Source: a virus. From it: DNA of 64,000 bases. The DNA lies in IMG/VR virus record IMGVR_UViG_3300025674_000016, positions 62,001 through 126,000 of that record; one strand, 5' to 3'. The notes under the pieces were generated by a model. The model ran no database searches. It was not told where the DNA came from and saw only the letters and a program-made list of their open reading frames with translations. This document shows, in pieces, positions 1 through 64,000 of the stretch; position 1 is the stretch's first letter; every line of letters starts with the position of its first letter. The position numbers and the translations under genes were made by a program.

Positions 1-2852
1 TTTTTGAATCCACCGCATATCCAGCCTTTGGCAAGATATTCAAAGAAAGAGTAAAGAAAAATCTAACAATCTCAGATGTATCATCTTATTTCTCAGATCT
101 TTACCTATCCAGAAGCAAAGACGATAGCGCAACTTTATTCTTTTCTTTTAATTTTGATAAGTTTGCAAAAGAAAACACAACCTATCCAAACTTACTATCC
201 TCTATGCCAAGCTTATTGGCCGAAAATTTTGAGATTTTAAATTTAAAAATAATAAGAAGAAGAGTTCAGAAGCCAAGCAACTTTAAAAATAGTGAAATAG
301 GATTCGAAGTTGACAGCAGAGAAATACATATATTCGATAAAGAACAAGTAGAGTCCACAGTAATACAGGCCAAGCAAGTTGGATCTTCAATACCCTCTTT
401 AGAGGGCGCTATTTTTGGAAATTCAATTAGAGAGCTAAGAGCCACTCAAGAAATTGGAGTAAGATGCTTCTCGGTGAAAGACAGGTCCATAGGATCTTCT
501 ACTGATGGTTTTTATCAATATGGCGTCGAAATACAAGTAAGAGATTCTTTGGCAGACTTTTTAAATTCCAAACTCGCACAACTTGTTCAAGAAAGAAAAA
601 ACCTTTATAATTATTTTGTGGATGCATCGCGCCCATTTGGATCTCATAGAGATCCAGAAGAGTTACCAAGAGACCCACACGTTAATGTTCTTAGGCGATC
701 CATTTCAAGCGAACCAGAAGAAGAAGAAAGAGGAAACTATAATCTATACACGAACCGCTTTACCCAAGGGTTTATTGAAAAAATTGAATCAGATTACGCA
801 ACAAGAGAAAACCAGAAGCCTTGGATAAGAGCAACTTCTTTGATGACAGAAATACTCTTAATCTTATCTGGTGAATCTATAGGCACAGGGACTGATTTTA
901 ATTATTTATTTGCAAGAGATATATGGACCCTATGTTCCCCGCAAACTGGTACGCCTGACGGAATTCAAACAGTTATTGGTCTTTTAGATCGGATAATCAG
1001 CAGAATGAGCAATATGTTGGGAGCCAGCCACTCAACAGTAACTGAGGACTCTACTGGTGCGACTAGAAGAAATAGTTTAGATGGCGGGGGATCTAGCTCT
1101 TCTTCTTCCGAGGCAAAGAAGAATATTCATACAATAAAATATTATTTTAATAATGCAATTTTTGATTCAAATATAATGAAGCAAACTGGTTTTCACTTCT
1201 TGCCTAGGGTCGGACAAAATGCAAGTGATTTTATTAGCGAAGGTTTTGCGGGAACAACAACTCTAACCTCTGGGCAGTTTAGAGGTAGACATGTAACAGA
1301 GGTTTTGAAATATTTTAATGATCTGAACCCGCAACTTTCCACAGAAGAGGTGACTGATTTTGAACTTATTCAAATGCTAGTAAATATTAATCCATCTAGC
1401 TTTAGTTACTTATCTACATCTACAGTCATGACAAACGGACAATCTTTCTTCTTGGACGGAGAAAGCTCAGACGATAATATTGCTATTTTGGCTAGCAATA
1501 TTATGAACCTTAAGTCGCCCCCAAACGAACCAAAAAGGATGCTCTCTCCAGTCGGCAGAAGCGCGAACGAATGGAATGAAATAACGACCTTAAAAGATAG
1601 AATTATTAGAGACAATTTGATAGATGTGTTAGCCGATAAAAATTGCACAATAGAGACCCCAGCATCACCAGCACTGTTGGTAGAAGATTTAACAATGTCT
1701 CGTTTTCAAACGAGATTGCAGAGAGATAGCGAATCTGACTTATCCGGGCAGAACGTTAATTTTAGAGATTACTTAGGAGAGTCATCTCAAGCCCCAAATC
1801 AATTAAGAGAAAATCTAGATAGAATAATAGATATCCACACCAGAAGAGATGGCGATGTATTCAACCCAGGTGTTATATTTCTAAAATTAATGGTAAACTT
1901 TATTGTTGATAACGAATCTTTATTTAGAGATCTGCCAGGAGGTTCTCTAGGGGACTTATCAGAACTGACGAAGATAGATAATTTTAATTTAAGAAGCGAA
2001 CAGAATGTTCTTAAAAACTATAGATTACCGATACTAGGTGGCTTGCGAAGGGACTACGCAGGCTTTGTACCTAGCTTGCCGTTACAAATAAAGTCACTAT
2101 TTCTAAACTCCAGTTTGTCTGGTAGAGGATTAGTAAAACAACTTGTTCATTCAAATCAAACAGACAATTTTTTTACAGATAAAAACTTTTTAAAAGACCC
2201 CGTTAAAATGATATCATTTTATTTAAAATATATGAGCATAATGGAAATTGAAGTCTTGACTGGGTTTGAGCAAACAATACAACAAATTGAGATACCTTCT
2301 ATTCTTGGAATAAGGGCCAACATACAAACGGATGAGGAAAGCACTGCTTCTAGAACTGACTTTCATATGAAAAGCCCAGTATGGAGGCTCCTTACGAAAG
2401 AGCTATTTTCAACATTTGTAAATGAAGGCATAGAAATGTTTTGCAGAGCCAGACCATATGTTGACTCTCAACTAATGATAAAACCACTAAAAGGACTTCA
2501 ACTACCTGTTTATGATCAGCATTTTATTATCAAGCCGTCATCTAACTTGGTTGGGAATATTAATGTTGCAGATTCAATTGTAAACGAAACTACTTCTCAA
2601 GCTCAAGAGAGAGTCGCTAGAAGGGTAGAAAATGAATTAAGAAATATACAGAATGATCTAATTATTCTAGAAAGAAATATTGTTGGAATGAGAACGGAAT
2701 TTCTTACTACAAATGGTGTTGTTGCAGGAAACACATCTCAAGTTAGACAGTCTGGGACGCAAGATGCTATAGAAAGCAATACACCAAATAACAATCAAGC
2801 TAGTAGCAATGTTACGGCACCTAGAGGCCCAAGCGGAGACTCAGGCTACTAA
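1..2852 (+). CDS. Large virion structural protein, 5' end outside window
   Basis: The reading frame is open from base 3 with no stop before the first internal ATG at 204, so the gene enters from the left and about 950 residues are visible. I do not recognise a named family. The protein is acidic to neutral and Asn/Ser-rich, has no signal peptide or membrane segment, and carries a Ser-rich linker near 1093-1110 and a Gln/Asn/Ser-rich C-terminus. An early stretch resembling a coiled coil (around 540-610) fits a structural role. It is followed after 11 bases by another very large protein of similar composition, then by tail or fibre-type genes. A baseplate or tail-periphery protein is my inference from position and size. 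Confidence 0.6.
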   Translation, partial: FESTAYPAFGKIFKERVKKNLTISDVSSYFSDLYLSRSKDDSATLFFSFNFDKFAKENTTYPNLLSSMPSLLAENFEILNLKIIRRRVQKPSNFKNSEIGFEVDSREIHIFDKEQVESTVIQAKQVGSSIPSLEGAIFGNSIRELRATQEIGVRCFSVKDRSIGSSTDGFYQYGVEIQVRDSLADFLNSKLAQLVQERKNLYNYFVDASRPFGSHRDPEELPRDPHVNVLRRSISSEPEEEERGNYNLYTNRFTQGFIEKIESDYATRENQKPWIRATSLMTEILLILSGESIGTGTDFNYLFARDIWTLCSPQTGTPDGIQTVIGLLDRIISRMSNMLGASHSTVTEDSTGATRRNSLDGGGSSSSSSEAKKNIHTIKYYFNNAIFDSNIMKQTGFHFLPRVGQNASDFISEGFAGTTTLTSGQFRGRHVTEVLKYFNDLNPQLSTEEVTDFELIQMLVNINPSSFSYLSTSTVMTNGQSFFLDGESSDDNIAILASNIMNLKSPPNEPKRMLSPVGRSANEWNEITTLKDRIIRDNLIDVLADKNCTIETPASPALLVEDLTMSRFQTRLQRDSESDLSGQNVNFRDYLGESSQAPNQLRENLDRIIDIHTRRDGDVFNPGVIFLKLMVNFIVDNESLFRDLPGGSLGDLSELTKIDNFNLRSEQNVLKNYRLPILGGLRRDYAGFVPSLPLQIKSLFLNSSLSGRGLVKQLVHSNQTDNFFTDKNFLKDPVKMISFYLKYMSIMEIEVLTGFEQTIQQIEIPSILGIRANIQTDEESTASRTDFHMKSPVWRLLTKELFSTFVNEGIEMFCRARPYVDSQLMIKPLKGLQLPVYDQHFIIKPSSNLVGNINVADSIVNETTSQAQERVARRVENELRNIQNDLIILERNIVGMRTEFLTTNGVVAGNTSQVRQSGTQDAIESNTPNNNQASSNVTAPRGPSGDSGY

Positions 2853-2863
2853 AAGGGAACAAA

Positions 2864-5569
2864 ATGTCCACACAAGATTGCCCACCAGTAATACCCCCAA
2901 GCAATATAGGCGGCGTTGAAACACGGCAAATTGCCACTGAAAGCCCTGCGTCTCTTGCGAGACCTAGAACAATAGGCAAAAATAAAACTGTTATTGATAG
3001 TGAAAATTTTCAAGTTTTTCCAGAAAGAATGTATAGACAAGGGCCAACACCATTTACAGAAGAGAGGCGTGCAGGTGAAATAAGCCAAGAGTGGATTGAT
3101 TATGGGAAATCTGGGTATGATGGCACTAAGATAGAAGATAGATTTAGATTTGAGTCTAGGTGCTTTTGGACAACATTTGAATTTGGGTCATCAAGAACTA
3201 GCGAATCCTTGAGATATCCCTTGAGATATATAGACAATAATATTTTTAACGCTACTAGTGCTGGAACTAAAAATAGATTCGCGTTTAACCTCCAAACAGA
3301 TGAGGTCGAGACCGGTATTACTGGTCCGGAGAAGTGGTATCCTAGCGGTGATTATATTCCTGATATTTTAAAAGATTTCTGCACAAAGCAGCAGTTCAAG
3401 ATTATTAGGAGACTTGAGAATTTTAGAAATGTTACCACGCAATTTAAAACTTATGTTGAAGGAGGAGAAATCGAAGGGTTCTATTTTGAGCCCCTCTTTG
3501 ATAAAACTAAAACCTTCTTTGATCATTGTCACATAACAAATGTACCATTTTTCCCAAAAGAATTGGAAAAGGTAAACAATATAAACAACCCAGCGATAGT
3601 CTCAATAGATTCGGAATATAATTTCAGAATATCAAAATATGAGCAATCAATAAGCAGTATAACGAATGGTGTTAGCAACAACGATGTTCTTCTTCCAAAT
3701 ATGTATGTTTTTTTATTCGACAAAAAAAGAGAAAATTTGGGCCTAGATACATCTATATTTAAGAGTCATTTAACTCTGGGTGGTCTTTTACCAAACGAAA
3801 CCATAGATTCTCACGAAGGTCAATATTTTGATAATTGGGGCAGAGCCTTTTCTGCTGGTAGTGATGATTTTAGACCTATAGCTCAATTACTTTCCAAATA
3901 TAGACTACTTTTCTTATCTCCAAATGATATAGAACTATTTAACAACTACAATGATAAGAGATTCTTGTTCCCAATGTATGTTGATTTGCAGTTCTCGACA
4001 GATAGAGAAACTTTCATAGCAGACGCTATAAGAGAATCACAACTTACGATTGCCCTTATGAAAGCCGCCAGTTTGAGCGTTGATTCTTCTCTTTGGGGGG
4101 CCTTCCCCTGGACCAAGCACAAAGCAAGAAATAAAAGATTCACAACAGCTACTGAAATATTGTCAACTGTTGGAGCGCCAAGAAAACAAGTTAGAATAAT
4201 AAGAAACAGACAAAAGAAAATATTAGATATTGCTGCTTGGTGGGAAAGATTTAAAGATCTAGAGTGGTATCAATTAGACAACGAAACAGATGAAAGATCT
4301 GTAATTATGAGCACCTCACTACCAGAAGTCTTTATTTCTGAAAATAGTCAATATAACTTTGCAAGAGCAATAATGTCCTTGGTTTTTTCAGGCAAACTAA
4401 GGCAGATATTAAAAGATAGAATAAGAACATTTGAAGAAATAATGACTGGCAAGCCAGCATATTCTGAGACTTTATTTTATAAAATATCAAAATACCAAGA
4501 AGACGCTAACGGATCAATTAGAGGCAGGCCGATTCAAGAAATATTTGTTCCAAATTCAAGTGAGTTAAATATTTTTAGATATATTGATACACAAGTTGCT
4601 TTTGGAAAACAATATAGATACGTTGTTTATGCTTATGATCTTGTGTTAGGTACTGAATACCAATATAAAGTGCCCGATGGTCAAGATGATTTCATGGATG
4701 GTTTCGCCTCGGCTAGAGTAGAAGTCTTTATGAAGCCTTCGATACAACTAGTCGAAAATCCCTTAGTCAGTACAAGAACCAGCGTTACAGATAGGCCGCC
4801 AATGCCACCAGATGTCGATATCATACCTTATAAAAATGTAAACAATGAAATATTATTCAATTTTAATAGTGTGATTGGAGAGATGACAGCAATGCCCATA
4901 GCATTTACGCCCGAAGATGTTCAAGCTATTGCAAAAATAAGACAAAATAGAGGATTGAGTGCAAACTCCCCAATTGAATTTAAGACAGACGATCTATTAG
5001 ATTATATAGAAATATACAGAACTACGTTTAGGCCAACGAGATATTCTGATTTTGCTAACTTTTTTCACAACTCTGTTGAATCGGACCTAAATGCATCGGC
5101 CAGAGATGACTTTAACCAAGATTCATCAACATTTAAACTATCAGCTACTTCAATTGTTGATGAGTTGAGGCCAAATGTAAAATACTATTATACATTCAGG
5201 GCGGTCGATATAAGAGGAAATAAGTCAAACCCAACTCCTGTCTACTTAGTAGAGATGGTGAGTAGAGATGGCGTTGCTTATCCTAGAGTAAAGATTGTGG
5301 ACATGAAGCCAGTAATGCCAGAAAAATCCACAAAACAGATGAAAAAATATATTAAAATAGCTCCGTCCGTAATTCAGACAGAACCGAATTTTTCAAACAT
5401 GGAAGAATCCTCAACAGCCGCCGATTTGAATTTATCTCTGGGGAACGTGGAAGATTCTTTATTTGCCAAGCATCCACAAAAAAATAAAATAAAAGTTAGA
5501 TTAACCTCAAAAGAGACAGGAAAGAAAATAGATGTTAATTTAAACTTTACTCACAAACATAATAGATAA
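2864..5569 (+). CDS. Large virion structural protein, fibronectin-like C-terminal part
   Basis: A 901-residue protein with no enzyme motif I recognise. The C-terminal third (about residues 690-810) contains a pattern like fibronectin type III strands (PNVKYYYTFRAVDIRGN, followed by NPTPVYLVEM), and about residues 570-600 have a similar YRYVVYAYD strand, so Ig/FnIII-like folds are likely. These domains are frequent in tail and baseplate surface proteins. The extreme C-terminus is Lys-rich. The ATG is preceded by AAGGGA. It lies in one operon with the preceding giant gene. Baseplate or tail-surface component is inferred from context. Confidence 0.6.
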   Translation: MSTQDCPPVIPPSNIGGVETRQIATESPASLARPRTIGKNKTVIDSENFQVFPERMYRQGPTPFTEERRAGEISQEWIDYGKSGYDGTKIEDRFRFESRCFWTTFEFGSSRTSESLRYPLRYIDNNIFNATSAGTKNRFAFNLQTDEVETGITGPEKWYPSGDYIPDILKDFCTKQQFKIIRRLENFRNVTTQFKTYVEGGEIEGFYFEPLFDKTKTFFDHCHITNVPFFPKELEKVNNINNPAIVSIDSEYNFRISKYEQSISSITNGVSNNDVLLPNMYVFLFDKKRENLGLDTSIFKSHLTLGGLLPNETIDSHEGQYFDNWGRAFSAGSDDFRPIAQLLSKYRLLFLSPNDIELFNNYNDKRFLFPMYVDLQFSTDRETFIADAIRESQLTIALMKAASLSVDSSLWGAFPWTKHKARNKRFTTATEILSTVGAPRKQVRIIRNRQKKILDIAAWWERFKDLEWYQLDNETDERSVIMSTSLPEVFISENSQYNFARAIMSLVFSGKLRQILKDRIRTFEEIMTGKPAYSETLFYKISKYQEDANGSIRGRPIQEIFVPNSSELNIFRYIDTQVAFGKQYRYVVYAYDLVLGTEYQYKVPDGQDDFMDGFASARVEVFMKPSIQLVENPLVSTRTSVTDRPPMPPDVDIIPYKNVNNEILFNFNSVIGEMTAMPIAFTPEDVQAIAKIRQNRGLSANSPIEFKTDDLLDYIEIYRTTFRPTRYSDFANFFHNSVESDLNASARDDFNQDSSTFKLSATSIVDELRPNVKYYYTFRAVDIRGNKSNPTPVYLVEMVSRDGVAYPRVKIVDMKPVMPEKSTKQMKKYIKIAPSVIQTEPNFSNMEESSTAADLNLSLGNVEDSLFAKHPQKNKIKVRLTSKETGKKIDVNLNFTHKHNR

Positions 5570-5589
5570 AGAGAAAACAACTAAAAACA

Positions 5590-5597
5590 ACTATTTA
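5590..5597 (+). promoter_or_regulatory. Candidate late promoter element ACTATTTA
   Basis: ACTATTTA lies in the 51-base gap before the gene at 5621, 31 bases from its ATG. The same octamer occurs in five other intergenic gaps of this window in the same orientation and at similar distance from start codons. By position it could be a -10 type element; it does not match the T4 late consensus TATAAATA. Confidence 0.45.
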
Positions 5598-5620
5598 ATA
5601 GGTAGTAAGGAGACTAAAAC

Positions 5621-6541
5621 ATGGGTTTTTTAGATAATTCTGGTGATATAATACTAGATGCCGTTCTAACCGATACTGGTAGAATGAGGCTGGCCAAAGG
5701 CGATGGAACTTTTAGAATTGCAAAATTTGCTTTAGGTGATGATGAAATTAATTATGAATCTTATAATAAAAACCATCCAAGCGGCTCAGCATATTTTGAT
5801 CTTGAAGTCCTTCAGACACCTGTTTTTGAAGCTTTCACAAACAACACAAGCAATTTAAAAAGCAAACTAATTTCAATTGCAAGAACAAATCTTCTTTATC
5901 TTCCGGTTCTTAAAATGGATAATCAAACTCAAAACACTAAACCGGAATCTATCAATAGCTTTAATCTCCACTTAGTTGCTGTTGACGAAGAAACAGAAGA
6001 TGCCCTCGGCCTAACTAAAATAGGCTTGTTGGCTGGCGTTACCTTGGCGTCTAGTGATAATTTTATCAGGGTGGATCAAGGACTAGATACAGATGAAATT
6101 TCATATAGTTTTACAATAGATGCGGATTTATATGAATCACAATATATACTAGAAATAGACAATAGATTGGGCCAGATCGTAACCAAACAGGGAGGAATAA
6201 CTCGCGTTTCGTTTATTGATGATGATAACATAGCGAGCTACTATTTCTCACAGGGAACAGATACTGCTTTAATTAGCTCAATAGGCCAATCTAGCGAGCA
6301 AGACTCGCAAGTCATAGATGGGCCAAGAGGATCGCGCATTGAATTTAAAATTAAATCCTCAATAGAACTAACAACTAGTAACTTTTTATTTACACAACTA
6401 GGCGGAAGAGTAGATGTTACTGGTGCTTCCCCCGGCACGGGTTTAACTAATGCTTATTATATTGACAGCACTGTTAGAGTAACTGGTGCAACCACAGGCT
6501 ATAGAATTGATATACCAATCAGATTTATCAAAAAAGCATGA
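5621..6541 (+). CDS. Conserved-type virion protein (GDIILDAVLTDTGR)
   Basis: A 306-residue protein beginning MGFLDNSGDIILDAVLTDTG, with the segment FALGDDEINYE at about residues 37-47. This kind of N-terminus is familiar from structural proteins of marine T4-like and giant phages, but I cannot give it a function. The rest looks beta-rich, with repeated Ser/Thr/Gly stretches typical of tail fibres or tail decoration. A candidate late promoter element lies 31 bases upstream and AAGGAG precedes the ATG, so it starts its own transcription unit. It leads into the two paralogous genes downstream. Confidence 0.55.
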   Translation: MGFLDNSGDIILDAVLTDTGRMRLAKGDGTFRIAKFALGDDEINYESYNKNHPSGSAYFDLEVLQTPVFEAFTNNTSNLKSKLISIARTNLLYLPVLKMDNQTQNTKPESINSFNLHLVAVDEETEDALGLTKIGLLAGVTLASSDNFIRVDQGLDTDEISYSFTIDADLYESQYILEIDNRLGQIVTKQGGITRVSFIDDDNIASYYFSQGTDTALISSIGQSSEQDSQVIDGPRGSRIEFKIKSSIELTTSNFLFTQLGGRVDVTGASPGTGLTNAYYIDSTVRVTGATTGYRIDIPIRFIKKA

Positions 6542-6558
6542 TAAAATAGAGGAATAAA

Positions 6559-7641
6559 ATGGCTACCACTTTTAAAACATTGACAAATAATGATGTAACT
6601 AGCACAAGGACTTTGCTACACGAGGCTATTCCAATTACTGGCACAATAGTCTCTGGTACATATGATGAGTCGGCTACCGCTACTTCAAACATTAAAAATT
6701 ATTCTCATGGACTATTCCAGTCTGTATATGATTATCCATATTTAAGTTCTTCTGCAAATCAGATTTTTGATCTTACTGTTGGTTATTCAAGTGATTCTGG
6801 GCTGTCTGGCTCTAGTGCTGGGCACACGCAGAATGCAAAGAAAATTAATCTATATAATCAAATGGCTCAAGTTCTAGTTGGATTTGATGAAAACGGCAAT
6901 ATTCAGAATTTTGATAGAGATGGAGATCTAACGGCGGGAAACAAGATAACAGAAGCCGTTTTTATTAACTTTGCAAGGCTGCTGACAAAAGACGAAATCA
7001 AAAAAGAATCTTTTACTTTAAAAGTTTTAACGGGAAGCACAACAACTGCTCCAACCGACTTGTTGACAATAAGTGACTATGGAGCAGCAACAGCATATAA
7101 AATTAACTCACCTGCTGGTGAATATGGCGTTTTGTATACTTCATCTGCCACACCAAATTCTAATTCTGGTGTTGGACTGATCTATTATCAAGCTGGTGTT
7201 GCTGTATTGACTGCCTCGATATTTTCTGACGATCCTAGCAGCCCAACAACCTTCTGTGACTTCGGCTCACCAGCAGATTTTAAAACCTCTGCTGAGGGTG
7301 GGATCGAAGCAGCACTTACTGGGTCGAGCATAACCGGATCGGCAGACGGATTAAGAAACAGGTTGAATAATTTACAATTCAACAACACAACAGAACTAAA
7401 CAGTACAATCTATTTCTGCCGAGCAAATCATAATGATTTTAATTATAGCTCAAACCCAACTTATTTAAACGGCAGTAAATTAAGAGTTAAAAACAACTCT
7501 ATGGATTCGCCAGTTAGCTATATAACAACAGTTGGGCTTTATTCAGCAGACAACGAGCTTTTAGCAGTTGCAAAGCTATCAGAGCCTATTAAAAAAACCC
7601 CAGAAACAGAATTAACTTTAAGAGTTAGGCTAGATTATTGA
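6559..7641 (+). CDS. Tail/fibre-type structural protein, paralogue 1
   Basis: A 360-residue, Ser/Thr/Gly/Asn-rich, beta-type protein. Its last 50 residues (YITTVGLYSADNELLAVAKL then SEPIKKTPE) match the end of the next gene product (ISRIGIYDEDKNLIAIAKLA, TPVRKREAD), and both carry a NYSSN motif about 60-110 residues earlier, so the two genes share a C-terminal domain and arose by duplication. An AGAGGA ribosome site precedes the ATG. The role as fibre or tail-periphery protein is inferred from composition and position between large virion proteins. Confidence 0.55.
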   Translation: MATTFKTLTNNDVTSTRTLLHEAIPITGTIVSGTYDESATATSNIKNYSHGLFQSVYDYPYLSSSANQIFDLTVGYSSDSGLSGSSAGHTQNAKKINLYNQMAQVLVGFDENGNIQNFDRDGDLTAGNKITEAVFINFARLLTKDEIKKESFTLKVLTGSTTTAPTDLLTISDYGAATAYKINSPAGEYGVLYTSSATPNSNSGVGLIYYQAGVAVLTASIFSDDPSSPTTFCDFGSPADFKTSAEGGIEAALTGSSITGSADGLRNRLNNLQFNNTTELNSTIYFCRANHNDFNYSSNPTYLNGSKLRVKNNSMDSPVSYITTVGLYSADNELLAVAKLSEPIKKTPETELTLRVRLDY

Positions 7642-7662
7642 TCTACCCTCTAGGCTTAGTTT

Positions 7663-8826
7663 ATGTCTTATTACAAATTCAAGAAAAATGACATATTCTA
7701 TAATAGAATAAAAGCTCATCCATCCGTTGACTTTACAATTCATAGTGGAAATATTTATTATAATAATAGAAATATGGAGTCTGGCTCTAATGCAGACCCC
7801 GTCCTCCATGTCCCCAACGGACATATCTCTTTATATGAAATAAATGTTGATAGACCCTCTGGTGGTTTGATCTACCCTTTCGTATCTAAGGGAGGTTCTT
7901 TAACTTCATTTAGAACAGTCAACACTTCTAATTTTAATAGTGATTTTTCATACGGTGACATAATAAGTTCATCTTATCCATTAAGTGCCACGATATCAAG
8001 GGACTATATACCTCAAGCCTCGTCTGATAAAAAGCTAACGGCATTAAGAAACTCAATTAATTACTATAGAAACCTAAGTAGTCATTTCCAATTTTCTGGT
8101 ACTGTTGCTCCTAATCACACCAGAGATCTAGCAGATACAAATGTCAATTTAATAAGTATTCCAAGTATATTTTACGGAGCAAAGATAGACCCAGGATCTA
8201 TCGATCTTAAATTTTATGTTACTGGCACCCTTGTTGGCCATGCTAAAGATGAAAGAAGAAACGGAGAGCTAATACAAGTAGGTCCACAGGGTAGCACCAA
8301 CTCAGGGAGTGTTGTTGGTTTTGCCCTATACAACGAAGGTTTTATGTTGCTGACCGCATCACACGCCCTTAGTAGTCACACAGAGGCGTATCCACCTGTA
8401 GGTATCGCTTCGAATCCTAGTTGGGTTAATTTTGCGACCACTGGCAGTATTAGCTCCCCAGCGTCATCAAGTTTTGATATTGGATTTAATGGAACCACAT
8501 TCATACCAACCGTTACAATGCTTGCACACGCAAAAAAAGCAGACCTTAATTACTCAAGTAATATTACTTTTCTAGATCATGATAGTTTCTCAACAGAAAG
8601 TGAATATTCAGAAGGTTCTTTATATAGAGAACCGGAATATAATATTAAAAATACAGTGAAAAGCCCTTATAATGATCCAACTGCTAGTTTTGAAAGACAA
8701 GTTTATATTTCTAGAATTGGAATATATGATGAAGATAAAAATTTAATTGCAATAGCAAAACTAGCAACACCAGTAAGAAAAAGAGAAGCGGATTCATTAA
8801 CCTTTAAACTAAAACTTGATATATGA
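7663..8826 (+). CDS. Tail/fibre-type structural protein, paralogue 2
   Basis: A 387-residue protein paralogous to the preceding product in its C-terminal domain (NYSSNITFL, then IGIYDEDKNLIAIAKLA) but divergent in the N-terminal half, which has its own Tyr/Ser/Asn-rich beta pattern. Such shared tail-end domains with variable fronts are typical of phage proteins that dock at one site and present different surfaces. Its stop codon overlaps the ATG of the RuvC-like gene (ATGA at 8823), so structural and recombination genes are translationally coupled here. Confidence 0.55.
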   Translation: MSYYKFKKNDIFYNRIKAHPSVDFTIHSGNIYYNNRNMESGSNADPVLHVPNGHISLYEINVDRPSGGLIYPFVSKGGSLTSFRTVNTSNFNSDFSYGDIISSSYPLSATISRDYIPQASSDKKLTALRNSINYYRNLSSHFQFSGTVAPNHTRDLADTNVNLISIPSIFYGAKIDPGSIDLKFYVTGTLVGHAKDERRNGELIQVGPQGSTNSGSVVGFALYNEGFMLLTASHALSSHTEAYPPVGIASNPSWVNFATTGSISSPASSSFDIGFNGTTFIPTVTMLAHAKKADLNYSSNITFLDHDSFSTESEYSEGSLYREPEYNIKNTVKSPYNDPTASFERQVYISRIGIYDEDKNLIAIAKLATPVRKREADSLTFKLKLDI

Positions 8827-9362
8827 TTTTAGGATTAGATATTTCCTCATCAATTACCGGCGTGTCTATTGTTGACAACACTGGTGCAATAATCTACTGT
8901 GACCATATCGATACAAGAAATAAAAATAAGTTTCCAACCCTCTTGGACAAAGGACGATATTTAAAAGAGCAATTACAAAAAATAAAAGAACTTTATAATA
9001 TAGAAGAAATTTATATTGAAGAAAGCCTCCAAACATTTAGATCTGGCTTCTCTTCAGCAAAAACACTATCGACACTTGCAAAAATAAATGGTATTGTATC
9101 CTACTTGTGCCTTGAGGTCTTTGACCTTCATCCAACGCACATAGGCGCAACATCAGCTAGAAAGCTTTGTGGAATCAAAGTTCCACGAGGCACTAAAGCA
9201 AAACAGTTCGTTATGGACTTCCTGCTTGACAGTGATCCCACGTTCGTGGTAGAGTCTACGAGAAACGGAAACCCCAAACCCGGTTTCTATGACAGAGCAG
9301 ATTCACTGATCATCGCAAGAGCAGGACTAGAACTTTGCAAACAGAAAAAATCAAAATCCTAA
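8823..9362 (+). CDS. RuvC-like Holliday junction resolvase (RNase H fold)
   Basis: A 179-residue protein beginning MILGLDISSSITGVSI, the first beta hairpin of RuvC-type RNase H-fold nucleases with catalytic Asp6. Further acidic residues sit at the expected places: Glu66/Glu67 in YIEES, and Asp157 and Asp160 in YDRADSLIIA. The family cuts four-way junctions. In a T4-type phage such an enzyme would resolve branched replicative DNA before packaging, the job done in T4 by endonuclease VII. It overlaps both neighbours and precedes the primase and the recombination nuclease, which fits that role. No T4 gp49-like gene is visible in the window. Confidence 0.8.
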   Translation: MILGLDISSSITGVSIVDNTGAIIYCDHIDTRNKNKFPTLLDKGRYLKEQLQKIKELYNIEEIYIEESLQTFRSGFSSAKTLSTLAKINGIVSYLCLEVFDLHPTHIGATSARKLCGIKVPRGTKAKQFVMDFLLDSDPTFVVESTRNGNPKPGFYDRADSLIIARAGLELCKQKKSKS

Positions 9363-10270
9363 AAAACACACTCGGCGGATACACAAGGCAAGGCAAGGAG
9401 CTTATGTTTCATTGCCCCAAGTGTGATCACCACAAAAACAAGCTTTCGGTCAATCTCGATAAAAACTGCTTTAAGTGTTGGGTCTGCGATTATTCAGGAC
9501 GAAAGATAAGCAGGCTGATTCGAAATCATGGCTCATTCTTTGACTACAAAGAGTGGAGAAAGTACGACGACCAGATCGAGCTTTCAGATTTTGATAAATT
9601 GCTTGAGATCTTTGAAGAGGAAGGCGAGCCAACTCTTGATTTGCCAAAAGAGTTTACTTCTCTAGTGGGTGACAATATTTTATTTAGTTCCCTCAACGCT
9701 AGAAAATATCTCAAAGATCGTGGAGTATCCAAGATGGATATCCAGAAGTATATGATGGGGCACTGCCCAAGCGGTAAATATCAAGATTACGTTGTTATCC
9801 CGTCGTTCAATATGCAAGGTGATGTTAATTTTTATGTTACCAGAAACTATAAAGGCGGGTGGCCTAACTATCTCAATCCAAGAGTTCCAAAGAACAGGAT
9901 CATCTTCAACGAGTTGTTTATTGATTTCCATCAAGAAATCACAGTTGTAGAGGGTGTTTTTGATGCAATTAAGGCTGGCAGCAATAGCGTGCCGCTGTTG
10001 GGGTCGTCTTTCTCTGAGGAATCGAAATTATTCCAAAAAATCGTTCTCTACGATACACCTGTCTATTTGGCACTAGATCGAGATGCGGAGGCAAAATCAA
10101 TCAAGATTATTAAGAAACTTTTAAACTATGGCATCGAAGTGTACAAGGTTGATACTTCGGGCTTTAGAGATGTTGGCGAGATGACAAAAGAACAGTTTAA
10201 GACAAGAAAAGAAAATGCAATGCTTATGGACCAAGAAAACACTTTGCTTTATGAGGTGCTATCGGTATGA
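9335..10270 (+). CDS. DNA primase, CHC2-type zinc finger plus Toprim
   Basis: A 311-residue primase. The N-terminus has a zinc-ribbon pattern with Cys27-x2-Cys30 and Cys45-x2-Cys48 (plus Cys51). The Toprim core shows VVEGVFDA with Glu206 and LALDRDAE with Asp248/Asp250, the metal ligands of the DnaG/Toprim family. It would make RNA primers together with the DnaB-like helicase encoded near 61 kb. The start is a TTG inside the RuvC-like gene, preceded by AGCAGGA. It overlaps the next gene by ATGA, so RuvC-like, primase and SbcDC form one coupled operon. Confidence 0.85.
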   Translation: MQTEKIKILKNTLGGYTRQGKELMFHCPKCDHHKNKLSVNLDKNCFKCWVCDYSGRKISRLIRNHGSFFDYKEWRKYDDQIELSDFDKLLEIFEEEGEPTLDLPKEFTSLVGDNILFSSLNARKYLKDRGVSKMDIQKYMMGHCPSGKYQDYVVIPSFNMQGDVNFYVTRNYKGGWPNYLNPRVPKNRIIFNELFIDFHQEITVVEGVFDAIKAGSNSVPLLGSSFSEESKLFQKIVLYDTPVYLALDRDAEAKSIKIIKKLLNYGIEVYKVDTSGFRDVGEMTKEQFKTRKENAMLMDQENTLLYEVLSV

Positions 10271-13200
10271 GAATCCTACATTGTGGTGATATCCACATTA
10301 GAAATCTTAAAAGACATGATGAATACAGACAAGTATTCAGTCAGTTTTATGAAAAGGTAAAAGAATTAAACGTTGACGCCATCTATGTTGCTGGCGACCT
10401 CGCACATACAAAGACACAACTCAGCCCAGAATACTTTGAGTTGGCTTCTGAGTTCTTGAGCTTTCTTGCAGACATCGCGCCAACGATTGTTATCCCAGGC
10501 AACCACGATGGCAACCTGAGATCAACAAAGCGTCAAGATGCCATTACGCCAATTGTTGATGCTCTTGATCACCCAAATCTGGTTCTCTTAAAGAATTCGC
10601 AAGAGATAAAAGTAAAAAAAGGTCTTGTTTTTAACCACCTTTCTGTGTTCGATCAAGATAATTGGATTGAGCCAACTGATCCCGATGCTATTAATATCGC
10701 TCTCTATCATGGCTCAATCAGCGGTTGTATGACTGATAGCGGTTGGGTTATGAAGGAGGGCGAGAATAATATTACTATTTTTGAAGAGTTTGATATGGCA
10801 ATGCTCGGTGATATTCACTTGTCCAATCAATCTCTTGATAAAGAAGGGCGATATAGATATTGTGGTAGTCTTATCCAACAATCGTTTGGCGAGACCAACG
10901 ATAAAGGTTTTCTTGTTTGGGATATCCAGGGCAAGGACGAGTTTACTGTTGAGCACCACATGCTGGAAAACCCCAGCCCATTTATTACAATTGAATTAAA
11001 TGAAGAAGGCAAGATTCCAGATGAAATAAACATCCCAGACAATGCCAGATTAAGACTAGTGTCGGACATTAATCTGCCCCTTGTAACAAGGAACAGAGCA
11101 ATCGATGTTGCCAAAGCTAGGTTTAACCCTGCTTCTGCCTTCTATTATAACCGTGGTAAAAAGCAAAGAAAAGAATTAGAGCAAGTCAAAACAATAAGCC
11201 AAGAAGATACACGGGACTTGGCGGTTCAAGAAAAGTTGATCAAAGAGTTTTTGCAGGACTACAAGGCTAGCGATGAGACTTTAAATAAAATCTTTGCATT
11301 GAACAAAAAGTACAACTCCGCTGTAGAAGAGAATGAAGACGTTTCTAGAAATATTAATTGGAAGCTTAAGTCTGTTTCGTGGGACAACTTATTCAATTAT
11401 GGAGAGGAGAACTATATTGATTTCGAAAAGCTAAACGGCATTGTTGGTATTTTCGGCAAGAACTACTCAGGAAAGTCTAGTATTATTGACTCTATTCTGT
11501 TTTCTCTATTCAACTCTACGTCCAAGAATGAAAGAAAAAATTTGAATATTATCAACCAGAACAGAGAGTGGGCTCAAGGTAAAATCGACATTGAAGTTGA
11601 TAACAAGACCTACTCTATCTTAAGGCAGTGCGAGAAGTACACAAAGAAACTCAAGGGCAAAATAACAAAGGAAGCCAAAACAGATGTGGAGTTTACTGTA
11701 ACAGATAACGCCACTGGAGATGTTGAAGAGCTTAATGGAACATCGAGAAACGATTCTGATAAAAACATCAGAAGAGTATTCGGAACTCTCGATGATTTTC
11801 TTATTACTTCAATGAGTTCCCAGGGTGGAGCACTTTCGTTCATCAACGAAGGGTCAACAAAAAGAAAGGAGCTGCTTGCAAAGTTTTTGGACTTGGAAAT
11901 CTTTGATAAAAAGTTTAAGATGGCAAAAGAAGACGCATCAGACTTGCGAGGTGCCTTAAAAAGAGTGGAAGGGCAAGAATATGCCAATGATATAAAAGAA
12001 GCAAAAGAAAATCTGTCAATCAACGAAAACAAGATCCTAGCTCAAAAAAATAAGTGCAAAAGCTTAGAAGATAACCTAGCAGCAATGCAATCCGAACTTC
12101 AAGAAGTAGAGGCACAGATTAGTTCAATACCTGCTGAGATTGTTAATGTTGCAGAGTTAAAAAATAAATTATCAAACAATCAGAAAAAGTTGGAAAAGAC
12201 GCAAAGAGAAACAGAAGCCAACAACCTTCAGATCAAAGAGTACTCTGCGAAACTTAAGAAGGCTCGTAATTTTCTAAAGGATTTTGATATCGATTCCTAC
12301 AAGAAAAAGCAGCAACAAGTCGAAGAGGTAAATAAAAAGCTTAAAAAACTATCGGAAGATGAGAGGAGCCTTCTTTCCGAGATAAGAACAAAACAGAGAA
12401 AGATTCAACTTTTGAGCGAGGTTCCATGCGGAGATGAGTTTAGAAATTGTAAATTTATTAAAGATGCATATCGAGCAAAAGACGCGATCATTAGTGACAA
12501 CAAGTCCCTAGCCAAGTTAAACGTTGATAAAGGAGCTTATTTGACCGAGATCGAGAGTTTGAACCCTGACCAAGTTGATGACTATTTGCACAAGCATGAA
12601 ATGCTGGTGCGAAAGTGTGAGGGCTGGGAAAACAGTATTTCAATGTTGGAGCTGGGAATAGAAAAAAACAAAGCAATCTGTGAGTCCCTTTCTAAAGAGA
12701 TCGGAGAACTGCAAACAAAAATCGCAGAGTACGAAAAAAATAAAGAAGCTATTGAGAACATGCAAAGCCTGCTTGAGCAAAAGAGTGGAATCACATCCTC
12801 AGTAAAACTTCAGCAAGTTAACTTGGAACATTGCAAATCTAAGGTTCTTGATCTTTACAAGGAGAATGGATCATTAGAACAAAAAATTCAAAGTCTAGAA
12901 GAAGAAAAATTGCAACTAGAAGCTCTTCGTGATGAGTATTCGAGCTACGAGTTGTTTATGCGATGTATGCACTCAAACGGCATTTCTTATGACATCATTA
13001 AAAGAAAGTTGCCCGTCATCAATGATGAGATTGCAAAGGTATTAACAAACGTTGTTGATTTTGAAGTTTTCTTTGAGGAAGACGGCAAAAAACTAAACAT
13101 CTTGATCAAACACCCAAAGTACGATGCAAGACCACTTGAGATGGGCTCAGGAGCAGAAAAAACAATTGCAGCAATGGCAATTAGATTAGCCTTGCTTTCT

Positions 13201-13422
13201 GTGTCAACTTTGCCTCAGCCGGACCTATTTATTCTAGATGAACCTGGAACTGCTCTTGATGAGACAAATATGGAAGGCTTCATCAGAATATTAGATATGG
13301 TGAAAGGTTATTTCAAAACAGTTCTTCTTATTTCCCACCTTGAGTCCTTAAAGGATTGTGTTGACAAGCAGATCACCATCGAGAGAAAAGATGGATATGC
13401 CTACGTCAACTACACAGCCTGA
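10267..13422 (+). CDS. Fused SbcD-SbcC (T4 gp47-gp46) recombination nuclease/ATPase
   Basis: One 1051-residue chain joins two proteins that T4 encodes separately. Residues 1 to about 340 are an Mre11/SbcD-type calcineurin-like nuclease (GDIH at 7-10, AGDLAH, GNHDG, YHGS, GDIHLS). Residues from about 370 are a Rad50/SbcC-type ATPase: Walker A GKNYSGKS at 397-404, a long coiled coil, signature MGSGAEKT near 960, and Walker B FILDEPGTALD near 990. The coiled-coil apex has Cys721-x6-Cys728 instead of the usual zinc-hook CxxC. The complex resects DNA ends for recombination-dependent replication, working with UvsX. No stop or frameshift separates the halves. Confidence 0.9.
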   Translation: MRILHCGDIHIRNLKRHDEYRQVFSQFYEKVKELNVDAIYVAGDLAHTKTQLSPEYFELASEFLSFLADIAPTIVIPGNHDGNLRSTKRQDAITPIVDALDHPNLVLLKNSQEIKVKKGLVFNHLSVFDQDNWIEPTDPDAINIALYHGSISGCMTDSGWVMKEGENNITIFEEFDMAMLGDIHLSNQSLDKEGRYRYCGSLIQQSFGETNDKGFLVWDIQGKDEFTVEHHMLENPSPFITIELNEEGKIPDEINIPDNARLRLVSDINLPLVTRNRAIDVAKARFNPASAFYYNRGKKQRKELEQVKTISQEDTRDLAVQEKLIKEFLQDYKASDETLNKIFALNKKYNSAVEENEDVSRNINWKLKSVSWDNLFNYGEENYIDFEKLNGIVGIFGKNYSGKSSIIDSILFSLFNSTSKNERKNLNIINQNREWAQGKIDIEVDNKTYSILRQCEKYTKKLKGKITKEAKTDVEFTVTDNATGDVEELNGTSRNDSDKNIRRVFGTLDDFLITSMSSQGGALSFINEGSTKRKELLAKFLDLEIFDKKFKMAKEDASDLRGALKRVEGQEYANDIKEAKENLSINENKILAQKNKCKSLEDNLAAMQSELQEVEAQISSIPAEIVNVAELKNKLSNNQKKLEKTQRETEANNLQIKEYSAKLKKARNFLKDFDIDSYKKKQQQVEEVNKKLKKLSEDERSLLSEIRTKQRKIQLLSEVPCGDEFRNCKFIKDAYRAKDAIISDNKSLAKLNVDKGAYLTEIESLNPDQVDDYLHKHEMLVRKCEGWENSISMLELGIEKNKAICESLSKEIGELQTKIAEYEKNKEAIENMQSLLEQKSGITSSVKLQQVNLEHCKSKVLDLYKENGSLEQKIQSLEEEKLQLEALRDEYSSYELFMRCMHSNGISYDIIKRKLPVINDEIAKVLTNVVDFEVFFEEDGKKLNILIKHPKYDARPLEMGSGAEKTIAAMAIRLALLSVSTLPQPDLFILDEPGTALDETNMEGFIRILDMVKGYFKTVLLISHLESLKDCVDKQITIERKDGYAYVNYTA

Positions 13423-13672
13423 CAACCTCATCTACTTCTCTGAAGGTCGCAGAGAAGTTATTATCTATCTTATTACAATCCATAAAAAACTAAGCCCACC
13501 TCAGATCTCTAACCTATGGGAACGCCATAGGTTTCTTTGTATTATCGAGAATAAAATAAGAACAGACAGTATAAACAAGAGAACTTTAAAAAAGATACAA
13601 AAAGAGATAGAATATGCTTATGAAAAATTTGATGATTTGTTTGAAATGATCAAACCTAAACTACTTATATAG
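13391..13672 (+). CDS. Small hypothetical protein after SbcDC
   Basis: A 93-residue basic protein. I chose the ATG at 13391 (or 13397), inside the end of the SbcDC gene, over the upstream TTG at 13358. It is mostly predicted helical, with a Lys-rich C-terminal half (KRTLKKIQKEIEYAYEKF). There is no recognised domain. It is translationally coupled to the recombination operon and is its last gene before the virion genes resume, so a small accessory role in DNA metabolism is possible but unproven. Confidence 0.5.
   Translation: MDMPTSTTQPDNLIYFSEGRREVIIYLITIHKKLSPPQISNLWERHRFLCIIENKIRTDSINKRTLKKIQKEIEYAYEKFDDLFEMIKPKLLI
13660..13667 (+). promoter_or_regulatory. Weak late-element variant ACTACTTA
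   Basis: ACTACTTA differs by one base from the ACTATTTA octamer found before structural genes. It sits 32 bases before the GTG at 13692, exactly at the switch from recombination genes to virion genes. Position makes it a reasonable weak copy. Confidence 0.25.
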
Positions 13673-13691
13673 AAATCGGAGGGTAAATATT

Positions 13692-13850
13692 GTGAAAATT
13701 AAAAAAGGCAGATTGCGACAAATAGTTAAAGAAGAATTAGATAAGTTTGTTGCAAAAGTAAACACTCGTACCCTGAACGAAAGCAAATCAACCCCAGATA
13801 AAATTATAGCTCTTTTGGAAGAACTAGAAAAAGATGGCAATAAAAACTAA
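13692..13850 (+). CDS. 52-residue leader-family peptide
   Basis: GTG start with GGAGGG six bases upstream. The product begins VKIKKGRLRQIVKEELDKF, clearly the same Lys-rich amphipathic leader found on the proteins at 19406, 19877, 20413 and 57926. The remaining about 30 residues are acidic and contain TLNE followed by Ser, a match to the (L/I)-x-E prohead-protease cleavage rule known from T4. The gene is too short to stand out as an ORF, but its ribosome site and leader make it credible. It overlaps the next gene by 17 bases. It may be an internal head peptide. Confidence 0.6.
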   Translation: MKIKKGRLRQIVKEELDKFVAKVNTRTLNESKSTPDKIIALLEELEKDGNKN

Positions 13851-14304
13851 TAATGATGGCGTTATTGTACATATTACCAATGTATTTAGAGAACGCGGCA
13901 CTTCCTTTGGGTTGTCGTCGTTACTCAACAGTCCATTGGCTTTGCGAAGGTTGTTGGAGGAAGTTTTGGGAGTAAATTGGAACGTAACTTGTCTTGAGGG
14001 GTCTGGCTACTCGAACGTATCCGATACCTATAGCATTAAAGAGGCTGATGTAGTCTTGCTTGTGGATACTTCTGCGAATCCAAAACACATAACTCTACCA
14101 AACCCCTCAACTGAAAATGGAAGAATAATTGTTGTTAAAGACTCTGGCGGTCTTACTTGGAAAAATGCGATAACAATCTCAGGCAGCCTGCAAAATAGTG
14201 CAACAGAGATCCAAATCACTTCTGAGTTTGGAGGGGTTGCATTAATTTCTGGGTGTACGGATAACGCTAATTTTCACAAATGGTATCTGATTGGATCAAT
14301 ATGA
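13834..14304 (+). CDS. Small virion-associated protein, unknown
   Basis: A 156-residue protein that starts inside the leader-peptide gene. The C-terminal two thirds look like beta-solenoid or carbohydrate-binding fibre tips (VLLVDTSANPKHITLPNPS, then GRIIVVKDSGG), a pattern common in phage tail-spike ends where short repeats alternate Val/Ile with Asn/Gly. No catalytic residues are evident. Neighbours on the right are also Gly/Ser-rich surface-type proteins, so a fibre or decoration protein is the best guess. Confidence 0.5.
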   Translation: MAIKTNNDGVIVHITNVFRERGTSFGLSSLLNSPLALRRLLEEVLGVNWNVTCLEGSGYSNVSDTYSIKEADVVLLVDTSANPKHITLPNPSTENGRIIVVKDSGGLTWKNAITISGSLQNSATEIQITSEFGGVALISGCTDNANFHKWYLIGSI

Positions 14305-14313
14305 GGTAGTTAT

Positions 14314-15054
14314 ATGACTCAATATACTTCGCATGTATCGCAAAGTGCAACAACAATTTATGTAAAATCTGCTAGTGGTTTTGATGACGACACTACCTTT
14401 GGATCTTCACCTGCAAATAATCATGAAGTTACAGGAACTGTAAGATTTGCAAATAGGGTGTTTATAGAGAATCAAAATCTATATGTTACGGCAGACGCTG
14501 AAATAAATCAAGACCTGACTGTAGATAGTACAATTTACGGATCTAGAGTTTCGATTGGACCTAACAATTCGACACCACTAGTAAATTTAGAAATACACCA
14601 TACCGGAACAAAAGATCCAACGAATCTTTTTGCTGGCAACGGTGGTGGTGAATTTGTTTATTTTGGCACAGGGTCATTGACATTTGGAAAAATCTATTAC
14701 CTAAACTCGGACGGAGGCTGGGATGCTGTAAATGCCAATGGCACAGGGTCATTGGGCTCTTCAAGTGCTGGCAACCAATCTATTCTCGGTATAGCTCATG
14801 GGTCCAACCCTGCAACCAGTGGATTAATGATAAGAGGCTGGTGGAACCTTAATGGTGCTTCTCCGTATTTTACGGGTTCTTGGGTTACGGGATCGGCTGT
14901 ATATATTTATTCAGGATCAGCAGCAGATGCTGGAAGATTAACTGCAACTGCGCCAACAGGTGCCGGGGCTTATGTGAGGATTGTTGGCTACTGCACAGAT
15001 ACCCCAAATGTAATCTACTTCGATCCAGATAAGACATGGGTTGAAATTTCGTAA
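14314..15054 (+). CDS. Tail fibre/surface-type structural protein
   Basis: A 246-residue Gly/Ser/Thr-rich protein. The C-terminal half (from about residue 105) has the alternating pattern TFGKIYYLNSDGGW ... GIAHGS ... GWWNLNGA ... GSAVYIYSG ... VRIVGYC that I associate with a small beta-barrel or beta-sandwich end domain shared by many phage fibre proteins. The N-terminal part contains VTADAEINQDLTVDSTIYGS, like short fibre-shaft repeats. The ATG follows AGGTAG. It is the last surface protein before the lysis-type genes. Confidence 0.55.
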   Translation: MTQYTSHVSQSATTIYVKSASGFDDDTTFGSSPANNHEVTGTVRFANRVFIENQNLYVTADAEINQDLTVDSTIYGSRVSIGPNNSTPLVNLEIHHTGTKDPTNLFAGNGGGEFVYFGTGSLTFGKIYYLNSDGGWDAVNANGTGSLGSSSAGNQSILGIAHGSNPATSGLMIRGWWNLNGASPYFTGSWVTGSAVYIYSGSAADAGRLTATAPTGAGAYVRIVGYCTDTPNVIYFDPDKTWVEIS

Positions 15055-15065
15055 TAGGTGACAAA

Positions 15066-15254
15066 ATGATGAAACAAATCGCAGACAGATATTTAGATAA
15101 GTTTATGAGCCGCAAGCTGCTTGTTTGGCTTACAACGACAGGATTCCTTATTTCTGGCCATGTTACAAACGAACAGTGGATGGCAATTGCCCTAGCTTAT
15201 GTAGGCGTTCAGGGCTTCGCAGATATTGCGGTAAGGTGGAAGGCAGGAAAGTGA
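15066..15254 (+). CDS. Small two-TM membrane protein, holin candidate
   Basis: A 62-residue protein with a short charged N-terminus, a first hydrophobic segment (LLVWLTTTGFLISG, about 19-32), a short polar turn, a second (WMAIALAYVGVQGF, about 38-51) and a basic end (RWKAGK). Size, two transmembrane segments and charged C-terminus fit class II holins. The next two genes are single-membrane-anchor coiled-coil proteins of spanin type and overlap it, which supports a lysis cassette. No endolysin is recognisable in this window, so the assignment stays tentative. Confidence 0.5.
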   Translation: MMKQIADRYLDKFMSRKLLVWLTTTGFLISGHVTNEQWMAIALAYVGVQGFADIAVRWKAGK

Positions 15255-15661
15255 TTACTTGGTTGGGCACAAAACTTTTTCTCAAGAAAGCCTGGGCTTG
15301 GCTAAAAACTTACTGGTATATTCCACTCTTAGCCTCTTGGTTGATTATCGCTTGGCTTGTTTTTAGGAAGGACAATGCAGAAGATATTCTAGATGTTTTT
15401 TACGAAGCCGAGCAAAGCTATAAAAAGCAGATAGAAGCCATCGAGAAAGCCCACGCAGAAGAAATAAAAAAAAGAGACAAGGCCCTTTCCAAGTATCAAA
15501 GAACAATCGAGCAACTAGAAAAAGAATTGGAAAGGCGTAGAATGCACTTAAAAGATGCAGAGCGCGAACGAATCAGAGAACTCTCAGAAGAATTTAAAAA
15601 TAAACCTGATGAATACACAAAAAGAATTGCAGAGGAGTTTGGATTTGAATTTGTGGAATAG
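15251..15661 (+). CDS. Membrane-anchored coiled-coil protein, inner spanin candidate
   Basis: The frame is open from 15125, but the GTG at 15251 overlaps the previous stop (GTGA) and has AGGCAGGA before it, so I take that start, giving 136 residues. There is one N-terminal membrane segment (WYIPLLASWLIIAWLVF, about 19-35), then about 90 residues of strongly charged heptad-like helix (AIEKAHAEEIKKRDKALSK and following). This is the layout of Rz-type inner-membrane spanins: N-in anchor with periplasmic coiled coil. It sits between the holin candidate and a second exported coiled-coil protein. Membrane topology is visible; spanin function is inferred. Confidence 0.5.
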   Translation: MITWLGTKLFLKKAWAWLKTYWYIPLLASWLIIAWLVFRKDNAEDILDVFYEAEQSYKKQIEAIEKAHAEEIKKRDKALSKYQRTIEQLEKELERRRMHLKDAERERIRELSEEFKNKPDEYTKRIAEEFGFEFVE

Positions 15662-16124
15662 TCTTAAAGTTTTAATTTGTGTGTCTTTGGTCTTGCTCAT
15701 TATAGCCTTCCCAATGGAGCTTTTAGCTCAAGACTTGGAAAAGCCGAGACCGCTGATAACAAATTTAAAAAAAGATGAGCCTGCTCCTTTTGATGGTGTT
15801 CTACTTGACTCTTGGGCCATGTCAGAAATCATGGCAGAGATGGAATACGATCAAAAAAGATTTGAATTAGAATTAGACTTTATTAAAAAGAAAAAAGATG
15901 CAGAATGTTCCCTAGAATATGAAACACTCAAAGCAAGCTTTGATAGTTTAAAATTTAAGCACAAGGAAGTGCTCGAAATCAAAGATACCGAAATAGAAAA
16001 CTTAAGAGAGATAACAACTGAAAAAAAAGATTATTCTACATTATGGTATGTGGGAGGTTTTATCTCTGGTGTCGCACTATCCGTTGGGGCAGCATATTTG
16101 GCATCGGGAGCGTTTGGTAAATGA
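15645..16124 (+). CDS. Exported coiled-coil protein with C-terminal membrane segment
   Basis: I choose a TTG start at 15645, seven bases after GAGGAG (15632-15637), because it places a clean signal peptide at the N-terminus: MNLWNSLKVLICVSLVLLI followed by a likely cut after LLA. The mature part is helical and charged (residues about 65-125), and the C-terminus has a second hydrophobic stretch (YVGGFISGVALSVGAAYLA). There is no lipobox Cys, so it is not a classical Rz1 lipoprotein. It overlaps the preceding spanin-like gene by 17 bases in another frame, an arrangement usual for spanin pairs. 159 residues. The partner role is inferred. Confidence 0.5.
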   Translation: MNLWNSLKVLICVSLVLLIIAFPMELLAQDLEKPRPLITNLKKDEPAPFDGVLLDSWAMSEIMAEMEYDQKRFELELDFIKKKKDAECSLEYETLKASFDSLKFKHKEVLEIKDTEIENLREITTEKKDYSTLWYVGGFISGVALSVGAAYLASGAFGK

Positions 16125-16144
16125 GCGCAATAAATGGAGTTGAT

Positions 16145-16312
16145 ATGGCAAATATTGGAAAAATAATGGGCATTGCTGTTTCCACTGGCACTGGCACTAG
16201 TACAGCGACCCAGACAAATCGTGGTGTAGCATTACCATCCACTAGGATTGTTACGCAGTTTAATATTCCGACCGCTGGCGCTTTTAGACCAGGCACATCA
16301 GATGGAACATAA
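16145..16312 (+). CDS. Small hypothetical protein
   Basis: A 55-residue Gly/Thr/Ala-rich protein. The ATG at 16145 has GGAG five bases upstream and is preferred over the ATG at 16121, which overlaps the previous stop. There is no hydrophobic segment long enough for a membrane span. The C-terminal part (STRIVTQFNIPTAGAFRPG) looks like an extended virion peptide. It ends 9 bases before the first of two tandem structural paralogues. No function assigned. Confidence 0.4.
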   Translation: MANIGKIMGIAVSTGTGTSTATQTNRGVALPSTRIVTQFNIPTAGAFRPGTSDGT

Positions 16313-16321
16313 GAGGAAAAA

Positions 16322-17320
16322 ATGACATATCCATTACCTATTTTAACTTGGGAAAGAAGCGATATAAGCTCGTTTTCAAGTCCAACTGTTTTTGATATCT
16401 TGACATCCCTTAATAGTATTTTTGTAAGTTCTAGTTATTGGGAAGTAAAATCAACAGATATATCTATTACTGGGTCTTCCGATTATTATCTTGAGGTTGG
16501 GCCTATTACTAGCGCATCTTCTTCCTATGTTAACCAAAGAATTATTTTTGCTGGTGGTGCCAACCCAAATTCCATGTCAGTGGGATATACAGCGAATGCC
16601 AGCAGGCTCATGATTAACTACTGCCCAGACATAACAGGCCGAACAGAATCAGCAGCAAATTGGAAAACGGCAGATCCATTCTCTGGTTCTAGTATACCTG
16701 GTAAGGGCTTTGTCAAGCTAGGAGATACGTTTTCTACTATTACTCGTCTCTATGGCTTGATATGTCAAGAGGGGGTTATTTTAAATCTTAGAAAGGGGCT
16801 AGGGACTAACACTGCCTATCCATTCATGGCCGGTGCCCTTGTTGACCCCGGCCATGGAAACGGAGGGGACGCAAACAATCGACGTTGGATTTTGGCCTCT
16901 CAAGGAAGTTATGGAACATGGAATTCATCAACGCATGCTGCCATACCACAGACATCCGCCAATTTTTTTCTAAAAAACACAAGCACCACAAATGACTATC
17001 CTCACGCTTTTGTATGGAAAGAGTCTGACGACACTTGGGACTATAGTGTGGTGTGTGATACTGCGCACGATATCGAAGCAACATTGAGCAACAATAGAGA
17101 TATTGTTGATGACCAAGGATACATTGTACCACCACCAATGAGGGTTGTGGGGGGTAACGGCTCCCCAAATCGGGCTTACGGCTTTTTAAGGCAGATTTAT
17201 TTTTGTATTATTGGACAAGACGCAGTAGTAAAGCAAGGCTTAACGAGCAATGATTTATATTTTGTGTGGAGCCCGGTGAGTTCTAGTGACGGTGATGCCT
17301 TCATGGTAACTAATTTTTAA
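16322..17320 (+). CDS. Structural protein, tandem paralogue A
   Basis: A 332-residue protein starting MTYPLPILTWERSD. It aligns along its whole length with the next gene product (MTYPLPTLTWEMSE; FDILTSLN; YLEVGPITSAS; RIIFAGGANPN; CQEGVILNLR; AYPFMAGALVDPGH; FLRQIYFCI). I recognise no catalytic motif. Composition and placement suggest a fibre, spike or receptor-binding head. AAGAGG precedes the start. An 80-base block inside the gene is identical in the second copy, which points to recent duplication or gene conversion. Confidence 0.6.
   Translation: MTYPLPILTWERSDISSFSSPTVFDILTSLNSIFVSSSYWEVKSTDISITGSSDYYLEVGPITSASSSYVNQRIIFAGGANPNSMSVGYTANASRLMINYCPDITGRTESAANWKTADPFSGSSIPGKGFVKLGDTFSTITRLYGLICQEGVILNLRKGLGTNTAYPFMAGALVDPGHGNGGDANNRRWILASQGSYGTWNSSTHAAIPQTSANFFLKNTSTTNDYPHAFVWKESDDTWDYSVVCDTAHDIEATLSNNRDIVDDQGYIVPPPMRVVGGNGSPNRAYGFLRQIYFCIIGQDAVVKQGLTSNDLYFVWSPVSSSDGDAFMVTNF
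16912..16991 (+). repeat. 80-bp identical block, copy A
   Basis: This stretch of paralogue A is base-for-base the same as 17941-18020 of paralogue B, including synonymous positions, while the flanks have diverged. It encodes the segment around WNSSTHAAIPQTSANFF. Confidence 0.8.
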
Positions 17321-17332
17321 AAGGAGAAGACA

Positions 17333-18367
17333 ATGACATACCCACTACCTACTTTAACTTGGGAGATGAGTGAACAAGAAACTTTTTCAAGTCCAACTAT
17401 CTTTGATATCTTAACATCTCTTAATAATATTTTTACAAGCGCATCATACTGGGAGGTTAAAAATTCAAGCCTCGCATCGACCGGCTCTTCTGATCATTAT
17501 CTTGAGGTTGGACCTATTACTAGTGCCTCTGCATCTTACGCAGATCAAAGAATTATTTTTGCTGGCGGCGCCAACCCAAATACCATGGCATCATATTACA
17601 CACAGGTTTCCGACCGTTTAATGATTAATTTTTGCCCGGATATAACAAACAGAACACAGACAGCAGCAGATTGGAAAACAGCCGATCCATTTGATGGAGC
17701 AGACATACCAGGAACAGGCTTTGTTCAGCTTGGAACCTCATATAGCAGTATGAGTAGGATTCATGCGATCACTTGCCAAGAGGGGGTTATTTTGAATTTG
17801 CGAAGAGGAATTGGTAATAACACTGCCTATCCATTCATGGCCGGGGCTCTTGTTGACCCCGGCCACAGCAACGGAGGGGACGCAAATAATCGACGTTGGA
17901 TCTTGGCCTCTCAAGGGGGGGGCACGACGTATTCTCCATTTGGAACATGGAATTCATCAACGCATGCTGCCATACCACAGACATCCGCCAATTTTTTTCT
18001 AAAAAACACAAGCACCACAAGTAACTATCCTCACGCTTTTGTCTTAAAAACCTCCACTAATAGTTGGGACAGCAATGTAGTATGCGATACTGCGCACGAT
18101 ATTGAGGCAACCTTAAGTTCATTTAGAGACATCCTTGATGATCAGGGATACTTGGTACTTCCCTCAACTAGAGTAGTTAGCGGCAATCCAAAGTCTTCGC
18201 CAAGCTTAATGTACGGTTTCTTAAGGCAGATTTATTTTTGCATCAATGCTAGGGATAGAGAGTCTGGGCAAAGTTCGGATGGAGAAAACATATTTTTTGT
18301 ATGGGGGCCAGTTCAGGATGAAGCGTCTAGTCCTGCTGATTCTTTTATGGTAACAAACTTTTCATGA
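17333..18367 (+). CDS. Structural protein, tandem paralogue B
   Basis: A 344-residue full-length paralogue of the preceding product. It differs by small insertions (for example GGGTTYSPFG before the conserved WNSSTHAAI) and by a longer C-terminal loop (NPKSSPSLM and DRESGQSSDGE), so variation is concentrated in probable loops. It has its own AAGGAGA ribosome site 12 bases after the first copy's stop. Two related copies in tandem suggest hetero-oligomeric spikes or alternative receptor-binding surfaces; this is inference. Confidence 0.6.
   Translation: MTYPLPTLTWEMSEQETFSSPTIFDILTSLNNIFTSASYWEVKNSSLASTGSSDHYLEVGPITSASASYADQRIIFAGGANPNTMASYYTQVSDRLMINFCPDITNRTQTAADWKTADPFDGADIPGTGFVQLGTSYSSMSRIHAITCQEGVILNLRRGIGNNTAYPFMAGALVDPGHSNGGDANNRRWILASQGGGTTYSPFGTWNSSTHAAIPQTSANFFLKNTSTTSNYPHAFVLKTSTNSWDSNVVCDTAHDIEATLSSFRDILDDQGYLVLPSTRVVSGNPKSSPSLMYGFLRQIYFCINARDRESGQSSDGENIFFVWGPVQDEASSPADSFMVTNFS
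17941..18020 (+). repeat. 80-bp identical block, copy B
   Basis: Second copy of the block at 16912-16991. Identity ends sharply at both sides, with one or two adjacent codons differing (Asn-Asp versus Ser-Asn on the right). Confidence 0.8.
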
Positions 18368-18382
18368 CACAGCAAAAACAAT

Positions 18383-18766
18383 ATGAAAGACTACAATCAA
18401 ATAGCAAAATTTGAACAAGCCATCCAACAAAAGTATGGCGAAGAAGCAGTCCAAAATCCAAAAGCAAATTGGTCCGAGGACAAAGAAGAAGAATACTTAA
18501 ACCAAATCAAAAAGCTTCACAATAAACAAAACAAAAACAAAGAGGACAAAGACAAAGTAGAACACAATGGCTTTTTAATATCAAAAAAACTACTTAATAA
18601 AGACTCTGAGCGTCTTTGCCCAACGTGTAATACTTACTCATTTAGCATAAAAGACGATGTTTATATGAGCAAGTTTGAATGCTGTTTTGATTGCTATATC
18701 CAATGGGTCGAAGGCAGAGAAGAAAGATGGCTCTCAGGTTGGAGACCAGAAAAACAAAGTGCTTAA
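18383..18766 (+). CDS. Small protein with C-terminal zinc-ribbon-like Cys pairs
   Basis: A 127-residue, very Lys/Glu/Asn/Gln-rich protein. The C-terminal 50 residues contain LCPTCNTYSF and, about 24 residues on, CCFDCYIQW: two CxxC pairs that fit a zinc ribbon. The N-terminal half is predicted helical and highly charged. It opens the island of small genes before the terminase. A DNA/RNA-binding or virion role is possible; nothing in the sequence decides. Confidence 0.5.
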   Translation: MKDYNQIAKFEQAIQQKYGEEAVQNPKANWSEDKEEEYLNQIKKLHNKQNKNKEDKDKVEHNGFLISKKLLNKDSERLCPTCNTYSFSIKDDVYMSKFECCFDCYIQWVEGREERWLSGWRPEKQSA

Positions 18767-18781
18767 AAATGGGAGAATGTA

Positions 18782-19378
18782 ATGAAATTATTACTTGAAC
18801 GTTGGCGAAAATATTTGAATGAGCAGGATGAGCACGCGCTCTTAAATGAAGCTACAGATTTAGTAAAAAATGGCGAGAACATTATAATGTTTTCAGATTA
18901 TGCTAAGAAGCACATTGAGAGTGGCCACAAGAAACCCGGACTTGGTTCTATCTTTGCCGATTTTGACCTCTCTTTGGTTAGCAAAACTTTAGGCACGATC
19001 CCCCTAGAAGGGAATGGTGGAGTCTATTCAGTGGAAGTTCCGGGCGTTGGATATGATTTGGTGTTGCCAATGGACGAAGCCTTGCAATTACCGGACGCAC
19101 AGAAAACAGTCGTTACAAAAGAAGAACGCCAAGGCCCAGTTGAGGTTATTGGCATCAAAACCTCTAAGCCGCTTTCAGGGTTTTTGCAAAATAAGCTTTC
19201 AGTTGTTGTTAGACAAACAAAAAATATGCAATATGTACCCGATGATGTAAAAGAGCAAGTTGCTGATGCTGTCGCGCAAGGACGCGTCTATTCTGTTTTG
19301 AGCGCTTGGCCCGGACGAGGCGACGTGCCCCCTTCAAGCAAATGGGGAGAGGACTGGGCGGTAATTATACCTTCTTGA
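18782..19378 (+). CDS. Leader-type protein with possible BECR-fold nuclease-like body
   Basis: A 198-residue protein. The N-terminus MKLLLERWRKYLNE is a variant short amphipathic leader followed by LLNE-Ala, matching the (L/I)-x-E rule for prohead-protease cuts. The body contains FSDYAKKHIESGH (two His in a helix, about residues 36-48), a beta-rich middle and an end with a small Ser/Trp motif (VYSVLSAWPGRGD). This loosely recalls phage BECR/EndoU/RelE-like RNase domains, where a helix His and late Ser/Tyr residues are conserved. That reading is weak. It is the first of five consecutive small genes between the zinc-ribbon gene and terminase that carry leaders or coiled coils. Confidence 0.5.
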   Translation: MKLLLERWRKYLNEQDEHALLNEATDLVKNGENIIMFSDYAKKHIESGHKKPGLGSIFADFDLSLVSKTLGTIPLEGNGGVYSVEVPGVGYDLVLPMDEALQLPDAQKTVVTKEERQGPVEVIGIKTSKPLSGFLQNKLSVVVRQTKNMQYVPDDVKEQVADAVAQGRVYSVLSAWPGRGDVPPSSKWGEDWAVIIPS

Positions 19379-19405
19379 AAGAGAACTTAAATTTAGGAGA
19401 TTAAT

Positions 19406-19852
19406 ATGAAAATTACTAAATCAAAACTAAAACAACTTATAAGAGAAGAAATTTCAAAAGTTATTCCAGAAGTTTACTATCTGGAACCAAAGGGCAAGCC
19501 CAGAGCAGCGTATCAAGATTATGAAAATGAAGATTTTCAATATGAAAATGCCGCCAACATGCAAAATAGTGTTAGCAATATACTAGAGCTTCACAAAGAA
19601 CTATGGGACGACTTCTACGACATTGAAGAAGAAAGGACGGATAAAGTTGATTATGACCCTGACCCCGGTGGAGCAGGGACAGCAGATAAATACTTGGAAC
19701 GGATATATAGAGAAATGGGTGAACCATTTGCGTTTTTGGTTAGTAAATACTTGGAGAAAAACAAAATCCCAGCGGAGCAATTATCTAGTGACGTATTAAA
19801 TCCAGATGAGGATAGTCGAGACTACGAATATTATACTGATTTGCCAAAATAA
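19406..19852 (+). CDS. Leader-family protein, acidic body
   Basis: A 148-residue protein with the leader MKITKSKLKQLIREEISKV. The first 37 bases of the gene are identical to those of the gene at 20413, so the leader is conserved at DNA level while the bodies differ. The body is strongly acidic with many Tyr (YQDYENEDFQYEN; YDIEEERTDKVDYD) and no known fold. LIRE-Glu fits the T4-type prohead protease rule. AGGAG precedes the ATG. I infer a head-internal protein; function unknown. Confidence 0.6.
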   Translation: MKITKSKLKQLIREEISKVIPEVYYLEPKGKPRAAYQDYENEDFQYENAANMQNSVSNILELHKELWDDFYDIEEERTDKVDYDPDPGGAGTADKYLERIYREMGEPFAFLVSKYLEKNKIPAEQLSSDVLNPDEDSRDYEYYTDLPK

Positions 19853-19876
19853 ATAAAACTATACGGAGCGCTTTCA

Positions 19877-20383
19877 ATGAAAATTACTAAATCTAGATTG
19901 CAGCAGATTATAAAAGAAGAAATCCAAGCTGAAATGAAAAAAAACATAGCTTATTCTGGTGTTGTTCTTGACGATAAAAGCGTAGAAAAATTAAAGGCAG
20001 CAGCTAAAGCCATAGGTGTGCCTGAAGGTTTTGTTTTTAAAACAAATGCTGGGGCTCCTTTACCCCACCACATGACAATTGTGGCTTTTAAACCAATTGT
20101 TTACTCAAAAGGAAATAAATCGCATGATTTTAGTGAACATTATCCTGTTGGTGGAGAAGTAACGCTAACAGTAACACACATTGGATTTGATAATGAAGCA
20201 ATGGCTGCCAAAGTTGATCCGCCTGGCCCAATATCTACTAAAAGAATTAACTTTCCTCACATCACAATAGCTATCCGCGAAGGGGGGAAGCCTTCTAATT
20301 CGAATGATATACTCGATAAAAATTTCCAAAAAGTCGAAGAGTTTGAAGTTACGGGCACAGTACAAGAGGTTCCACAAGGATAG
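19877..20383 (+). CDS. Leader-tagged 2H phosphoesterase-like protein
   Basis: A 168-residue protein. Leader MKITKSRLQQIIKEE is followed by a domain with two H-x-T motifs: His65-Met-Thr67 within PHHMTIVAF and His128-Ile-Thr130 within FPHITIAI, each in a hydrophobic strand and 63 residues apart. This is the signature of the 2H phosphoesterase superfamily (LigT/CPDase-type; the T4 anti-CBASS protein Acb1 belongs to it), which cleaves 2',3'-cyclic or other cyclic phosphodiester bonds. The His-x-Thr pairs are seen; substrate is not. The leader and neighbours suggest packaging in the head, hence possible delivery with DNA. Confidence 0.65.
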   Translation: MKITKSRLQQIIKEEIQAEMKKNIAYSGVVLDDKSVEKLKAAAKAIGVPEGFVFKTNAGAPLPHHMTIVAFKPIVYSKGNKSHDFSEHYPVGGEVTLTVTHIGFDNEAMAAKVDPPGPISTKRINFPHITIAIREGGKPSNSNDILDKNFQKVEEFEVTGTVQEVPQG

Positions 20384-20412
20384 AAGTAAAAAGGCCAATT
20401 GGAGGAGAAAAA

Positions 20413-20799
20413 ATGAAAATTACTAAATCAAAACTAAAACAACTTATAAAAGAAGAGCTAGAGCAAGTGGTTGAAGAGGGGGAACTGGACGAAGGGTTCC
20501 TTGACCGCTTGATGGGCAGGAGCATGAAGAAAGGCGGAGACATGGTTAAGCCAAAAGTTTATGCTCCCGACAACAGAGGGACAATCAGAGACCTCCAGAT
20601 GGACAAGGACGAAATGGGTGACGCTATCGAAGAGTTCAATTTGTCTCTTAAAGACCTAGACGACAGAATGAAAAGTGAACTGTCCAAAGTGAGGGACATG
20701 GTGCTCGATCTGCAAGATAAAGTTCCTAGCGGCGAAGCTTTTAATAAGATAATTAAGAACTTAGACGACAGAATTAAGGCACTAGAGGGGGGACGATAA
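20413..20799 (+). CDS. Leader-family coiled-coil protein
   Basis: A 128-residue protein. Leader MKITKSKLKQLIKEELEQV runs into an acidic patch (EEGELDEGFLD), then a predicted coiled coil from about residue 62 (DKDEMGDAIEEFNLSLKDL and onward, ending DRIKALEGG). There is no Cys and no enzyme motif. Leader DNA is nearly identical to that of the gene at 19406. GGAGGAG lies before the ATG. It stops one base before the GTG of the next gene. An internal head or core protein is inferred. Confidence 0.6.
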   Translation: MKITKSKLKQLIKEELEQVVEEGELDEGFLDRLMGRSMKKGGDMVKPKVYAPDNRGTIRDLQMDKDEMGDAIEEFNLSLKDLDDRMKSELSKVRDMVLDLQDKVPSGEAFNKIIKNLDDRIKALEGGR

Positions 20800-21366
20800 G
20801 TGTCCACAGTATTAGAAATTATAAATGGTATCGCACAAGCAGCAGCAAACGCATATGATGGTGCTCACGATGAAAACGGCGAACCAATTAAAGTTGGTCT
20901 TAAGCGTGAAGAAGGTCACCCAATTCACGATAAGCGCGTAATGGACGGCTTTTCTGTTAAGTTTCAAGGGCCGTATCTCTGCATCTGCTACCACTCAGAG
21001 ATCAACCTTAAGGACGTTCAGGGCGATAAATTAGAAAAAGAAATCGAGCAGATGATTGCCAAGGTCGCAACCTTTTTAAAAAAAGAATACAAGCGAGTCA
21101 CTGGTAACACCTTGACCTTGACAAAAGATGGAGATGTCCAAGCAAGAATGGAATACATGAACCGTATTCGCTGCTGGGTCACTGCACAATGTGATTACAA
21201 GATCGGCGGCTTAGACTCCGAAGCTAGAAAGCAGCCCTCCGAAGACAGGCTAGAAAAAAACTTCAAAGACTTCTTGGCCTTAAGCGACGACAAAAGGCCG
21301 AAGAACGATAAAAGAAAAAAAGATAGCGACCCCACATTCACTCCTTGGAACATGCTAAAGAAATGA
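20800..21366 (+). CDS. Hypothetical protein upstream of terminase
   Basis: A 188-residue protein beginning at GTG 20800, directly after the previous stop. A compact alpha/beta N-terminal domain (to about 140) contains KFQGPYLCICYHSEI and an amphipathic helix, followed by a Lys/Asp-rich tail ending DPTFTPWNMLKK. No leader and no recognised family. Its conserved-looking C-terminal FTPWNM tail might be a docking peptide. It overlaps the next gene by ATGA. Position between leader genes and terminase suggests a virion or packaging accessory. Confidence 0.5.
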   Translation: MSTVLEIINGIAQAAANAYDGAHDENGEPIKVGLKREEGHPIHDKRVMDGFSVKFQGPYLCICYHSEINLKDVQGDKLEKEIEQMIAKVATFLKKEYKRVTGNTLTLTKDGDVQARMEYMNRIRCWVTAQCDYKIGGLDSEARKQPSEDRLEKNFKDFLALSDDKRPKNDKRKKDSDPTFTPWNMLKK

Positions 21367-21752
21367 GTTTATTAGAGCAAATAATCAGAGAACAAATAAA
21401 ACAAAGACTCAACGAGGCAGGCGAAGCAAGGATGAGCGTCCATCCGTTTGCAAACCACTTAGCCAATCAGAGAGATACAACACCTCAAGAAAACCTGTAC
21501 GATGATATCGTCAATGCAACTTTGATTAAAATGGTTTCTGCTCACACAGACGAGCAAGTAAGAGGTATTATTCGTGAACTGGCTGATAGCTATTCAACTG
21601 GACCTGCTGGCGTTGGTGGCAGGTTCTCTGATGCCCAAGTAGAAGAAATCCAAGATCTTGTGTACGATAAGATAGAGCAAAAATTAGATGTAAATTTGCG
21701 CTCCCACCTACCTCAAGACAGAGAACACCCTCTTTTTGTAAGCGAGGAGTAA
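21363..21752 (+). CDS. Leader-type protein upstream of terminase
   Basis: A 129-residue protein. I use the ATG at 21363, which overlaps the previous stop, rather than 21345. It begins MSLLEQIIREQIKQRLNEAG, an amphipathic leader ending in LNE-Ala, an excellent match to the (L/I)-x-E/Ala prohead-protease site. The body is a mostly helical domain (DAQVEEIQDLVYDKIEQKL) without a known motif. It stops four bases before terminase. In some phages a small terminase subunit sits here, so that is an alternative reading, but no helix-turn-helix is evident. Confidence 0.55.
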   Translation: MSLLEQIIREQIKQRLNEAGEARMSVHPFANHLANQRDTTPQENLYDDIVNATLIKMVSAHTDEQVRGIIRELADSYSTGPAGVGGRFSDAQVEEIQDLVYDKIEQKLDVNLRSHLPQDREHPLFVSEE

Positions 21753-21756
21753 TCCA

Positions 21757-23322
21757 ATGCTAACAAAAAAAGAAATACTTAAAGAATGTATAAAAGCCGG
21801 TAAAGATCCGGCTTATTTTATTAACAACTACGTTAAAATATCTCACCCAATGGAAGGTCTAATCCCCTTCAAAACCTACGATTTTCAGAAGCAACTGCTT
21901 CACGATTTTAAAGATTATAGATTTAACGTTATCCTAAAGGCAAGGCAGTTGGGCATTTCAACAATAACTGCTGCATATGCCGCTTGGCTTCTTCTGTTTT
22001 ATCGAGAAAAAAACATTGTTGTTATGGCAACAAAGTTTGGCACAGCGGGTAACTTAGTTAAAAAAGTTAAATCAATAATCAAGAATCTGCCACCTTGGAT
22101 TAGAGTTGCAGATATAACAATCGATAACAGATCCAGCTTTAAGCTTTCAAACGAATCTGAAATCAAAGCTATTTCTACTTCTGGAGATGCTGGTCGTTCC
22201 GAAGCTCTTTCTTTGTTGATTATTGATGAGGCCGCTCACGTCGATGGAATGCAAGAACTTTGGACTGGCTTGTACCCAACACTATCAACTGGTGGTCGAT
22301 GCATTGCCCTATCTACTCCCAATGGTGTTGGAAACTGGTTTCATAAAACATATATTGATGCTGAATCTGGCGTCAATGATTTCTTTCCAACCAACCTACC
22401 TTGGGATGTTCACCCCGATAGAGACAAAGAATGGTTTGATAAAGAAACAAGAAACATGTCTCGCAGGCAAATTGCTCAAGAGCTTGAATGCAATTTCAAC
22501 ACAAGTGGAGAGACAGTATTCCATTCAGACGATATACAAAGAATAAATGAAACTGTATGCGATCCCAAGTATAGAACTGGTGTTGATAGAAATCTATGGA
22601 TCTGGGAAGAATACAAACCAACCAACACCTATATGATCTCAGCAGATGTTGCAAGGGGTGACGGGGCAGATTTTTCGGCTTTTCTTGTTTTCAAGTTGGA
22701 AACGATGGAAGTTGTGGCTGAGTATCATGGAAAGGTAACATTGGACTTTTTTAGCGACCTACTCAACAATACTGGCAGGGAATACGGCAACTGTCTAATG
22801 GTGGTGGAGAACAACTCAGTAGGCTTCTCAGCACTAGAAAAACTAAAAGAGAAGGGCTACCCAAATATTTACTATTCTATTAAATCAACACACGAGTATA
22901 TCGACTCAACACAGGCCCAGTACAACAGCAATGCTGTTGCTGGCTTCTCAACAACAAACAAAACACGCCCTCTTATAATAGCAAAGCTAGAAGAGTTCGT
23001 AAGAAATAAACTAGTTACTACATACTCTAGAAGAATGATGTCTGAAATGACAACGTTTATCTGGAAGAACGGAAGACCCCAAGCTCAGCGAAGCTATCAT
23101 GACGATTTAATTATGTCAATGGCTATCGGATGTTGGGTGCGGGATACCGCTTTGGTTGTGAATAAACAAGAAATTGAATATTCAAAGGCTAGTTTGTCGT
23201 CTGTTTTCAAAAAGTCAACGACTTTGAACACAAGTATCCCTGGCCAAAGAGGTTTTAAATCTGTCGAAAAAACTGATAGTATAAAGGAACAAAAGCAATT
23301 TCTTTGGCTTTATAAAGGATAA
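21757..23322 (+). CDS. terL: Terminase large subunit (T4 gp17-like)
   Basis: A 521-residue packaging motor. The ATPase half has a deviant Walker A ARQLGIST (62-69), as usual in terminases, and Walker B SLLIIDEAA with Asp157-Glu158. The coupling motif follows (ALSTPNG, 184-190). The nuclease half has the RNase H-fold acidic residues in SADVARGDGADF (Asp297), VVENNS, and YHDDLIMS near 430-440. It pumps concatemeric DNA into the prohead through the portal and cuts it. The portal gene follows after two bases, the standard order. Confidence 0.95.
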   Translation: MLTKKEILKECIKAGKDPAYFINNYVKISHPMEGLIPFKTYDFQKQLLHDFKDYRFNVILKARQLGISTITAAYAAWLLLFYREKNIVVMATKFGTAGNLVKKVKSIIKNLPPWIRVADITIDNRSSFKLSNESEIKAISTSGDAGRSEALSLLIIDEAAHVDGMQELWTGLYPTLSTGGRCIALSTPNGVGNWFHKTYIDAESGVNDFFPTNLPWDVHPDRDKEWFDKETRNMSRRQIAQELECNFNTSGETVFHSDDIQRINETVCDPKYRTGVDRNLWIWEEYKPTNTYMISADVARGDGADFSAFLVFKLETMEVVAEYHGKVTLDFFSDLLNNTGREYGNCLMVVENNSVGFSALEKLKEKGYPNIYYSIKSTHEYIDSTQAQYNSNAVAGFSTTNKTRPLIIAKLEEFVRNKLVTTYSRRMMSEMTTFIWKNGRPQAQRSYHDDLIMSMAIGCWVRDTALVVNKQEIEYSKASLSSVFKKSTTLNTSIPGQRGFKSVEKTDSIKEQKQFLWLYKG

Positions 23323-23324
23323 CA

Positions 23325-25373
23325 ATGGCTAGACGAACTATAAGAGCAAGAAGAAACCAACACAACCCTAGAAACCCCACATCTGAACTTTTTAAAAGAC
23401 TGACAAGGCTGCTATCTGGGCCTATTGTTAGTTATCGCAATCAAGCAGAGCGTCAATTGTCTCGTCGCAAGATGGACAAATATAGGTTTAGATCTGCGAG
23501 TGGGCAACAATTTAAAAAAACAACACACAATCCACTGGATTATTTGCACTCTCACATCCTTGCAAACCAAGGCAGAAGCGAGCGGTACGCAGACTTTAAT
23601 CAGATGGAGTATACGCCTGAGATTGCCTCGGCTCTTGATATTTATGCAGACGAGATGTCAACAAGCTCGGATCTCAGACAACTTTTAAAGATTGAGTGTC
23701 CTAATGAAGAGATCAAAAGTATTCTTCACAGCCTCTATTACAATGTCCTGAATATCGAACACAACATGTTCGGATGGTGCAGGACAATGTGTAAGTTTGG
23801 GGACTTTATTCTTTATCTCGACATTGATGAAAATCACGGTGTCAAGAACGTTATTGGCCTTCCATCGCATGAAGTTGAGAGAATTGAGGGTGAAGATCCC
23901 ACAAACCCAAACTATATTCAATTTCAATGGAACTCAGGAGGTATGACTTTTGAAAATTGGCAGGTTGCACATTTCCGTATTCTTGGAAATGATAAGTTCG
24001 CTCCCTATGGAACTTCTGTCCTTGACCCTGCTCGTCGCATTTGGAGACAGTTGACTCTCCTTGAGGACGCAGTAATGGCTTATCGTATTGTTCGATCTCC
24101 TGAGAGGAGGGTTTTCTATATTGATGTAGGTGCAATTCCCCCCAATGAGATCGAGCAGTATATGCAAAAGATTGTAACTCAAATGAAGCGCAATCAGATT
24201 GTCGATACTGACACTGGTAGAGTTGACTTGAGATATAATCCTCTTTCAATTGAGGAAGACTATTATATTCCAGTTAGAGGCGGCAATTCTTCAAAGATCG
24301 AAACACTTGCAGGCGGCTCTTATACTGGCGATATTGATGATATTAAGTATCTGAGAGATAAATTATTGTCGGCCTTAAAAGTGCCTGGCCCCTATTTGAT
24401 GAACAATACTGAAGCCGCTGATGATAAAACAACCCTAGCACAAAAAGATATTAGATTTGCTAGAACAATCCAAAGGCTACAAAGATCTGTTATCTCTGAA
24501 TTGGAGAAGATCGGAATTATTCATCTTTATGTTATGGGGTACAGAACAAAAGATCTTATCTCTTTTAAGTTAAAGCTCAACAACCCATCACAGTTGGCAG
24601 AGATGCAAGAGCTAGAGCATTGGAAATTAAAGTTTGATATTGCTTCCTCCGCAACCGAAGGATACTTCAGCAGACAGTGGGTCGCAAAGAACATCTTTAA
24701 CTTGAGTGATGAAGAGTTTATTCGCAACCAGAGAGAAATGTATTACGACCGCAAGTTTGATGCTGACCTTGAGTCTGCTGCTTCTGCTGCAACCGAGGTA
24801 ACTCAACGAGAATATCAAGGCATGCAGGACTTTGCAGGCAAAGGCGACCAAGCAGGATTTGGTGAAGATAAAGGAGGTGATCTCGGCCTAGGAGATGAAG
24901 GCGGCGGTCTTGATTTAGGAGGTGATCTCGGCGGCGAAACACCAGCAGGAGAGGAAGGTGACACCAAAACACCAGCAGAAGGCGGAGATGAAGGCGGCTC
25001 TCCTCCGGGCGATGACCTTTTATTAGCCAAACCAAGCAAGCGAGATGATGATGTCAAAGTCAAGACAGACGCCTATGGCAAGGTGATAGCTAGAAAAGCA
25101 AAAAGATCAAAAGGCTGGTACAAGCCGGTTCATTACGATCAGAGAGAAAGTTCAGGCGCGAGATATAAAAATAAAAAATCAAAATATGCTGGCGATATGG
25201 GATTGACTTCCAAGACAATAACACCTGGCAGATACCAATTGGGCAGAATTTCTAAGGGCATAACTGAGGGCCAAGATACTAGTTATAGGGAAGAAGAATT
25301 GCTTTTTGAAGCTAGTAGTGAAATTAGAGATTTGATCTCACAGATGGAGAAGCGCGATGAAACTAAAACATAA
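23325..25373 (+). CDS. Portal protein (T4 gp20-like) with extended C-terminus
   Basis: A 682-residue portal, longer than T4 gp20 (524). The central portion carries typical features: DKYRFRS, NPLDYLHSH, EIASALDIYADE, RIVRSPERRVFYIDVG, and PGPYLMNNTEAADDKTTLAQKDIRFAR (given here as landmarks in two parts around residues 350-385). After about residue 505 comes a Gly/Asp/Glu low-complexity stretch (GDLGLGDEGGGLDLGGD) and a basic end. The portal forms the dodecameric head vertex ring and docks terminase. Location between terminase and head genes is standard. Confidence 0.93.
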   Translation: MARRTIRARRNQHNPRNPTSELFKRLTRLLSGPIVSYRNQAERQLSRRKMDKYRFRSASGQQFKKTTHNPLDYLHSHILANQGRSERYADFNQMEYTPEIASALDIYADEMSTSSDLRQLLKIECPNEEIKSILHSLYYNVLNIEHNMFGWCRTMCKFGDFILYLDIDENHGVKNVIGLPSHEVERIEGEDPTNPNYIQFQWNSGGMTFENWQVAHFRILGNDKFAPYGTSVLDPARRIWRQLTLLEDAVMAYRIVRSPERRVFYIDVGAIPPNEIEQYMQKIVTQMKRNQIVDTDTGRVDLRYNPLSIEEDYYIPVRGGNSSKIETLAGGSYTGDIDDIKYLRDKLLSALKVPGPYLMNNTEAADDKTTLAQKDIRFARTIQRLQRSVISELEKIGIIHLYVMGYRTKDLISFKLKLNNPSQLAEMQELEHWKLKFDIASSATEGYFSRQWVAKNIFNLSDEEFIRNQREMYYDRKFDADLESAASAATEVTQREYQGMQDFAGKGDQAGFGEDKGGDLGLGDEGGGLDLGGDLGGETPAGEEGDTKTPAEGGDEGGSPPGDDLLLAKPSKRDDDVKVKTDAYGKVIARKAKRSKGWYKPVHYDQRESSGARYKNKKSKYAGDMGLTSKTITPGRYQLGRISKGITEGQDTSYREEELLFEASSEIRDLISQMEKRDETKT

Positions 25374-26172
25374 TAAAAAGAGGAATACAGCATTTTTATA
25401 TGAAGTTCTTGTTAGGCACCTAACAAAGAGTGTTATCAACAATGATCAAGAAAAGAAATCTGTTGTAACAAAAATTATAAAAGAACATTTCAATAAAAAC
25501 ACAATGCTCTATAAAGAACTTGAGATCTATCGCGCCATCACAGATCAAAAGAGCTTGGACTATCACCTTGCAGAGAAGTTGATCTTTGAAGCAAAGAGAA
25601 CATACGCCAAGTTAGACAAAGAGTCCATATTTAGAGAGCAAAGTAATTTGATTAAAAATATAAACAAGAATCTCTCTAAAGCTGCATATCAGGTATTTGT
25701 TCCAAACTATAAAGATCTAGCTTCAATCTATCAAATCTTGCAAGACCAATTGCCCCTTAAATCTAAAATGATTTTAGAAGAAGGGTTTGTTAGAAGCATA
25801 GCAACCAACAAGACTGAAAAAGCCGAGGGGATGAAACCGATAACAAATATTGTTTACAAGACTTTTGTAAAAAATTTCAATAAGCAGTATGGAGAGTCCT
25901 TGTTGCAGGAGCAGATCCTATTGCTTAACAAATATATTACGTCCTTTTCAGATGGCGGCGTTGATTTTAAGGTATACATGAATGAAGAAATAGCAAGACT
26001 TGAATCAATGGTTTCGCTTATGCTGGAAAGGCAAGACGTACAGCAAGATGATTCTATAAAGTACAAGATCGAAAGAATCTTAGAAACAATAAGAGGTTTC
26101 AATAATAAAGAAGTTGACAACTTGATGCTGGAGCAAGTGCTCAAAATTCAGAAGTTGGTTAAGGAATTTTAA
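25357..26172 (+). CDS. Head-region protein after portal, possible prohead core protein
   Basis: A 271-residue, Lys-rich, nearly all-helical protein. The ATG lies inside the portal gene end with GGAG before it. I see no catalytic motif; long helices (ARLESMVSLMLERQ) fit a core or scaffold-type protein. In T4 the small core genes 67 and 68 lie between portal and protease, the same slot, but this product is much larger. Assignment to head assembly rests on position. Confidence 0.55.
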   Translation: MKLKHNKKRNTAFLYEVLVRHLTKSVINNDQEKKSVVTKIIKEHFNKNTMLYKELEIYRAITDQKSLDYHLAEKLIFEAKRTYAKLDKESIFREQSNLIKNINKNLSKAAYQVFVPNYKDLASIYQILQDQLPLKSKMILEEGFVRSIATNKTEKAEGMKPITNIVYKTFVKNFNKQYGESLLQEQILLLNKYITSFSDGGVDFKVYMNEEIARLESMVSLMLERQDVQQDDSIKYKIERILETIRGFNNKEVDNLMLEQVLKIQKLVKEF

Positions 26173-26174
26173 AA

Positions 26175-26825
26175 ATGGCAGTAACTGTAAAAGTTGGAAA
26201 CCAAGAAGAGATCGAGGCTGAAGGAGAAAACAAAGAAGGTGCCATCAAAATTAAAGTTGGCCCATCTGACGAACCGAAAGATATTGTAGTAAAGGTTCTC
26301 GGTGATAAAGAAGAAGGCCACAAGCCAGTATCAATCAAGTTAAATGTTAGAAAAAGCCTAGACGGTAATATCATTATTTCAGATCACCCTGATATCGATA
26401 TCGTCATTATGCCACCTCAATCAAAGATTGTTGCTTTTCCAAAGGAAAAGAGAACAGATAAAGTTTATGATGTGCAAGATAGATTTTTTAATTTTTTAAA
26501 TAAAAAAGGCATTGTAAACAAAAGCAAGATCCAGAGTGGCGCGGCATTTGGTTCAATGGAGGCAATGTACCCTGTTGTAGATCAAGAAAAGTTCAGTGCC
26601 GTGCAGGTGATTCTTTTGACTATTTCTAAGTTTATTGATGAAGAATCAGAATATTTCAATATCGATGATGAATTCGAAAAAGAATTTGAAGACTCGCTTA
26701 CGGACCCCGATGAAGAAGAGTCAACAGAACTGGGCGAAGTACCCCACGCAGACCAAAAAGGATCAATTAGACCAGGCTATATTTATAGCCCTTACGGCAT
26801 CTCTTCAATCTACAGATACGAATAA
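26175..26825 (+). CDS. Head-region protein, unknown
   Basis: A 216-residue acidic protein. The first 90 residues are beta-rich (VKVGNQEEIEAEGEN; SIKLNVRKSLDGNIIIS; DIDIVIMPPQSKIV), then a helical part and an acidic C-terminus (DPDEEESTELGEVPH) ending with a Tyr/Gly-rich tail. No recognised family. It follows the previous gene by two bases and precedes a small membrane protein, all in the packaging/head operon. A structural or assembly role is inferred only from place. Confidence 0.5.
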   Translation: MAVTVKVGNQEEIEAEGENKEGAIKIKVGPSDEPKDIVVKVLGDKEEGHKPVSIKLNVRKSLDGNIIISDHPDIDIVIMPPQSKIVAFPKEKRTDKVYDVQDRFFNFLNKKGIVNKSKIQSGAAFGSMEAMYPVVDQEKFSAVQVILLTISKFIDEESEYFNIDDEFEKEFEDSLTDPDEEESTELGEVPHADQKGSIRPGYIYSPYGISSIYRYE

Positions 26826-26836
26826 CGGAGGATAAG

Positions 26837-27142
26837 TTGGATTTAATTTATTTTGTCTTAACGGCATATGGACTAACAAGCATTCTTGTTTACGGAAAGA
26901 TATTTAACTCGATCAGACCACCAAGACAATACTTCAACGGATTTTTTCACTGCCCTCAGTGCGTTGGATTTCATGTTGGGTGGTTTTTGTTTTTAATTAA
27001 CGGTGGAACAGAACTATTTAGCTTTGAATATAACTTAGTTAATTTTTTTGTTTTAGCATGGTTATCGTCTGGGACATCTTATTTGCTGAGTATGTTCGTT
27101 GCAGATTTCGGACTTAGACTAGAGGTAAAGAACAATGAATAA
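26837..27142 (+). CDS. Small membrane protein with CPQC motif
   Basis: A 101-residue membrane protein from a TTG start with CGGAGG upstream. Hydrophobic segments lie at about 3-20, 46-57 and 66-90. Between the first two is FNGFFHCPQCVGFHVGWF, a CxxC next to a membrane helix that recalls small DUF1360-type proteins; I hold that loosely. A membrane protein in the head operon is unusual: T4 proheads assemble on the inner membrane, so an assembly-site anchor is an idea rather than a finding. Confidence 0.55.
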   Translation: MDLIYFVLTAYGLTSILVYGKIFNSIRPPRQYFNGFFHCPQCVGFHVGWFLFLINGGTELFSFEYNLVNFFVLAWLSSGTSYLLSMFVADFGLRLEVKNNE

Positions 27143-27203
27143 CAGATGGAAGCTACAGCCAGTTCGTCGTTGTCGTAATGGCTGCATAATCGCGCTGGGG
27201 TGA
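27135..27203 (+). CDS. Possible 22-residue Arg-rich peptide upstream of prohead protease
   Basis: The ATG overlaps the preceding stop region and has GAGG nine bases upstream. The translation MNNRWKLQPVRRCRNGC then IIALG has five Arg. It ends inside a hairpin (27194-27210) right before the protease ribosome site. It may be a real mini-gene, a translational coupler for the protease, or chance. Confidence 0.3.
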   Translation: MNNRWKLQPVRRCRNGCIIALG

Positions 27204-27210
27204 GCCCAGC
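27194..27210 (+). promoter_or_regulatory. Hairpin just before the protease ribosome binding site
   Basis: GCTGGG and CCCAGC can pair around a GTGAG loop. The hairpin ends a few bases before ATCGGAG, the ribosome site of the gene at 27227, and contains the stop of the mini-ORF. No U-run follows, so it is not a terminator; a translational control element is possible. Confidence 0.35.
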
Positions 27211-27226
27211 CAATCGGAGAATTAAA

Positions 27227-27832
27227 ATGTCAGATATAAACAAATATTTAATTCGAGAGTTCTATGAACTTTGCGATGGTGGTAAATGCGAAGACTTTTT
27301 AACGGAGTCTGAAAAAAGAAGAGTCAGGGAGGGAAAGGTTACTATTCTTTCTGGGAAACTTCAAGAGGCGGAGTGTCTTAACGGCAACAAGCGTATTTAC
27401 CCCATGAACATATTAAAGCGAGAAGTTGAAAACTATCGTAAATTTGTCGAACAACGCAGGGCAATGGGCGAGCTAGATCACCCCGATTCAAGCGTTGTCA
27501 ACCTTCAAAATGTTTCACACATTGTTACAGATATCTGGTGGGACGGAAAGAAAGTAATGGGCAAGATTGAAGTCCTGAACACACCAAGCGGCAATATCCT
27601 TAAGAATCTTGTTGAGGCTGGTATCAAGATGGGCATCTCCTCTAGAGCACTCGGCAGCGTTACCCAGAGAAATGGCAAGACATATGTTGAGGATGATCTA
27701 CAACTAATTTGTTTCGATATGGTCAGCGAACCTTCGACACCAGATGCCTTTATGTTAAAAGAACATAGAATGAGAAATTCTAATTACGAACCCACAAACA
27801 TTCACAACTTATTGGACAGCATACTTAAATGA
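27227..27832 (+). CDS. Prohead protease (T4 gp21-like, serine protease)
   Basis: 201 residues from the ATG at 27227, which has CGGAG seven bases upstream; a longer GTG reading from 27200 lacks a good site. The sequence shows the herpes-assemblin/T4 gp21 fold landmarks: NGNKRIYPMNILKREV, GELDHPDS with His85, and MGISSRALGS with the catalytic Ser at 138/139. It digests the scaffold and trims head proteins after (L/I)-x-E before DNA filling. Matching sites appear in the neighbouring scaffold, capsid and leader proteins. It lies between the core-type genes and scaffold as in T4. Confidence 0.93.
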   Translation: MSDINKYLIREFYELCDGGKCEDFLTESEKRRVREGKVTILSGKLQEAECLNGNKRIYPMNILKREVENYRKFVEQRRAMGELDHPDSSVVNLQNVSHIVTDIWWDGKKVMGKIEVLNTPSGNILKNLVEAGIKMGISSRALGSVTQRNGKTYVEDDLQLICFDMVSEPSTPDAFMLKEHRMRNSNYEPTNIHNLLDSILK

Positions 27833-28245
27833 AACGAAATGAATTAAAAAAAGTTTTAAAACCTCTTATTAAAGAGTGCATTAAAGAGGTTATTTTTGAA
27901 GAGGGAGTTTTATCTGGCTTGATATCAGAAGTTCTAAAAGGAACGTCCAGCGCACAACTGGTTAGTGAAGCCCCGCAAAAGAAAGTTCAAAAACCAAGGG
28001 CAAAGTCAATAGAAAAGCGGCCAGCCAGACAAGATAAGTTAAATGAAATGAGAAGATCACTCACCGAAGCTATCGGCAAAGATGCTTACGGTGGCGTGGA
28101 TATCTTCGAAGGCGTTCAGCCTATTTCAAAAGCAGGTACACCAGGACCAGCGGCACCATCAAGTCCGCTGCAAGCCTACGCACCAAACGATGCGGGTGTT
28201 GATATCAGTGCGATATTCAACCCAAATTGGAAAAATTTAGTATAA
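27829..28245 (+). CDS. Leader-type head-associated protein
   Basis: A 138-residue protein overlapping the protease stop (ATGA). It begins MKRNELKKVLKPLIKECIK, a leader similar in charge and pattern to the MKITKSKLKQLIKEEL family. Near residue 80 lies SLTE-Ala, a predicted prohead-protease site. The rest is Pro/Ala-rich and disordered-looking, with a short end VDISAIFNPNW. Position right after the protease and the cut site suggest a processed prohead core protein. Confidence 0.6.
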   Translation: MKRNELKKVLKPLIKECIKEVIFEEGVLSGLISEVLKGTSSAQLVSEAPQKKVQKPRAKSIEKRPARQDKLNEMRRSLTEAIGKDAYGGVDIFEGVQPISKAGTPGPAAPSSPLQAYAPNDAGVDISAIFNPNWKNLV

Positions 28246-28254
28246 GGAAAAGAG

Positions 28255-28518
28255 ATGTCAAGAGTAAACGCCGAGGTAAAGGTAAGAAGAGGAGAATCTG
28301 TCGAGAAAGCAATGCGAAAGCTCAAAAAGATCTTAAAGAAAACAGGTTTTCTTGATGAGCTAAGAGAGCGCCGATATTACGAAAAACCTTCTGTTACAAG
28401 AAGAAAAAATAAAGCAAAGCGCCAGAGGCTTATAGATAAACAAAACAAGCTTAGAAAACTTGAGGAAGAAAGATTATATAAGCCGAAGAAAAGGCGAAAC
28501 AAGAGGAGAGATAAATAA
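28255..28518 (+). CDS. rpsU: Ribosomal protein bS21 homologue
   Basis: An 87-residue very basic protein with the bS21 pattern: VKVRRGESVEKAMRKLKK, then KTGFLDELRERRYYEKPS, then a Lys/Arg-rich helix. In bacteria bS21 sits on the 30S platform next to the anti-Shine-Dalgarno region and affects initiation-site choice. Phage-encoded bS21 genes are known in large and marine phages. It could replace host bS21 in ribosomes to favour late phage mRNAs. Unexpectedly it sits within the head gene operon, between a protease-processed protein and a small virion protein, so expression is probably late. Confidence 0.9.
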   Translation: MSRVNAEVKVRRGESVEKAMRKLKKILKKTGFLDELRERRYYEKPSVTRRKNKAKRQRLIDKQNKLRKLEEERLYKPKKRRNKRRDK

Positions 28519-28937
28519 TGTCAACTTTTAATTATAAAGCGGGGATGTCTAGCGTTGGGCAGTATCAGATGAGTGCAATTCCATATGCTACTGCTTCTGT
28601 TAATGTTCCAGCCCTAGGAAATGACCCAGTGAGAATTGACTTTCCTAGAGTATCAAAATTTGTGACAATCAGGAATGTTATATCAACAGACGATGCTGAT
28701 GCAACTCTTAGAGTTGGCTTCTCCTCTATTGGCACCTCTGGATCTGTCTCAGGCCAAGACAACTATTTTACTCTTGCAAATGGTGAAAGCTATACTGGAG
28801 AGTGGAGAGTGAAAAGTGTTTACCTGCTGAGCGACTCGGCTTCCGAATCGTCTGCTTCAATTATTGCTGGTCTAACAACCGTGTCTACTAGCTCTATTGG
28901 TTTTGACAATTGGTCCGGCTCTCTGGGCGTCGGCTAA
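28518..28937 (+). CDS. Small head/virion protein, decoration candidate
   Basis: A 139-residue protein from a TAATG overlap with bS21. It is Ser/Val/Thr-rich and beta-type, with RIDFPRVSKFVTIRNV and VGFSSIGTSGSVSG, ending in a Gly/Ser tail. No Cys, no signal peptide. Such small beta-sandwich proteins beside the major capsid gene are often head decoration or vertex proteins; that is an inference. It is followed by a candidate late promoter for the scaffold gene. Confidence 0.5.
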   Translation: MSTFNYKAGMSSVGQYQMSAIPYATASVNVPALGNDPVRIDFPRVSKFVTIRNVISTDDADATLRVGFSSIGTSGSVSGQDNYFTLANGESYTGEWRVKSVYLLSDSASESSASIIAGLTTVSTSSIGFDNWSGSLGVG

Positions 28938-28964
28938 TAAAATTCGCTTTTCAGATTTAAAATC

Positions 28965-28972
28965 ACTATTTA
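28965..28972 (+). promoter_or_regulatory. Candidate late promoter element ACTATTTA
   Basis: In the 69-base gap before the scaffold gene, 42 bases from its ATG. Same octamer and orientation as the other five exact intergenic copies. Confidence 0.45.
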
Positions 28973-29006
28973 GTTTGACTATCTTGTTGCAACAGGAGAG
29001 ATACAG

Positions 29007-30011
29007 ATGAGTTCAATGCTAGAACAGGCTATTGTTGATGCTGCCGCACTTAAAGAAGCAGCATTGAAAAATGCCGAACAACAAGTTTTAGAAAGATATT
29101 CCAAAGATATAAAAGAAGCAGTGAATGCTTTATTGGAGCAGGACGAGCTGGAAGACGCGCCGCCCATGATGATGGAGCCAGAGCCCGTTATGGACGAAAT
29201 CCCCCCTGCTCCTGCCGCAGGCGAGAAGCTTTGTCCTTGCCCCGATGACGAAGAAGTTGTTGAATTAGATTTAGATAATCTAATGATGCAGGTCGATGAT
29301 GAAGAGCCAGATCCAGAAGATGCAATGGATCGAGAAGGTGTAGCTCAAGAGTTGGGCGATCAAGATGATCTTCTTGGTGGGGACTTAGGTGGCTTAGAAA
29401 CAGGCGACGAGGAAGAAGAAGGTCTTCAACTTGAAGAGAACATTGATATTGATGAATCAGATTTAATTGATCTTGTTGAGGAGCTTGTTTTCGATCACAT
29501 GTCGCAGCCTAGCGGAAACCCAACGGGCCTGCCTGTTGAGGATCTTCATAGAGAACAAGAGCTTGAGGAGCTAGCAAAGCAGATTCAACAAGCAAATGAA
29601 AAAAAGAAAGATCTTCAAGAATCACTTAAGGATTCAAGATCGGAGAACAATAAACTTAGAAGAACAGTTTTAAAACTAAAAGAAAAACTAGACGAAGCAT
29701 TGGTTTCCAATGCAAGACTAATTTATACAAACCGTGTGCTGGGGAACGACTCCCTGAATGAGCGACAAAAAGATAAAATTGTCGAAAAGATCTCCGAAGC
29801 ACGAACAATTGAAGAAGCCAAAATGATCCATGAGGCACTTCAAAGTGCAGTGGCGGGCACTTCCAAAAAGGAAGGTCCAAAATCACTGAACGAAGCAGTT
29901 TCACGTCAATCAACACAGGTTTTTTCACGTCGTCAACGATCCGAGACCAATCAGGTCAACGATCAATTTTTTAAGAAGATGCAGCGTTTAGCTGGCATCA
30001 AAAAGAATTAA
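29007..30011 (+). CDS. Prohead scaffold/core protein (T4 gp22-like)
   Basis: A 334-residue acidic, helical protein directly before the capsid gene, where T4 encodes gp22. The middle is Asp/Glu-rich (PDPEDAMDREG; TGDEEEEGLQLEENIDID), followed by a long coiled coil (about residues 185-240) and a C-terminal part with SLNE-Ala, a predicted prohead-protease site, then FSRRQRS and MQRLAGIKK. It would form the internal core around which the capsid assembles and then be degraded by the protease. Confidence 0.85.
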   Translation: MSSMLEQAIVDAAALKEAALKNAEQQVLERYSKDIKEAVNALLEQDELEDAPPMMMEPEPVMDEIPPAPAAGEKLCPCPDDEEVVELDLDNLMMQVDDEEPDPEDAMDREGVAQELGDQDDLLGGDLGGLETGDEEEEGLQLEENIDIDESDLIDLVEELVFDHMSQPSGNPTGLPVEDLHREQELEELAKQIQQANEKKKDLQESLKDSRSENNKLRRTVLKLKEKLDEALVSNARLIYTNRVLGNDSLNERQKDKIVEKISEARTIEEAKMIHEALQSAVAGTSKKEGPKSLNEAVSRQSTQVFSRRQRSETNQVNDQFFKKMQRLAGIKKN

Positions 30012-30027
30012 GGAGATTAAAAAAACA

Positions 30028-31767
30028 ATGAGCGTTTTACAAAAGTTAACCGAAGGCATTGTTAATCGTAACATCCAGAAAGAGGGCGAAGCTCTTCTCC
30101 AGAAGTGGGAGCAGACTGGTCTTCTTGAGGGTATGGATAACGAAAATGCCCGTTCAAACATGGCTGTTCTCTTGGAGAACCAGGCCAAAGAGCTTCTCCG
30201 AGAGGCTTCTTCTATGGCGGCTGGTGATGTCGAAGGCTTTGCCAGCGTGGCATTCCCCATCGTCCGCCGAGTCTTTGGTGGTCTTATCGCCAACCAATTG
30301 GTCTCAGTCCAACCTATGAGCTTGCCTGCTGGCTTGATTTTCTTCCTTGACTTTACTTATACCGATAGCCGCGCTGGTCAAACTGCCGGTGAGTCGGTAT
30401 ATGGTGGTAATGTTGTTGGTAAGGGTCTTGTCGATGGTGTGGACCTGTCTCCGACTGGAGATACGCAAGCGGGTGGTTTTTATGACCTTAGCACTGGCTA
30501 TAGTTCTCCAACTGGCTCTGTTTCTGTTACCACAGCAGCACCAGACGGCTCTACTGGTGATTTGCCAACTGTGCTAACTGATGTTGCAGTTAGTGCTCTA
30601 TCGGAAGCACAAAAAAAGGCCCTCCAGTACGACCCGGATATCCTAGCAGATGCAAGCTTGAAAGTCACAGTTCACAAGTCGCCTAACGCTGCTACTTCCG
30701 ATTTCCCAAACTTGAATCTAAATGCCCTGACTGCAATTGAGGCATCTGGTATTGATGGTGTTCTAGTGCGAAGGCTAACTAGAATTGATAAAAACGATAG
30801 CAACAAATTAGTTTTTGTAGTTATTAGGGACGCTGCGACACCAGAGGCGCACGGAGCTATCACCTTTAACTATCCGATGACAGACAAGTATGAAGCTAGT
30901 ACCGCCATTGGTTCTGTTGTTGGTAACGTTCCATTTGGCCTTGAGGGTGCAGATGATGTGTCTGGCGGTGATTTTGACGGTTCAACCCGCGATAGAATCC
31001 CAGAGATTGATATCAAGGTCGATTCTGTCAGCGTGACCGCTGTCACCAAGAAGTTGAAGGCCAAGTGGACCCCTGAGTTGTCTCAGGATCTTAATGCTTT
31101 CCACAACATGGACGCAGAAGTAGAGCTTACATCGATCCTTTCCGAGCAGATTGCTCTTGAAATCGATCAGGAAATCTTGAATGATCTTGTTAAGGATGCT
31201 ACTGCTGGCACATACTATTGGAGCCGTCGCCCCGGTCGCTTTGTTGATCGCGGCACTGGCGATGATATCAGCGGCCTTTCTAACGAATCTCTCTTGGGTG
31301 CAGATTTCACTGGCACAGTCAGTGAATGGTACGAGACCCTTATTGAGACAATCAACGATGTCTCTGCGCAGATCCACCGCAAGACTCTGCGCGGCGGAGC
31401 TAACTTCTTGGTCTGTGGTCCTGAGACCGCAAATGTCCTAGAGTTCACCGCTGGTTTCCGCGCTAGCGTTACCCACGATGCAGATACTGGCCAAGCCGGT
31501 ACTGTTAAGATCGGTGCGATCTCCAAGAAGTTCGACGTTTACGTCGATCCTTACTTCCCAAGAAACGTGGTTCTAGTTGGCCGCAAGGGCTCCAGCTTCC
31601 TTGAAAGTGGCTACGTCTACGCACCTTATGTGCCTCTACAGGTCACGCCGACTATCTTCGGTGTTGAGGACTTTGTGCCTCGTAAGGGCGTTATGACGCG
31701 CTACGCCAAGAAGATGGTGAGGCCCGACATGTACGGCTTGGTTGTTATCAAGGACTTCCTTGGCTGA
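30028..31767 (+). CDS. Major capsid protein (T4 gp23-like)
   Basis: A 579-residue HK97-fold capsid protein. The N-terminal arm (KWEQTGLLEGMD; LLENQAKELL) matches the gp23 arm. LLRE-Ala at 59/60 is the probable prohead-protease cut, like the gp23 cut after residue 65. Later landmarks: FPIVRRVFGGLIANQLVSV, QPMSLPAGLIFFLDF, KAKWTPELSQDL, AFHNMDAEVEL, and the C-terminal YVYAPYVPLQVTPT. Codon use is richer in C-ending codons than in neighbours, as expected for high expression. AAGGAG precedes the start and a strong terminator follows. Confidence 0.96.
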   Translation: MSVLQKLTEGIVNRNIQKEGEALLQKWEQTGLLEGMDNENARSNMAVLLENQAKELLREASSMAAGDVEGFASVAFPIVRRVFGGLIANQLVSVQPMSLPAGLIFFLDFTYTDSRAGQTAGESVYGGNVVGKGLVDGVDLSPTGDTQAGGFYDLSTGYSSPTGSVSVTTAAPDGSTGDLPTVLTDVAVSALSEAQKKALQYDPDILADASLKVTVHKSPNAATSDFPNLNLNALTAIEASGIDGVLVRRLTRIDKNDSNKLVFVVIRDAATPEAHGAITFNYPMTDKYEASTAIGSVVGNVPFGLEGADDVSGGDFDGSTRDRIPEIDIKVDSVSVTAVTKKLKAKWTPELSQDLNAFHNMDAEVELTSILSEQIALEIDQEILNDLVKDATAGTYYWSRRPGRFVDRGTGDDISGLSNESLLGADFTGTVSEWYETLIETINDVSAQIHRKTLRGGANFLVCGPETANVLEFTAGFRASVTHDADTGQAGTVKIGAISKKFDVYVDPYFPRNVVLVGRKGSSFLESGYVYAPYVPLQVTPTIFGVEDFVPRKGVMTRYAKKMVRPDMYGLVVIKDFLG

Positions 31768-31797
31768 TAACTGATTCCGAACTAGTCTAGGCTAGCA

Positions 31798-31832
31798 AAA
31801 AGCCCCTGCTTCCATGTGAGGTAGGGGCTTTT
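31798..31832 (+). terminator. Intrinsic terminator after major capsid gene
   Basis: AAAAGCCCCT (31798-31807) pairs perfectly with AGGGGCTTTT (31823-31832) around a 15-base loop, with a T-rich right edge. It lies 31 bases after the capsid stop and directly before a candidate late promoter. Confidence 0.9.
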
Positions 31833-31843
31833 CCTTTTGAAAA

Positions 31844-31851
31844 ACTATTTA
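31844..31851 (+). promoter_or_regulatory. Candidate late promoter element ACTATTTA
   Basis: Twelve bases after the capsid terminator and 30 bases before the ATG at 31874. The terminator-then-motif arrangement is the best positional support that the motif starts transcription. Confidence 0.55.
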
Positions 31852-31873
31852 CACTACTAGGAGGGCTTTATGA

Positions 31874-33127
31874 ATGTCTGTACCAACTTTAACACCAGCA
31901 AGCCAGACAAGTGCAATCATATTGCCTGTCACGGGCACCCACAGTAATGTAAATTCTGCAACCAATCCGCTTCCATTTGGAGTATACACAACAGATGATT
32001 TTATCTCTGGTGCTGTTGATCAAGTGGCTTTTACTTATAAAAGTTTGGGTGGTGATGTACTTGATATTGAATTAACAGAATATAATGTTTATGCTGCTTA
32101 TGAATGGGCAGTTTTGGAATATTCTTATATTGTCAACATCCATCAATCAAAAAATATTATATCTGATGTGCTTGGAGCGGCCACTGGCACGTTTGACCAC
32201 GATGGTGAAATTAAGACTGGTCCTTCTGGTGTTGCCCTGAAGTTTCCAAGAATGTCTTTCAACTATACAAAGAAAGTTGGAGAAGGAGTTGGAGCGGAAA
32301 TTGGTGTCGGAGGAACACAAAATATATATTCAGCATCCTTCAACATCACTGCCAGTGTTCAGGACTATGATCTCCAACAGATTGTAAGTTCGTCTGCAAC
32401 TGATTCAAGCATGCCCTTCTTCAACAAGGTTGGAGATAAAAGAGTCGATATAAGAAAAGTTTATTATAAATCTCCTTATGTTATGTGGAGGTTCTTTGGA
32501 TATTATGGCGGGCTATCAGTTGTTGGGAACCTGCATAACTATGGCCAATGGTCTGATGATTCAACTTTTGAATTAATCCCAACATGGCAAAACAAGTTGC
32601 AAGCTATGGCTTTTGAAGATTCAGTCTATACAAGAATCTCTCATTATTCATACGAGATCAGAAATAATAAATTAAGACTATTCCCAACGCCAAGCCTTCA
32701 CGCCTCAGAAAAGATATGGTTTGAGTTCTCGGTTAAAGAAGATCCTTGGGATGAAGATTCTGATAGAGCATCTGGTGTCGATGGTGTAAACAACATGAAC
32801 ACCATTCCTCTTGCAAACATACCCTACGCGAACATTAATAGCATTGGGAAGCATTGGATAAGAAGATTTGCTCTGGCGGTTAGCAAAGGCATGTTAGGCA
32901 AGGTTCGTGGAAAATTTAGCACTGTACCTATACCTGGTGAGTCTGTGACTCTGAATTATTCGGAGCTTTCATCTGAGGCAAAAGAAGAAACAGACAAGCT
33001 TAAAGAAGAATTAAAAACAATTCTAGATGAAATGACTTATGCAAAACTGGCGGAACAAGATGCTGCTAAGCTTGAGAACGCAACAAAAGCACAGCAAAAT
33101 ATTCCAGTTACTATCTTTGTAGGATAA
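31874..33127 (+). CDS. Neck/head-completion protein candidate
   Basis: A 417-residue protein opening a new transcription unit after the capsid terminator. It has aromatic-rich segments (EYNVYAAYEWAVLEYSYI; SPYVMWRFFGYYGG; WFEFSVKEDPWDED) and a coiled-coil-like end (KEELKTILDEMTYAKL). I do not see enzyme motifs. T4-like phages encode neck proteins gp13 and gp14 right after the head genes, and the following two products also look like neck/terminator proteins, so a gp13-type connector role is likely. GGAGGG precedes the start. Confidence 0.6.
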   Translation: MSVPTLTPASQTSAIILPVTGTHSNVNSATNPLPFGVYTTDDFISGAVDQVAFTYKSLGGDVLDIELTEYNVYAAYEWAVLEYSYIVNIHQSKNIISDVLGAATGTFDHDGEIKTGPSGVALKFPRMSFNYTKKVGEGVGAEIGVGGTQNIYSASFNITASVQDYDLQQIVSSSATDSSMPFFNKVGDKRVDIRKVYYKSPYVMWRFFGYYGGLSVVGNLHNYGQWSDDSTFELIPTWQNKLQAMAFEDSVYTRISHYSYEIRNNKLRLFPTPSLHASEKIWFEFSVKEDPWDEDSDRASGVDGVNNMNTIPLANIPYANINSIGKHWIRRFALAVSKGMLGKVRGKFSTVPIPGESVTLNYSELSSEAKEETDKLKEELKTILDEMTYAKLAEQDAAKLENATKAQQNIPVTIFVG

Positions 33128-33131
33128 ATAA

Positions 33132-33626
33132 ATGAGCGATGATAATCAATGGTCACAGCCACCCCAGCCCCCGCCACCCCTTTTCTTAGGGGAAAAGGAA
33201 CGAGATCTTGTAAAACAAGTCAACGATGAGCTTATTGAACGAGTTATCGGGCAACAAGTGGTTTATTATCCTATAAGCGTGGAACACACAAACTACCATC
33301 CAATTTATGGAGAGGCAATAGAAAAAACATTCCTACCACCAGTTAGAGTGTATGCACTTGTTGAGTGGAACAGTTTTGAGTCTAGCGCAGACACAAGCTT
33401 TGGTATAGATAGAAAATCAGAGATAACTGTTCACTTTCATAAGCGCAGACTAACAGAAGATCAAGATCTTTTTGTAAGAGAAGGCGATTTTGTTTTATAT
33501 GGCGACATACATTATGAGATAGTTACTCTAAGCGAGCCAAAGCAATTGTTTGGCCAAGTCGATCATAGAATAGAAATTTCAGCCAAGTGCGTAAGAGCAA
33601 GAAAGGGGTTGTTTGATGGCAGATGA
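33132..33626 (+). CDS. Neck protein candidate (gp14-slot)
   Basis: A 164-residue protein with a Pro-rich N-terminus (QPPQPPPPLFLGEKE) and a beta-barrel-like domain (VRVYALVEWNS; SEITVHFHKRRL; GDFVLYGDIHYEIV; ISAKCVRARKG). Head-tail joining proteins often have this compact beta architecture. It lies between the neck candidate and the gp15-like product and overlaps the latter by 11 bases. Named from gene order rather than from a recognised motif. Confidence 0.5.
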   Translation: MSDDNQWSQPPQPPPPLFLGEKERDLVKQVNDELIERVIGQQVVYYPISVEHTNYHPIYGEAIEKTFLPPVRVYALVEWNSFESSADTSFGIDRKSEITVHFHKRRLTEDQDLFVREGDFVLYGDIHYEIVTLSEPKQLFGQVDHRIEISAKCVRARKGLFDGR

Positions 33627-34461
33627 ATATTTAAAAGAAGAAACTTTTTCACCATCATCAATTGAAACAATTGATGGATCTTTACTTAAATTGTTTAAAG
33701 AAGATTTGAAAATCTTTTGTACAACACCAGATGGCTGGAAGCGAGTGCCTGTAATCTGGACATCTGCCGAAAGAAATTTTCAGATAAAAGAAAATAAAGA
33801 TCTTAGAGATTCAAACGGCACGCTTATAAAGCCAGTAATAACAGTTGAAAGAGCATCGGTAAATAAGGATATTTCAAAAAGAGGTTTTATTCACGGAAAT
33901 ATACCAGACATTAATGATGCAAAAGGCGGAACAATAACTGTTGCAAGAAAAATAAACCAAGATAAAACTGCGAATTTTGCTAATGCTGATTCAAAAAAGA
34001 TATACGGTAAAGATAATTTTAGAACCAGAAACCCAAGTGGCAAGACCGTATACGAAACAGTTACTATACCTTTACCCAATTATATTGAAATTCAATATAG
34101 GGTAACTTTATATTCTGAATATCAACAGCAGATAAATGAAATGCTTTCACCTATAATGCTTGCTGGTGGGTCGGTCAATTATTTATTGATCAAGTCAGAA
34201 GATGGCCAGCATTCTTATGAAACCTTTATTGAAGGCAACTTCTCAGACCAAAACAATGCTAGCAACTTGGGCTCTGAAGAAAGAAATTTTCAAACAGAAG
34301 TAAACATAAGAGTTCTTGGATATATTATTGGAGCAGGGCCAAACCAAGAAAGACCTAGAATAGTAAGAAGACAAAACTTTGTTGACGTTAAGATACCCAG
34401 AGAAAGAGTGATAACCGAAGATATCAATGAATTTATAAAGAAGGGATTTTATATAGAGTAA
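33616..34461 (+). CDS. Tail completion/sheath terminator candidate (gp15-like)
   Basis: 281 residues from ATG 33616 (AAGGGG upstream; a TTG at 33613 is in frame). The length is close to T4 gp15 (272), the tail terminator that caps sheath and tube before head joining. Features: VPVIWTSAERNFQIKE, IPLPNYIEIQYRVTLYSEYQ, NEMLSPIMLAG, and NIRVLGYIIGAG, a strand pattern usual in tail terminators. It directly precedes the sheath gene's own promoter region. Confidence 0.65.
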   Translation: MADEYLKEETFSPSSIETIDGSLLKLFKEDLKIFCTTPDGWKRVPVIWTSAERNFQIKENKDLRDSNGTLIKPVITVERASVNKDISKRGFIHGNIPDINDAKGGTITVARKINQDKTANFANADSKKIYGKDNFRTRNPSGKTVYETVTIPLPNYIEIQYRVTLYSEYQQQINEMLSPIMLAGGSVNYLLIKSEDGQHSYETFIEGNFSDQNNASNLGSEERNFQTEVNIRVLGYIIGAGPNQERPRIVRRQNFVDVKIPRERVITEDINEFIKKGFYIE

Positions 34462-34483
34462 TTTTCTTTTGTTAAGTAGCTTA

Positions 34484-34491
34484 ACTATTTA
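34484..34491 (+). promoter_or_regulatory. Candidate late promoter element ACTATTTA
   Basis: In the gap before the sheath gene, 45 bases from its ATG; preceded by AGCTTA and followed by CTAGG. Confidence 0.45.
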
Positions 34492-34528
34492 CTAGGAATA
34501 AACACCTGTTAAAAGGAGATATTAGATA

Positions 34529-37492
34529 ATGTCTGTTAAAAAGTTTAAATTTGTCTCTCCCGGCGTATCTGTCGCAGAGATTGATAAAAGTAGATTGGCA
34601 ACTCAAATTTTTAGAAGAGGGCCTATTCTTTTTGGTCGTGCAGAGCGCGGCCCTTCGATGAGGCCAGTGAGGGTTGCTTCTTTCTCTGAGTTCGTTGAAA
34701 CATTTGGGGAGCCGATCCCCGGCGGTAGAGGAGGGGATGTCTGGAGGGATGGTAACTATACTTCCACCACCTATGCCTCCTATGCTGCTCAGGCTTATTT
34801 AAGAAATAATGCTCCTGTTACATTTGTTCGATTGCTGGGGAGTAAGCATGGTGACGTAGATGAAGGTCAAGGCGAAGAGACTCCTGGGTGGGATTCTGGC
34901 GCTCATACTGCCACGGGTGGCGGTGCTTACGGTCTTTTTCTTTTTGATTCTGGCACCATTGGAGAAAGAGTTCCCGGTACTCTAGCCGCTGTCTGGTATA
35001 CAAACGATGCTAACACCATTATCACCCTAACTGGTAACTTCGCACATGACAGCGCTAACGCGACTTCTTCTATTGGAGCTTTGGTCCCCTCTGTTGGAGA
35101 CTCAAGGGAGTTTAAGGCGGAAATTAGAAACGGAGCAACAGTATCTGAAAAAATAACTTTTAACTTTGACAGAGCTTCTGACAAGTTTATTAGAAAAGTT
35201 TTTAACACAAACCCAACACTAACCAACGGTGCAATGATCGCCTCCAATCAACTTAAAAAATATTGGCTAGGCGAAACCTTTGAGGGTGCATTAGATAAAG
35301 TTGGGACTGGCGCTGGTGGTGTTCTAACCGCCGCCAGCTCTTCTGAGGGCGATACTCACGGTGCTATTCTTGTTTTGAGCAATAACGACACTACCAAGAA
35401 GAGATTTGGAAATCTTAAGCAAGATACAAGTGATTCTAAGAGTGGGTGGGTTATCTGTCAAGATCTAGGAGCACCAGAAAATTATATTGCAGAGAACTCA
35501 CAAAAATTATTTAGGTTTATCACAAGAAATTCTGGTGAGTGGGATTCTTCAAACCTAAAAGTTTCCATTCAAGATATCAAGCCTTCGAACAGTGAATTCA
35601 ACCCTTATGGTAGCTTTACTGTGGTGGTTAGAAGCACATCAGATAACGACTATTCGCCTCTAGTTAGAGAAAGATTTGAGAACGTGAATTTAAATCCAAG
35701 TTCTAATAGATATATTTCTAGAGTTATTGGTGATAAGTATGTGCTCTGGGATGAAACAGAAAGAAGGCTAAGAGAATATGGAACTTATGATAATATCTCT
35801 AGCTTTGTTAGAGTGGAAGTGTCAACAGAAGTAGAGGCAGGAGGTGATCCAAGATGGCTTCCTGCTGGCTTCTTTGGCCCACCTAGGTTTAAAAAATTCA
35901 CAGTATGCACTGGTTCTGCGCCAATAACATTTGGGGCTTCTTTAACATCGTCTGTAGATCCCAATGCAATGGGGCTCCCAGCCAGCCAGTTAACAGCGCA
36001 TGCTCACCTATCATCATCAGCAACAGGGTTCCACCTTGTTCTTTCTAAGAAGCCAAGCGCCTTGGCTGTTGACAACTTCCTTGGAGATATTACTTTTCCC
36101 AAGTTTAATCTTAGAAATTCTAGCGTGGACTCAACTTTAAGAGGCCCCACTACAGCGTATTTTGGAGTTGATACTCGCAGAGGTGCAAATAGCAGGCTCT
36201 TTGATGAAACTTCGATTGATTTGGCGAGACCAAAGCCTCAAGGCGTAGCAAGCCACGACACTGATAGCAATACAGAAAATAGTTTTATCTTTACGCTAGA
36301 TGATCTAAGCGGAAGTAGCGATTTTGGAGACAATACTACAATTATTGATCTAGTTTATGTATCAGGCTCCAGAGCAAGCAACACCTCAGTGACTGCTGTG
36401 GGTCTAAACGGTTCAAAAGCAAGTATCAATGCTTCTTTTACAAGCTTATTGGAGTATGGTTATAACAGATTTACACTACCACTATTTGGTGGCTTTGACG
36501 GTTTCGATGTAACAGAAAGAGAACCCTTAAGAAACTCTTTAATTCAAGATGACGACTCAGACACAACAAACTATGTTGTCAATACCTATAGGCGAGCAAT
36601 CGACATGATCCAAGACGTGGAGAATGTTGATGTTAACTTGGCTGCTGTGCCTGGCTTAACAAATGCAACACTAACATCAAGGCTAATTGATAACTGCGAG
36701 CAGCGCGGGGATGCAATGGCTGTTATTGATGTTGAGGGTGATTATACTCCAATCTATGAAGCTAAATCTGACACCCAAGAAAGAGATAGACTTGGGTCTG
36801 TAAGCACAGCAGTAAGCTCTTTGAAGGCCAGAAACCTCAACACCTCGTATGGTGCGGCGTATTACCCTTGGGTGCTTGTCAGGGATTCTGTTAGCACTGG
36901 CCAGATTATATGGATGCCACCTAGTGTTGTTGCTCTGGGAGTTATCGGAAATAGCGCAAATAGAAGTGAATTATGGTTCGCGCCAGCAGGGTTCAACAGA
37001 GGTGGGCTTACAAACGGAGACTCTGGCTTAACAGTTGTTGGTGTAAGACAAAAACTCTCTGCAAGAGACAGAGACAATCTCTATGAACAACACATCAACC
37101 CAATCGCTAGCTTCCCTGCGGAGGGCATTGTTATCTTTGGGCAAAAAACCCTTCAAGTAACGCAGTCTGCTCTTGACAGGATCAATGTTAGAAGGTTGAT
37201 GATTTTCCTTAAAAAGGAAATCTCATTCGCAGCCAGCCAGATTCTCTTCGACCAAAACGTCAGAGAAACTTGGTCTAGGTTCACTGGTCAAGTCAAGCCT
37301 TTCCTTGAGAGTGTTAAATCTAGATTTGGTTTGGTTGACTTTAGGCTGGTTTTGGACGAAACCACCACTACCCCCGACCTGATTGATAGAAATACTGTTT
37401 ATGCAAAGGTGTTTATCAAGCCAGCAAGGGCAATTGAATATATTGCACTAGACTTTGTTCTTACGGCAACTGGTGCTTCTTTTGACGAATAA
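34529..37492 (+). CDS. Contractile tail sheath protein (T4 gp18-like)
   Basis: A 987-residue sheath protein, longer than T4 gp18 (659), with extra material in the middle (about 120-600). The N-terminus shows the sheath start (SPGVSVAEIDKSR; RRGPILFGRAERGP). The conserved C-terminal core contains PLFGGFDGFDVTEREPL, IDMIQDVENVDVNLAAVPG, YYPWVLVRDS, PPSVVALGVIGNSANRSELW and RINVRRLMIFLKKEIS. It contracts to drive the tube through the host envelope. AAGGAG precedes the ATG. Tube protein gene follows. Confidence 0.95.
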   Translation: MSVKKFKFVSPGVSVAEIDKSRLATQIFRRGPILFGRAERGPSMRPVRVASFSEFVETFGEPIPGGRGGDVWRDGNYTSTTYASYAAQAYLRNNAPVTFVRLLGSKHGDVDEGQGEETPGWDSGAHTATGGGAYGLFLFDSGTIGERVPGTLAAVWYTNDANTIITLTGNFAHDSANATSSIGALVPSVGDSREFKAEIRNGATVSEKITFNFDRASDKFIRKVFNTNPTLTNGAMIASNQLKKYWLGETFEGALDKVGTGAGGVLTAASSSEGDTHGAILVLSNNDTTKKRFGNLKQDTSDSKSGWVICQDLGAPENYIAENSQKLFRFITRNSGEWDSSNLKVSIQDIKPSNSEFNPYGSFTVVVRSTSDNDYSPLVRERFENVNLNPSSNRYISRVIGDKYVLWDETERRLREYGTYDNISSFVRVEVSTEVEAGGDPRWLPAGFFGPPRFKKFTVCTGSAPITFGASLTSSVDPNAMGLPASQLTAHAHLSSSATGFHLVLSKKPSALAVDNFLGDITFPKFNLRNSSVDSTLRGPTTAYFGVDTRRGANSRLFDETSIDLARPKPQGVASHDTDSNTENSFIFTLDDLSGSSDFGDNTTIIDLVYVSGSRASNTSVTAVGLNGSKASINASFTSLLEYGYNRFTLPLFGGFDGFDVTEREPLRNSLIQDDDSDTTNYVVNTYRRAIDMIQDVENVDVNLAAVPGLTNATLTSRLIDNCEQRGDAMAVIDVEGDYTPIYEAKSDTQERDRLGSVSTAVSSLKARNLNTSYGAAYYPWVLVRDSVSTGQIIWMPPSVVALGVIGNSANRSELWFAPAGFNRGGLTNGDSGLTVVGVRQKLSARDRDNLYEQHINPIASFPAEGIVIFGQKTLQVTQSALDRINVRRLMIFLKKEISFAASQILFDQNVRETWSRFTGQVKPFLESVKSRFGLVDFRLVLDETTTTPDLIDRNTVYAKVFIKPARAIEYIALDFVLTATGASFDE

Positions 37493-37503
37493 AATATATT
37501 TCA

Positions 37504-37511
37504 ACTATTTA
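37504..37511 (+). promoter_or_regulatory. Candidate late promoter element ACTATTTA
   Basis: Between sheath and tube genes, 39 bases before the tube GTG. A separate promoter for the tube, needed in high copy, is plausible. Confidence 0.5.
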
Positions 37512-37542
37512 TTAAGAATGAAATATATCGGAGGATTTTAAG

Positions 37543-38133
37543 GTGGCTTTTTTTACAGAAAAAACACTCAACCCAAAAAGAAAATTTAGATGGGTTGTCG
37601 ATATCGGTACTGGTAATGATACTAATAGTATTTTAAGAGTGGCTGCAAAGTCTGTTCAGAAACCAAACTATACACTAGAGACGACACAGCATAAATTTTT
37701 AAATCATCAATTTAATTACCCGAACAGGGTTATCTGGCAGCCTATTGATATCACATTTGTTGATCACCTAGGTCGAGGAGGAACCAGTGTCTCGTCGAGA
37801 CTTTACGCCTTGTTACTATCTTCAGGATATCAAATCCCTGCAAACCCCTTCAACTGTGAGCTATCGCCAACTAAAAACAGAGCAGTTGGGGCGCTAGGCA
37901 GTGTAAAGATCGTTCAACTATCAGGTGATGCAGGACGCGCACGATTTACAGTTGATGAAATAGACGGCAGAGCGCCGGGTGCCCCCCAACGGTCTGATGT
38001 AATTGAAACATGGACCCTAGGTAACGCCTTTATTTCCAAAGTTACTTTTGGAGATTTGTCATATGATGATGATGGATTGGTGGAGATCCAATGCACCTTT
38101 ACTTATGACTATGCTGAATTTCAAGGCAAATGA
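37543..38133 (+). CDS. Tail tube protein (T4 gp19-like)
   Basis: A 196-residue tail tube protein starting at GTG with CGGAGG upstream. Length and context match T4 gp19 (163 residues) directly after the sheath. Landmarks: LNPKRKFRWVVDIG, SVQKPNYTLETTQHKFLNH, FNYPNRVIWQPIDITFVDH, and the C-terminal IQCTFTYDYAEFQ, which match the tube/Hcp-like beta-barrel family. Rings of this protein form the DNA conduit inside the sheath. Confidence 0.92.
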   Translation: MAFFTEKTLNPKRKFRWVVDIGTGNDTNSILRVAAKSVQKPNYTLETTQHKFLNHQFNYPNRVIWQPIDITFVDHLGRGGTSVSSRLYALLLSSGYQIPANPFNCELSPTKNRAVGALGSVKIVQLSGDAGRARFTVDEIDGRAPGAPQRSDVIETWTLGNAFISKVTFGDLSYDDDGLVEIQCTFTYDYAEFQGK

Positions 38134-38163
38134 CGCTAGAAACACTTAATATAAGAGGAGAAA

Positions 38164-39003
38164 ATGTCTAGAAACAATCAAGATCGCTTGAGTGTGCAGG
38201 CACCAAGCGACGATTCAACACCCCAACCTGCAACAAACAATCAATTACAATTTGTAGTACCAACAGAATTTGTAGAGTTACCTTCTAAAGGTTTATTTTA
38301 CCCTCCCGATCATCCTTTAAATTGCAAAGAGGAGATAGAGATAAGGTACATGACCGCAAAAGAAGAAGATATCTTGACAGATAAGGTTCTTTTAAAGAAG
38401 GGAATTGCTATCGATAGAATGATGGCGAATATAATTGTCGATAAGACAATTAAGCCACACACTCTTCTTTCTGGCGATAGAACGGCAATTATGATCGCTG
38501 CAAGAAAGTCGGCATATGGTCCTGAGTATGATACAAAGGTTGCATGCCCATCTTGTTTTTCTCAAGGAAGACACACCTTTAATCTTGAGAACGCACAAAA
38601 TAAGTTTAATCTAGGCGAAGATGTTGCCCATATAAATAGCAATCTAAATATCACCATAACAACCCCCAGAACAAAGGCGGAGCTTGAGCTTAGACTGATG
38701 ACTGGTGCAGATGAAAAAAGAATTATTGATGACCAGAACAATAATAAAAAACACAATCTACCAGAAAACAATCTTATAAACCAATTAAGGGCAATTATTG
38801 TTTCAGTTAATGGAAACAAAGACAGACAATATATAAATTCTTTTATTGAAGTTGTTCCTGCTTTTGATTCCAAGTATATCAGAGAAGTATATAAGAAAAA
38901 CTCACCCAACGCTGTGCTAAAGGAGGAATATGTCTGTGGCGAATGTGGCGCATCTAATACACTTGATGTCCCATTTACCACAGACTTTTTTTGGCCTAAG
39001 TGA
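38164..39003 (+). CDS. Baseplate hub assembly protein (T4 gp26-like)
   Basis: A 279-residue protein with the gp26-family start VELPSKGLFYPPDHPL and IEIRYMTAKEEDILTD. It includes two Cys pairs, ACPSC in the middle and VCGECGAS near the end, suggesting a zinc-stabilised ribbon. T4 gp26 (208 residues) belongs to the central hub assembly pathway. It follows the tube gene after a GAGGAG site, and a small gene overlaps its 3' end, as the gp26/gp51-type pair does in relatives. Confidence 0.8.
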   Translation: MSRNNQDRLSVQAPSDDSTPQPATNNQLQFVVPTEFVELPSKGLFYPPDHPLNCKEEIEIRYMTAKEEDILTDKVLLKKGIAIDRMMANIIVDKTIKPHTLLSGDRTAIMIAARKSAYGPEYDTKVACPSCFSQGRHTFNLENAQNKFNLGEDVAHINSNLNITITTPRTKAELELRLMTGADEKRIIDDQNNNKKHNLPENNLINQLRAIIVSVNGNKDRQYINSFIEVVPAFDSKYIREVYKKNSPNAVLKEEYVCGECGASNTLDVPFTTDFFWPK

Positions 39004-39181
39004 AAAATATCAAGCAAATGTTTATGAAGAGTTTTTTCTTCTTAAACATCATGGAGGTTGGAGCTTTATTGAAGCTTACAACCTGCCAGTAAGCTTGAGA
39101 AGGTGGTTTCTTGAAAGATTAACCAGACAGTTCGAAGAAGAACGAGAACAAATCCAGCAAGCAAAAAACTCTAGTAGCTAG
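38930..39181 (+). CDS. Small tail assembly protein overlapping gp26-like gene
   Basis: An 83-residue protein in another frame. AAAGGAGG lies just before the ATG at 38930, inside the gp26-like gene, giving a 74-base overlap. The conserved-looking core is FGLSEKYQANVYEEFF, LKHHGGWSFIEAYNLP, SLRRWFLERLTRQFEEE, a pattern seen in small gp51-like hub assembly catalysts or tape-measure chaperones just upstream of the tape measure. The start could also be the ATG at 38966 if the SD is only coding. Confidence 0.65.
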   Translation: MSVANVAHLIHLMSHLPQTFFGLSEKYQANVYEEFFLLKHHGGWSFIEAYNLPVSLRRWFLERLTRQFEEEREQIQQAKNSSS

Positions 39182-39199
39182 AATTAAATATTGTTTTAA

Positions 39200-39207
39200 A
39201 CTAGTTA
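39200..39207 (+). promoter_or_regulatory. Weak late-element variant ACTAGTTA
   Basis: One mismatch to ACTATTTA, in the 55-base gap before the gene at 39237, 37 bases from its TTG. Confidence 0.3.
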
Positions 39208-39236
39208 GTTCAGAACAAACAAGAGAGGTTTATGTT

Positions 39237-39569
39237 TTGGAAAAGCTAAATGAAGACAAATTGCAGCCAGTTATTATTGATCTGACCAAAGCAGATAAAT
39301 TAAATGAAAGTTGGTATAGAATGTTTGGAGCCTGGATTAAAATGTTTCTGGGACACACCTTTGATTTAAATGATTATAATTTTAAAGTTAGAGGAACAAA
39401 AAGGCAACTAGATAGCTTGGCAAAAGCCCTAGGGGCTGAGAAGAAATATTTAAAAGCGTTTACAAGATCCGGCCTCAACAGCCCCAGCACCCTTAAAAGT
39501 AAATCCAAACTTCAAAAAGCAATCTCTATGTTTGAAAAGGCAACCGGTATAAAGTGGCCTTTAAAGTAA
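39237..39569 (+). CDS. Small protein before tape measure
   Basis: A 110-residue basic protein from a TTG start with AGAGAGG eight bases upstream. It contains WYRMFGAWIKMFLGHTFDL and a Lys-rich helical end (LKSKSKLQKAISMFEKATG). The first residues EKLNED include an LNE. No recognised family. It lies between hub assembly genes and the tape measure, so a tail assembly role is possible. Confidence 0.5.
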   Translation: MEKLNEDKLQPVIIDLTKADKLNESWYRMFGAWIKMFLGHTFDLNDYNFKVRGTKRQLDSLAKALGAEKKYLKAFTRSGLNSPSTLKSKSKLQKAISMFEKATGIKWPLK

Positions 39570-39589
39570 AATAAAGAGGTTTCTGTTAA

Positions 39590-42145
39590 ATGAGTGATCC
39601 TTTTAGCCAAGATGAATTAGATAGAATTAATGAAGCAGTTCAACAAAAGATTGAACTCATAAAGCAGACCAATATCTATAAAGAGCAATTAAAAAACGTC
39701 AACAATCAACATGAAAAACAAATCCTCAATTTAAATGTTGAAAAACAAGCTTTTCAAGAGATACTCCAAATGGAGATTGATAGAGTAAAAGCAAGTGCTC
39801 AGGGCGGCAGACTCAATCAACAGCAAATAGAAACCATACAGCATCTAAAAAGAGAACAGTCTCGCCTTAATGGTGTTTTAAACCAAACAGTAGAACTTGA
39901 AAGACAGCGGTTGGAGGCTCTAAAAGAGTCAGAAGCAGCGGCAGAGCAAGTTGTTAAACAAATAGCTGTTGCAACGCTTGGTATGAAAAAGTTCGAAGAT
40001 ACCTTTTTAGGTACTTTATCCAAGGCGGATTTTGCTTCTTTATCAAAAAAAATGGGAGAGTATTTTACTCTTCAAAACATTGGATATACAGCAATTGAAA
40101 AGGTTGCGTTTGAAACCTTCAATCTTGCAAGAGAGCAGGAGTCAGCCATAACTGCTTTTAAAATAGCAACAGCCGCAGGGGATAAATATAATGATCTGCT
40201 TATAAGTTCTCAAATGCAATTAAGAACATTTGGTGTTTCAATGGAGGACACCGCAGATGCCGTTGCAGATTTATATGAAAACACATCTCTATTCACAGAG
40301 ATGTCAGAAAGATCTAAAAAAGTTTTAGTAGAAAATGTGGCTTTATTGGATAAGTTTGGTGTAGATGGCGCTAAAGATATTGAATTTTTAACAAAAGCTC
40401 TAGGAATGAATGCCGATCAGGCTGCAATGGTCACAAGGGATCTAGTCGGTATGTCCAGGGCGATAGGCTTGCCAGCGAAAACTGTCATGAGGGAATTTGG
40501 GCCAGCAATGTCAAAGCTTGCTGCTCATGGTGAAGATTCAATAAAAATTTTCAAAGGCATGGCAGCAGCAGCAAAAGCAACCGGTGTTGAAATAAACACC
40601 CTTATAGGTTTGGCCGGTCAGTTTGATACATTTGAAGATGCAGCGCAAAGCGTAGGAAAATTAAACGCAATCCTTGGTGGGCCTTATCTAAACTCAATTG
40701 AAATGATAAAGGCCAGCGAAGAAGACAGAATAAGAATGCTAATTGAATCAATAAATCTGTCAGGCAGATCTTTTGAGGATTTGAGCAGATACGAGAGAAA
40801 GGCGGTTGCTTCTGCGGCAGGCATAACTAACATGGCCGAAGCAAACAAAATATTCAATACAAGCTTAGAGGCATATGATATAGCACAGTTTAAAGCTCAA
40901 CAGGCAAAAATGTCTCAAGAAGAATTTAAAGAAGCAACAAGAGGGCTGATGAGTCTTTTTGAAAAGTTAAAGCAAATTGCCGCTAATTTTGCAGTTTCCA
41001 TGAGACCAGTTATTGATGTCTTTATACAAGCAGCAGACGCAATTTTGGAATTTCAAGAAAACATGGGCGAGTCTTTTGGAATGACTGTCTTGATCGGAGG
41101 GGCAATTTTAATGCTTGTTGGCAGTTTTACTGCTATTATTGGTTCTGTTTTGGCATTCGGTCTTGCCTTAGCAGGCACTTTAGTTACCATGTTTACCTTT
41201 GGGTTATTTGCTCCCAAAATAGGCAAAGGACTTTCTGCTATTTCCACCGGAATGCTCAAGGTATCAGCATCAGCGATTGGCCTTGGAGCAGCAACGCTTT
41301 TGTTTGGTGCCGGTATAGGTTTGGCCGCAACCGGCTTGGCTGCCTTTGTAAGCTCTTTTTCTTTGCTTGACAAAGATCAACTAATTGCTGTAAAAGAAAT
41401 TTTATATGACTTTGCAATCGCTGTTGGTGTATTGACTGTTGGTATGGTTGCGGCAGTTGCAGTTATCGCTATGTTTAGTGGTCTTGCGCCGAAGCTTGCA
41501 ATAGGTGTTGCTATAGTGTTTGGACTGGCGCTTGCATTTGCTGCTGTCGCTACAAGTGTTGGAATAGCAGCAGCAGGAATATCCTTGATAGGGTTTAGCG
41601 TTGCCTCCTTGGTAAAGGAGTTGAATAAAGAAAAAGCAATAGAAAATTTAAATCAACTTGGAGCTACCTTGGGCACAATGGCCCTCAAATCCCTCTATAT
41701 AGTTCCTGGTATTATAGCCATAACTGCCGCCGTTGCCAGACTAGGCGTTGCCCTTAAAAAGATGGTAGACGATGTTGGTTTAGATGAAATGAAAACACTA
41801 GTAGATCTATTAGAAAATATTGATAAATTTAGTGGAGGCTCCGTTTCAGTAGCTTCTCCAAAGGGAGGCGCAACACCATCATCACCATTCACCAACATGG
41901 CAAGCGCAGTGTCAGGACTAACAAAAGAAAAGGTCGATCAAGCGGAAAGGCTTGTTGGAGTTGCGAAAACATTTAATATTTCAAATAACAACTTTAGTGC
42001 GACCCAATCAGACAATTTTAAAAATAGTTTAGGCCCTCTTGCCACAGCAAAAGAAGTTTCTTTAGAAATAGACGGAGATCAATTTGCTAGGATTGTGGCT
42101 CCGTATATTGGAAAAAGATTAAATATTAAAGCAAGAATGAAATAG
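39590..42145 (+). CDS. Tail tape measure protein (T4 gp29 role)
   Basis: An 851-residue protein. Residues 1 to about 125 are coiled coil; the middle is helical with Ala-rich segments (GMAAAAKATGVEINTLIGLAG; MSRAIGLPAKTV); from about residue 490 there are several hydrophobic helices (MTVLIGGAILMLVGSFTAII; FAIAVGVLTVGMVAAVAVIA), and the end is short and mixed. This layout is typical of tape measure proteins that fix tail length and later leave the tube and insert in the host membrane. T4 gp29 (590) is shorter. Position between hub and tube-initiator genes agrees. Confidence 0.8.
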   Translation: MSDPFSQDELDRINEAVQQKIELIKQTNIYKEQLKNVNNQHEKQILNLNVEKQAFQEILQMEIDRVKASAQGGRLNQQQIETIQHLKREQSRLNGVLNQTVELERQRLEALKESEAAAEQVVKQIAVATLGMKKFEDTFLGTLSKADFASLSKKMGEYFTLQNIGYTAIEKVAFETFNLAREQESAITAFKIATAAGDKYNDLLISSQMQLRTFGVSMEDTADAVADLYENTSLFTEMSERSKKVLVENVALLDKFGVDGAKDIEFLTKALGMNADQAAMVTRDLVGMSRAIGLPAKTVMREFGPAMSKLAAHGEDSIKIFKGMAAAAKATGVEINTLIGLAGQFDTFEDAAQSVGKLNAILGGPYLNSIEMIKASEEDRIRMLIESINLSGRSFEDLSRYERKAVASAAGITNMAEANKIFNTSLEAYDIAQFKAQQAKMSQEEFKEATRGLMSLFEKLKQIAANFAVSMRPVIDVFIQAADAILEFQENMGESFGMTVLIGGAILMLVGSFTAIIGSVLAFGLALAGTLVTMFTFGLFAPKIGKGLSAISTGMLKVSASAIGLGAATLLFGAGIGLAATGLAAFVSSFSLLDKDQLIAVKEILYDFAIAVGVLTVGMVAAVAVIAMFSGLAPKLAIGVAIVFGLALAFAAVATSVGIAAAGISLIGFSVASLVKELNKEKAIENLNQLGATLGTMALKSLYIVPGIIAITAAVARLGVALKKMVDDVGLDEMKTLVDLLENIDKFSGGSVSVASPKGGATPSSPFTNMASAVSGLTKEKVDQAERLVGVAKTFNISNNNFSATQSDNFKNSLGPLATAKEVSLEIDGDQFARIVAPYIGKRLNIKARMK

Positions 42146-42162
42146 TGGGAGTTTAAAAGCAA

Positions 42163-43638
42163 ATGCCAAGTTATAGAGATCCAGGCGATTTTTCTTTTCT
42201 AAAAAAATGTGATTTAAAAATAAGGTTTACCCACCTTTCATCGGGCAGGCACGCTCATTTTTTGGGAGCCGTAACGGACCTTAAAGATCAATATACATCA
42301 ATTTGGAACGAAGAGCCGGTATACGGAAGAATGGATCCCATAGCAACATTCCAGAGAACTGGAAGAAAAATAAGTTTAAGCTGGCAAATATTAAATGAAA
42401 ACAAAAGAGTTGGCGAGCAAAACATGATCGAGATTCAAAGACTTATAAGCTTTCTTTATCCCAATTATTATAATTCTAGCAATAATGCAAGTACAATTGC
42501 TGGTGGGCCTCTCTTAGCTTTAAAATACACAAACTTGGTTAGTCAAGCAGCGAATCCCGGCGGCCTTATAGGCTATCTTGATGGTTTTACATTTGATCCT
42601 CAAATGGATTCTGGTTTCGCAAACACAGAAGGTGAAAATCTTATTCCAACAGTTATAAACGCTAGTATAAACTTTACTGTGCTTCATACACACAAGCTTG
42701 GCTGGAGGGGGGCCAAAAGAAGAGTGGCGCAGTTCCCTTATGGTATAGCGAGCCAAATAGATAAAAAGGCAGATGATGATGCACAAGCGGCAGAAAACTT
42801 GGCCCAGAAGGCCGCAGAAGACGCGGCGAAGGCAGCGAAGGCAGCGGCTGAGCTTGCAGAAAAAGCAAGACAGGCAAACTTGGCAGCGAAGCAGGGAGAA
42901 AATGCTCTTAATGAACAAACTATAAATGGCGAAGACCCCGCCCAAAGTGCAGCAGGGGCACAATCAGAAGGATTAAGATTTACGGATGGCGAAGGCGCTC
43001 TTGCCGCACTTCACGAGGAGATGATGCGGACCGACATGGATTATTTCTTGAAGCAGTCAGGTATTGACGGCTTGAGCGATGAAGAGGCCATGGCCGCCAT
43101 CGGGGAGGGCGGCTTCTTGGCCGAAGCCGCCGATGCTCAAATAGCAAAAATTAAGCGACAGCAGGCGATGGCCAAGGCGGCGGCGGCCAGAGCAGAACAA
43201 GAAAGAAAACAAGCGGAAGAAAGAGCCAGAGAAGAGCGCGCTAAAGAATTCTATGAAGGCAAAGACCCATTCGGCAGAGACCCAGTCGTGTCAGACGAAG
43301 AACTCCAGGAAGCAAGAGGAGACGCTCTTGGTCAAATTTATGATGAAACAATTACGCCCCTTGTTCAACCCGTTGTTGGGGCACTCGAAGGACAAAAAAA
43401 AGAAGAAGAATACCAAGATTGGGAAAACGAATACAACAGCGCTCGAAGAGACGGGGCTTCAGTTGAAGAATCCATCAAAATTGCTGGTGAGCGTGTCGTC
43501 GGGTACGTTGACGATGAGGATGATGCATCATCCTCGTCCCCAAGTGGCACTAATTATTACCCATCAGACCCTCAGTCTAAAGTCATATTCTATGACGACG
43601 GGACCGGCGGGCAGAGTCGTATAGATGATCAGGATTAG
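42163..43638 (+). CDS. Baseplate/tube initiator protein (gp48/gp54-type) with Ala-rich extension
   Basis: A 491-residue protein. Residues 1 to about 195 form a tube-like domain: DLKIRFTHLSSGRHAHF, WNEEPVYGRMDPIATFQRTG, RKISLSWQILNEN, LLALKYTNLV, INFTVLHTHKLGW, the sort seen in tail-tube initiator or hub proteins. From about 200 comes a long Ala/Glu/Lys coiled coil (AAEDAAKAAKAAAELAEKA; KRQQAMAKAAAARAEQER), then an acidic Ser/Asp-rich end. The extension is unusual. The base composition rises in GC within it. Confidence 0.65.
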   Translation: MPSYRDPGDFSFLKKCDLKIRFTHLSSGRHAHFLGAVTDLKDQYTSIWNEEPVYGRMDPIATFQRTGRKISLSWQILNENKRVGEQNMIEIQRLISFLYPNYYNSSNNASTIAGGPLLALKYTNLVSQAANPGGLIGYLDGFTFDPQMDSGFANTEGENLIPTVINASINFTVLHTHKLGWRGAKRRVAQFPYGIASQIDKKADDDAQAAENLAQKAAEDAAKAAKAAAELAEKARQANLAAKQGENALNEQTINGEDPAQSAAGAQSEGLRFTDGEGALAALHEEMMRTDMDYFLKQSGIDGLSDEEAMAAIGEGGFLAEAADAQIAKIKRQQAMAKAAAARAEQERKQAEERAREERAKEFYEGKDPFGRDPVVSDEELQEARGDALGQIYDETITPLVQPVVGALEGQKKEEEYQDWENEYNSARRDGASVEESIKIAGERVVGYVDDEDDASSSSPSGTNYYPSDPQSKVIFYDDGTGGQSRIDDQD

Positions 43639-43686
43639 AGAAAATTATTACCCTAAGCACCCCGAAGACGAGTAGAGTGAATTATA

Positions 43687-44010
43687 ATGAGATATGATAA
43701 CAAATTAACATTAATAAATAACAATATTAGGTATAGAAATAAGTTTCTCAAAAAAGGAGTTAACTTTATCGAATATCAACAAGTGCCAGATATAAGATTG
43801 CCTCCCGCAGCAGACCTAGATATCATAACCCATACCTGGGTATCTGGCGATAGGCTTTACAAGCTAGCAAGCAAATACTACGGCGATCCTGAACTCTGGT
43901 GGGTTATTGCGTTTTATAATGCCAAGCCAACTGAATCTTATTATTCTTATGGATCTATTGTTGAAATACCACTACCCTTAGATAGGGTCTTAGAACAGAT
44001 GGGGTACTGA
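43687..44010 (+). CDS. Baseplate wedge protein with LysM-like domain (T4 gp53-like)
   Basis: A 107-residue protein. The C-terminal half reads THTWVSGDRLYKLASKYYGD, ELWWVIAFYNA, then a YSYGSIVEIPLPLDRV end, a LysM-like fold as in T4 gp53 (196 residues) and in LysM-type baseplate proteins generally. Such proteins hold wedges together or bind the hub. The front (RYDNKLTLINNNIRYRNKFL) is a short docking segment. The next gene starts two bases after its stop. Confidence 0.75.
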   Translation: MRYDNKLTLINNNIRYRNKFLKKGVNFIEYQQVPDIRLPPAADLDIITHTWVSGDRLYKLASKYYGDPELWWVIAFYNAKPTESYYSYGSIVEIPLPLDRVLEQMGY

Positions 44011-44011
44011 T

Positions 44012-46978
44012 ATGTCTGATCCTCCAAGTTCAAAACCAACAAAAGACGAAAGAGAAAAAGAAAAACAAGAAGGCGGTGGCAAAAAAAAAGACCCTTTTGT
44101 AGAAAAAGATCAGACCGCAGAAGACGCACAATTAAGGGTCAACAAGCAATGCTTTCTTGTTAGAAATATAGAAGCTCTTATTGGGGCGCAAGCAGCAGCA
44201 AGAGCCGAAGGATACAAGCATTTTTCTTGTGTTACAGGCCCACCAATGGAAATAACAAATGAGCTTGTTTCCGTTAAAGGGCTAGACAAAATGTTCGGCC
44301 TTACAACAGCCCAGCACGCAGTCTTGCAACCTAGAATACGTTTATATTTAATAAAAAATGGAACAATCATAGAACTGCCATTTGACGCAAGTTTATCACC
44401 CGGAGTGCATACACAAAGGGCAATTTCTGATATGGTCAAATCTTCTAATTTTAGAGGTTATGGAGCAGGAATAAAAAGCTTTTCTTATGAACTAGCAGGC
44501 ATTGACCCGGACACAGCAGATAGACTAATAAATGCAAAATTAACTCTATACTTTAAAACTATTGCAGACTTGTTCCACCCTAGAAATAGCGGCGGAATGT
44601 CCAAGAGCAGACCTTTTCAATACGCAGATTTAATAAACATGAATAAAGCCTCTCTTGCGCCAAAACGGGGAAGAAAAGGCGAGAAAACAATAGCCGATGA
44701 TGAAGATAGATATGAATTAAAAGCAGTTGTTGGATGGGGCGATCCCCCTGTTGGGCACCCTTTATTTCCAAAAGCAATAAGAAAATCAATACAAGGTGCA
44801 AAAGCAACATTTTCACTTCAACTTATAGACCATACGATCAAGTATAATCAGGACGGCACTCTTGAGCTAGACATTGATTATATGGCTTCTATTGATTATA
44901 TTCTTTCAACTTCTGATTTAGATATTTTCTGGTTACCAGAAACAAACAAAGCAACAGATTTGCAAACAAAAATACAAACAAAAAGAGATGAGCTTTTGCA
45001 GTCTGATCAAGAGCTTGAAAGGCTTATGAATGTGAAGAGAGACGGTGCAATACCAGCGGGTGCGTCTACACCTACTGCCGCTGGTAATCAGCCGGATACA
45101 CAGCAGGATGTAATAGCAAGGCATGAAGATAGAAAAAAACAATTAATAGAAGAAGCAGAAGGTTTAGTGGAACAGCTAGATCAATTAGTAAGATTAAGAA
45201 AAACAATTGCTTACAGTAGAATAACCGATGGTCTTTTGGAAACAGAGGGCATTCTTAAATGTATAGAAGTGTTTCCATCACAATTGGGAGTTGTTGGTGG
45301 TAGAGTGCTAAGGACAGAAAGCATTGTAAAGGGAAACAAGAAAAAGCCGATAGCACAACAAGACAAAGAAGAAAAAGCTAATGCAAAAAAAATACAAGAA
45401 ACCGCGCAGCCAGCATCAGAAGAAGAAAGAAAAGAAATGAAAGAAAGAATGGACGGTGTAAATAAAGACGCTGCTGATGATGGAAAGCTAACGGCTAGTA
45501 AATTAAAAGGCAACCAAAAAAAACACGTTCAATCTTCTAAGAAGCCAAGCAAAAAACCAAATGGAAAAATAAAAATATTTTATTTCTTTCTAGGGGACTT
45601 AATTGATATTGTTTTAAGAATTTTAAAATCAGAAGTTGATGGGCAAAAAAATAAAGCAGCAATAGAAACTTTAGAGAGGGTTATTGTTATGATGGGGCCT
45701 GCCGTGCTGAAAGACTCCAGAAGAAGTTCTGGCCTTTTAAAAGTAGGAAACTTAGCAGATATACCTATATCCTATGACTTGTTTGAAAATTGGTTTATTT
45801 ATAATGTTATTAGGCCGCAAAAAGAAACCTATTACTTTAAAAAGTTTGTTATTGATATAATGGATAATTTAATTTCCCCTGTTCTTGGTAGTGGGTGTTA
45901 TTCTGGTGAAAGACAAAAAGGAAGAGTTGCATCTATACCCTTAACAGTGCCTAAATTGTCTGGTGGGGGGCCAAGAGTGCCAGTAAGATCAAGGTGTAGC
46001 ATTGCAGGCTTAAAAAACAAGAAAATGTCAAAAACTGGTTTGGGATCTGAGATTGGAACAAGCAGTATAAGAGAATCTAACGATTATTTGTATTTTTATA
46101 TGCGCGATAACAATGTAAAGCGCAGGCAAGCAGATTATAAAAAAGACATTAAAAAGGGAATATACCATCTTAGAATCGGTCAAGAAAATGGATTAGTCAA
46201 ATCTGTAGAATTTGAAAAAACAGATATACCTTTCCTGAAGGAACACAGAGTAACTGCTGATGGTGAACATCCAAATGGTTTTTTAAGAGAGAAATATGAT
46301 GCAAAAATTAAAATGGTTGGAAACTCTTTTTTTATTCCTGGTCAATATGTCTATATAGCCCCCACAGTGCCAGGATATGATGTAAATAAAAAAATTGGTA
46401 AAATAAAACAACCAACAAAACAACTTTTGCAAAATTTAGGATTTGGGGGATACTATCTTGTGACCAAGGTTTTTCATAATATATCCCCAGAATCTTATGT
46501 AACAGAACTTGTTTGCCGATGGGAGTCTTTCGGGGAATCCACAGCAAAAGATATTCAGTCTTATTATGAGAGAATTGAAGATATCAATAATTGCAAAGCG
46601 GGCGCGGCAGAAGCCGCAAGCTCATTTGATTATTCAGAAGTCTTGGACGAGCAATTGCAAAATCTTAATGATGCAGCAGGGAGAACTATATATCAAAACG
46701 TAGGAGAAGCTGTCAAGGATGCGGCGGGCGTGGTGACGCAGGGCGCCGCCTCAGTCGTTGCAGGTTATATACCACCAGGAGCTGCTAGAACCATTGTATT
46801 AGGTATCCTAGGTGCAGGCCAAAGCGTTGTCAATCAGGGTGTAGATGATGCCGTTGACGCTGCACCAGGAGTAATGGACGCAGTTTCGGAACTTGGAGAC
46901 GATATTACTGGGGCGGCTGTGGAGGCCGGTCGGGAGTTTTTTAACCAATTTTTTGACCCAGAAGGAGACGATCAATGA
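44012..46978 (+). CDS. Large baseplate/hub protein, unknown family
   Basis: A 988-residue protein in the baseplate block. The N-terminal 45 residues are Lys/Glu/Pro-rich. There is a domain with beta strands around 90-300, a charged coiled coil around 320-390, a Lys-rich low-complexity linker at about 430-520 (EEKANAKKIQETAQ), then a second alpha/beta region (GVASIPLTVPKLSGGGPRVP is not exact but lies near 640) and an Ala/Gly-rich end. I cannot assign it to gp27, gp5 or gp6 from sequence. Size and order point to the central hub or wedge. Confidence 0.55.
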   Translation: MSDPPSSKPTKDEREKEKQEGGGKKKDPFVEKDQTAEDAQLRVNKQCFLVRNIEALIGAQAAARAEGYKHFSCVTGPPMEITNELVSVKGLDKMFGLTTAQHAVLQPRIRLYLIKNGTIIELPFDASLSPGVHTQRAISDMVKSSNFRGYGAGIKSFSYELAGIDPDTADRLINAKLTLYFKTIADLFHPRNSGGMSKSRPFQYADLINMNKASLAPKRGRKGEKTIADDEDRYELKAVVGWGDPPVGHPLFPKAIRKSIQGAKATFSLQLIDHTIKYNQDGTLELDIDYMASIDYILSTSDLDIFWLPETNKATDLQTKIQTKRDELLQSDQELERLMNVKRDGAIPAGASTPTAAGNQPDTQQDVIARHEDRKKQLIEEAEGLVEQLDQLVRLRKTIAYSRITDGLLETEGILKCIEVFPSQLGVVGGRVLRTESIVKGNKKKPIAQQDKEEKANAKKIQETAQPASEEERKEMKERMDGVNKDAADDGKLTASKLKGNQKKHVQSSKKPSKKPNGKIKIFYFFLGDLIDIVLRILKSEVDGQKNKAAIETLERVIVMMGPAVLKDSRRSSGLLKVGNLADIPISYDLFENWFIYNVIRPQKETYYFKKFVIDIMDNLISPVLGSGCYSGERQKGRVASIPLTVPKLSGGGPRVPVRSRCSIAGLKNKKMSKTGLGSEIGTSSIRESNDYLYFYMRDNNVKRRQADYKKDIKKGIYHLRIGQENGLVKSVEFEKTDIPFLKEHRVTADGEHPNGFLREKYDAKIKMVGNSFFIPGQYVYIAPTVPGYDVNKKIGKIKQPTKQLLQNLGFGGYYLVTKVFHNISPESYVTELVCRWESFGESTAKDIQSYYERIEDINNCKAGAAEAASSFDYSEVLDEQLQNLNDAAGRTIYQNVGEAVKDAAGVVTQGAASVVAGYIPPGAARTIVLGILGAGQSVVNQGVDDAVDAAPGVMDAVSELGDDITGAAVEAGREFFNQFFDPEGDDQ

Positions 46979-48129
46979 GTGATATGCCAAAAGGTGAAAA
47001 TGGTTTATCTTCAAGAAGTATGCATATACAAAGAAGAAAGTTTGTTAGGAAAGCATATCCTTTGCTAGATAAAAGAAATGGAATTGATTTATGGTATGGT
47101 CCAAAATCTTTATATGGTAAGGTTAACACCAGAAACGTACCTCAATTATTATCAGAAACAAATTTAAAAAGTATTCTTTCTTCTCCTGAGTTGTTTGCTG
47201 TGGATTTTGTTGTCGATGCTTTTGAAGATTTAAGAAGATTTATTTCAAGAGCTTCTCGCAGACGTGTTATTTTTGCACAAGATAGTTTTATGGGGCTCAT
47301 GAATGCCAAGTTAGCTTGGCGCAGCGCCAGAGAAGAATATGATCAGCATATAAGAGATATACACGAAGTTTTTGTTAGCAGTTACTTGATTCATAAAAAT
47401 AGAAGTTATAAAATTTTAACTATTGAAGATTTTCTTGATTTATATATTGATCATGCTAGAACAATAGGTAGAATGAGCCCTATAACTTTTGGAGGATATA
47501 TAAAATCTAAATATGTAAATCATGCTATTTCTGGCTTAATAATAGAATTAAATACATTTTCATATGACAATGATAGTTTAAAATTTAAAAGATTTTATGA
47601 AAGCGATCATTTTAATTTTTATCAAAATGCAGCAAGAAAACATGGGTTTAGAGTTGATTACAATAGTCCTTGGAGATTGGTTGCTGATATAACAAGCCCA
47701 GAGATGCAAAAATATATGAGCAATTACAGAGTAAACAATCCAGAAGAATTATTCTTTGATTATTATTATGATGCTTATAGGCTTGAAGTTTATATGATTA
47801 AAAAATACCTAGTACAATTTTATAATGATTATGCCAGTGGCAATCCTATTGTTAAGAGAGTTGTATCTGGCAGGTTTGACAGGCCAGAGATTAAAGCTAA
47901 AATAAAGTATAGACAACAAATAAAAGAAAGTGAGGTTGATGAAAAATATAGTAACTTATTTTGGCTTAAGTTTTATCTTGATCTTAGAGAGGCAGAACTT
48001 TCTAAACCCATGACAAGACAATCTAAAAATAAGAAAATCATGGAAATGGCGCACATCATGAAAACGCTTGACTTCACCAGAGCTTTGGACTATATTAACC
48101 GAGAGTTGATGATTCTAGAGCGAGGTTAA
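46975..48129 (+). CDS. Baseplate-associated protein, unknown
   Basis: A 384-residue basic protein overlapping the previous gene by ATGA. It is Tyr/Phe/Arg-rich (HIRDIHEVFVSSYL; FYESDHFNFYQNAARKHGF; DYYYDAYRLEVYMIKKYL) and mainly helical, with no catalytic motif that I recognise. It is the last gene of the baseplate run before the polymerase, and base use becomes richer in GC about 100 bases before its end, matching the replication genes that follow. Confidence 0.5.
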   Translation: MSDMPKGENGLSSRSMHIQRRKFVRKAYPLLDKRNGIDLWYGPKSLYGKVNTRNVPQLLSETNLKSILSSPELFAVDFVVDAFEDLRRFISRASRRRVIFAQDSFMGLMNAKLAWRSAREEYDQHIRDIHEVFVSSYLIHKNRSYKILTIEDFLDLYIDHARTIGRMSPITFGGYIKSKYVNHAISGLIIELNTFSYDNDSLKFKRFYESDHFNFYQNAARKHGFRVDYNSPWRLVADITSPEMQKYMSNYRVNNPEELFFDYYYDAYRLEVYMIKKYLVQFYNDYASGNPIVKRVVSGRFDRPEIKAKIKYRQQIKESEVDEKYSNLFWLKFYLDLREAELSKPMTRQSKNKKIMEMAHIMKTLDFTRALDYINRELMILERG

Positions 48130-48131
48130 AC

Positions 48132-49313
48132 GTGCTTTTCCAAACACTCGATGACAAGAAAGAATGCGTTGGCATCTACGCAAACAACGAGATCCAAAAC
48201 ACAATTCCAACAGGCATAACAAAAACCTGGTCATATGCTGGATATCTGGAAGATCTCCAGATTGAGTATGCCAGTCTATACTGCGACGGTAAACCCATAA
48301 GCCAAGTTGTGCCAGAACACTTGCAGCAAGAATGGGCCGAGATCAGCGCCAAGATGAAAGCTTTTTTTAAAGCATTTACAACAGCAAAAATCGACTTAAA
48401 ACTGGTTTGCTTCTATGACATGGTGCCACGAGACGTTCTGCTTGAATGGTGCGATTTAAAGTCGAAAATCTGCGACTACATCTTTGAAAATTATGAAAGA
48501 CCAGCCAACTATGAGTTCTTGGTCGAGCTAACCAAGCTAACTGAAAAGATTAAATACCAACAAGTCAATATTGACTTATCAGCAATAAGCTCTCCGCTTG
48601 AGTCTTATCGCTCTAGGTCTTTTATCAACAAGATGAAAAAGGTAAATCCCTTTATCGAGTACAATATCTTTGGAAGCGTTACTGGCAGGCTAAGCACAAA
48701 GCCAAATAGCTTTCCTATCATGACGATGGATAAGAAGTATAGAAAAATAGTTAAGCCTCACAATGATTGGTTTGTGGAACTGGACTTTAATGCTGCTGAG
48801 TTGCGAACTTTTATTGCTCTTAACAAAAGAGATCAGCCTCAAGAGGATTTGCACGAGTGGAACATAAAAAATATCTTTAGGGGTTTCGGCACTCGTGAGG
48901 AAGCCAAGACAAGATTGTTTGCTTGGCTCTATAATCCCAAGTCAGAGGACTATCTGCTCAACAGAGAGTATGATCGAGATGCGATTATTAATGAATATTT
49001 CGATGGAACCCATGTAAGCACGCCTTATGAGAGAAAAATCAGGGCAATACCAAAAAATGCCCTGAATTACTTGATTCAAAGCACTTCAAGCGACTTATTC
49101 TTGAGGCAAGTTATAAAAATAAACAAGCTTCTGCAAGATAGGGCTAGCTTTATAAGTTGGACCCTTCATGATTCTGTTATGATCGACTTAAAAGATGAAG
49201 ATAAGCCCATTTTAAAAGAAATCATAGCTCAGTTTGGTGATACTGACTTTGGAAAATACTTGGTTAACGTGTCTGCTGGCAAAAACTTTGGAGATTTAAA
49301 GAAAATCAAATGA
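48132..49313 (+). CDS. Minimal family-A DNA polymerase (polymerase core only)
   Basis: A 393-residue protein with GTG start. It has the family-A motifs in order: TGRLS (184-188), motif A LDFNAAELR with Asp218 and Glu223, the O-helix pattern Arg255-x3-Lys259-x3-Phe263-x3-Tyr267 (same spacing as E. coli Pol I 754/758/762/766), QSTSSD near 316-321, and motif C His346-Asp347-Ser348. The second motif C acid (Glu883 in Pol I) is Ser. The fingers between motif A and the O helix look short, and no exonuclease domain is present. T4-type phages use a family-B polymerase, not seen here. Role: replication, repair or a divergent replicative core. Confidence 0.85.
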   Translation: MLFQTLDDKKECVGIYANNEIQNTIPTGITKTWSYAGYLEDLQIEYASLYCDGKPISQVVPEHLQQEWAEISAKMKAFFKAFTTAKIDLKLVCFYDMVPRDVLLEWCDLKSKICDYIFENYERPANYEFLVELTKLTEKIKYQQVNIDLSAISSPLESYRSRSFINKMKKVNPFIEYNIFGSVTGRLSTKPNSFPIMTMDKKYRKIVKPHNDWFVELDFNAAELRTFIALNKRDQPQEDLHEWNIKNIFRGFGTREEAKTRLFAWLYNPKSEDYLLNREYDRDAIINEYFDGTHVSTPYERKIRAIPKNALNYLIQSTSSDLFLRQVIKINKLLQDRASFISWTLHDSVMIDLKDEDKPILKEIIAQFGDTDFGKYLVNVSAGKNFGDLKKIK

Positions 49314-50128
49314 ATATCGTAGGATTAGGCAACACAGGCTGCAATGTAGCCAAAATATTTGAAAACTACCCTCAATATAAGGTCTTCCAGATCGATACAG
49401 AAGAGCGCGAGGGCAAAAATACATTTTTATTCCCTCAATTCGACCACCCAGAGGACTATGAAAGGGGGTGCCCTGATTTAAGCGGGTTTCTTGATATTCA
49501 AGGCGATACTTTTTTTATTTTGGGAGGACCAGGTAGCATTACGGGTGCATCCTTAAGAATATTAGAACAAATTAAGCACTGCAATATTAGCATTATTTAT
49601 TTTAAGTCTGATCAGAGCCTCTTATCGAACATAGGGCAACTTCATCAAAGGGCTACCTTTCATATTCTACAAGAGTACACCAGATCAGGCGTGTTCAAAG
49701 AGATTTTTTTGCTTGACAACCAAGTGATCTCTGGTATTATTGGCGATGTTCCGATTGTTGAGTACTACAGCAGGATCAACAACTTGGTTGTGCCGATAAT
49801 TCACTTTATTAATGTGTTTAACAATACAAAACCAGTTATGAGTACCTTTTCAAATTTGGCCGAGACTTCAAAAATAAAAACTCTTTCCATTCTCAACATG
49901 GAAGACGGAACAGAGAAGGCGTTTTTTTCTCTTGACAGCCCAGTTGAATCAAGGTACTATTACGGCATTGGTTCTGAGTCGCTTAAAAACGACTCGACTC
50001 TAAACAACAAAATCAGGAATCAAATGAAGATTAGTGAGGTTAAAACTGGTTTTGGTATCTATGAAACAAGCTACAACTATAACTTTTGTTATGGTGTTCT
50101 TTGTAGCCGAGAGATCGCAACTTTTTGA
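49310..50128 (+). CDS. Tubulin/FtsZ-superfamily-like protein, divergent
   Basis: A 272-residue protein overlapping the polymerase by ATGA. It begins MNIVGLGNTGCNVAKIF, like the first FtsZ nucleotide loop (GxGGxGxN; here Gly5, Gly7, Gly10, Asn12). Residues 68-83 read FFILGGPGSITGASLR, at the place of the tubulin signature loop GGGTGTG. A core-helix-like stretch (about 150-170) is followed by KPVMSTFSNLAE, where FtsZ has the T7 loop NxDxxD/E; the catalytic acids are absent. A C-terminal beta domain follows. It might form filaments (as phage PhuZ does) or be a non-hydrolysing relative. Detection is by eye only. Confidence 0.5.
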   Translation: MNIVGLGNTGCNVAKIFENYPQYKVFQIDTEEREGKNTFLFPQFDHPEDYERGCPDLSGFLDIQGDTFFILGGPGSITGASLRILEQIKHCNISIIYFKSDQSLLSNIGQLHQRATFHILQEYTRSGVFKEIFLLDNQVISGIIGDVPIVEYYSRINNLVVPIIHFINVFNNTKPVMSTFSNLAETSKIKTLSILNMEDGTEKAFFSLDSPVESRYYYGIGSESLKNDSTLNNKIRNQMKISEVKTGFGIYETSYNYNFCYGVLCSREIATF

Positions 50129-50136
50129 TTTTTTGC

Positions 50137-50165
50137 TTGACAGGCTGTTTTTGTTCTGTCATACT
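50137..50165 (+). promoter_or_regulatory. Sigma70-type promoter of SSB gene
   Basis: TTGACA at 50137-50142, a 17-base spacer, then CATACT at 50160-50165 (4 of 6 to TATAAT). The start would fall near 50172, about 50 bases before the SSB ATG. Host polymerase could read it early. Confidence 0.65.
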
Positions 50166-50222
50166 GTTCGCAGATGGTTGAACGCCATCAACTATAGACC
50201 CATTAACACATAGGAGGAAAAA

Positions 50223-50978
50223 ATGGGACTTAACATGGATAAGATTCGCGCTAAGTACAATGCTCTCAAGAACGGTGGTGCCAAGGGTGAAACCAAGAAC
50301 AACTTCTGGAAGCCTCAAGAAGGTGAGCAGACAATTCGTATTGTGCCTACGCCCGATGGTGATCCGTTCCGAGACTATTGGTTCCACTACAACGTGGGCA
50401 AGGCAATGGGCTTCTTGAGCCCAAAAAAGAACTTTGGCGAGGAAGATCCCTTGAATGACTTTGTTCGTTCTCTCTGGTCCGACTACAACCAAACTCAAGA
50501 CGAGGAAACCAAAAAGCTGGCAAAAGACCTGAGCGCCAAGCAACGTTTCTTTGCTCCTGTGCTTGTGCGAGGAGAGGAAGATCAGGGTGTTCGCATCTGG
50601 GGCTTCTCCAAGACTGTCTACGAGGATATTCTGGGCATGATCTTGGACCCTGACTATGGTGATATCACCGACATTGATCGAGGGTTTGACTTGAAGGTCA
50701 CATACGGTAAGCCTGCTGGAGCGCAGTATCCAAAGACCACAATCAAGGCTCGTCGTAACCCTACGCCCCTGAGCGAGGATAGAAACCAGGTGTCTGCTTG
50801 GCTGGACAACATTCCAGACTACAACACCCTGTTCCCTCGCAAGACCCCTCAAGAAGTCCAAGTTATTTTGGACGAGTTCCTGATGGCGGGTTCCAACCCT
50901 GAAGAGGTCTCCTCCGAGACCACCCGCTACTCAAACGGTGCAACCGACGTTGACAAGGCTTTCGACGACCTTCTCTGA
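50223..50978 (+). CDS. Single-stranded DNA-binding protein (T4 gp32-like)
   Basis: A 251-residue protein with TAGGAGG before the ATG. The pattern NFWKPQEGEQTIRIVPTPDG, FRDYWFHYNV, FFAPVLVRGEEDQGVRIWGF, and FDLKVTYGKPAG matches phage gp32-like OB-fold proteins, and the acidic Asp-rich end (DKAFDDLL) is the usual protein-interaction tail. The T4 zinc-binding Cys residues are absent. It coats single strands for replication and UvsX recombination. It has its own promoter and terminator, and its codon use is markedly GC-richer in third positions than neighbouring genes, fitting high early expression. Confidence 0.88.
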   Translation: MGLNMDKIRAKYNALKNGGAKGETKNNFWKPQEGEQTIRIVPTPDGDPFRDYWFHYNVGKAMGFLSPKKNFGEEDPLNDFVRSLWSDYNQTQDEETKKLAKDLSAKQRFFAPVLVRGEEDQGVRIWGFSKTVYEDILGMILDPDYGDITDIDRGFDLKVTYGKPAGAQYPKTTIKARRNPTPLSEDRNQVSAWLDNIPDYNTLFPRKTPQEVQVILDEFLMAGSNPEEVSSETTRYSNGATDVDKAFDDLL

Positions 50979-50998
50979 TCCTTTTTAACCTAACCCAA

Positions 50999-51020
50999 GG
51001 GGGCCATCGTGCCCCCGCTT
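50999..51020 (+). terminator. Intrinsic terminator after SSB gene
   Basis: GGGGGC (50999-51004) and GCCCCC (51011-51016) pair around CATCGT, followed by GCTTTTC. It separates the SSB unit from the recombinase gene; the U-run is short, so read-through is possible. Confidence 0.7.
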
Positions 51021-51034
51021 TTCAAGGAGACAAA

Positions 51035-52123
51035 ATGGTTGACATTGAAGCAATGCGCAAATTGCTTAACAAAAAGGCAGGTATGCCCGTTGCGCACAAT
51101 CTTAAACAACAAAACCCAACAGAGGTAAAAGATTGGATTCCAACTGGCTCTCGCTGGTTGGACTCAATTATTTGTCGTGGCAAGTTGGCCGGTATTCCTG
51201 TTGGAAAGGTGGTTGAGATTGCAGGGCTGGAAGCAACTGGCAAGAGCTATATGGCCGCCAAGATCGCAAGCAACGCCCAGCGTCTAGGTCATACTGTAGT
51301 TTATTTTGACTCAGAGTCAGCGATTGACCCAAGCTTTCTTGCAAATGCTGGGTGCGATGTCGAGACCCTTATCTATGTTCAGGCCCAGACTGTTGAGTTT
51401 GTGTTGGAGTCCATTGAGGAGTTCTTGAAGACCGGAGAACAGTTTTTATTTATTTGGGATTCTCTTGCTCTGACGCCTGCTATTTCCGATGTTGAGGGCG
51501 ACTTTAATCCCCTATCATCTATGGCTGTCAAAGCAAGAATCTTGGCAAAGGCAATGTCAAAGATTACGATCCCAATTGCCAATTCTCAATCAACCTTATT
51601 GGTCCTCAACCAGTTAAAGACGAACATCACTAGGAACCCCAACATGGCCCTCGTTGAGCCCTACGTTACTCCTGGTGGCAAGGCGATGGCTTATACTTAC
51701 AGCCTTCGCATCTGGCTAACTGGTCGTAAATCAAAGGCGTCCTATATCAACGACGACAACGGATTCAGAATCGGCTCAGAAGTAAAGGCTACGTTGAAGA
51801 AATCTCGCTTTGGAACGGCAGGAAGGCAAGCAACGTTTAAGATCCTATGGGGCGATGAGGTGAGGATCTTAGACGAAGAAAGTTGGCTGGAGGCTATTAA
51901 AAAAAGCAAGAACATCACGATCAAGGGCTCGTGGTATTACATGAATATGGGCAACGGAGAGGAAATGAAGTTCCAGCCCGGACGTTGGATGGATATGATG
52001 GAGAATCCAGAGTTCAAAGCTCGCGTACTAGAGATCATGGAAGAAGAGGTTATCCTCAACTTCAAGAACCGCGAAGGAGATTCTCAAGGCTTTTATGATA
52101 TTGACGGTGATGAAGATGAATAA
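51035..52123 (+). CDS. uvsX: RecA/UvsX-type recombinase
   Basis: A 362-residue strand-exchange ATPase. Walker A is GLEATGKS (64-71); Walker B is FLFIWDSLA with Asp142; MALVEPYVTPGGKAMAYT is the L2-like segment, and LVLNQLKTNI precedes it. T4 UvsX has 391 residues. With the gp32-like SSB just upstream and SbcDC near 10 kb it forms the recombination-dependent replication set. CAAGGAG lies before the ATG. The acidic end (GDEDE) overlaps the next gene. Confidence 0.92.
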   Translation: MVDIEAMRKLLNKKAGMPVAHNLKQQNPTEVKDWIPTGSRWLDSIICRGKLAGIPVGKVVEIAGLEATGKSYMAAKIASNAQRLGHTVVYFDSESAIDPSFLANAGCDVETLIYVQAQTVEFVLESIEEFLKTGEQFLFIWDSLALTPAISDVEGDFNPLSSMAVKARILAKAMSKITIPIANSQSTLLVLNQLKTNITRNPNMALVEPYVTPGGKAMAYTYSLRIWLTGRKSKASYINDDNGFRIGSEVKATLKKSRFGTAGRQATFKILWGDEVRILDEESWLEAIKKSKNITIKGSWYYMNMGNGEEMKFQPGRWMDMMENPEFKARVLEIMEEEVILNFKNREGDSQGFYDIDGDEDE

Positions 52124-54044
52124 AAACTTTATCTTCATATTGTTCGCAGTCGCCTTCTTGTCTTGTCAAGAGGGTGGCAGGTCCGTTGAAACCCCCTGTG
52201 AGAAGGGGGATATTATGTTGTGTGATGGTGAGACAGTTGGCAACTGCGAGCCTGGATATCGTGTGTGTTTTGAGAATGTTTTGGACAATCCAGTAACAAC
52301 CTATTGGAGCGAATGTATAGACCGCAAAGACCCCGAAGAAGAACGCTGCAACTATAGTGATGACGATTGTGATGGTGAGATAGATGAGGGTGTTGCAAAC
52401 CTTTGTGGCAAGTGTGGTCTTGAGCCACAAGAACTTTGCAATAAAAATGATGACGATTGCGATGGTGAGATAGATGAAGGTTTCGCTGGGCAAAGAGAGC
52501 TTTGCAATGGTATTGATGAAGACTGTGACGGGGTAATTGATGAGGGTCTAAGCAAGCGTCAAGCTTGCGAGCCACCAAATGTTCAAGCAGGAATAATTTA
52601 TAATGATGACCCCGGCTCAAGGTCTTCTTGTTTAAGGGGCTGGACAGAGTGCAGAGAAGGCAGTTGGACACCTTGTGCAGAGTGGCAAGGACCAACGCCT
52701 GAAATCTGTGATGGCATCGACAACAATTGTAATGGCGACACAGATGAAATTGACGCACTTAGAAGGCCATGTGGATTTTCTAATATAGGGCAGTGCGAAT
52801 TTGGTATTGAGATCTGCTTTGACAACGATATTATCTGTGTTGATAGTGTTGGACCGCAAAATGAAATTTGCGATGGAATCGACAATGACTGCGACTGGTA
52901 TATTGATGAAGAATTAGCTCGTGAGTGTTCAACCATTTGCGGCGAAGGAGTGGAGAGGTGCCAAGAAGGCACTTGGATTGACTGCACTGCCCCACAGCCA
53001 GTTGCTGAAGTTTGTAATGGTGTTGATGATGACTGCGATGGCCTAGTGGATGAAGATATTTTTTGTGAGTGTCAAGCAGGTGCAATGCAGCCTTGTATTG
53101 CAGAGCCTTGTGGCTGGGGCACTCAAGTTTGTTTAGAGGAGGGAGTTTGGGATGTTTGTGTTGGCGGAGTTGTTCAAGCTGAGCTTTGCAATAATCACGA
53201 TGACAATTGCAACCAACAGGTTGATGAGAACCTTTCAAGACCGTGTTATGAAGGGCCTGAGAACACTCAGGGTGTTGGAGTATGCGTTGGAGGCATAGCA
53301 GAGTGCAGAGAGGGGGAGTGGCAAGATTGTGTCGGCCAAGTTGTTCCCAATCAAGAATTATGCGACGGCATCGATAACGACTGTGATGGAAACATTGATA
53401 ACCTTGAAAGATTTTTTGAAAAGGTCGATATGGTCTTCGTTGTTGATGTATCCGGTTCGATGAATAGTTTTATTGATTCTATAGCGACTGGTATCACAAG
53501 ATATGTGAGCAGTATTCGAGGGCAAAATCATAAATTTGGTTTGATTTTGTATGGATCAAACTTCTATACTGATTATGGAGAATCTATTTTATTTTTACAA
53601 CTCTCTGAAATAAGCGATCTCCTGCTTGCTTTGGCTAATATAATTCTTAGTGGACAAGATGAGCCTTCGATTGATGCGATTTTCTTTGCATCCAACCCAT
53701 CGAATGAGTTACAATTGGCCTGGAGATCAGACGCAACTCCAATTATTATTTTGCTTAGCGATGAGGAACCACAAACTAGGCTGTTTTTAACTCAACAAGA
53801 TTTACAGGGCTTAACAAGAACTTGTTTGCTGCCTGGTTGCAATTCGCAAACAAACGATAATTGGACAGACGGAGACCCACTTGAACTTTTTGCTTTTGTT
53901 GAGTCATCATCGATTATCTTTTGGGAAAGTGCAATATTCGCAGAAGGCAACAGAGTATTCAACATTCAGAGATTGCTCTTTGACGACATGCTTGAGGCAG
54001 ATTTAGAACTAATTTTCAGGGAGGTGTGCAGAGAAACAGAATGA
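52116..54044 (+). CDS. Secreted lipoprotein with MopE-type repeats and VWA domain
   Basis: 642 residues from the ATG at 52116, inside the recombinase end. Residues 1-17 form a lipoprotein signal (NFIFILFAVAFLSC, Cys17). Then come eight repeats of the CNxxDDDCDGxxDEG type (for example CNYSDDDCDGEIDEG and CNGIDEDCDGVIDEG), the putative metal-binding MopE-like repeats of secreted proteins in Myxococcota and relatives, alternating with Cys-rich linkers. The last 200 residues are a von Willebrand A domain with MIDAS VVDVSGSMNSF and IILLSDEEPQT. It would sit on the cell surface or outer membrane. No virion role is evident; superinfection blocking, adhesion or lateral origin are options. Confidence 0.88.
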   Translation: MNKNFIFILFAVAFLSCQEGGRSVETPCEKGDIMLCDGETVGNCEPGYRVCFENVLDNPVTTYWSECIDRKDPEEERCNYSDDDCDGEIDEGVANLCGKCGLEPQELCNKNDDDCDGEIDEGFAGQRELCNGIDEDCDGVIDEGLSKRQACEPPNVQAGIIYNDDPGSRSSCLRGWTECREGSWTPCAEWQGPTPEICDGIDNNCNGDTDEIDALRRPCGFSNIGQCEFGIEICFDNDIICVDSVGPQNEICDGIDNDCDWYIDEELARECSTICGEGVERCQEGTWIDCTAPQPVAEVCNGVDDDCDGLVDEDIFCECQAGAMQPCIAEPCGWGTQVCLEEGVWDVCVGGVVQAELCNNHDDNCNQQVDENLSRPCYEGPENTQGVGVCVGGIAECREGEWQDCVGQVVPNQELCDGIDNDCDGNIDNLERFFEKVDMVFVVDVSGSMNSFIDSIATGITRYVSSIRGQNHKFGLILYGSNFYTDYGESILFLQLSEISDLLLALANIILSGQDEPSIDAIFFASNPSNELQLAWRSDATPIIILLSDEEPQTRLFLTQQDLQGLTRTCLLPGCNSQTNDNWTDGDPLELFAFVESSSIIFWESAIFAEGNRVFNIQRLLFDDMLEADLELIFREVCRETE

Positions 54045-54268
54045 AGAAAAATAAAGAATGGGTCAACAGTCCAGACCACTACAATCAATCTAAAAAAGAG
54101 TTGTGGGATATTTTCCTTGACTTGGGTTGCGCAGAAGGGTATTGTGTTTCAAGTATCTACAAGTATGTCTATAGACACAAAGAAAAGAACGGAGTCCAAG
54201 ACTTAAAGAAAGCGAGAGCATGCTTGGACTTTTTAATCGAACACTATGACGAAATATTTGAGGAGTGA
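54041..54268 (+). CDS. DUF3310-type small protein
   Basis: A 75-residue protein from ATG 54041, which overlaps the lipoprotein stop (a GTG at 54026 is also in frame). It has the DUF3310 pattern: VNSPDHYN at the start, a mid helix (WDIFLDLG), then IYKYVYRHKEKNGVQDL and KARACLDFLIEHY. The family is very common in phages, sometimes labelled nucleotide kinase without proof. It begins the cluster of small early-type genes. Confidence 0.75.
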   Translation: MKKNKEWVNSPDHYNQSKKELWDIFLDLGCAEGYCVSSIYKYVYRHKEKNGVQDLKKARACLDFLIEHYDEIFEE

Positions 54269-54270
54269 AA

Positions 54271-54570
54271 ATGGTAACACAAAAAGACGTAAAACATTTA
54301 AAGTCTCTTTACAAGTTGCCTAAGCATCAAATCAAAAAACACCCTGAGTTTAAGGCATTTGAGCTGGTTCCGAAGATCCCCAAGCGAGGGACAAATATCG
54401 ACGTTATTCTTATGGAGGAGGACAAAGAAAAAACAATTCGCTTTCTCTTCAGCAAGAACAATGAATCCTTTGTTAGCGTAGACATGAACACTAGCGAGGA
54501 TAAGACCTGGGAAGAGTTTATCGTTGAGAACAAAAGCTTTTTTGATTATCTAAGGAGGACAAAGAAATGA
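54271..54570 (+). CDS. Small hypothetical protein
   Basis: 99 residues from ATG 54271 with GAGGAG five bases upstream (an in-frame GTG at 54265 is the alternative). It has a Lys-rich N-terminus and a beta-hairpin middle (NIDVILMEEDKEKTIRFLF), ending in LRRTKK. No family recognised. It overlaps its right neighbour by ATGA, part of a translationally coupled string. Confidence 0.5.
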   Translation: MVTQKDVKHLKSLYKLPKHQIKKHPEFKAFELVPKIPKRGTNIDVILMEEDKEKTIRFLFSKNNESFVSVDMNTSEDKTWEEFIVENKSFFDYLRRTKK

Positions 54571-54860
54571 ATTACGGAGAGATTAAGCTAGAAACGGATA
54601 GCGTTAGCGCACTAACAGATAGTAGTGGAAACGAACTAGAAGGGTTATATCTTCTCAGGCTCGCCAAGTGGGTCCATCTTCTTGATGAGGACAAGTGGGT
54701 CAAACTTGATGCGCCTCTTGTTGAGGGAGGGGTGGTTAGGGAAGTCGAGCCACACACCGAAGGTGCAATGAGAATTATATTGCATGATACAAGTGAAGAA
54801 TTCTTTAACCCCCACCATCACTGGTTTGTTCCACTTGAGGGAGGACAAAAAAATGAGTGA
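54567..54860 (+). CDS. Small hypothetical protein
   Basis: A 97-residue acidic protein; AAGGAGG lies eight bases before the ATG. It contains NPHHHWFVPLE near the end, a His/Trp cluster of unclear meaning, and a beta-type middle (WVKLDAPLVEGGVVREVEP). No function assigned. Confidence 0.5.
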   Translation: MNYGEIKLETDSVSALTDSSGNELEGLYLLRLAKWVHLLDEDKWVKLDAPLVEGGVVREVEPHTEGAMRIILHDTSEEFFNPHHHWFVPLEGGQKNE

Positions 54861-55191
54861 AAAAGAGATTATGATTGGCATTTGGGACTGCGACTTGCCG
54901 CCGGATGAGTTAGGTAGAAGATTTATTGCTATGCCTGACACTTTCTTTAAAGAATATACAGAGGTATATATCGACACAATAAATAAACCATCCATGCTTG
55001 TACATGGCCCCAATGACGATGGATTTAGAAGAAACTATAGGGGAATACGCCAGGTTGGCCCACCCGATAATGGTTTCGATCAGTATTTTCATAGCTTGGG
55101 CTATAAGGAGGGAGATCAGTTCCCGATAACTGTAGAGTGTTGTGACAACCAGTTCTGGCTTGTGAACCCAGGAGAGTTAGGCCGAGAATGA
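54853..55191 (+). CDS. Small hypothetical protein
   Basis: 112 residues from ATG 54853, chosen because GGAGG stands eight bases before it; the frame is open farther left but without a site. MIGIWDCDLPPDELGRRF is followed by a mixed domain ending VECCDNQFWLVNPGELG. No recognised family. It overlaps the preceding gene by eight bases. Confidence 0.5.
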   Translation: MSEKEIMIGIWDCDLPPDELGRRFIAMPDTFFKEYTEVYIDTINKPSMLVHGPNDDGFRRNYRGIRQVGPPDNGFDQYFHSLGYKEGDQFPITVECCDNQFWLVNPGELGRE

Positions 55192-55207
55192 AGGATTTTT
55201 ACAAAAT

Positions 55208-55429
55208 ATGCGAAATATGAAAGTTAGAGGGGACTTTTGCCCTAGTTGCAAGAAAATAACAGAGTGGCACCCCATTCCTGATTCGCTAGCTTCTTTCTGT
55301 GAGTGCGGCTTTGTTCGGTGCGGATGGGGCAAGAAGGATGAAAGCGGGACAAGAATTTATGATGCGGGCGTCACAATACAAGAGTGGCTGGAGTGGCTAC
55401 ATAAGAGATCTGAGGAGGAAGAGGAATGA
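55208..55429 (+). CDS. Small zinc-ribbon-like protein
   Basis: A 73-residue protein with FCPSCKKITEWHP and, 20 residues on, FCECGFVRCGW: a CxxC and a CxCx4C group that could bind zinc. It has an acidic end. It overlaps the next start by ATGA. Function unknown; small Cys-ribbon proteins in early phage regions often act on host transcription or translation, but nothing here shows it. Confidence 0.5.
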   Translation: MRNMKVRGDFCPSCKKITEWHPIPDSLASFCECGFVRCGWGKKDESGTRIYDAGVTIQEWLEWLHKRSEEEEE

Positions 55430-55752
55430 GCGATGAATTTGCAGATAAGAAAGGGATTCGTTGGAATCCCAAAGAAATGCTCAATGACCTGTGGCAGCGT
55501 CTCGAAACTGCAAAAGCATTTCACAAGGTTGCCGTAGAAGAAAGAGACTATGAAAGAGCCCTCTGTGACCGATACAAAAAAGAACTGTACGAACTTCGCT
55601 CACTTTATGAGGGTGTTCTTTCTCGCATCAACAAGTTGGAAGACGACACAAGAGCAGCAATAGAGTTTAATGAAGATGTGTTGCATGATGATACTGCTAC
55701 CCTGATGATCTTAGAGTTTTGCGAGGACATTACAAAGTTGGTTGGAGAATAA
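55426..55752 (+). CDS. Small coiled-coil protein
   Basis: A 108-residue helical charged protein (RLETAKAFHKVAVEERDYE, KKELYELRSLYEGVLSRIN). No known motif. GAGGAAGAGG lies just before the ATGA overlap. It belongs to the same coupled gene string. Confidence 0.5.
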   Translation: MSDEFADKKGIRWNPKEMLNDLWQRLETAKAFHKVAVEERDYERALCDRYKKELYELRSLYEGVLSRINKLEDDTRAAIEFNEDVLHDDTATLMILEFCEDITKLVGE

Positions 55753-55753
55753 A

Positions 55754-55993
55754 ATGAGCGCAGACATTGAACTTTTTAGAGACACTCATTATGGCTTAGA
55801 AACTTCTTTATCTATGGAAATAAAGGCGCAAGGCTGGGTTTCTTTATGTATTGAAAACGATCATGTAAAAGCCCCCGGCGATTCTCAAATCTCTGAGGTG
55901 TGGCTAAACTTGCAAGAAGAAGAACATAGAAATGTCGCCAAAAACCTTATCAAACATCTACAACACCAACTAAACATTTGGGATGAGAAATGA
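55754..55993 (+). CDS. Small protein, paralogue of the 56532 gene product
   Basis: 79 residues from ATG 55754 with GGAG upstream. The pattern is LETSLSMEIKAQGWVSLCIEN then VWLNLQEEEHRNVAKNLIKHLQHQLNI. The product at 56532 has the same layout (LSLDIRTSGVGLEVWRED; ITIWFGLRRKEDREELQKL; FHLQHQLEIHE), so the two are duplicates. They flank the capsid-like gene. Confidence 0.6.
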   Translation: MSADIELFRDTHYGLETSLSMEIKAQGWVSLCIENDHVKAPGDSQISEVWLNLQEEEHRNVAKNLIKHLQHQLNIWDEK

Positions 55994-56535
55994 GTGAAAA
56001 CAACAACTACACAACAAAGGACAAAGAAATGAGTGAAAACAACAACTACACAACAAAAGAAAAATGGGAAAAGACCGGCCTACTTGATTCTCTTTCTGAC
56101 GAGAAAGCAAGCAAAATTGCACATCTATTCGAGAACCAGGCCCGATACCTAATGAGCACTTTTAGTGATCGAGACATTCCTAGCGAGTTTGGATTTTTAA
56201 ATAGATCCTTTGCGATAATTCGGGATGTCTTTGAAGGGGATGACTTGTCTTTTACATTTGAAGCAACCAACCTCCCTGCCTTTATTTACGCAAAAGAAGG
56301 ACAAACTGATGAAGAGGGGGCGGCCATGACAACCACGCCCCATCAGTTCGACACCCAGCCCACGAGTGAAGACGACGCCACTATTGCTGAAATTGTGAGA
56401 AAAGAACTTAATAGTAGGTACGCTGGCAAACATTTGATCTTTGGTGCGCCGCTTGTGGATGTTAACGGTTTTGGCTGTGTCTGCGCGGCTGTTGACGGCG
56501 GCTCAAGATTGGTTTTTGGAGGATATGAGAAATGA
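55990..56535 (+). CDS. Truncated major-capsid-like protein (N-terminal region homologue)
   Basis: A 181-residue protein. Residues 23-52 (KEKWEKTGLLDSLSDEKA; HLFENQARYL) align with residues 24-57 of this phage's own capsid protein (LQKWEQTGLLEGMDNENA; VLLENQAKELL), and residues 73-100 (SFAIIRDVFEGDD; TNLPAFIYA) with capsid 74-107 (AFPIVRRVFGGLI; MSLPAGLIF). The capsid's protease site LLRE-Ala is replaced by LMST. The rest of the capsid fold is missing; a different C-terminal 55 residues follow. The first 26 residues are a tandem repeat (MSENNNYTTK twice). A decoy, regulator or dominant-negative role is inference. Confidence 0.75.
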   Translation: MSENNNYTTKDKEMSENNNYTTKEKWEKTGLLDSLSDEKASKIAHLFENQARYLMSTFSDRDIPSEFGFLNRSFAIIRDVFEGDDLSFTFEATNLPAFIYAKEGQTDEEGAAMTTTPHQFDTQPTSEDDATIAEIVRKELNSRYAGKHLIFGAPLVDVNGFGCVCAAVDGGSRLVFGGYEK

Positions 56536-56756
56536 GTAGTAGCGTCGAAATAAAAGATGATGGTTGTAAATCTCTTTCTCTCGACATAAGAACATCTGGT
56601 GTCGGACTTGAGGTTTGGAGAGAGGACGCCGAAGGGACGGAACTTATTACGATCTGGTTTGGTCTAAGGCGTAAGGAAGACAGAGAAGAATTACAAAAAC
56701 TTATTTTTCATCTCCAACATCAATTGGAGATTCATGAGAGGTTAGGTTGGGAATGA
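56532..56756 (+). CDS. Small protein, paralogue of the 55754 gene product
   Basis: 74 residues, starting in an ATGA overlap with the capsid-like gene. It is similar in length and pattern to the 55754 product, with the shared end HLQHQL. It lacks Cys pairs or a membrane segment. Duplicated genes on both sides of the capsid-like gene suggest that a three-gene unit was built by duplication and insertion. Confidence 0.6.
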   Translation: MSSSVEIKDDGCKSLSLDIRTSGVGLEVWREDAEGTELITIWFGLRRKEDREELQKLIFHLQHQLEIHERLGWE

Positions 56757-57067
56757 ACGAGGCAAAGAGAATAAAAAAGTTCCTGCGAAACAAAGACAAT
56801 AAAGTTATTGTAAAAATTGTTGAGACAGACCCTTGGGGTGGAGATGTGGTCTTGACCACTACATTGACTTATGATGATCTGGTAAAAGAAACCTTGCTAT
56901 GGGAACAAAAGTTCAAGCAGGACTACGGATGCTTACCGGGAATTGTTATGGATGCCCCCTGGCTTATCTACTTTGTCACAATAGAGAATAAAGAAGGCGA
57001 GGAGCTTTATAAAAAAACTTTCTGGAAGAAGGAAGAAACAAGAGAATTCCTTAATGACGAGGGATGA
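56753..57067 (+). CDS. Small hypothetical protein
   Basis: 104 residues from ATG 56753, which overlaps the previous stop; an in-frame TTG at 56747 is the other option. It has a basic start (EAKRIKKFLRNKDNKVIVKI), a Trp-containing middle and a charged end. No family recognised. Confidence 0.45.
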   Translation: MNEAKRIKKFLRNKDNKVIVKIVETDPWGGDVVLTTTLTYDDLVKETLLWEQKFKQDYGCLPGIVMDAPWLIYFVTIENKEGEELYKKTFWKKEETREFLNDEG

Positions 57068-57471
57068 TGATGAATAGGTTTTACCAGAGACTTGTGGACA
57101 TTACGTCTAATGAGCGGTATTTTTACAGTGATTTCGATATCACTTTCGGAAAGCAGAAAGGGCCAAACCCAGATCCCATCGAGGTTCGTTGTAGTTTTCA
57201 AGATTTGGTAAAGCTTTGTGATGACATTGAATCTGAAGGGTTCACGGGAATCATTGAGTTGGACCCTAGAAGGCTTTTGTTTGGAGTTCGCTTCGTGACC
57301 CATGTCGGAGATCCCGATGAGATTGTAAAGGTTTTTTGTGACGTGAGGGGTATCCACCTCATCATCCAAAGCCTTAAATTGAGTTATCCCGATGTAGTCG
57401 AAGAATTTAACACTCTTTTTTCATCTGAAGGTGAGCCTTTCTTTTCCAAGTTGGCTTTGAGGTGGAGGTGA
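57064..57471 (+). CDS. Small hypothetical protein
   Basis: A 135-residue alpha/beta protein (CSFQDLVKLCDDIESEG; IIELDPRRLLFGVRF; IHLIIQSLKL). The start is one of three ATGs in a row at 57064-57072, overlapping the previous stop; GAGGG is immediately upstream, which favours the later ATG codons. No known function. Confidence 0.45.
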   Translation: MMMNRFYQRLVDITSNERYFYSDFDITFGKQKGPNPDPIEVRCSFQDLVKLCDDIESEGFTGIIELDPRRLLFGVRFVTHVGDPDEIVKVFCDVRGIHLIIQSLKLSYPDVVEEFNTLFSSEGEPFFSKLALRWR

Positions 57472-57475
57472 TAAA

Positions 57476-57664
57476 ATGAAACCAGGTAATTTGGTAAAGC
57501 CTAAACACAAATACTCCTACAACGAAGCGGGGATTGGGGTATTGCTTGAAATAGAAAAAGGCTTTTATAGACATAATGATTATTTCCAAGATCGTTTGAC
57601 AATATATTGGCTCCACGGGGAGGTAACTAGAGAACCTGATTCTTATGTGGAGGTGATAAAATGA
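57476..57664 (+). CDS. Small beta-barrel-type protein
   Basis: A 62-residue protein beginning MKPGNLVKPKHKYSYNEAG then IGVLLEIEKGF, which resembles tiny phage proteins with an SH3-like barrel. GGAGGTGATAAA precedes the ATG, a very strong ribosome site. It is followed by an ATGA-coupled gene with the same leader sequence before its start. Confidence 0.45.
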   Translation: MKPGNLVKPKHKYSYNEAGIGVLLEIEKGFYRHNDYFQDRLTIYWLHGEVTREPDSYVEVIK

Positions 57665-57894
57665 ATTGTGAAGATTGTGAAAAAGAAGTAAGGGCGGCAA
57701 CTGCTCCTATGTGGGTGACAATTGAACACCAAGCATTACAACTACGACAGATCTCTCAACTATGCTGGGAGATCGTAAATGAGTTGCAAGAAGCAGACAA
57801 CCTCCTAGTTGGTGAATACCCAGACGAGTTTTCAAAAGTCTTTGATATTGCAGGTGAAATCGAGGATTGGTTAGTGAGGACAAAGAAAAAATAA
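57661..57894 (+). CDS. Small hypothetical protein
   Basis: A 77-residue protein with an N-terminal CEDCEKEV (one CxxC) and a helical acidic remainder (ELQEADNLLVGEYPDEF). GGAGGTGATAAA precedes the start exactly as at the gene before, so the translation start region is duplicated. It is the last gene before a candidate late element. Confidence 0.45.
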   Translation: MNCEDCEKEVRAATAPMWVTIEHQALQLRQISQLCWEIVNELQEADNLLVGEYPDEFSKVFDIAGEIEDWLVRTKKK

Positions 57895-57901
57895 CTATTT
57901 A
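57894..57901 (+). promoter_or_regulatory. Candidate late promoter element ACTATTTA
   Basis: Overlaps the last base of the preceding stop codon and lies 32 bases before the TTG of the leader-family gene at 57926. A late-type signal inside an otherwise early-looking region supports a virion role for that gene. Confidence 0.5.
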
Positions 57902-57925
57902 TATTCACCACAGGAGGGTAAGAAG

Positions 57926-58222
57926 TTGAAGATAATAAAGTCAAAACTAATACAAATAATTAAAGAAGAGCTTGATAAAGAGGCGGTGAGGTCAGAAAAG
58001 GAGGCGGCTGTCGATTCCTTGCTGGGCAGTAGGCCACTTACCATTCCTCAACTAGAGCTTCTTTTTCCAAATTCTGAAGCTGAAGATATAAAAAATATAG
58101 AAACAGAACTTAAAAAGTTTGAAGAATTTGACCGCGAAGGGTACAGAGAAGCCTTGCTTGACCTTCTTTATCAACAGAAACCTATTGACCCCGAAGGAAA
58201 CCCCTTGGAATTCTCCTCTTGA
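57926..58222 (+). CDS. Leader-family protein in the early region
   Basis: A 98-residue protein with TTG start, CAGGAGGG upstream. The leader MKIIKSKLIQIIKEELDKEA belongs to the same family as those at 13692, 19406, 19877 and 20413. The rest is acidic and helical (LPQLELLFPNSEAEDIK is not exact but lies mid-protein) with no fold recognised. It has its own late-type element upstream, isolated from the head genes, which suggests the leader unit and its promoter move together. Confidence 0.6.
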   Translation: MKIIKSKLIQIIKEELDKEAVRSEKEAAVDSLLGSRPLTIPQLELLFPNSEAEDIKNIETELKKFEEFDREGYREALLDLLYQQKPIDPEGNPLEFSS

Positions 58223-58247
58223 CATCCCACCCCTAATCGTCTATAAT
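58219..58247 (+). promoter_or_regulatory. Consensus sigma70 promoter
   Basis: TTGACA (58219-58224), a 17-base spacer and TATAAT (58242-58247): a perfect match at both boxes. Transcription would begin near 58254, about 25 bases before the FEN-type nuclease gene. It should be read by unmodified host polymerase, marking the start of an early operon (nuclease, HNH genes, helicase, RNR). Confidence 0.88.
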
Positions 58248-58278
58248 CCTCCTTACCTCAAGCAACTAAGGAGGAGCA

Positions 58279-59232
58279 ATGAGTAGAATTTTAATTGTAG
58301 ACGCACAAAACATGCTTGTAAGAAATTGGGTCGTTGACCCTAGCCTAGCCCTTAATGGGGCTCCGATTGGAGGACTAAAGGGTTTTCTCAAGAGTTTGCA
58401 AAAAGTCTCCAGAGAGACCAATCCAGATAAGATCGTTATTTGCTGGGATGGAGAGGGAGGGTCAAAAAGGAGAAAAACGCAAAACAAAAATTACAAGAAA
58501 GGTCGAAAACCAATAAGATTGAATAGATCTTCTAATAATTTAAATCAAGCAGAGATAGACCAGAACAGAATCTGGCAGCAGTTGCGGCTTGTTGAGTACC
58601 TTAATGAGATGCCAGTATATCAACTTATGCTAAAGCATGTTGAGGCTGACGACTTGATTGCCTTTACAACACAATTTCAAGACTTTAAAGATGATCAAAA
58701 AGTTATTGTGTCCTCGGACAAAGACTTCTTTCAACTTTGCAACAAAAACACCATCTTGATAAGACCAATTCAAAAGGTCATCTTAAATGAAAGCAAGATA
58801 GTTGAGGAATACAACATCCACCCAAACAACTTTGCTCTTGCTCGTGCTATTTGCGGCGACAAATCAGATAACATTGAGGGCATCCAGGGTGCGGGCTTGC
58901 CAACGGTTGCAAAGCGTTTTCCTTTTTTGAAAGAAGAGAAGTCTTATACCGTGTCTGATATCGTGAATCACTGCGAAGAACAAGAAAAAAAGCTTGTTGT
59001 CCATGAAAGAATCCTCAAGGGCAAGGATAAAGTGCTTGACAACTATAAGCTTATGCAACTATACTCTCCAACAATGTCGCCACAGGGCGCAGGACTTCTC
59101 AGAGAAGAGTTAAGAAATAAAAAGTTAATTTTCAACAAAACCAAACTCACAACAATGATGTTTAAGGATGGAATCGGTGAATACAACTGGACAGATCTCT
59201 GGAATTGCTACAACAACATCGTCTGGGGCTGA
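58279..59232 (+). CDS. 5'-3' exonuclease/flap endonuclease (T4 RNase H-like)
   Basis: A 317-residue FEN-family nuclease (T4 Rnh is 305). Acidic active-site motifs: ILIVDAQNML (Asp8), HVEADDLIA, VSSDKDFFQL, and ICGDKSDNIEGIQGAG, followed by the helix-hairpin-helix-type segment. It removes RNA primers and flaps on the lagging strand, working with the polymerase and SSB. AAGGAGG precedes the ATG and a consensus promoter lies just upstream. Confidence 0.9.
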   Translation: MSRILIVDAQNMLVRNWVVDPSLALNGAPIGGLKGFLKSLQKVSRETNPDKIVICWDGEGGSKRRKTQNKNYKKGRKPIRLNRSSNNLNQAEIDQNRIWQQLRLVEYLNEMPVYQLMLKHVEADDLIAFTTQFQDFKDDQKVIVSSDKDFFQLCNKNTILIRPIQKVILNESKIVEEYNIHPNNFALARAICGDKSDNIEGIQGAGLPTVAKRFPFLKEEKSYTVSDIVNHCEEQEKKLVVHERILKGKDKVLDNYKLMQLYSPTMSPQGAGLLREELRNKKLIFNKTKLTTMMFKDGIGEYNWTDLWNCYNNIVWG

Positions 59233-59233
59233 A

Positions 59234-59941
59234 GTGGAATTGAAAACCTGCTCAAATTGCAAAACAGAAAAGCCCCTAACAGAATTTTCTAAAGATAGAA
59301 GCAAAAAAGACGGCACCAGAAATTATTGCAAGTGCTGCGCAAAAGCCAGAAACAAAGCTTACTACGAGGCCAACCGAGAAAAGGAAAAGGCCAGAAAAAA
59401 AGCTTGGCGCGAGGCCAATCCAGAAAAGATAAAAGCTTGGCGCGAGGCCAACCGAGAAAAGATAAGAGCCAGAGAAAAAGCTTGGCAGGAGGCCAACCGA
59501 GAAAAGGAAAAGGCCAGAAAAAAAGCTTACTACGAGGCCAACCGAGAAAAGGTAAAGGACAGAGTAAAAGCTTACCGCGAGGCCAACCGAGAAAAGGTAA
59601 AGGCATATGGAAAAGCTTACCGCGAGGCCAACCGAGAAAAGCTTAAAGCCAAGCTCAAAGCTCTGCGCAAGACACCTCGTGGCAAATTTTTTAGAGTCAG
59701 GGACTCCGCAAAGCAGAGGGGAATAGAGTTTCTATTGACAGAGGGGCAGGCCGCTGAAATGATAAAAAAGCCCTGCACATATTGTGGAAAGCCGGGACTA
59801 TCAGGGATTGATAGGATCGACTCCAATGGTGTCTATACTATAGAAAACTGCGAGCCATGCTGTTATTCTTGCAACACTCGAAAGGGAACTAAATCAAAAG
59901 AAGTTTTCTTGCAAGAAATAAAGGAAGGAAAATGGAATTGA
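59234..59941 (+). CDS. HNH endonuclease with repeat-rich linker (copy 1)
   Basis: 235 residues from a GTG two bases after the nuclease stop; the start is supported by the matching first residues of copy 2 (ELKTC). The N-terminal zinc finger is CSNCKTEKPLTEF with CKCC. Then come seven copies of an Ala-Tyr/Trp-x-Glu-Ala-Asn-Arg-Glu-Lys unit, and the C-terminal HNH-type domain CTYCGKPGLSGIDRIDSNG then CCYSCNTRKG, with two CxxC pairs holding zinc. It probably is a free-standing homing endonuclease that invaded the replication operon. The linker repeat is unusually long. Confidence 0.85.
   Translation: MELKTCSNCKTEKPLTEFSKDRSKKDGTRNYCKCCAKARNKAYYEANREKEKARKKAWREANPEKIKAWREANREKIRAREKAWQEANREKEKARKKAYYEANREKVKDRVKAYREANREKVKAYGKAYREANREKLKAKLKALRKTPRGKFFRVRDSAKQRGIEFLLTEGQAAEMIKKPCTYCGKPGLSGIDRIDSNGVYTIENCEPCCYSCNTRKGTKSKEVFLQEIKEGKWN
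59357..59659 (+). repeat. In-gene tandem repeat, 45-bp units
   Basis: Six units of about 45 bases and one short unit of 33 bases, each encoding a variant of A-[YW]-x-EANREK-x-KA. The core GAGGCCAACCGAGAAAAG recurs almost unchanged. Unit number may vary between isolates by slippage. Confidence 0.85.
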
Positions 59942-60603
59942 AAACTTGTAGGAAGTGTAAAACAGAAAAACCCCTAGCAGAGTTTCATAAAGATAGGGGC
60001 AAAAAAGATGGCATCAGAAATTATTGCAAGTGCTGCGCAAAATCCTATAAAAAAGCTTACCGCGAGGCCAACATAGAAAAGGAAAAGGCTTGGGGTAGGG
60101 TTTACCGCAAAACACCTCGCGCCAGGCTTCTTAAAATGAGGGAGAACGCAAAGAAAAGAGGAATAGAGTTTCTTTTAACAGACGATCAGGCTTTTGAAGC
60201 AATGAAGAAACCTTGCACATACTGTGGAAAGCCGGGACTATCAGGGATTGATAGAAAAGACAGTACCCGCGATTATACTCTTGACAACTCAGTTCCATGC
60301 TGTTATTCTTGCAACACTCGAAAGGGCGCAACGAAATCCCCAGAAGCTTATATCTTAGAACTAAAGCAGGAGAAAGGCATGATTGAAAGTTTTCCTTTTA
60401 TCGATGAACAAACCAAAGAAAGCTTGGAGAAATGGCTCAACAAACAAAAAGCAGAAGAGCTTTCACAAGCTTATAAGTACGAGTCCTGCGGCAACTTGGA
60501 CATGGCACAGCGTTGCAGGTATAAAGCTTCCACCTTTGAGAACATTTTAATTCACATCAAATATCACATGGAAAAACAAGTAGATACAGCACAGAGCAAC
60601 TAG
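59932..60603 (+). CDS. HNH endonuclease (copy 2)
   Basis: A 223-residue paralogue of the preceding gene with the same finger (CRKCKTEKPLAEF, CKCC) and HNH core (CTYCGKPGLSGIDRKDS; CCYSCNTRKG) but only one full linker unit, plus a C-terminal extension of about 80 residues (helical, with EKWLNKQKAEELSQ). The start overlaps copy 1 by ten bases. Adjacent duplicated HNH genes suggest local duplication after one invasion. Confidence 0.85.
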   Translation: MELKTCRKCKTEKPLAEFHKDRGKKDGIRNYCKCCAKSYKKAYREANIEKEKAWGRVYRKTPRARLLKMRENAKKRGIEFLLTDDQAFEAMKKPCTYCGKPGLSGIDRKDSTRDYTLDNSVPCCYSCNTRKGATKSPEAYILELKQEKGMIESFPFIDEQTKESLEKWLNKQKAEELSQAYKYESCGNLDMAQRCRYKASTFENILIHIKYHMEKQVDTAQSN

Positions 60604-60606
60604 ACA

Positions 60607-60711
60607 ATGGAAATTTTTGAAATTTTTGGAAACTGTTGTCTTCTTTCACTCATAGTTAGTGGCACGATTATATTCATTGCCTCTAACCTAAACTACGGAG
60701 GCGAACAATGA
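60607..60711 (+). CDS. Possible 34-residue membrane peptide
   Basis: An open frame between HNH copy 2 and the helicase. MEIFEIFGNCCLLSLIV and GTIIFIASNL form one membrane span, and the TGA overlaps the helicase ATG. No Shine-Dalgarno is seen, so it may be chance. Confidence 0.25.
   Translation: MEIFEIFGNCCLLSLIVSGTIIFIASNLNYGGEQ
60645..60674 (+). promoter_or_regulatory. Possible weak sigma70 promoter before helicase
   Basis: TTCACT (60645-60650), an 18-base spacer and TATATT (60669-60674). Four and five matches to consensus; weak evidence. Confidence 0.25.
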
Positions 60712-62153
60712 GTATCGCATCGTATTCCATTAACTACAACGGAACATCACAACCCGTGAATACTTTAAGTTTTTCAAAACAAGAGGACTTTTCTCGCTTT
60801 GGCAAGTCCTTTCAAGAGAGTCTTTGTCGCTTGATCCTGCTTGATCGTCCCTTTGCGGACCAGATTGGCGAGGTCTTAGATGTAAACTTTTTTGAACTTA
60901 AATACCTGCAAGTGTTCTGCAAAAAGATCTACGACTACAAGAATAAATACAAGACTCATCCCACCCCTGAGATCATGACTTCTATTTTGAGATCTGAACT
61001 GGGCTCTGATGATTCTGATCCCCTTGCTGGTCAAGTTAGAAACTATTTTGCAAGAATCTTGGCAAAGTCGGGACAAGATGCCTCCGATTACATAAAAGAA
61101 ACAAGCTTGGACTTTTGCAAAAAGCAAAAGTTTAAAGAAGCTATTATCAAAAGCGCAAAACTCCTTCAGAACAGCAGTTTTGATGAAATAAAAGGGGTGA
61201 TCGACCAGGCTCTCAAGCTTGGCGCAGACAACAACTTTGGCCACGATTATATTAAAGATTTCGAAGCCAGATTTGTTCCAAAGTTTCGTTTTCCTGTTTC
61301 TACTGGCTGGAAGCAGATGGATAATATAAGCGGTGGTGGTCTTGGCAAGGGGGAGTTGGGTGTTGTTATTGCTCCCACAGGAGCCGGTAAATCTATGGTA
61401 CTGGCACATCTGGGCGCTCAAGCAATCGAAGTTGGTAAGTGTGTTGTCCACTATACTCTTGAACTTCAGGATACCGTAACAGCAAATCGTTATGATAGTT
61501 GCCTTACCGGCATCGAGATTAAGAATTTGCTGAAACACAAAGAAGAAGTTCTTGAAAAGATTAGTGGCATCGAAGGCAGGCTGATTGTAAAAGAATACCC
61601 AACTAAGACCGCTACAACGCAAACGATTATGAACCATCTTGAAAAGCTAGTCTGTAGAGGCATTGACATTGGTATGGTTATTGTAGATTATGCCGATCTA
61701 CTAAGACCAGTTCGCCAGAGGAACGAGAAGAGGACCGAACTAGAATCTATTTATGAGGAACTAAGAGCGGTGGCACAAACATATGAATGTCCCGTGTGGA
61801 CCGCCTCTCAGACAAATAGATCAGGACTCAACGCCGAAGTAGTAACAATGGAGTCCATCTCAGAAGCATTTAATAAATGTTTTGTTGCAGATTTCATCTT
61901 TTCCTTATCGAGAACAGTTGAAGACAAAAACACCAACACAGGCCGAGTTTATATTGCAAAAAATAGAAATGGTCCTGATGGCTTAGTTTTCCCTATCTTT
62001 ATGGACCCATCTCGTGTTAAGATTGAGGTTCTGGAGAGCGATGAAAGCTCACAGCAGTCTGCTTATAAAAATAAAAAAGATGCTCTTGAAGACCTGAAAG
62101 AAAAGTACAAGAAATTTAGAAAGAAAGGAAAAGAAGATGACCAACCAAACTGA
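60708..62153 (+). CDS. Replicative DNA helicase (DnaB/T4 gp41-like)
   Basis: A 481-residue hexameric helicase. The N-terminal helical part (to about 185) is followed by the RecA-like core: Walker A APTGAGKS (222-229), Walker B MVIVDYADLL, an RQRNEKRTELESIY segment and the later VWTASQTNRSG. The end is Lys-rich. It unwinds at the fork and partners the CHC2-type primase near 9.3 kb. CGGAGG precedes the ATG. It overlaps the RNR gene by 17 bases. Confidence 0.93.
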   Translation: MSIASYSINYNGTSQPVNTLSFSKQEDFSRFGKSFQESLCRLILLDRPFADQIGEVLDVNFFELKYLQVFCKKIYDYKNKYKTHPTPEIMTSILRSELGSDDSDPLAGQVRNYFARILAKSGQDASDYIKETSLDFCKKQKFKEAIIKSAKLLQNSSFDEIKGVIDQALKLGADNNFGHDYIKDFEARFVPKFRFPVSTGWKQMDNISGGGLGKGELGVVIAPTGAGKSMVLAHLGAQAIEVGKCVVHYTLELQDTVTANRYDSCLTGIEIKNLLKHKEEVLEKISGIEGRLIVKEYPTKTATTQTIMNHLEKLVCRGIDIGMVIVDYADLLRPVRQRNEKRTELESIYEELRAVAQTYECPVWTASQTNRSGLNAEVVTMESISEAFNKCFVADFIFSLSRTVEDKNTNTGRVYIAKNRNGPDGLVFPIFMDPSRVKIEVLESDESSQQSAYKNKKDALEDLKEKYKKFRKKGKEDDQPN

Positions 62154-64000
62154 CGCAAAGCAGATACTCTCAGATATTACCGTACATATGAAGTACGCCA
62201 AGTATAGGCCAGAACTCGAAAGACGAGAAACATTTAATGAGATTGTTGATCGTAACAAGGCTATGCATATCAAGAAGTTCCCCAGTCTCAAAGAAGAGAT
62301 TGAGGCAACCTATCAATACGTTTACGATAAAAAAGTTCTACCTTCCATGCGCTCTATGCAATTTGGTGGTAAGCCAATTGAAGTTGCCCCTAATAGGGTT
62401 TTTAACTGCGCCTACATGCCAATTGACGATGTTCGCGCCTTTTCAGAGACAATGTTCTTGCTCCTAGGTGGCACTGGTGTGGGCTTCTCTGTTCAGAACC
62501 ACCACGTCGAAAAGCTACCAGAAATCAAGCGCCCCAATTCAAAGAGAACACGTCGTTTTCTTGTTGGGGATAGTATCGAGGGGTGGGCTGATGCTGTTAA
62601 AGCCCTTGTTCACTCCTACTTCAACGGCTCATCAAGAATAAGATTTGATTTTTCTGATGTCCGGCCAAAGGGCTCAAGGCTTGTTACCTCTGGGGGGAAA
62701 GCTCCTGGCCCTCAACCCCTCAAGGAGTGTCTTATCAAGGTTGAGGGCATCCTTGATTCAAAGGAAAATGGAGAAAAGTTGAGCCCAATTGAGGTTCACG
62801 ATATGGTTTGCCATATTGCTGATGCTGTCTTGGCAGGTGGAATCCGCAGAGCAGCACTTATTTCTCTTTTTAGTGCTGATGACGACGAGATGCTGGGAGC
62901 TAAGTCGGGCAACTGGTGGGAAATCAACCCACAGCGCGGCAGAGCAAACAACTCTGTCGTTCTTATGCGCCACAAGGTTACAAAAGAGTTTTTTAAGAAC
63001 CTTTGGGAGCGCGTTAAGGCGTCTGGAGCAGGTGAGCCTGGCTTTTATTTCACCTTCGACAAGGACTGGGGCACTAATCCTTGCTGCGAGATCGCTCTAA
63101 GGCCATTCCAGTTCTGTAACCTGACAGAAGTCAATGTCAGCAACGTCCAGAACCAAGAAGACTACGAGGCTCGCGTTCGAGCTGCCGCGTTTATTGGCAC
63201 GCTTCAGGCTAGTTACACCGACTTCCACTATCTCCGCCCCGTGTGGCAGAGAAACACAGAAAAAGATTCTCTTATTGGCGTCTCAATGACCGGAATTGCA
63301 TCCGGTGCTGTTCTCGGCCTAGACATGAGCGCAGGTGCGAGAGTCGTGAGAGAAGAAAATAAAAGAGTTGCTGCACTGATCGGCATCAAACCAGCAGCAA
63401 GAACCACTTGTGTTAAGCCAGCAGGAACAACTTCATTGACTTTGGGAACAAGTTCGGGTATTCATGCTTGGCACAACGACTATTACATCAGGCGTATCAG
63501 GGTAGGCAAGAACGAGCCGATCTACTCCTACTTGAGCATCATGCACCCTGAGTTGATTGAGGACGAGTTCTTTAGGCCACACGATACAGCAGTAATCTCA
63601 GTACCTCAGAAGGCTCCTGAAGGCGCAATCACCCGCGTAGAGAGTGCTTTAGAGATGTTAGAGCGCGTCAAGAGGGTAAGCCAAGAATGGATTAAGCCTG
63701 GTCACAGCAAGGGCCAAAACTCCCATAATGTCTCTGCTACCGTTACCCTAAAAGAGGACGAGTGGGAATCTGTTGGAGAATGGATGTGGGAAAACCGACA
63801 GCACTATAATGGTCTTTCCGTTCTGCCTCATTCTGACCACACCTACAAGCAAGCCCCTTTTGAGGACTGCACTGAAGAAGTTTATAATGAGCTTATGAAA
63901 AGCTTGTCGAGCGTTGACTTGACCAAGGTCGTCGAACTCGACGACAACACCGATCTCAAGGGCGAGGTTGCGTGTTCTGGTGGAAGTTGCACTGTTGAGA
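62137..64000 (+). CDS. nrdJ: Class II (B12-dependent) ribonucleotide reductase, 3' end outside window
   Basis: The reading frame is open from ATG 62137 (AAGGAAAAGAAG upstream) to the window end with no stop: 621 codons. It matches adenosylcobalamin RNRs of the monomeric RTPR type: FNCAYMPIDDVRAFSE, FLLLGGTGVGFSVQ, NPCCEIALRPFQFCNLTEV (thiyl radical Cys region), KPAGTTSLTLGTSSGIH. Near the edge lie Cys613-x4-Cys618 (ACSGGSCTVE), the C-terminal redox pair that in this family stands a few residues from the end, so almost the whole gene is present. It makes deoxynucleotides for phage replication without oxygen dependence. Confidence 0.9.
   Translation, partial: MTNQTDAKQILSDITVHMKYAKYRPELERRETFNEIVDRNKAMHIKKFPSLKEEIEATYQYVYDKKVLPSMRSMQFGGKPIEVAPNRVFNCAYMPIDDVRAFSETMFLLLGGTGVGFSVQNHHVEKLPEIKRPNSKRTRRFLVGDSIEGWADAVKALVHSYFNGSSRIRFDFSDVRPKGSRLVTSGGKAPGPQPLKECLIKVEGILDSKENGEKLSPIEVHDMVCHIADAVLAGGIRRAALISLFSADDDEMLGAKSGNWWEINPQRGRANNSVVLMRHKVTKEFFKNLWERVKASGAGEPGFYFTFDKDWGTNPCCEIALRPFQFCNLTEVNVSNVQNQEDYEARVRAAAFIGTLQASYTDFHYLRPVWQRNTEKDSLIGVSMTGIASGAVLGLDMSAGARVVREENKRVAALIGIKPAARTTCVKPAGTTSLTLGTSSGIHAWHNDYYIRRIRVGKNEPIYSYLSIMHPELIEDEFFRPHDTAVISVPQKAPEGAITRVESALEMLERVKRVSQEWIKPGHSKGQNSHNVSATVTLKEDEWESVGEWMWENRQHYNGLSVLPHSDHTYKQAPFEDCTEEVYNELMKSLSSVDLTKVVELDDNTDLKGEVACSGGSCTVE

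What the first reader, a model, noticed from the sequence alone, without database searches (positions are those of the whole stretch)
5590..57901. Recurrent ACTATTTA octamer before structural genes: candidate late promoter different from T4
Exact ACTATTTA occurs at 5590, 28965, 31844, 34484, 37504 and 57894, always on + in intergenic DNA and 30-45 bases before a start codon. One-mismatch forms lie at 13660 and 39200. The copy at 31844 directly follows the capsid terminator. Starts served are scaffold, neck, sheath, tube, a virion protein and leader-family genes. T4 late promoters are TATAAATA; this motif is not that on the + strand.
Basis: seen in the sequence. Interest (0 to 1): 0.75.

Follow-up and report, generated by a model that had tools for sequence, protein, structure and literature searches.

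The report
Late-gene promoter of Far-T4-like phages
A large group of uncultured marine relatives of phage T4 appears to switch on its particle-building genes with its own eight-letter DNA signal (ACTATTTA) and its own version of T4's late sigma factor, while two helper proteins that T4 needs for this step cannot be found in its genomes.

Summary
ACTATTTA occurs 8 times in the window, all on + (3.06 expected); 6 copies lie in the 3% noncoding DNA, 22-37 nt before a start. In the whole 155.7-kb virus record it is 17:0 by strand. Across 121 dereplicated related loci it is the commonest intergenic 8-mer (144 on +, 1 on -), and it precedes the sheath gene in 42 of 42 non-redundant relatives with otherwise diverged upstream DNA. 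Sites often follow terminators, and a G is favoured where +1 is expected. It matches T4's TATAAATA in the same -13..-6 register at only 4 of 8 bases. A gp55-like sigma factor is encoded outside the window (record 35330-36043) and in every long relative tested. T4's gp33 and sliding clamp gp45 are not detected in nine relatives or two isolates, though found in T4-type controls. Sheath and scaffold-position promoters also carry a fixed-spacing upstream GG-N-TTTT-like element, which T4 late promoters lack. The sigma has a conserved C-terminal domain of unknown fold; its reading of that element is speculation. Most likely: a clamp-independent variant of T4-type late transcription. No RNA data exist, so promoter activity is inferred.

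The parts
5590..5597 (+). ACTATTTA, putative late -10 element, 23 nt before the 306-aa ORF 5621-6541 (unknown function)
   Evidence: no upstream GG-N-TTTT-like element
28965..28972 (+). ACTATTTA, 34 nt before the ORF in scaffold position (29007-30011) ahead of the major capsid gene
   Evidence: 11 relatives have the motif before the orthologous gene
28945..28951 (+). upstream (-35-like) element of the scaffold-position promoter, CGCTTTT at -20..-14 from the motif
   Evidence: PWM trained on sheath promoters of relatives scores 6.7 at the expected offset
31844..31851 (+). ACTATTTA, 22 nt before the neck (Ad2-like) gene 31874-33127
   Evidence: 14 relatives
31798..31832 (+). intrinsic terminator of the capsid gene, ending just upstream of the 31844 site; its GGGGCTTTT tail overlaps the place of the upstream element
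   Evidence: fold -24.1 kcal/mol, z -3.8
34484..34491 (+). ACTATTTA, 37 nt before the tail sheath gene 34529-37492
   Evidence: exact motif in 42/42 non-redundant relatives
34464..34470 (+). upstream (-35-like) element of the sheath promoter, TTCTTTT at -20..-14 from the motif
   Evidence: TTT at this offset in 41 of 47 relatives; own score 2.7
37504..37511 (+). ACTATTTA, 31 nt before the tail tube gene 37543-38133; no upstream element
   Evidence: 19 relatives
39200..39207 (+). ACTAGTTA, one-mismatch copy before ORF 39237-39569
   Evidence: exact motif at the orthologous place in 22 relatives
57894..57901 (+). ACTATTTA, 24 nt before the 98-aa ORF 57926-58222 (unknown function)
13660..13667 (+). 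ACTACTTA, one-mismatch copy shortly before a GTG-start small ORF; not verified by comparison
   Evidence: sequence printed

Best explanation
ACTATTTA is the -10-type element of the late promoters of a broad clade of Far-T4-like myoviruses. It occupies the place of T4's TATAAATA (-13..-6, with +1 about 6 nt after its end) and is read by the phage's own gp55-like sigma factor on host RNA polymerase, firing structural and lysis operons, often restarting transcription just after a terminator. Shown from sequence: enrichment, direction, spacing, conservation, target genes, and presence of the sigma. Inferred: that transcription starts there, that it is late, and that the gp55-like protein recognises the element. 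The T4 co-activator gp33 and clamp gp45 are not detected, so activation is probably not by the sliding clamp. A subset of promoters (sheath and scaffold position) has a second, fixed-distance upstream element (GG-N-TTTT-like).
For: Own record: 17:0 strand ratio, 10 of 17 copies in 5% noncoding DNA, 22-37 nt before starts. Relatives: 144 + intergenic, 1 - intergenic, 35 in 1.31 Mb of coding DNA; most frequent intergenic 8-mer. Sheath upstream: 42/42 exact, shuffle rate 1%. G preferred 6 nt after the motif end (50%). Targets: sheath, tube, neck, scaffold position, terminase-small-like, endolysin; in this record no exact copy lies before the genes identified as primase, SbcC/D, SSB, UvsX, family-A polymerase or DnaB, and sigma70-like TTGACA-N17 sites occur elsewhere, one before SSB. 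gp55-like sigma: phrog_234 E 6.5e-5 in own record; 21/21 clade members match; hhalign to T4-type gp55 E 3.7e-9, 4e-11 for the N-terminal part against 0.5 for a reversed decoy; the clade profile finds annotated gp55 of three T4-type phages. Same strand-biased motif in all sigma-bearing long contigs. The method recovers TATAAATA in T4 as control, and CTATTTAT/ACTATTTA in Flavobacterium phage immuto, which carries the same sigma family. gp33 and gp45 not found while controls ring. Upstream element cross-validates between promoter classes.
Against: No RNA 5' ends and no temporal data. Start prediction used a home-made gene caller. The closest isolate, Mel-JY01, shows ATATTTAT rather than ACTATTTA, and RM378 shows neither the motif nor the sigma. 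The upstream element is absent at tube and several other sites. Seven of 17 copies in the record lie inside genes. Recognition by the gp55-like protein rests on co-occurrence and homology, not binding.
Confidence: 0.82

Rival explanations
1. The motif is a host sigma-factor promoter element (host sigma70 or an alternative sigma), not read by a phage factor.
For: TATTTA has some likeness to a -10 hexamer, and the sheath and scaffold-position sites have an upstream T-rich element at roughly -35 spacing.
Against: Clear sigma70-like sites in the record look different (TTGACA-N17-TATAAT). Most motif sites lack TTGACA. Almost the same element is used by a Flavobacterium phage carrying the same phage sigma, whose host sigma reads a different promoter (my own knowledge).
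Confidence: 0.1
2. The sites are T4-type late promoters read on the minus strand: the reverse complement TAAATAGT overlaps TATAAATA(G), giving antisense transcription.
For: CTATTTATA is the reverse complement of TATAAATAG; T4 and cyanophage records carry ACTATTTA mainly on the reverse strand, probably for this reason.
Against: 1428 of 1431 called genes in relatives are on +, and the motif is always on + before their starts. The two bases that would complete TATAAATA are only weakly conserved, whereas AC is conserved. Starts lie at promoter-to-gene distance on the + side.
Confidence: 0.02
3. The motif acts in RNA or as another DNA signal (leader stability, translational operator, processing site, packaging or recombination signal).
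For: It lies close upstream of ribosome-binding sites.
Against: Distance to the start varies from 37 to 73 nt before the same gene (sheath) in relatives; many copies directly follow terminators with T-runs, where a new start is needed; G is favoured at the expected +1.
Confidence: 0.06

Closest known systems
T4 late promoter TATAAATA with gp55, gp33 and gp45 (PMC2988020)
   Same: 8-bp -10-type element before structural genes in the same -13..-6 register with T-11, A-10, T-7, A-6; a gp55-family sigma is encoded.
   Different: Sequence ACTATTTA; upstream element at sheath and scaffold-position promoters; gp33 and gp45 not detected; sigma has about 100 extra conserved C-terminal residues.
Aeromonas phage Aeh1 late promoter (A/G)CTAAATA (PMC1524935, PMC2988020)
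   Same: AC at -13/-12, T-11, A-10, T-7, A-6: six of eight positions.
   Different: TT instead of AA at -9/-8; Aeh1 belongs to the T4-type phages whose core set includes genes 45 and 55 (PMC2988020).
Flavobacterium phages immuto (MW353175-MW353177)
   Same: Same sigma subfamily (28% identity, C-terminal domain shared) and ACTATTTA/CTATTTAT before structural genes.
   Different: First two bases looser (A/G, C/A), following TA more constant; sigma annotated only as hypothetical protein; I found no published promoter analysis.
Microcystis phage Mel-JY01
   Same: Best isolate hit for sheath and capsid; same sigma subfamily.
   Different: Upstream motif ATATTTAT.
Far-T4 phages and Rhodothermus phage RM378 (PMC4360716)
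   Same: gp23-type capsid and sheath relatives; PMC4360716 reports no detectable T4 core transcription-regulation genes in Far-T4 fragments.
   Different: Here the late sigma is found; RM378 itself has neither the sigma nor the motif.

Membership tests
T4-type late transcription system | TATAAATA at -13..-6 before late genes | tested here: not met
   TATAAATA at background; ACTATTTA instead, 4 of 8 positions shared
T4-type late transcription system | element precedes virion and lysis genes, not replication genes | tested here: met
T4-type late transcription system | no conserved -35 element | tested here: not met
   fixed-offset upstream element at sheath (41/47 TTT at -16) and scaffold-position sites (11/11); absent at tube
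T4-type late transcription system | gp55-family sigma | tested here: met
T4-type late transcription system | gp33 co-activator | tested here: not met
   phrog_254 finds T4, S-RIM44, phiN3 and OC; none of 9 clade records, immuto or Mel-JY01
T4-type late transcription system | gp45 sliding clamp | tested here: not met
   phrog_223 finds T4, S-RIM44 and phiN3; none of 9 clade records, immuto or Mel-JY01; an unrelated clamp family is not excluded
T4-type late transcription system | transcripts start there late, coupled to replication | not testable with these tools
   no RNA data
host sigma70 promoter | TTGACA about 17 bp before a TATAAT -10 | tested here: not met
   true sigma70-like sites look different
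Fused sigma (gp55-like region 2 plus sigma domain 4 or gp33) | C-terminal domain homologous to sigma domain 4 or gp33 | tested here: not met
   no relation by hhalign or Pfam, no PDB fold match (E 0.95 or worse); structural analogy not excluded
Far-T4 phages | capsid protein groups with the Far-T4/RM378 clade | tested here: inconclusive
   best named hits are Mel-JY01, two uncultured phages and RM378; no tree was built

The most novel reading that the evidence does not exclude
These phages use a one-piece late sigma factor: a gp55-type domain reads ACTATTTA, and the appended C-terminal domain replaces gp33 and the sliding clamp and reads the upstream GG-N-TTTT element. That would be the fused late sigma which the T4 field asked for and reported as not found (PMC2988020), with late transcription uncoupled from a T4-type clamp.
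Probability: 0.3. Interest if true: 0.8.

Novelty: new variant of a known kind. Interest (0 to 1): 0.62.

Why it matters
Far-T4-type phages are widespread in metagenomes, but their transcription programme was unknown; the 2015 survey found no T4 core transcription-regulation genes (PMC4360716). This gives a promoter, its likely reader and a map of late operons for hundreds of uncultured genomes. It also bears on a stated open question, why no fused late sigma has been found (PMC2988020), by pointing to a natural gp55-type sigma with an extra domain in genomes without detectable gp33 or gp45. The cultured immuto phages make it testable.

Tried and rejected
Host sigma70 reading, antisense T4 promoter and RNA-level signal: see rivals. 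One-mismatch copies as a class: no excess on + over -. C-terminal domain as sigma domain 4 or gp33: no support from Pfam, PDB fold search or hhalign with reversed decoys (the phiN3 gp33 sequence in that set was probably read in the wrong frame, so the gp33 test rests mainly on three sequences). The full-length model's best PDB matches are mostly sigma factors but weak (E 0.07 or worse, pTM 0.43), so I use it only as mild support for region 2. blastn of the capsid region against named phages gave nothing. Literature searches for CTATTTA with late promoter found no phage report.

Full report
Setting. The window is bases 62001-126000 of a 155,702-base IMG/VR virus record in which 174 of 178 called genes are on +. 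It carries gp23-type capsid, sheath, tube, baseplate-hub, neck Ad2, portal, large terminase and protease genes. No named phage is similar by DNA across the capsid region. By protein the best named relatives are Microcystis phage Mel-JY01, uncultured large phages and Rhodothermus phage RM378, which points to the Far-T4 group (PMC4360716); I built no tree.

Observation. ACTATTTA occurs 8 times in the window, all on + (3.06 expected, 0 of 100 shuffles reach 8). The six listed copies are correct; two more lie inside ORFs (3934, 27013). In the whole record it is 17:0 by strand, against 9:6 for the reversed pattern. Ten copies are in the 5% noncoding DNA, 22-37 nt before a start, P about 1.5e-9, first of 280 permutations of its letters. 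An unbiased count of intergenic 7-mers puts CTATTTA first (13 against 0.85).

Conservation. A sheath search gave 80 loci and a sigma search 80 more. In 121 dereplicated loci (1.37 Mb) ACTATTTA is the most frequent 8-mer of 53 kb of intergenic DNA: 144 on +, 1 on -; coding DNA, 25 times larger, holds 35. Before the sheath gene it is exact in 42 of 42 non-redundant relatives, at 37-73 nt, with a shuffle rate of 1% and no reverse-complement copy. Long contigs show the same strand bias (23:0, 22:3, 28:2, 24:3, 3:19 and so on).

Targets. The copies precede sheath, tube, neck, the scaffold-position gene, a terminase-small-like gene next to the sigma, and ORF 39237 in relatives (terminase match weak, E 0.006). 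In the record one copy (1062) precedes an endolysin. Primase, SbcC/D, SSB, UvsX, a family-A polymerase fragment and DnaB are identified and no exact copy lies before them. Host-type TTGACA-N17 sites occur elsewhere, one before SSB.

Anatomy. Over 141 aligned sites, bases just after the motif are T/A-rich and a G (50%) stands 6 nt after its end, the +1 position if the motif occupies -13..-6 as in T4 (register from PMC1524935). Upstream, sheath and scaffold-position sites carry GG-N-TTTT-like sequence at -20..-14: TTT at -16 in 41 of 47 and 11 of 11. These have no hairpin. A matrix trained on sheath sites picks the same offset in 8 of 11 scaffold-position sites, a different place in the genome. 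Tube sites lack it. Neck and ORF-39237 sites instead follow terminators whose GGGG-TTTT tails fall in nearly the same place.

The likely reader. ORF 35330-36043 of the record (237 aa, outside the window) is a gp55-like sigma: phrog_234 E 6.5e-5, 21 of 21 clade members match with best E 2.6e-7, hhalign against nine T4-type gp55 proteins E 3.7e-9, 4e-11 for the N-terminal part with reversed decoy 0.5. The clade profile finds annotated gp55 in S-RIM44, phiN3 and OC, and relatives in immuto, Mel-JY01 and LR756508. About 100 further C-terminal residues are conserved and give a confident helical model (pLDDT 88.6) without a known relative.

What is missing. gp45 (phrog_223) and gp33 (phrog_254) are found in T4, S-RIM44 and phiN3 (gp33 also in OC; gp45 was not run on OC), but in none of nine clade records or the isolates immuto and Mel-JY01. 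The clade records may be fragments; the isolates are annotated as complete genomes. Mel-JY01 does carry a clamp-loader relative, so an unrelated clamp is possible there.

Controls. The same k-mer method recovers TATAAATA in T4 (7 against 0.37), CTATTTAT (10 against 0.15) and ACTATTTA (7 against 0.28) in immuto, and ATATTTAT (8 against 0.75) in Mel-JY01. Immuto infects Flavobacterium, so the element tracks the phage sigma rather than one host.

Conclusion. A diverged T4-type late promoter with a gp55-type sigma is the best explanation (0.82). It is not a full member of the T4 system: consensus, gp33, gp45 and absence of an upstream element all fail. The idea of a single fused late sigma is attractive because PMC2988020 asks why none has been found, but C-terminal homology to sigma domain 4 or gp33 was tested and not met, so it stays a hypothesis (0.3).

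Noticed in passing
record 147590-155370 (window coordinates 85590-93370, beyond the window): Nine copies of GAATAAA-N12/13-CTGT(C/T)(C/T)AAGG with short complementary arms (CCTCA...TGAGG), several just before small ORFs and some before tRNA-like sequence: a second promoter class or an RNA leader.
   Followed up: partly
window 50137, 58219; record 126018, 141232, 12996, 23434: Host-type sigma70-like sites; 50137 lies before the SSB gene.
   Followed up: partly
window 19406, 19877, 20413, 57926, about 13684: Several small ORFs share an N-terminus like MKITKSKLKQLIKEE; possibly a capsid-targeting leader cleaved by the prohead protease.
   Followed up: no
window 48132-49313: Family-A DNA polymerase C-terminal part as a 393-aa ORF, perhaps a split polymerase as in RM378.
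   Followed up: no
window 52095-54044: 649-aa protein with five MopE-type metal-binding repeats and a VWA domain.
   Followed up: no
window 10267-13422: One 1051-aa ORF matches both SbcD-like and SbcC-like families, so gp47 and gp46 appear fused.
   Followed up: no

Follow-up and report, generated by a model that had tools for sequence, protein, structure and literature searches.

Leaders on unrelated proteins of a T4-like virus probably serve as capsid-targeting propeptides

Short conserved leaders, followed by unrelated protein bodies, open a set of genes in a T4-like virus and its relatives. We consider it probable (roughly 85%) that these leaders are N-terminal capsid-targeting propeptides, meaning that the tagged proteins would be loaded into the prohead, freed of the leader by a gp21-type protease and most likely injected. 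Sequence comparison establishes that the leaders are modular and are swapped between bodies, that their conservation has a sharp limit, that a cleavage motif lies there which matches a site in the major capsid protein (MCP), and that they are nearly restricted to viruses. An earlier note on this DNA had proposed a packaging tag; the proposal is supported by leader swaps, by LxE endings, by a scaffold-like third leader and by the match of the second leader class to residues known from T4.

Leader classes and their genomic setting

The window, i.e., the whole stretch of 64,000 nucleotides analysed here, corresponds to positions 62001-126000 of a virus record of 155,702 bases (155.7 kb). Judging by the sequences of TerL, S77 protease and capsid protein, the source virus is T4-like, its closest annotated phage by TerL being Flavobacterium phage immuto (46% identity). 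The head genes of the window are as follows.

21757, TerL
23325, gene in the portal position
27200-27832, plus strand, gp21-type prohead protease (Peptidase S77; PF03420, E 1.9e-30; phrog_207, E 2e-54), the presumed processing enzyme for the leaders
27829-28245, plus strand, conserved probable core protein adjoining the protease, with the leader-1-like N-terminus MKRNELKKVLKPLIKECIKEVIFEEG
29007-30011, plus strand, putative scaffold in the gp22 position, directly upstream of the MCP gene, with the conserved C-terminus KMQRLAGIKKN at 29976-30008
30028-31767, plus strand, T4-type major capsid protein gp23 with a cleavage predicted to follow residue 59, LLENQAKELLRE/ASS, at 30169-30204, the site being invariant among relatives

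The leader genes of the window are given below; here and in the text, a slash marks the end of a leader or the predicted cut.

13692-13850, plus strand, leader-1 protein, 52 aa, GTG start, MKIKKGRLRQIVKEEL...TLNE/SKST
18782-19378, plus strand, leader-2 protein, 198 aa, leader at 18782-18823, MKLLLERWRKYLNE/
19406-19852, plus strand, leader-1 protein, 148 aa, leader at about 19406-19471, MKITKSKLKQLIREEISKVIPE/
19877-20383, plus strand, leader-1 protein, 168 aa, leader helix at about 19877-19942, body a predicted 2H phosphodiesterase with HHMT and PHIT motifs
20413-20799, plus strand, leader-1 protein, 128 aa, leader at about 20413-20478, MKITKSKLKQLIKEELEQVVEE/, first 37 bases the same as those of 19406
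21363-21752, plus strand, divergent leader-1 protein encoded immediately before TerL, leader at 21363-21416, MSLLEQIIREQIKQRLNE/AGEA
57926-58222, plus strand, leader-1 protein, 98 aa, TTG start, MKIIKSKLIQIIKEELDKEA

Leader 1, with the consensus MKITKxxLxxIIKEELxxVLxE, was searched for by a position-specific scan of about 190 genes at N-termini and internal positions. It opens six ORFs in the whole genome, namely 13692, 19406, 19877, 20413 and 57926 in the window and G000:2165 outside it, and a second, internal copy lies at residue 242 of the G000:2165-3661 protein. A control scan of the genome with the reversed leader returned zero matches. The next-best matches after this set were the core protein at 27829 and 21345/21363; orthologues of 21363 that lie beside TerL in relatives keep a leader of the same type (MKINKNSLQQLVREELKRALSE and similar). 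Leader 2, MKLLLENWRKYLxE, opens 18782 and two to three further proteins of the genome, all outside the window: G000:7086 (MKLIFENWRRHLKE), 146103 (MKKIIESWNDYLNE) and probably 6483 (MKMQNLFEGFRKWSNE).

These results bear out a leader common to the five window proteins named in the earlier note, and all the ORFs that it listed exist. The bodies, said there to be unrelated, indeed gave no BLAST match to each other. The idea of one leader family has to be replaced by at least three families, with unrelated bodies and swapping retained. Among the three further proteins credited with similar leaders, 21363 belongs to a divergent form of class 1, 18782 belongs to another class, and 27829, a conserved protein adjoining the protease, does have a leader-1-like N-terminus but is probably a core protein rather than tagged cargo.

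Across 28 loci centred on TerL, the density of leader genes is highest within 6 kb upstream of TerL. A search for a T4-type late promoter motif ahead of the leader genes found none, which counts against capsid targeting.

Cargo bodies and the scaffold-like leader

The bodies behind leader 2 include HAD, NUDIX, AAA_33, protein kinase, HNH, DUF192, transglutaminase and 5'-nucleotidase domains. Recognisable domains are almost absent from class-1 bodies. The body of 19877 matches the Pfam family tRNA_lig_CPD (E 1.4e-6), and in its AlphaFold model (pLDDT 90.8) the leader forms a separate helix outside a 2H fold. A Foldseek search gave CNPase as the best PDB relatives (E 7e-5), with the anti-CBASS protein Acb1 (7t26) at rank 48 (E 3e-3). 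With two H-x-T motifs on the 2H fold, this body is a predicted 2H phosphodiesterase. It shares the fold and both motifs with the 2H phosphoesterases CNPase, LigT and anti-CBASS Acb1, and differs from them in sequence (about 15% identity) and in carrying a leader. A fold search with the body of 18782 yielded no confident PDB match.

Leader 3, FLKMQKLAGLITESEYKKALLTE/, was found on homologues of the 18782 body. Its motif RMQKLAGI (RMQxLAGI) recurs as the conserved C-terminus of the protein in the scaffold position, just upstream of the MCP: in 16/16 relatives examined, the scaffold ends in, or within a few residues of, a [RK][MWL][QK]xLAG[IL]-like sequence. In the cultured Flavobacterium phage immuto, two proteins start with MKKQILSEQF[RK]RMQxLAGIITES and the scaffold ends with RWQKLAGIIK. 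The two are YP_010114600.1, encoded at 111675-112139 of the immuto record, and a protein encoded at 25061-25456; their predicted cut is LAGIITE/S.

The likeness of leader 3, and possibly of leader 1, to scaffold or core segments would also be expected if the tagged proteins joined the prohead core for assembly only, setting core volume, head size or DNA condensation, and were not injected effectors. Most class-1 bodies are small and have no recognisable domain, and the leader genes cluster near head genes, both of which fit such a role. The NUDIX, HAD, kinase, HNH and nucleotidase domains of class-2 cargo and the tagged 2H phosphodiesterase of the window speak against it; the repertoire is also very variable for such a role, and the T4 internal proteins and Alt are injected (PMC9026906, PMC12373910). 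We regard a purely structural function as improbable, though it is the strongest competitor of capsid targeting with injection.

Cleavage motif at the end of the leader

T4 gp21 cleaves after L/I-x-E (PMC9026906). The earlier note had observed that several leaders end in (L/I)-x-E, and as a class property of leaders 1 and 2 this lies far above chance. Among 235 non-redundant class-2 proteins, chosen on residues 1-9 only, [LI]xE occupies residues 12-14 in 179 (76%), as compared with about 2.6/234 (about 1%) at control positions, and [LIVM]xE occurs within residues 10-18 in 220/235. Conservation ends at E14, residue 13 is variable and nothing is conserved beyond 14; LTE, LNE or LKE still forms the end in several proteins that contain an inserted residue. 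For class 1 (140 proteins, chosen on residues 1-15 only), [LI]xE is present at residues 19-30 in 81 vs. 22.8 ± 4.5 in shuffles, and [LI]xE[AGSN] in 44 vs. 6.0 ± 2.4, the site peaking at residues 21 and 22. Over all genes of the phage there is no enrichment of N-terminal [LI]xE[AGSN] (15, 15 and 10 of 141 in three windows of residues), so the enrichment belongs to the leader proteins.

In the phage's own genome, clear sites are found in 13692 (LNE/S), 21363 (LNE/A), 18782 (LNE/Q), 19406 (IPE/V) and 2165 (ILE/Q), and a weaker one in 20413 (VEE/G). Of the phage's six leader-1 proteins, 19877 and 57926 have no downstream (L/I)xE and could be cleaved only at the invariant IKE/E of residues 12-14, with a less usual P1', which counts against the propeptide reading. 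The phage's own MCP has LLRE/A at the position matching the T4 gp23 cut, and LL[RK]E/[ANT] stands there in 15/15 MCPs of the phage and its relatives. The T4 gp23 sequence at the corresponding site is SFLTE/AEIGG, which we take to be the position of the cut. The T4 gp23 propeptide is 65 residues long (PMC9026906).

Residues 4 and 7 of T4 IPIII direct targeting, and residues 8 and 10 direct processing (PMC9026906). In class 2, W8 (which was selected for) is followed by an aromatic residue [YFH] at 11 (224/235), an aliphatic one [LIVM] at 12 (217/235) and glutamate at 14 (199/235). This spacing is that of Y4, F7, I8 and E10 in T4, i.e., aromatic, aromatic, aliphatic and Glu; class 1 is without such a match.

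Amphipathic Lys/Leu/Glu helices bind many partners. The leader might for that reason dock elsewhere, on a tail part, a replication compartment, a membrane or a chaperone, with LxE being incidental to the end of the helix. The limit of conservation coincides exactly with a gp21-type motif whose P2 residue varies, and insertions before the motif keep LxE; both facts make this very unlikely, as do the same site in the MCP, the repeat of the scaffold C-terminus in leader 3 and the fit of class 2 to the T4 determinants.

Exchange of leaders and their copying as DNA

The family of the 19877 2H phosphodiesterase was found in 39 viral loci and exists in three states. Leader 1 is present in the window and in loci L515-L520, leader 2 in L521-L524 and L538-L543, and no leader in, e.g., L530, L544-L547 and L552. 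The joint is constant, just before the first strand AYSGVVLDD. Leader 1 of the window protein, MKITKSRLQQIIKEEIQAEMKK/NIAYSGVVLDD, is replaced in L263 by a different leader, MKLLLENWREFLTEQ/NIAYSGIVLDD, the bodies being 47% identical; the bodies of L106 (leader 1) and L250 (leader 2) are 40% identical. Bodies of the 18782 type were found behind leader 2 or leader 3.

The earlier note had further claimed that the leader is kept or exchanged as DNA. Genes 19406 and 20413 do agree in each of their first 37 bases, and the chance of such agreement over 11 codons is 1.5e-5 under the phage's own codon usage. Within contigs, 859 of 1202 same-residue leader codons are identical vs. 548 expected from codon usage; this excess over what codon usage predicts shows that leaders have been copied as DNA. 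With leaders that are exchangeable on one cargo and copied at the DNA level, any gene could be turned into cargo. The copied codons and the 37 bases in common would also suit diverged paralogues of one duplicated gene with a functionless leader, but this is hardly credible, since one body family in three leader states and another with leaders 2 and 3 need leader exchange, and the bodies fall in unrelated known folds.

Distribution in viruses and bacteria

Leader proteins occur in hundreds on viral contigs. In IMG/VR, the leader-1 DNA pattern was found in at least 120 stretches, with at least 181 leader ORFs among the matches listed; for class 2, the strict pattern gave 109 stretches and the relaxed one at least 120. 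Leader 1 was met in only 10 stretches among 84,980 bacterial and archaeal genomes, all in metagenome-assembled contigs, and the class-2 start in 0/399 genomes of one bacterial phylum. One of the 10 stretches lies in a 305-kb contig that looks like a mis-binned phage, since it encodes an S77 protease and has seven leaders. The leader is thus nearly confined to viruses, and the equal occurrence in bacteria that would have spoken against a packaging tag is not seen. As to its association with a gp21-type protease, suggested as a further check, such an S77 enzyme is encoded in 22/22 contigs that were selected by leader and reach at least 115 kb, vs. 4/5 random contigs as large as these; S77 is frequent in large contigs anyway, so co-occurrence discriminates weakly. 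Within the 2H family, the association of leader and protease is not significant (p = 0.10).

A short-query tblastn search of 50,697 phage records with leaders 1 and 2 gave no real match, only one weak uncultured hit. Among cultured phages, leader 3 alone occurs, in Flavobacterium phage immuto. Neither immuto nor mass spectrometry is mentioned in a publication about Flavobacterium phages from the Baltic (PMC7077304), and a literature search for the leader-string motifs found no paper.

Proposed mechanism and comparison with known systems

According to the capsid-targeting explanation, the leader would fold as a short amphipathic helix and in this way give an unrelated protein entry to the prohead core during head building. 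The gp21-type protease would then cut after the (L/I)-x-E at the leader end, leaving mature cargo free in the head. The cargo would most likely pass into the next host together with the DNA, to act early on host defence or metabolism. We strongly infer head loading and leader cleavage. By analogy, leader proteins are expected in virions and would be injected; binding of the leader to the core and the targets of the cargo are proposed likewise, and a counter-defence role of the cargo is suggested by the T4 precedent.

We conclude that the leaders would work like the T4 capsid-targeting sequence but differ from it in sequence. As on T4 IPI, IPII, IPIII and Alt, a short N-terminal segment ending in (L/I)xE stands on otherwise non-homologous proteins, the genome encodes a gp21-type protease, and the motif is found again in the phage's own MCP where the cut is expected. 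T4 ipII and ipIII start with MKTYQEFIAE/A, and MKTYQEFIAE is present in no leader class here, for which reason membership in the T4 family by descent is not claimed. Unlike in T4, there are at least three classes of 14 to about 28 residues on hundreds of proteins, including metabolic-type enzymes, a single cargo may switch class, and class 3 repeats the scaffold C-terminus. T4 Ip1-3 have the leader alone in common and each inhibits different restriction enzymes (PMC12373910), and Alt is an enzyme (PMC9026906).

In phage P1, the N-terminal 30 residues of DarB suffice to load a reporter into the head, and the cargo is anti-restriction (PMC9024508). The P1 Dar proteins, however, have no common consensus, and P1 itself apparently has no separate scaffold system, whereas here the leader is common to many proteins. 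The ejection proteins of SPN3US/phiKZ-type giant phages, reported to be carried in the head and processed by the prohead protease, are comparable; the genomes considered here differ in being T4-like by TerL, S77 protease and capsid protein.

The T4 internal proteins include injected anti-restriction proteins; to our knowledge, few leader-tagged proteins are known, and these come from E. coli phages. The same logic with new tag sequences would now extend to hundreds of unrelated proteins of uncultured, mostly environmental T4-like phages. From sequence alone, the tags allow "hypothetical proteins" to be searched for candidates that may be injected for counter-defence or takeover, and they suggest how cargo docks on a scaffold.

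Possible origin of the leader classes

Between leader 1 and the N-terminal segment of the 27829 family there is a resemblance (median shuffle p 0.002), as there is between leader 2 and the MCP propeptide segment LLENQAKELLRE/ (p about 0.02); both likenesses are suggestive only. We tentatively raise the possibility that the leader classes are copied head assembly segments in a multi-address system of core loading, which would also use two-cargo polyproteins such as G000:2165, split by the protease. The sources would be the scaffold C-terminus for class 3, the N-terminus of the core protein for class 1 and the end of the capsid propeptide for class 2. Several addresses might direct cargo to separate binding sites within the core, or set how many copies are taken up there.

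Additional Leader Genes and Paralogues

Features, in whole-genome (G000), window or accession coordinates:
G000:2165-3661 (= L004:2165-3661): ORF, 498 aa, two leaders
Window 16322-17320 and 17333-18367: pair of paralogues in tandem (332 and 344 aa)
Window 20800-21366: conserved protein, MATTLEIIxGIxQAAANAYDG family
Window 55990-56535: ORF, 181 aa, resembling the N-terminus of the major capsid protein (MCP)
NHDW01000006.1 (L322/L326/L328): contig with leader 1, 305,838 bases
Immuto (NC_055915), 1803, 103806, 117631, 118632 and 125241: small proteins with a fourth leader-like N-terminus

The 498-residue product begins with leader 1. Another leader, ITKSKLRQIIREELNKQLHKEG, lies at residue 242, with pentapeptide repeats after it, so that the product is possibly a polyprotein of two cargoes which the protease would separate. 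The contig NHDW01000006.1, assigned to a Methylococcaceae MAG, encodes seven proteins that start with leader 1 as well as an S77 prohead protease, and looks like a mis-binned jumbo phage. In the Flavobacterium phage immuto, the fourth N-terminus (MENFDLKKFLVENKLTxNSKxLKE or similar) is found on mutually unrelated small proteins, some of which adjoin the TerL and protease genes.

The gene for the conserved protein of the MATTLEIIxGIxQAAANAYDG family precedes TerL in almost every relative; the protein has no leader, although leader genes surround it. The tandem proteins, with the common start MTYPLP.LTWE, are clearly the product of a recent duplication. The 181-residue ORF (KEKWEKTGLLDSLSDEKASKIAHLFENQARYLMS) appears to be a paralogue of the MCP N-terminus that lacks the shell domain.
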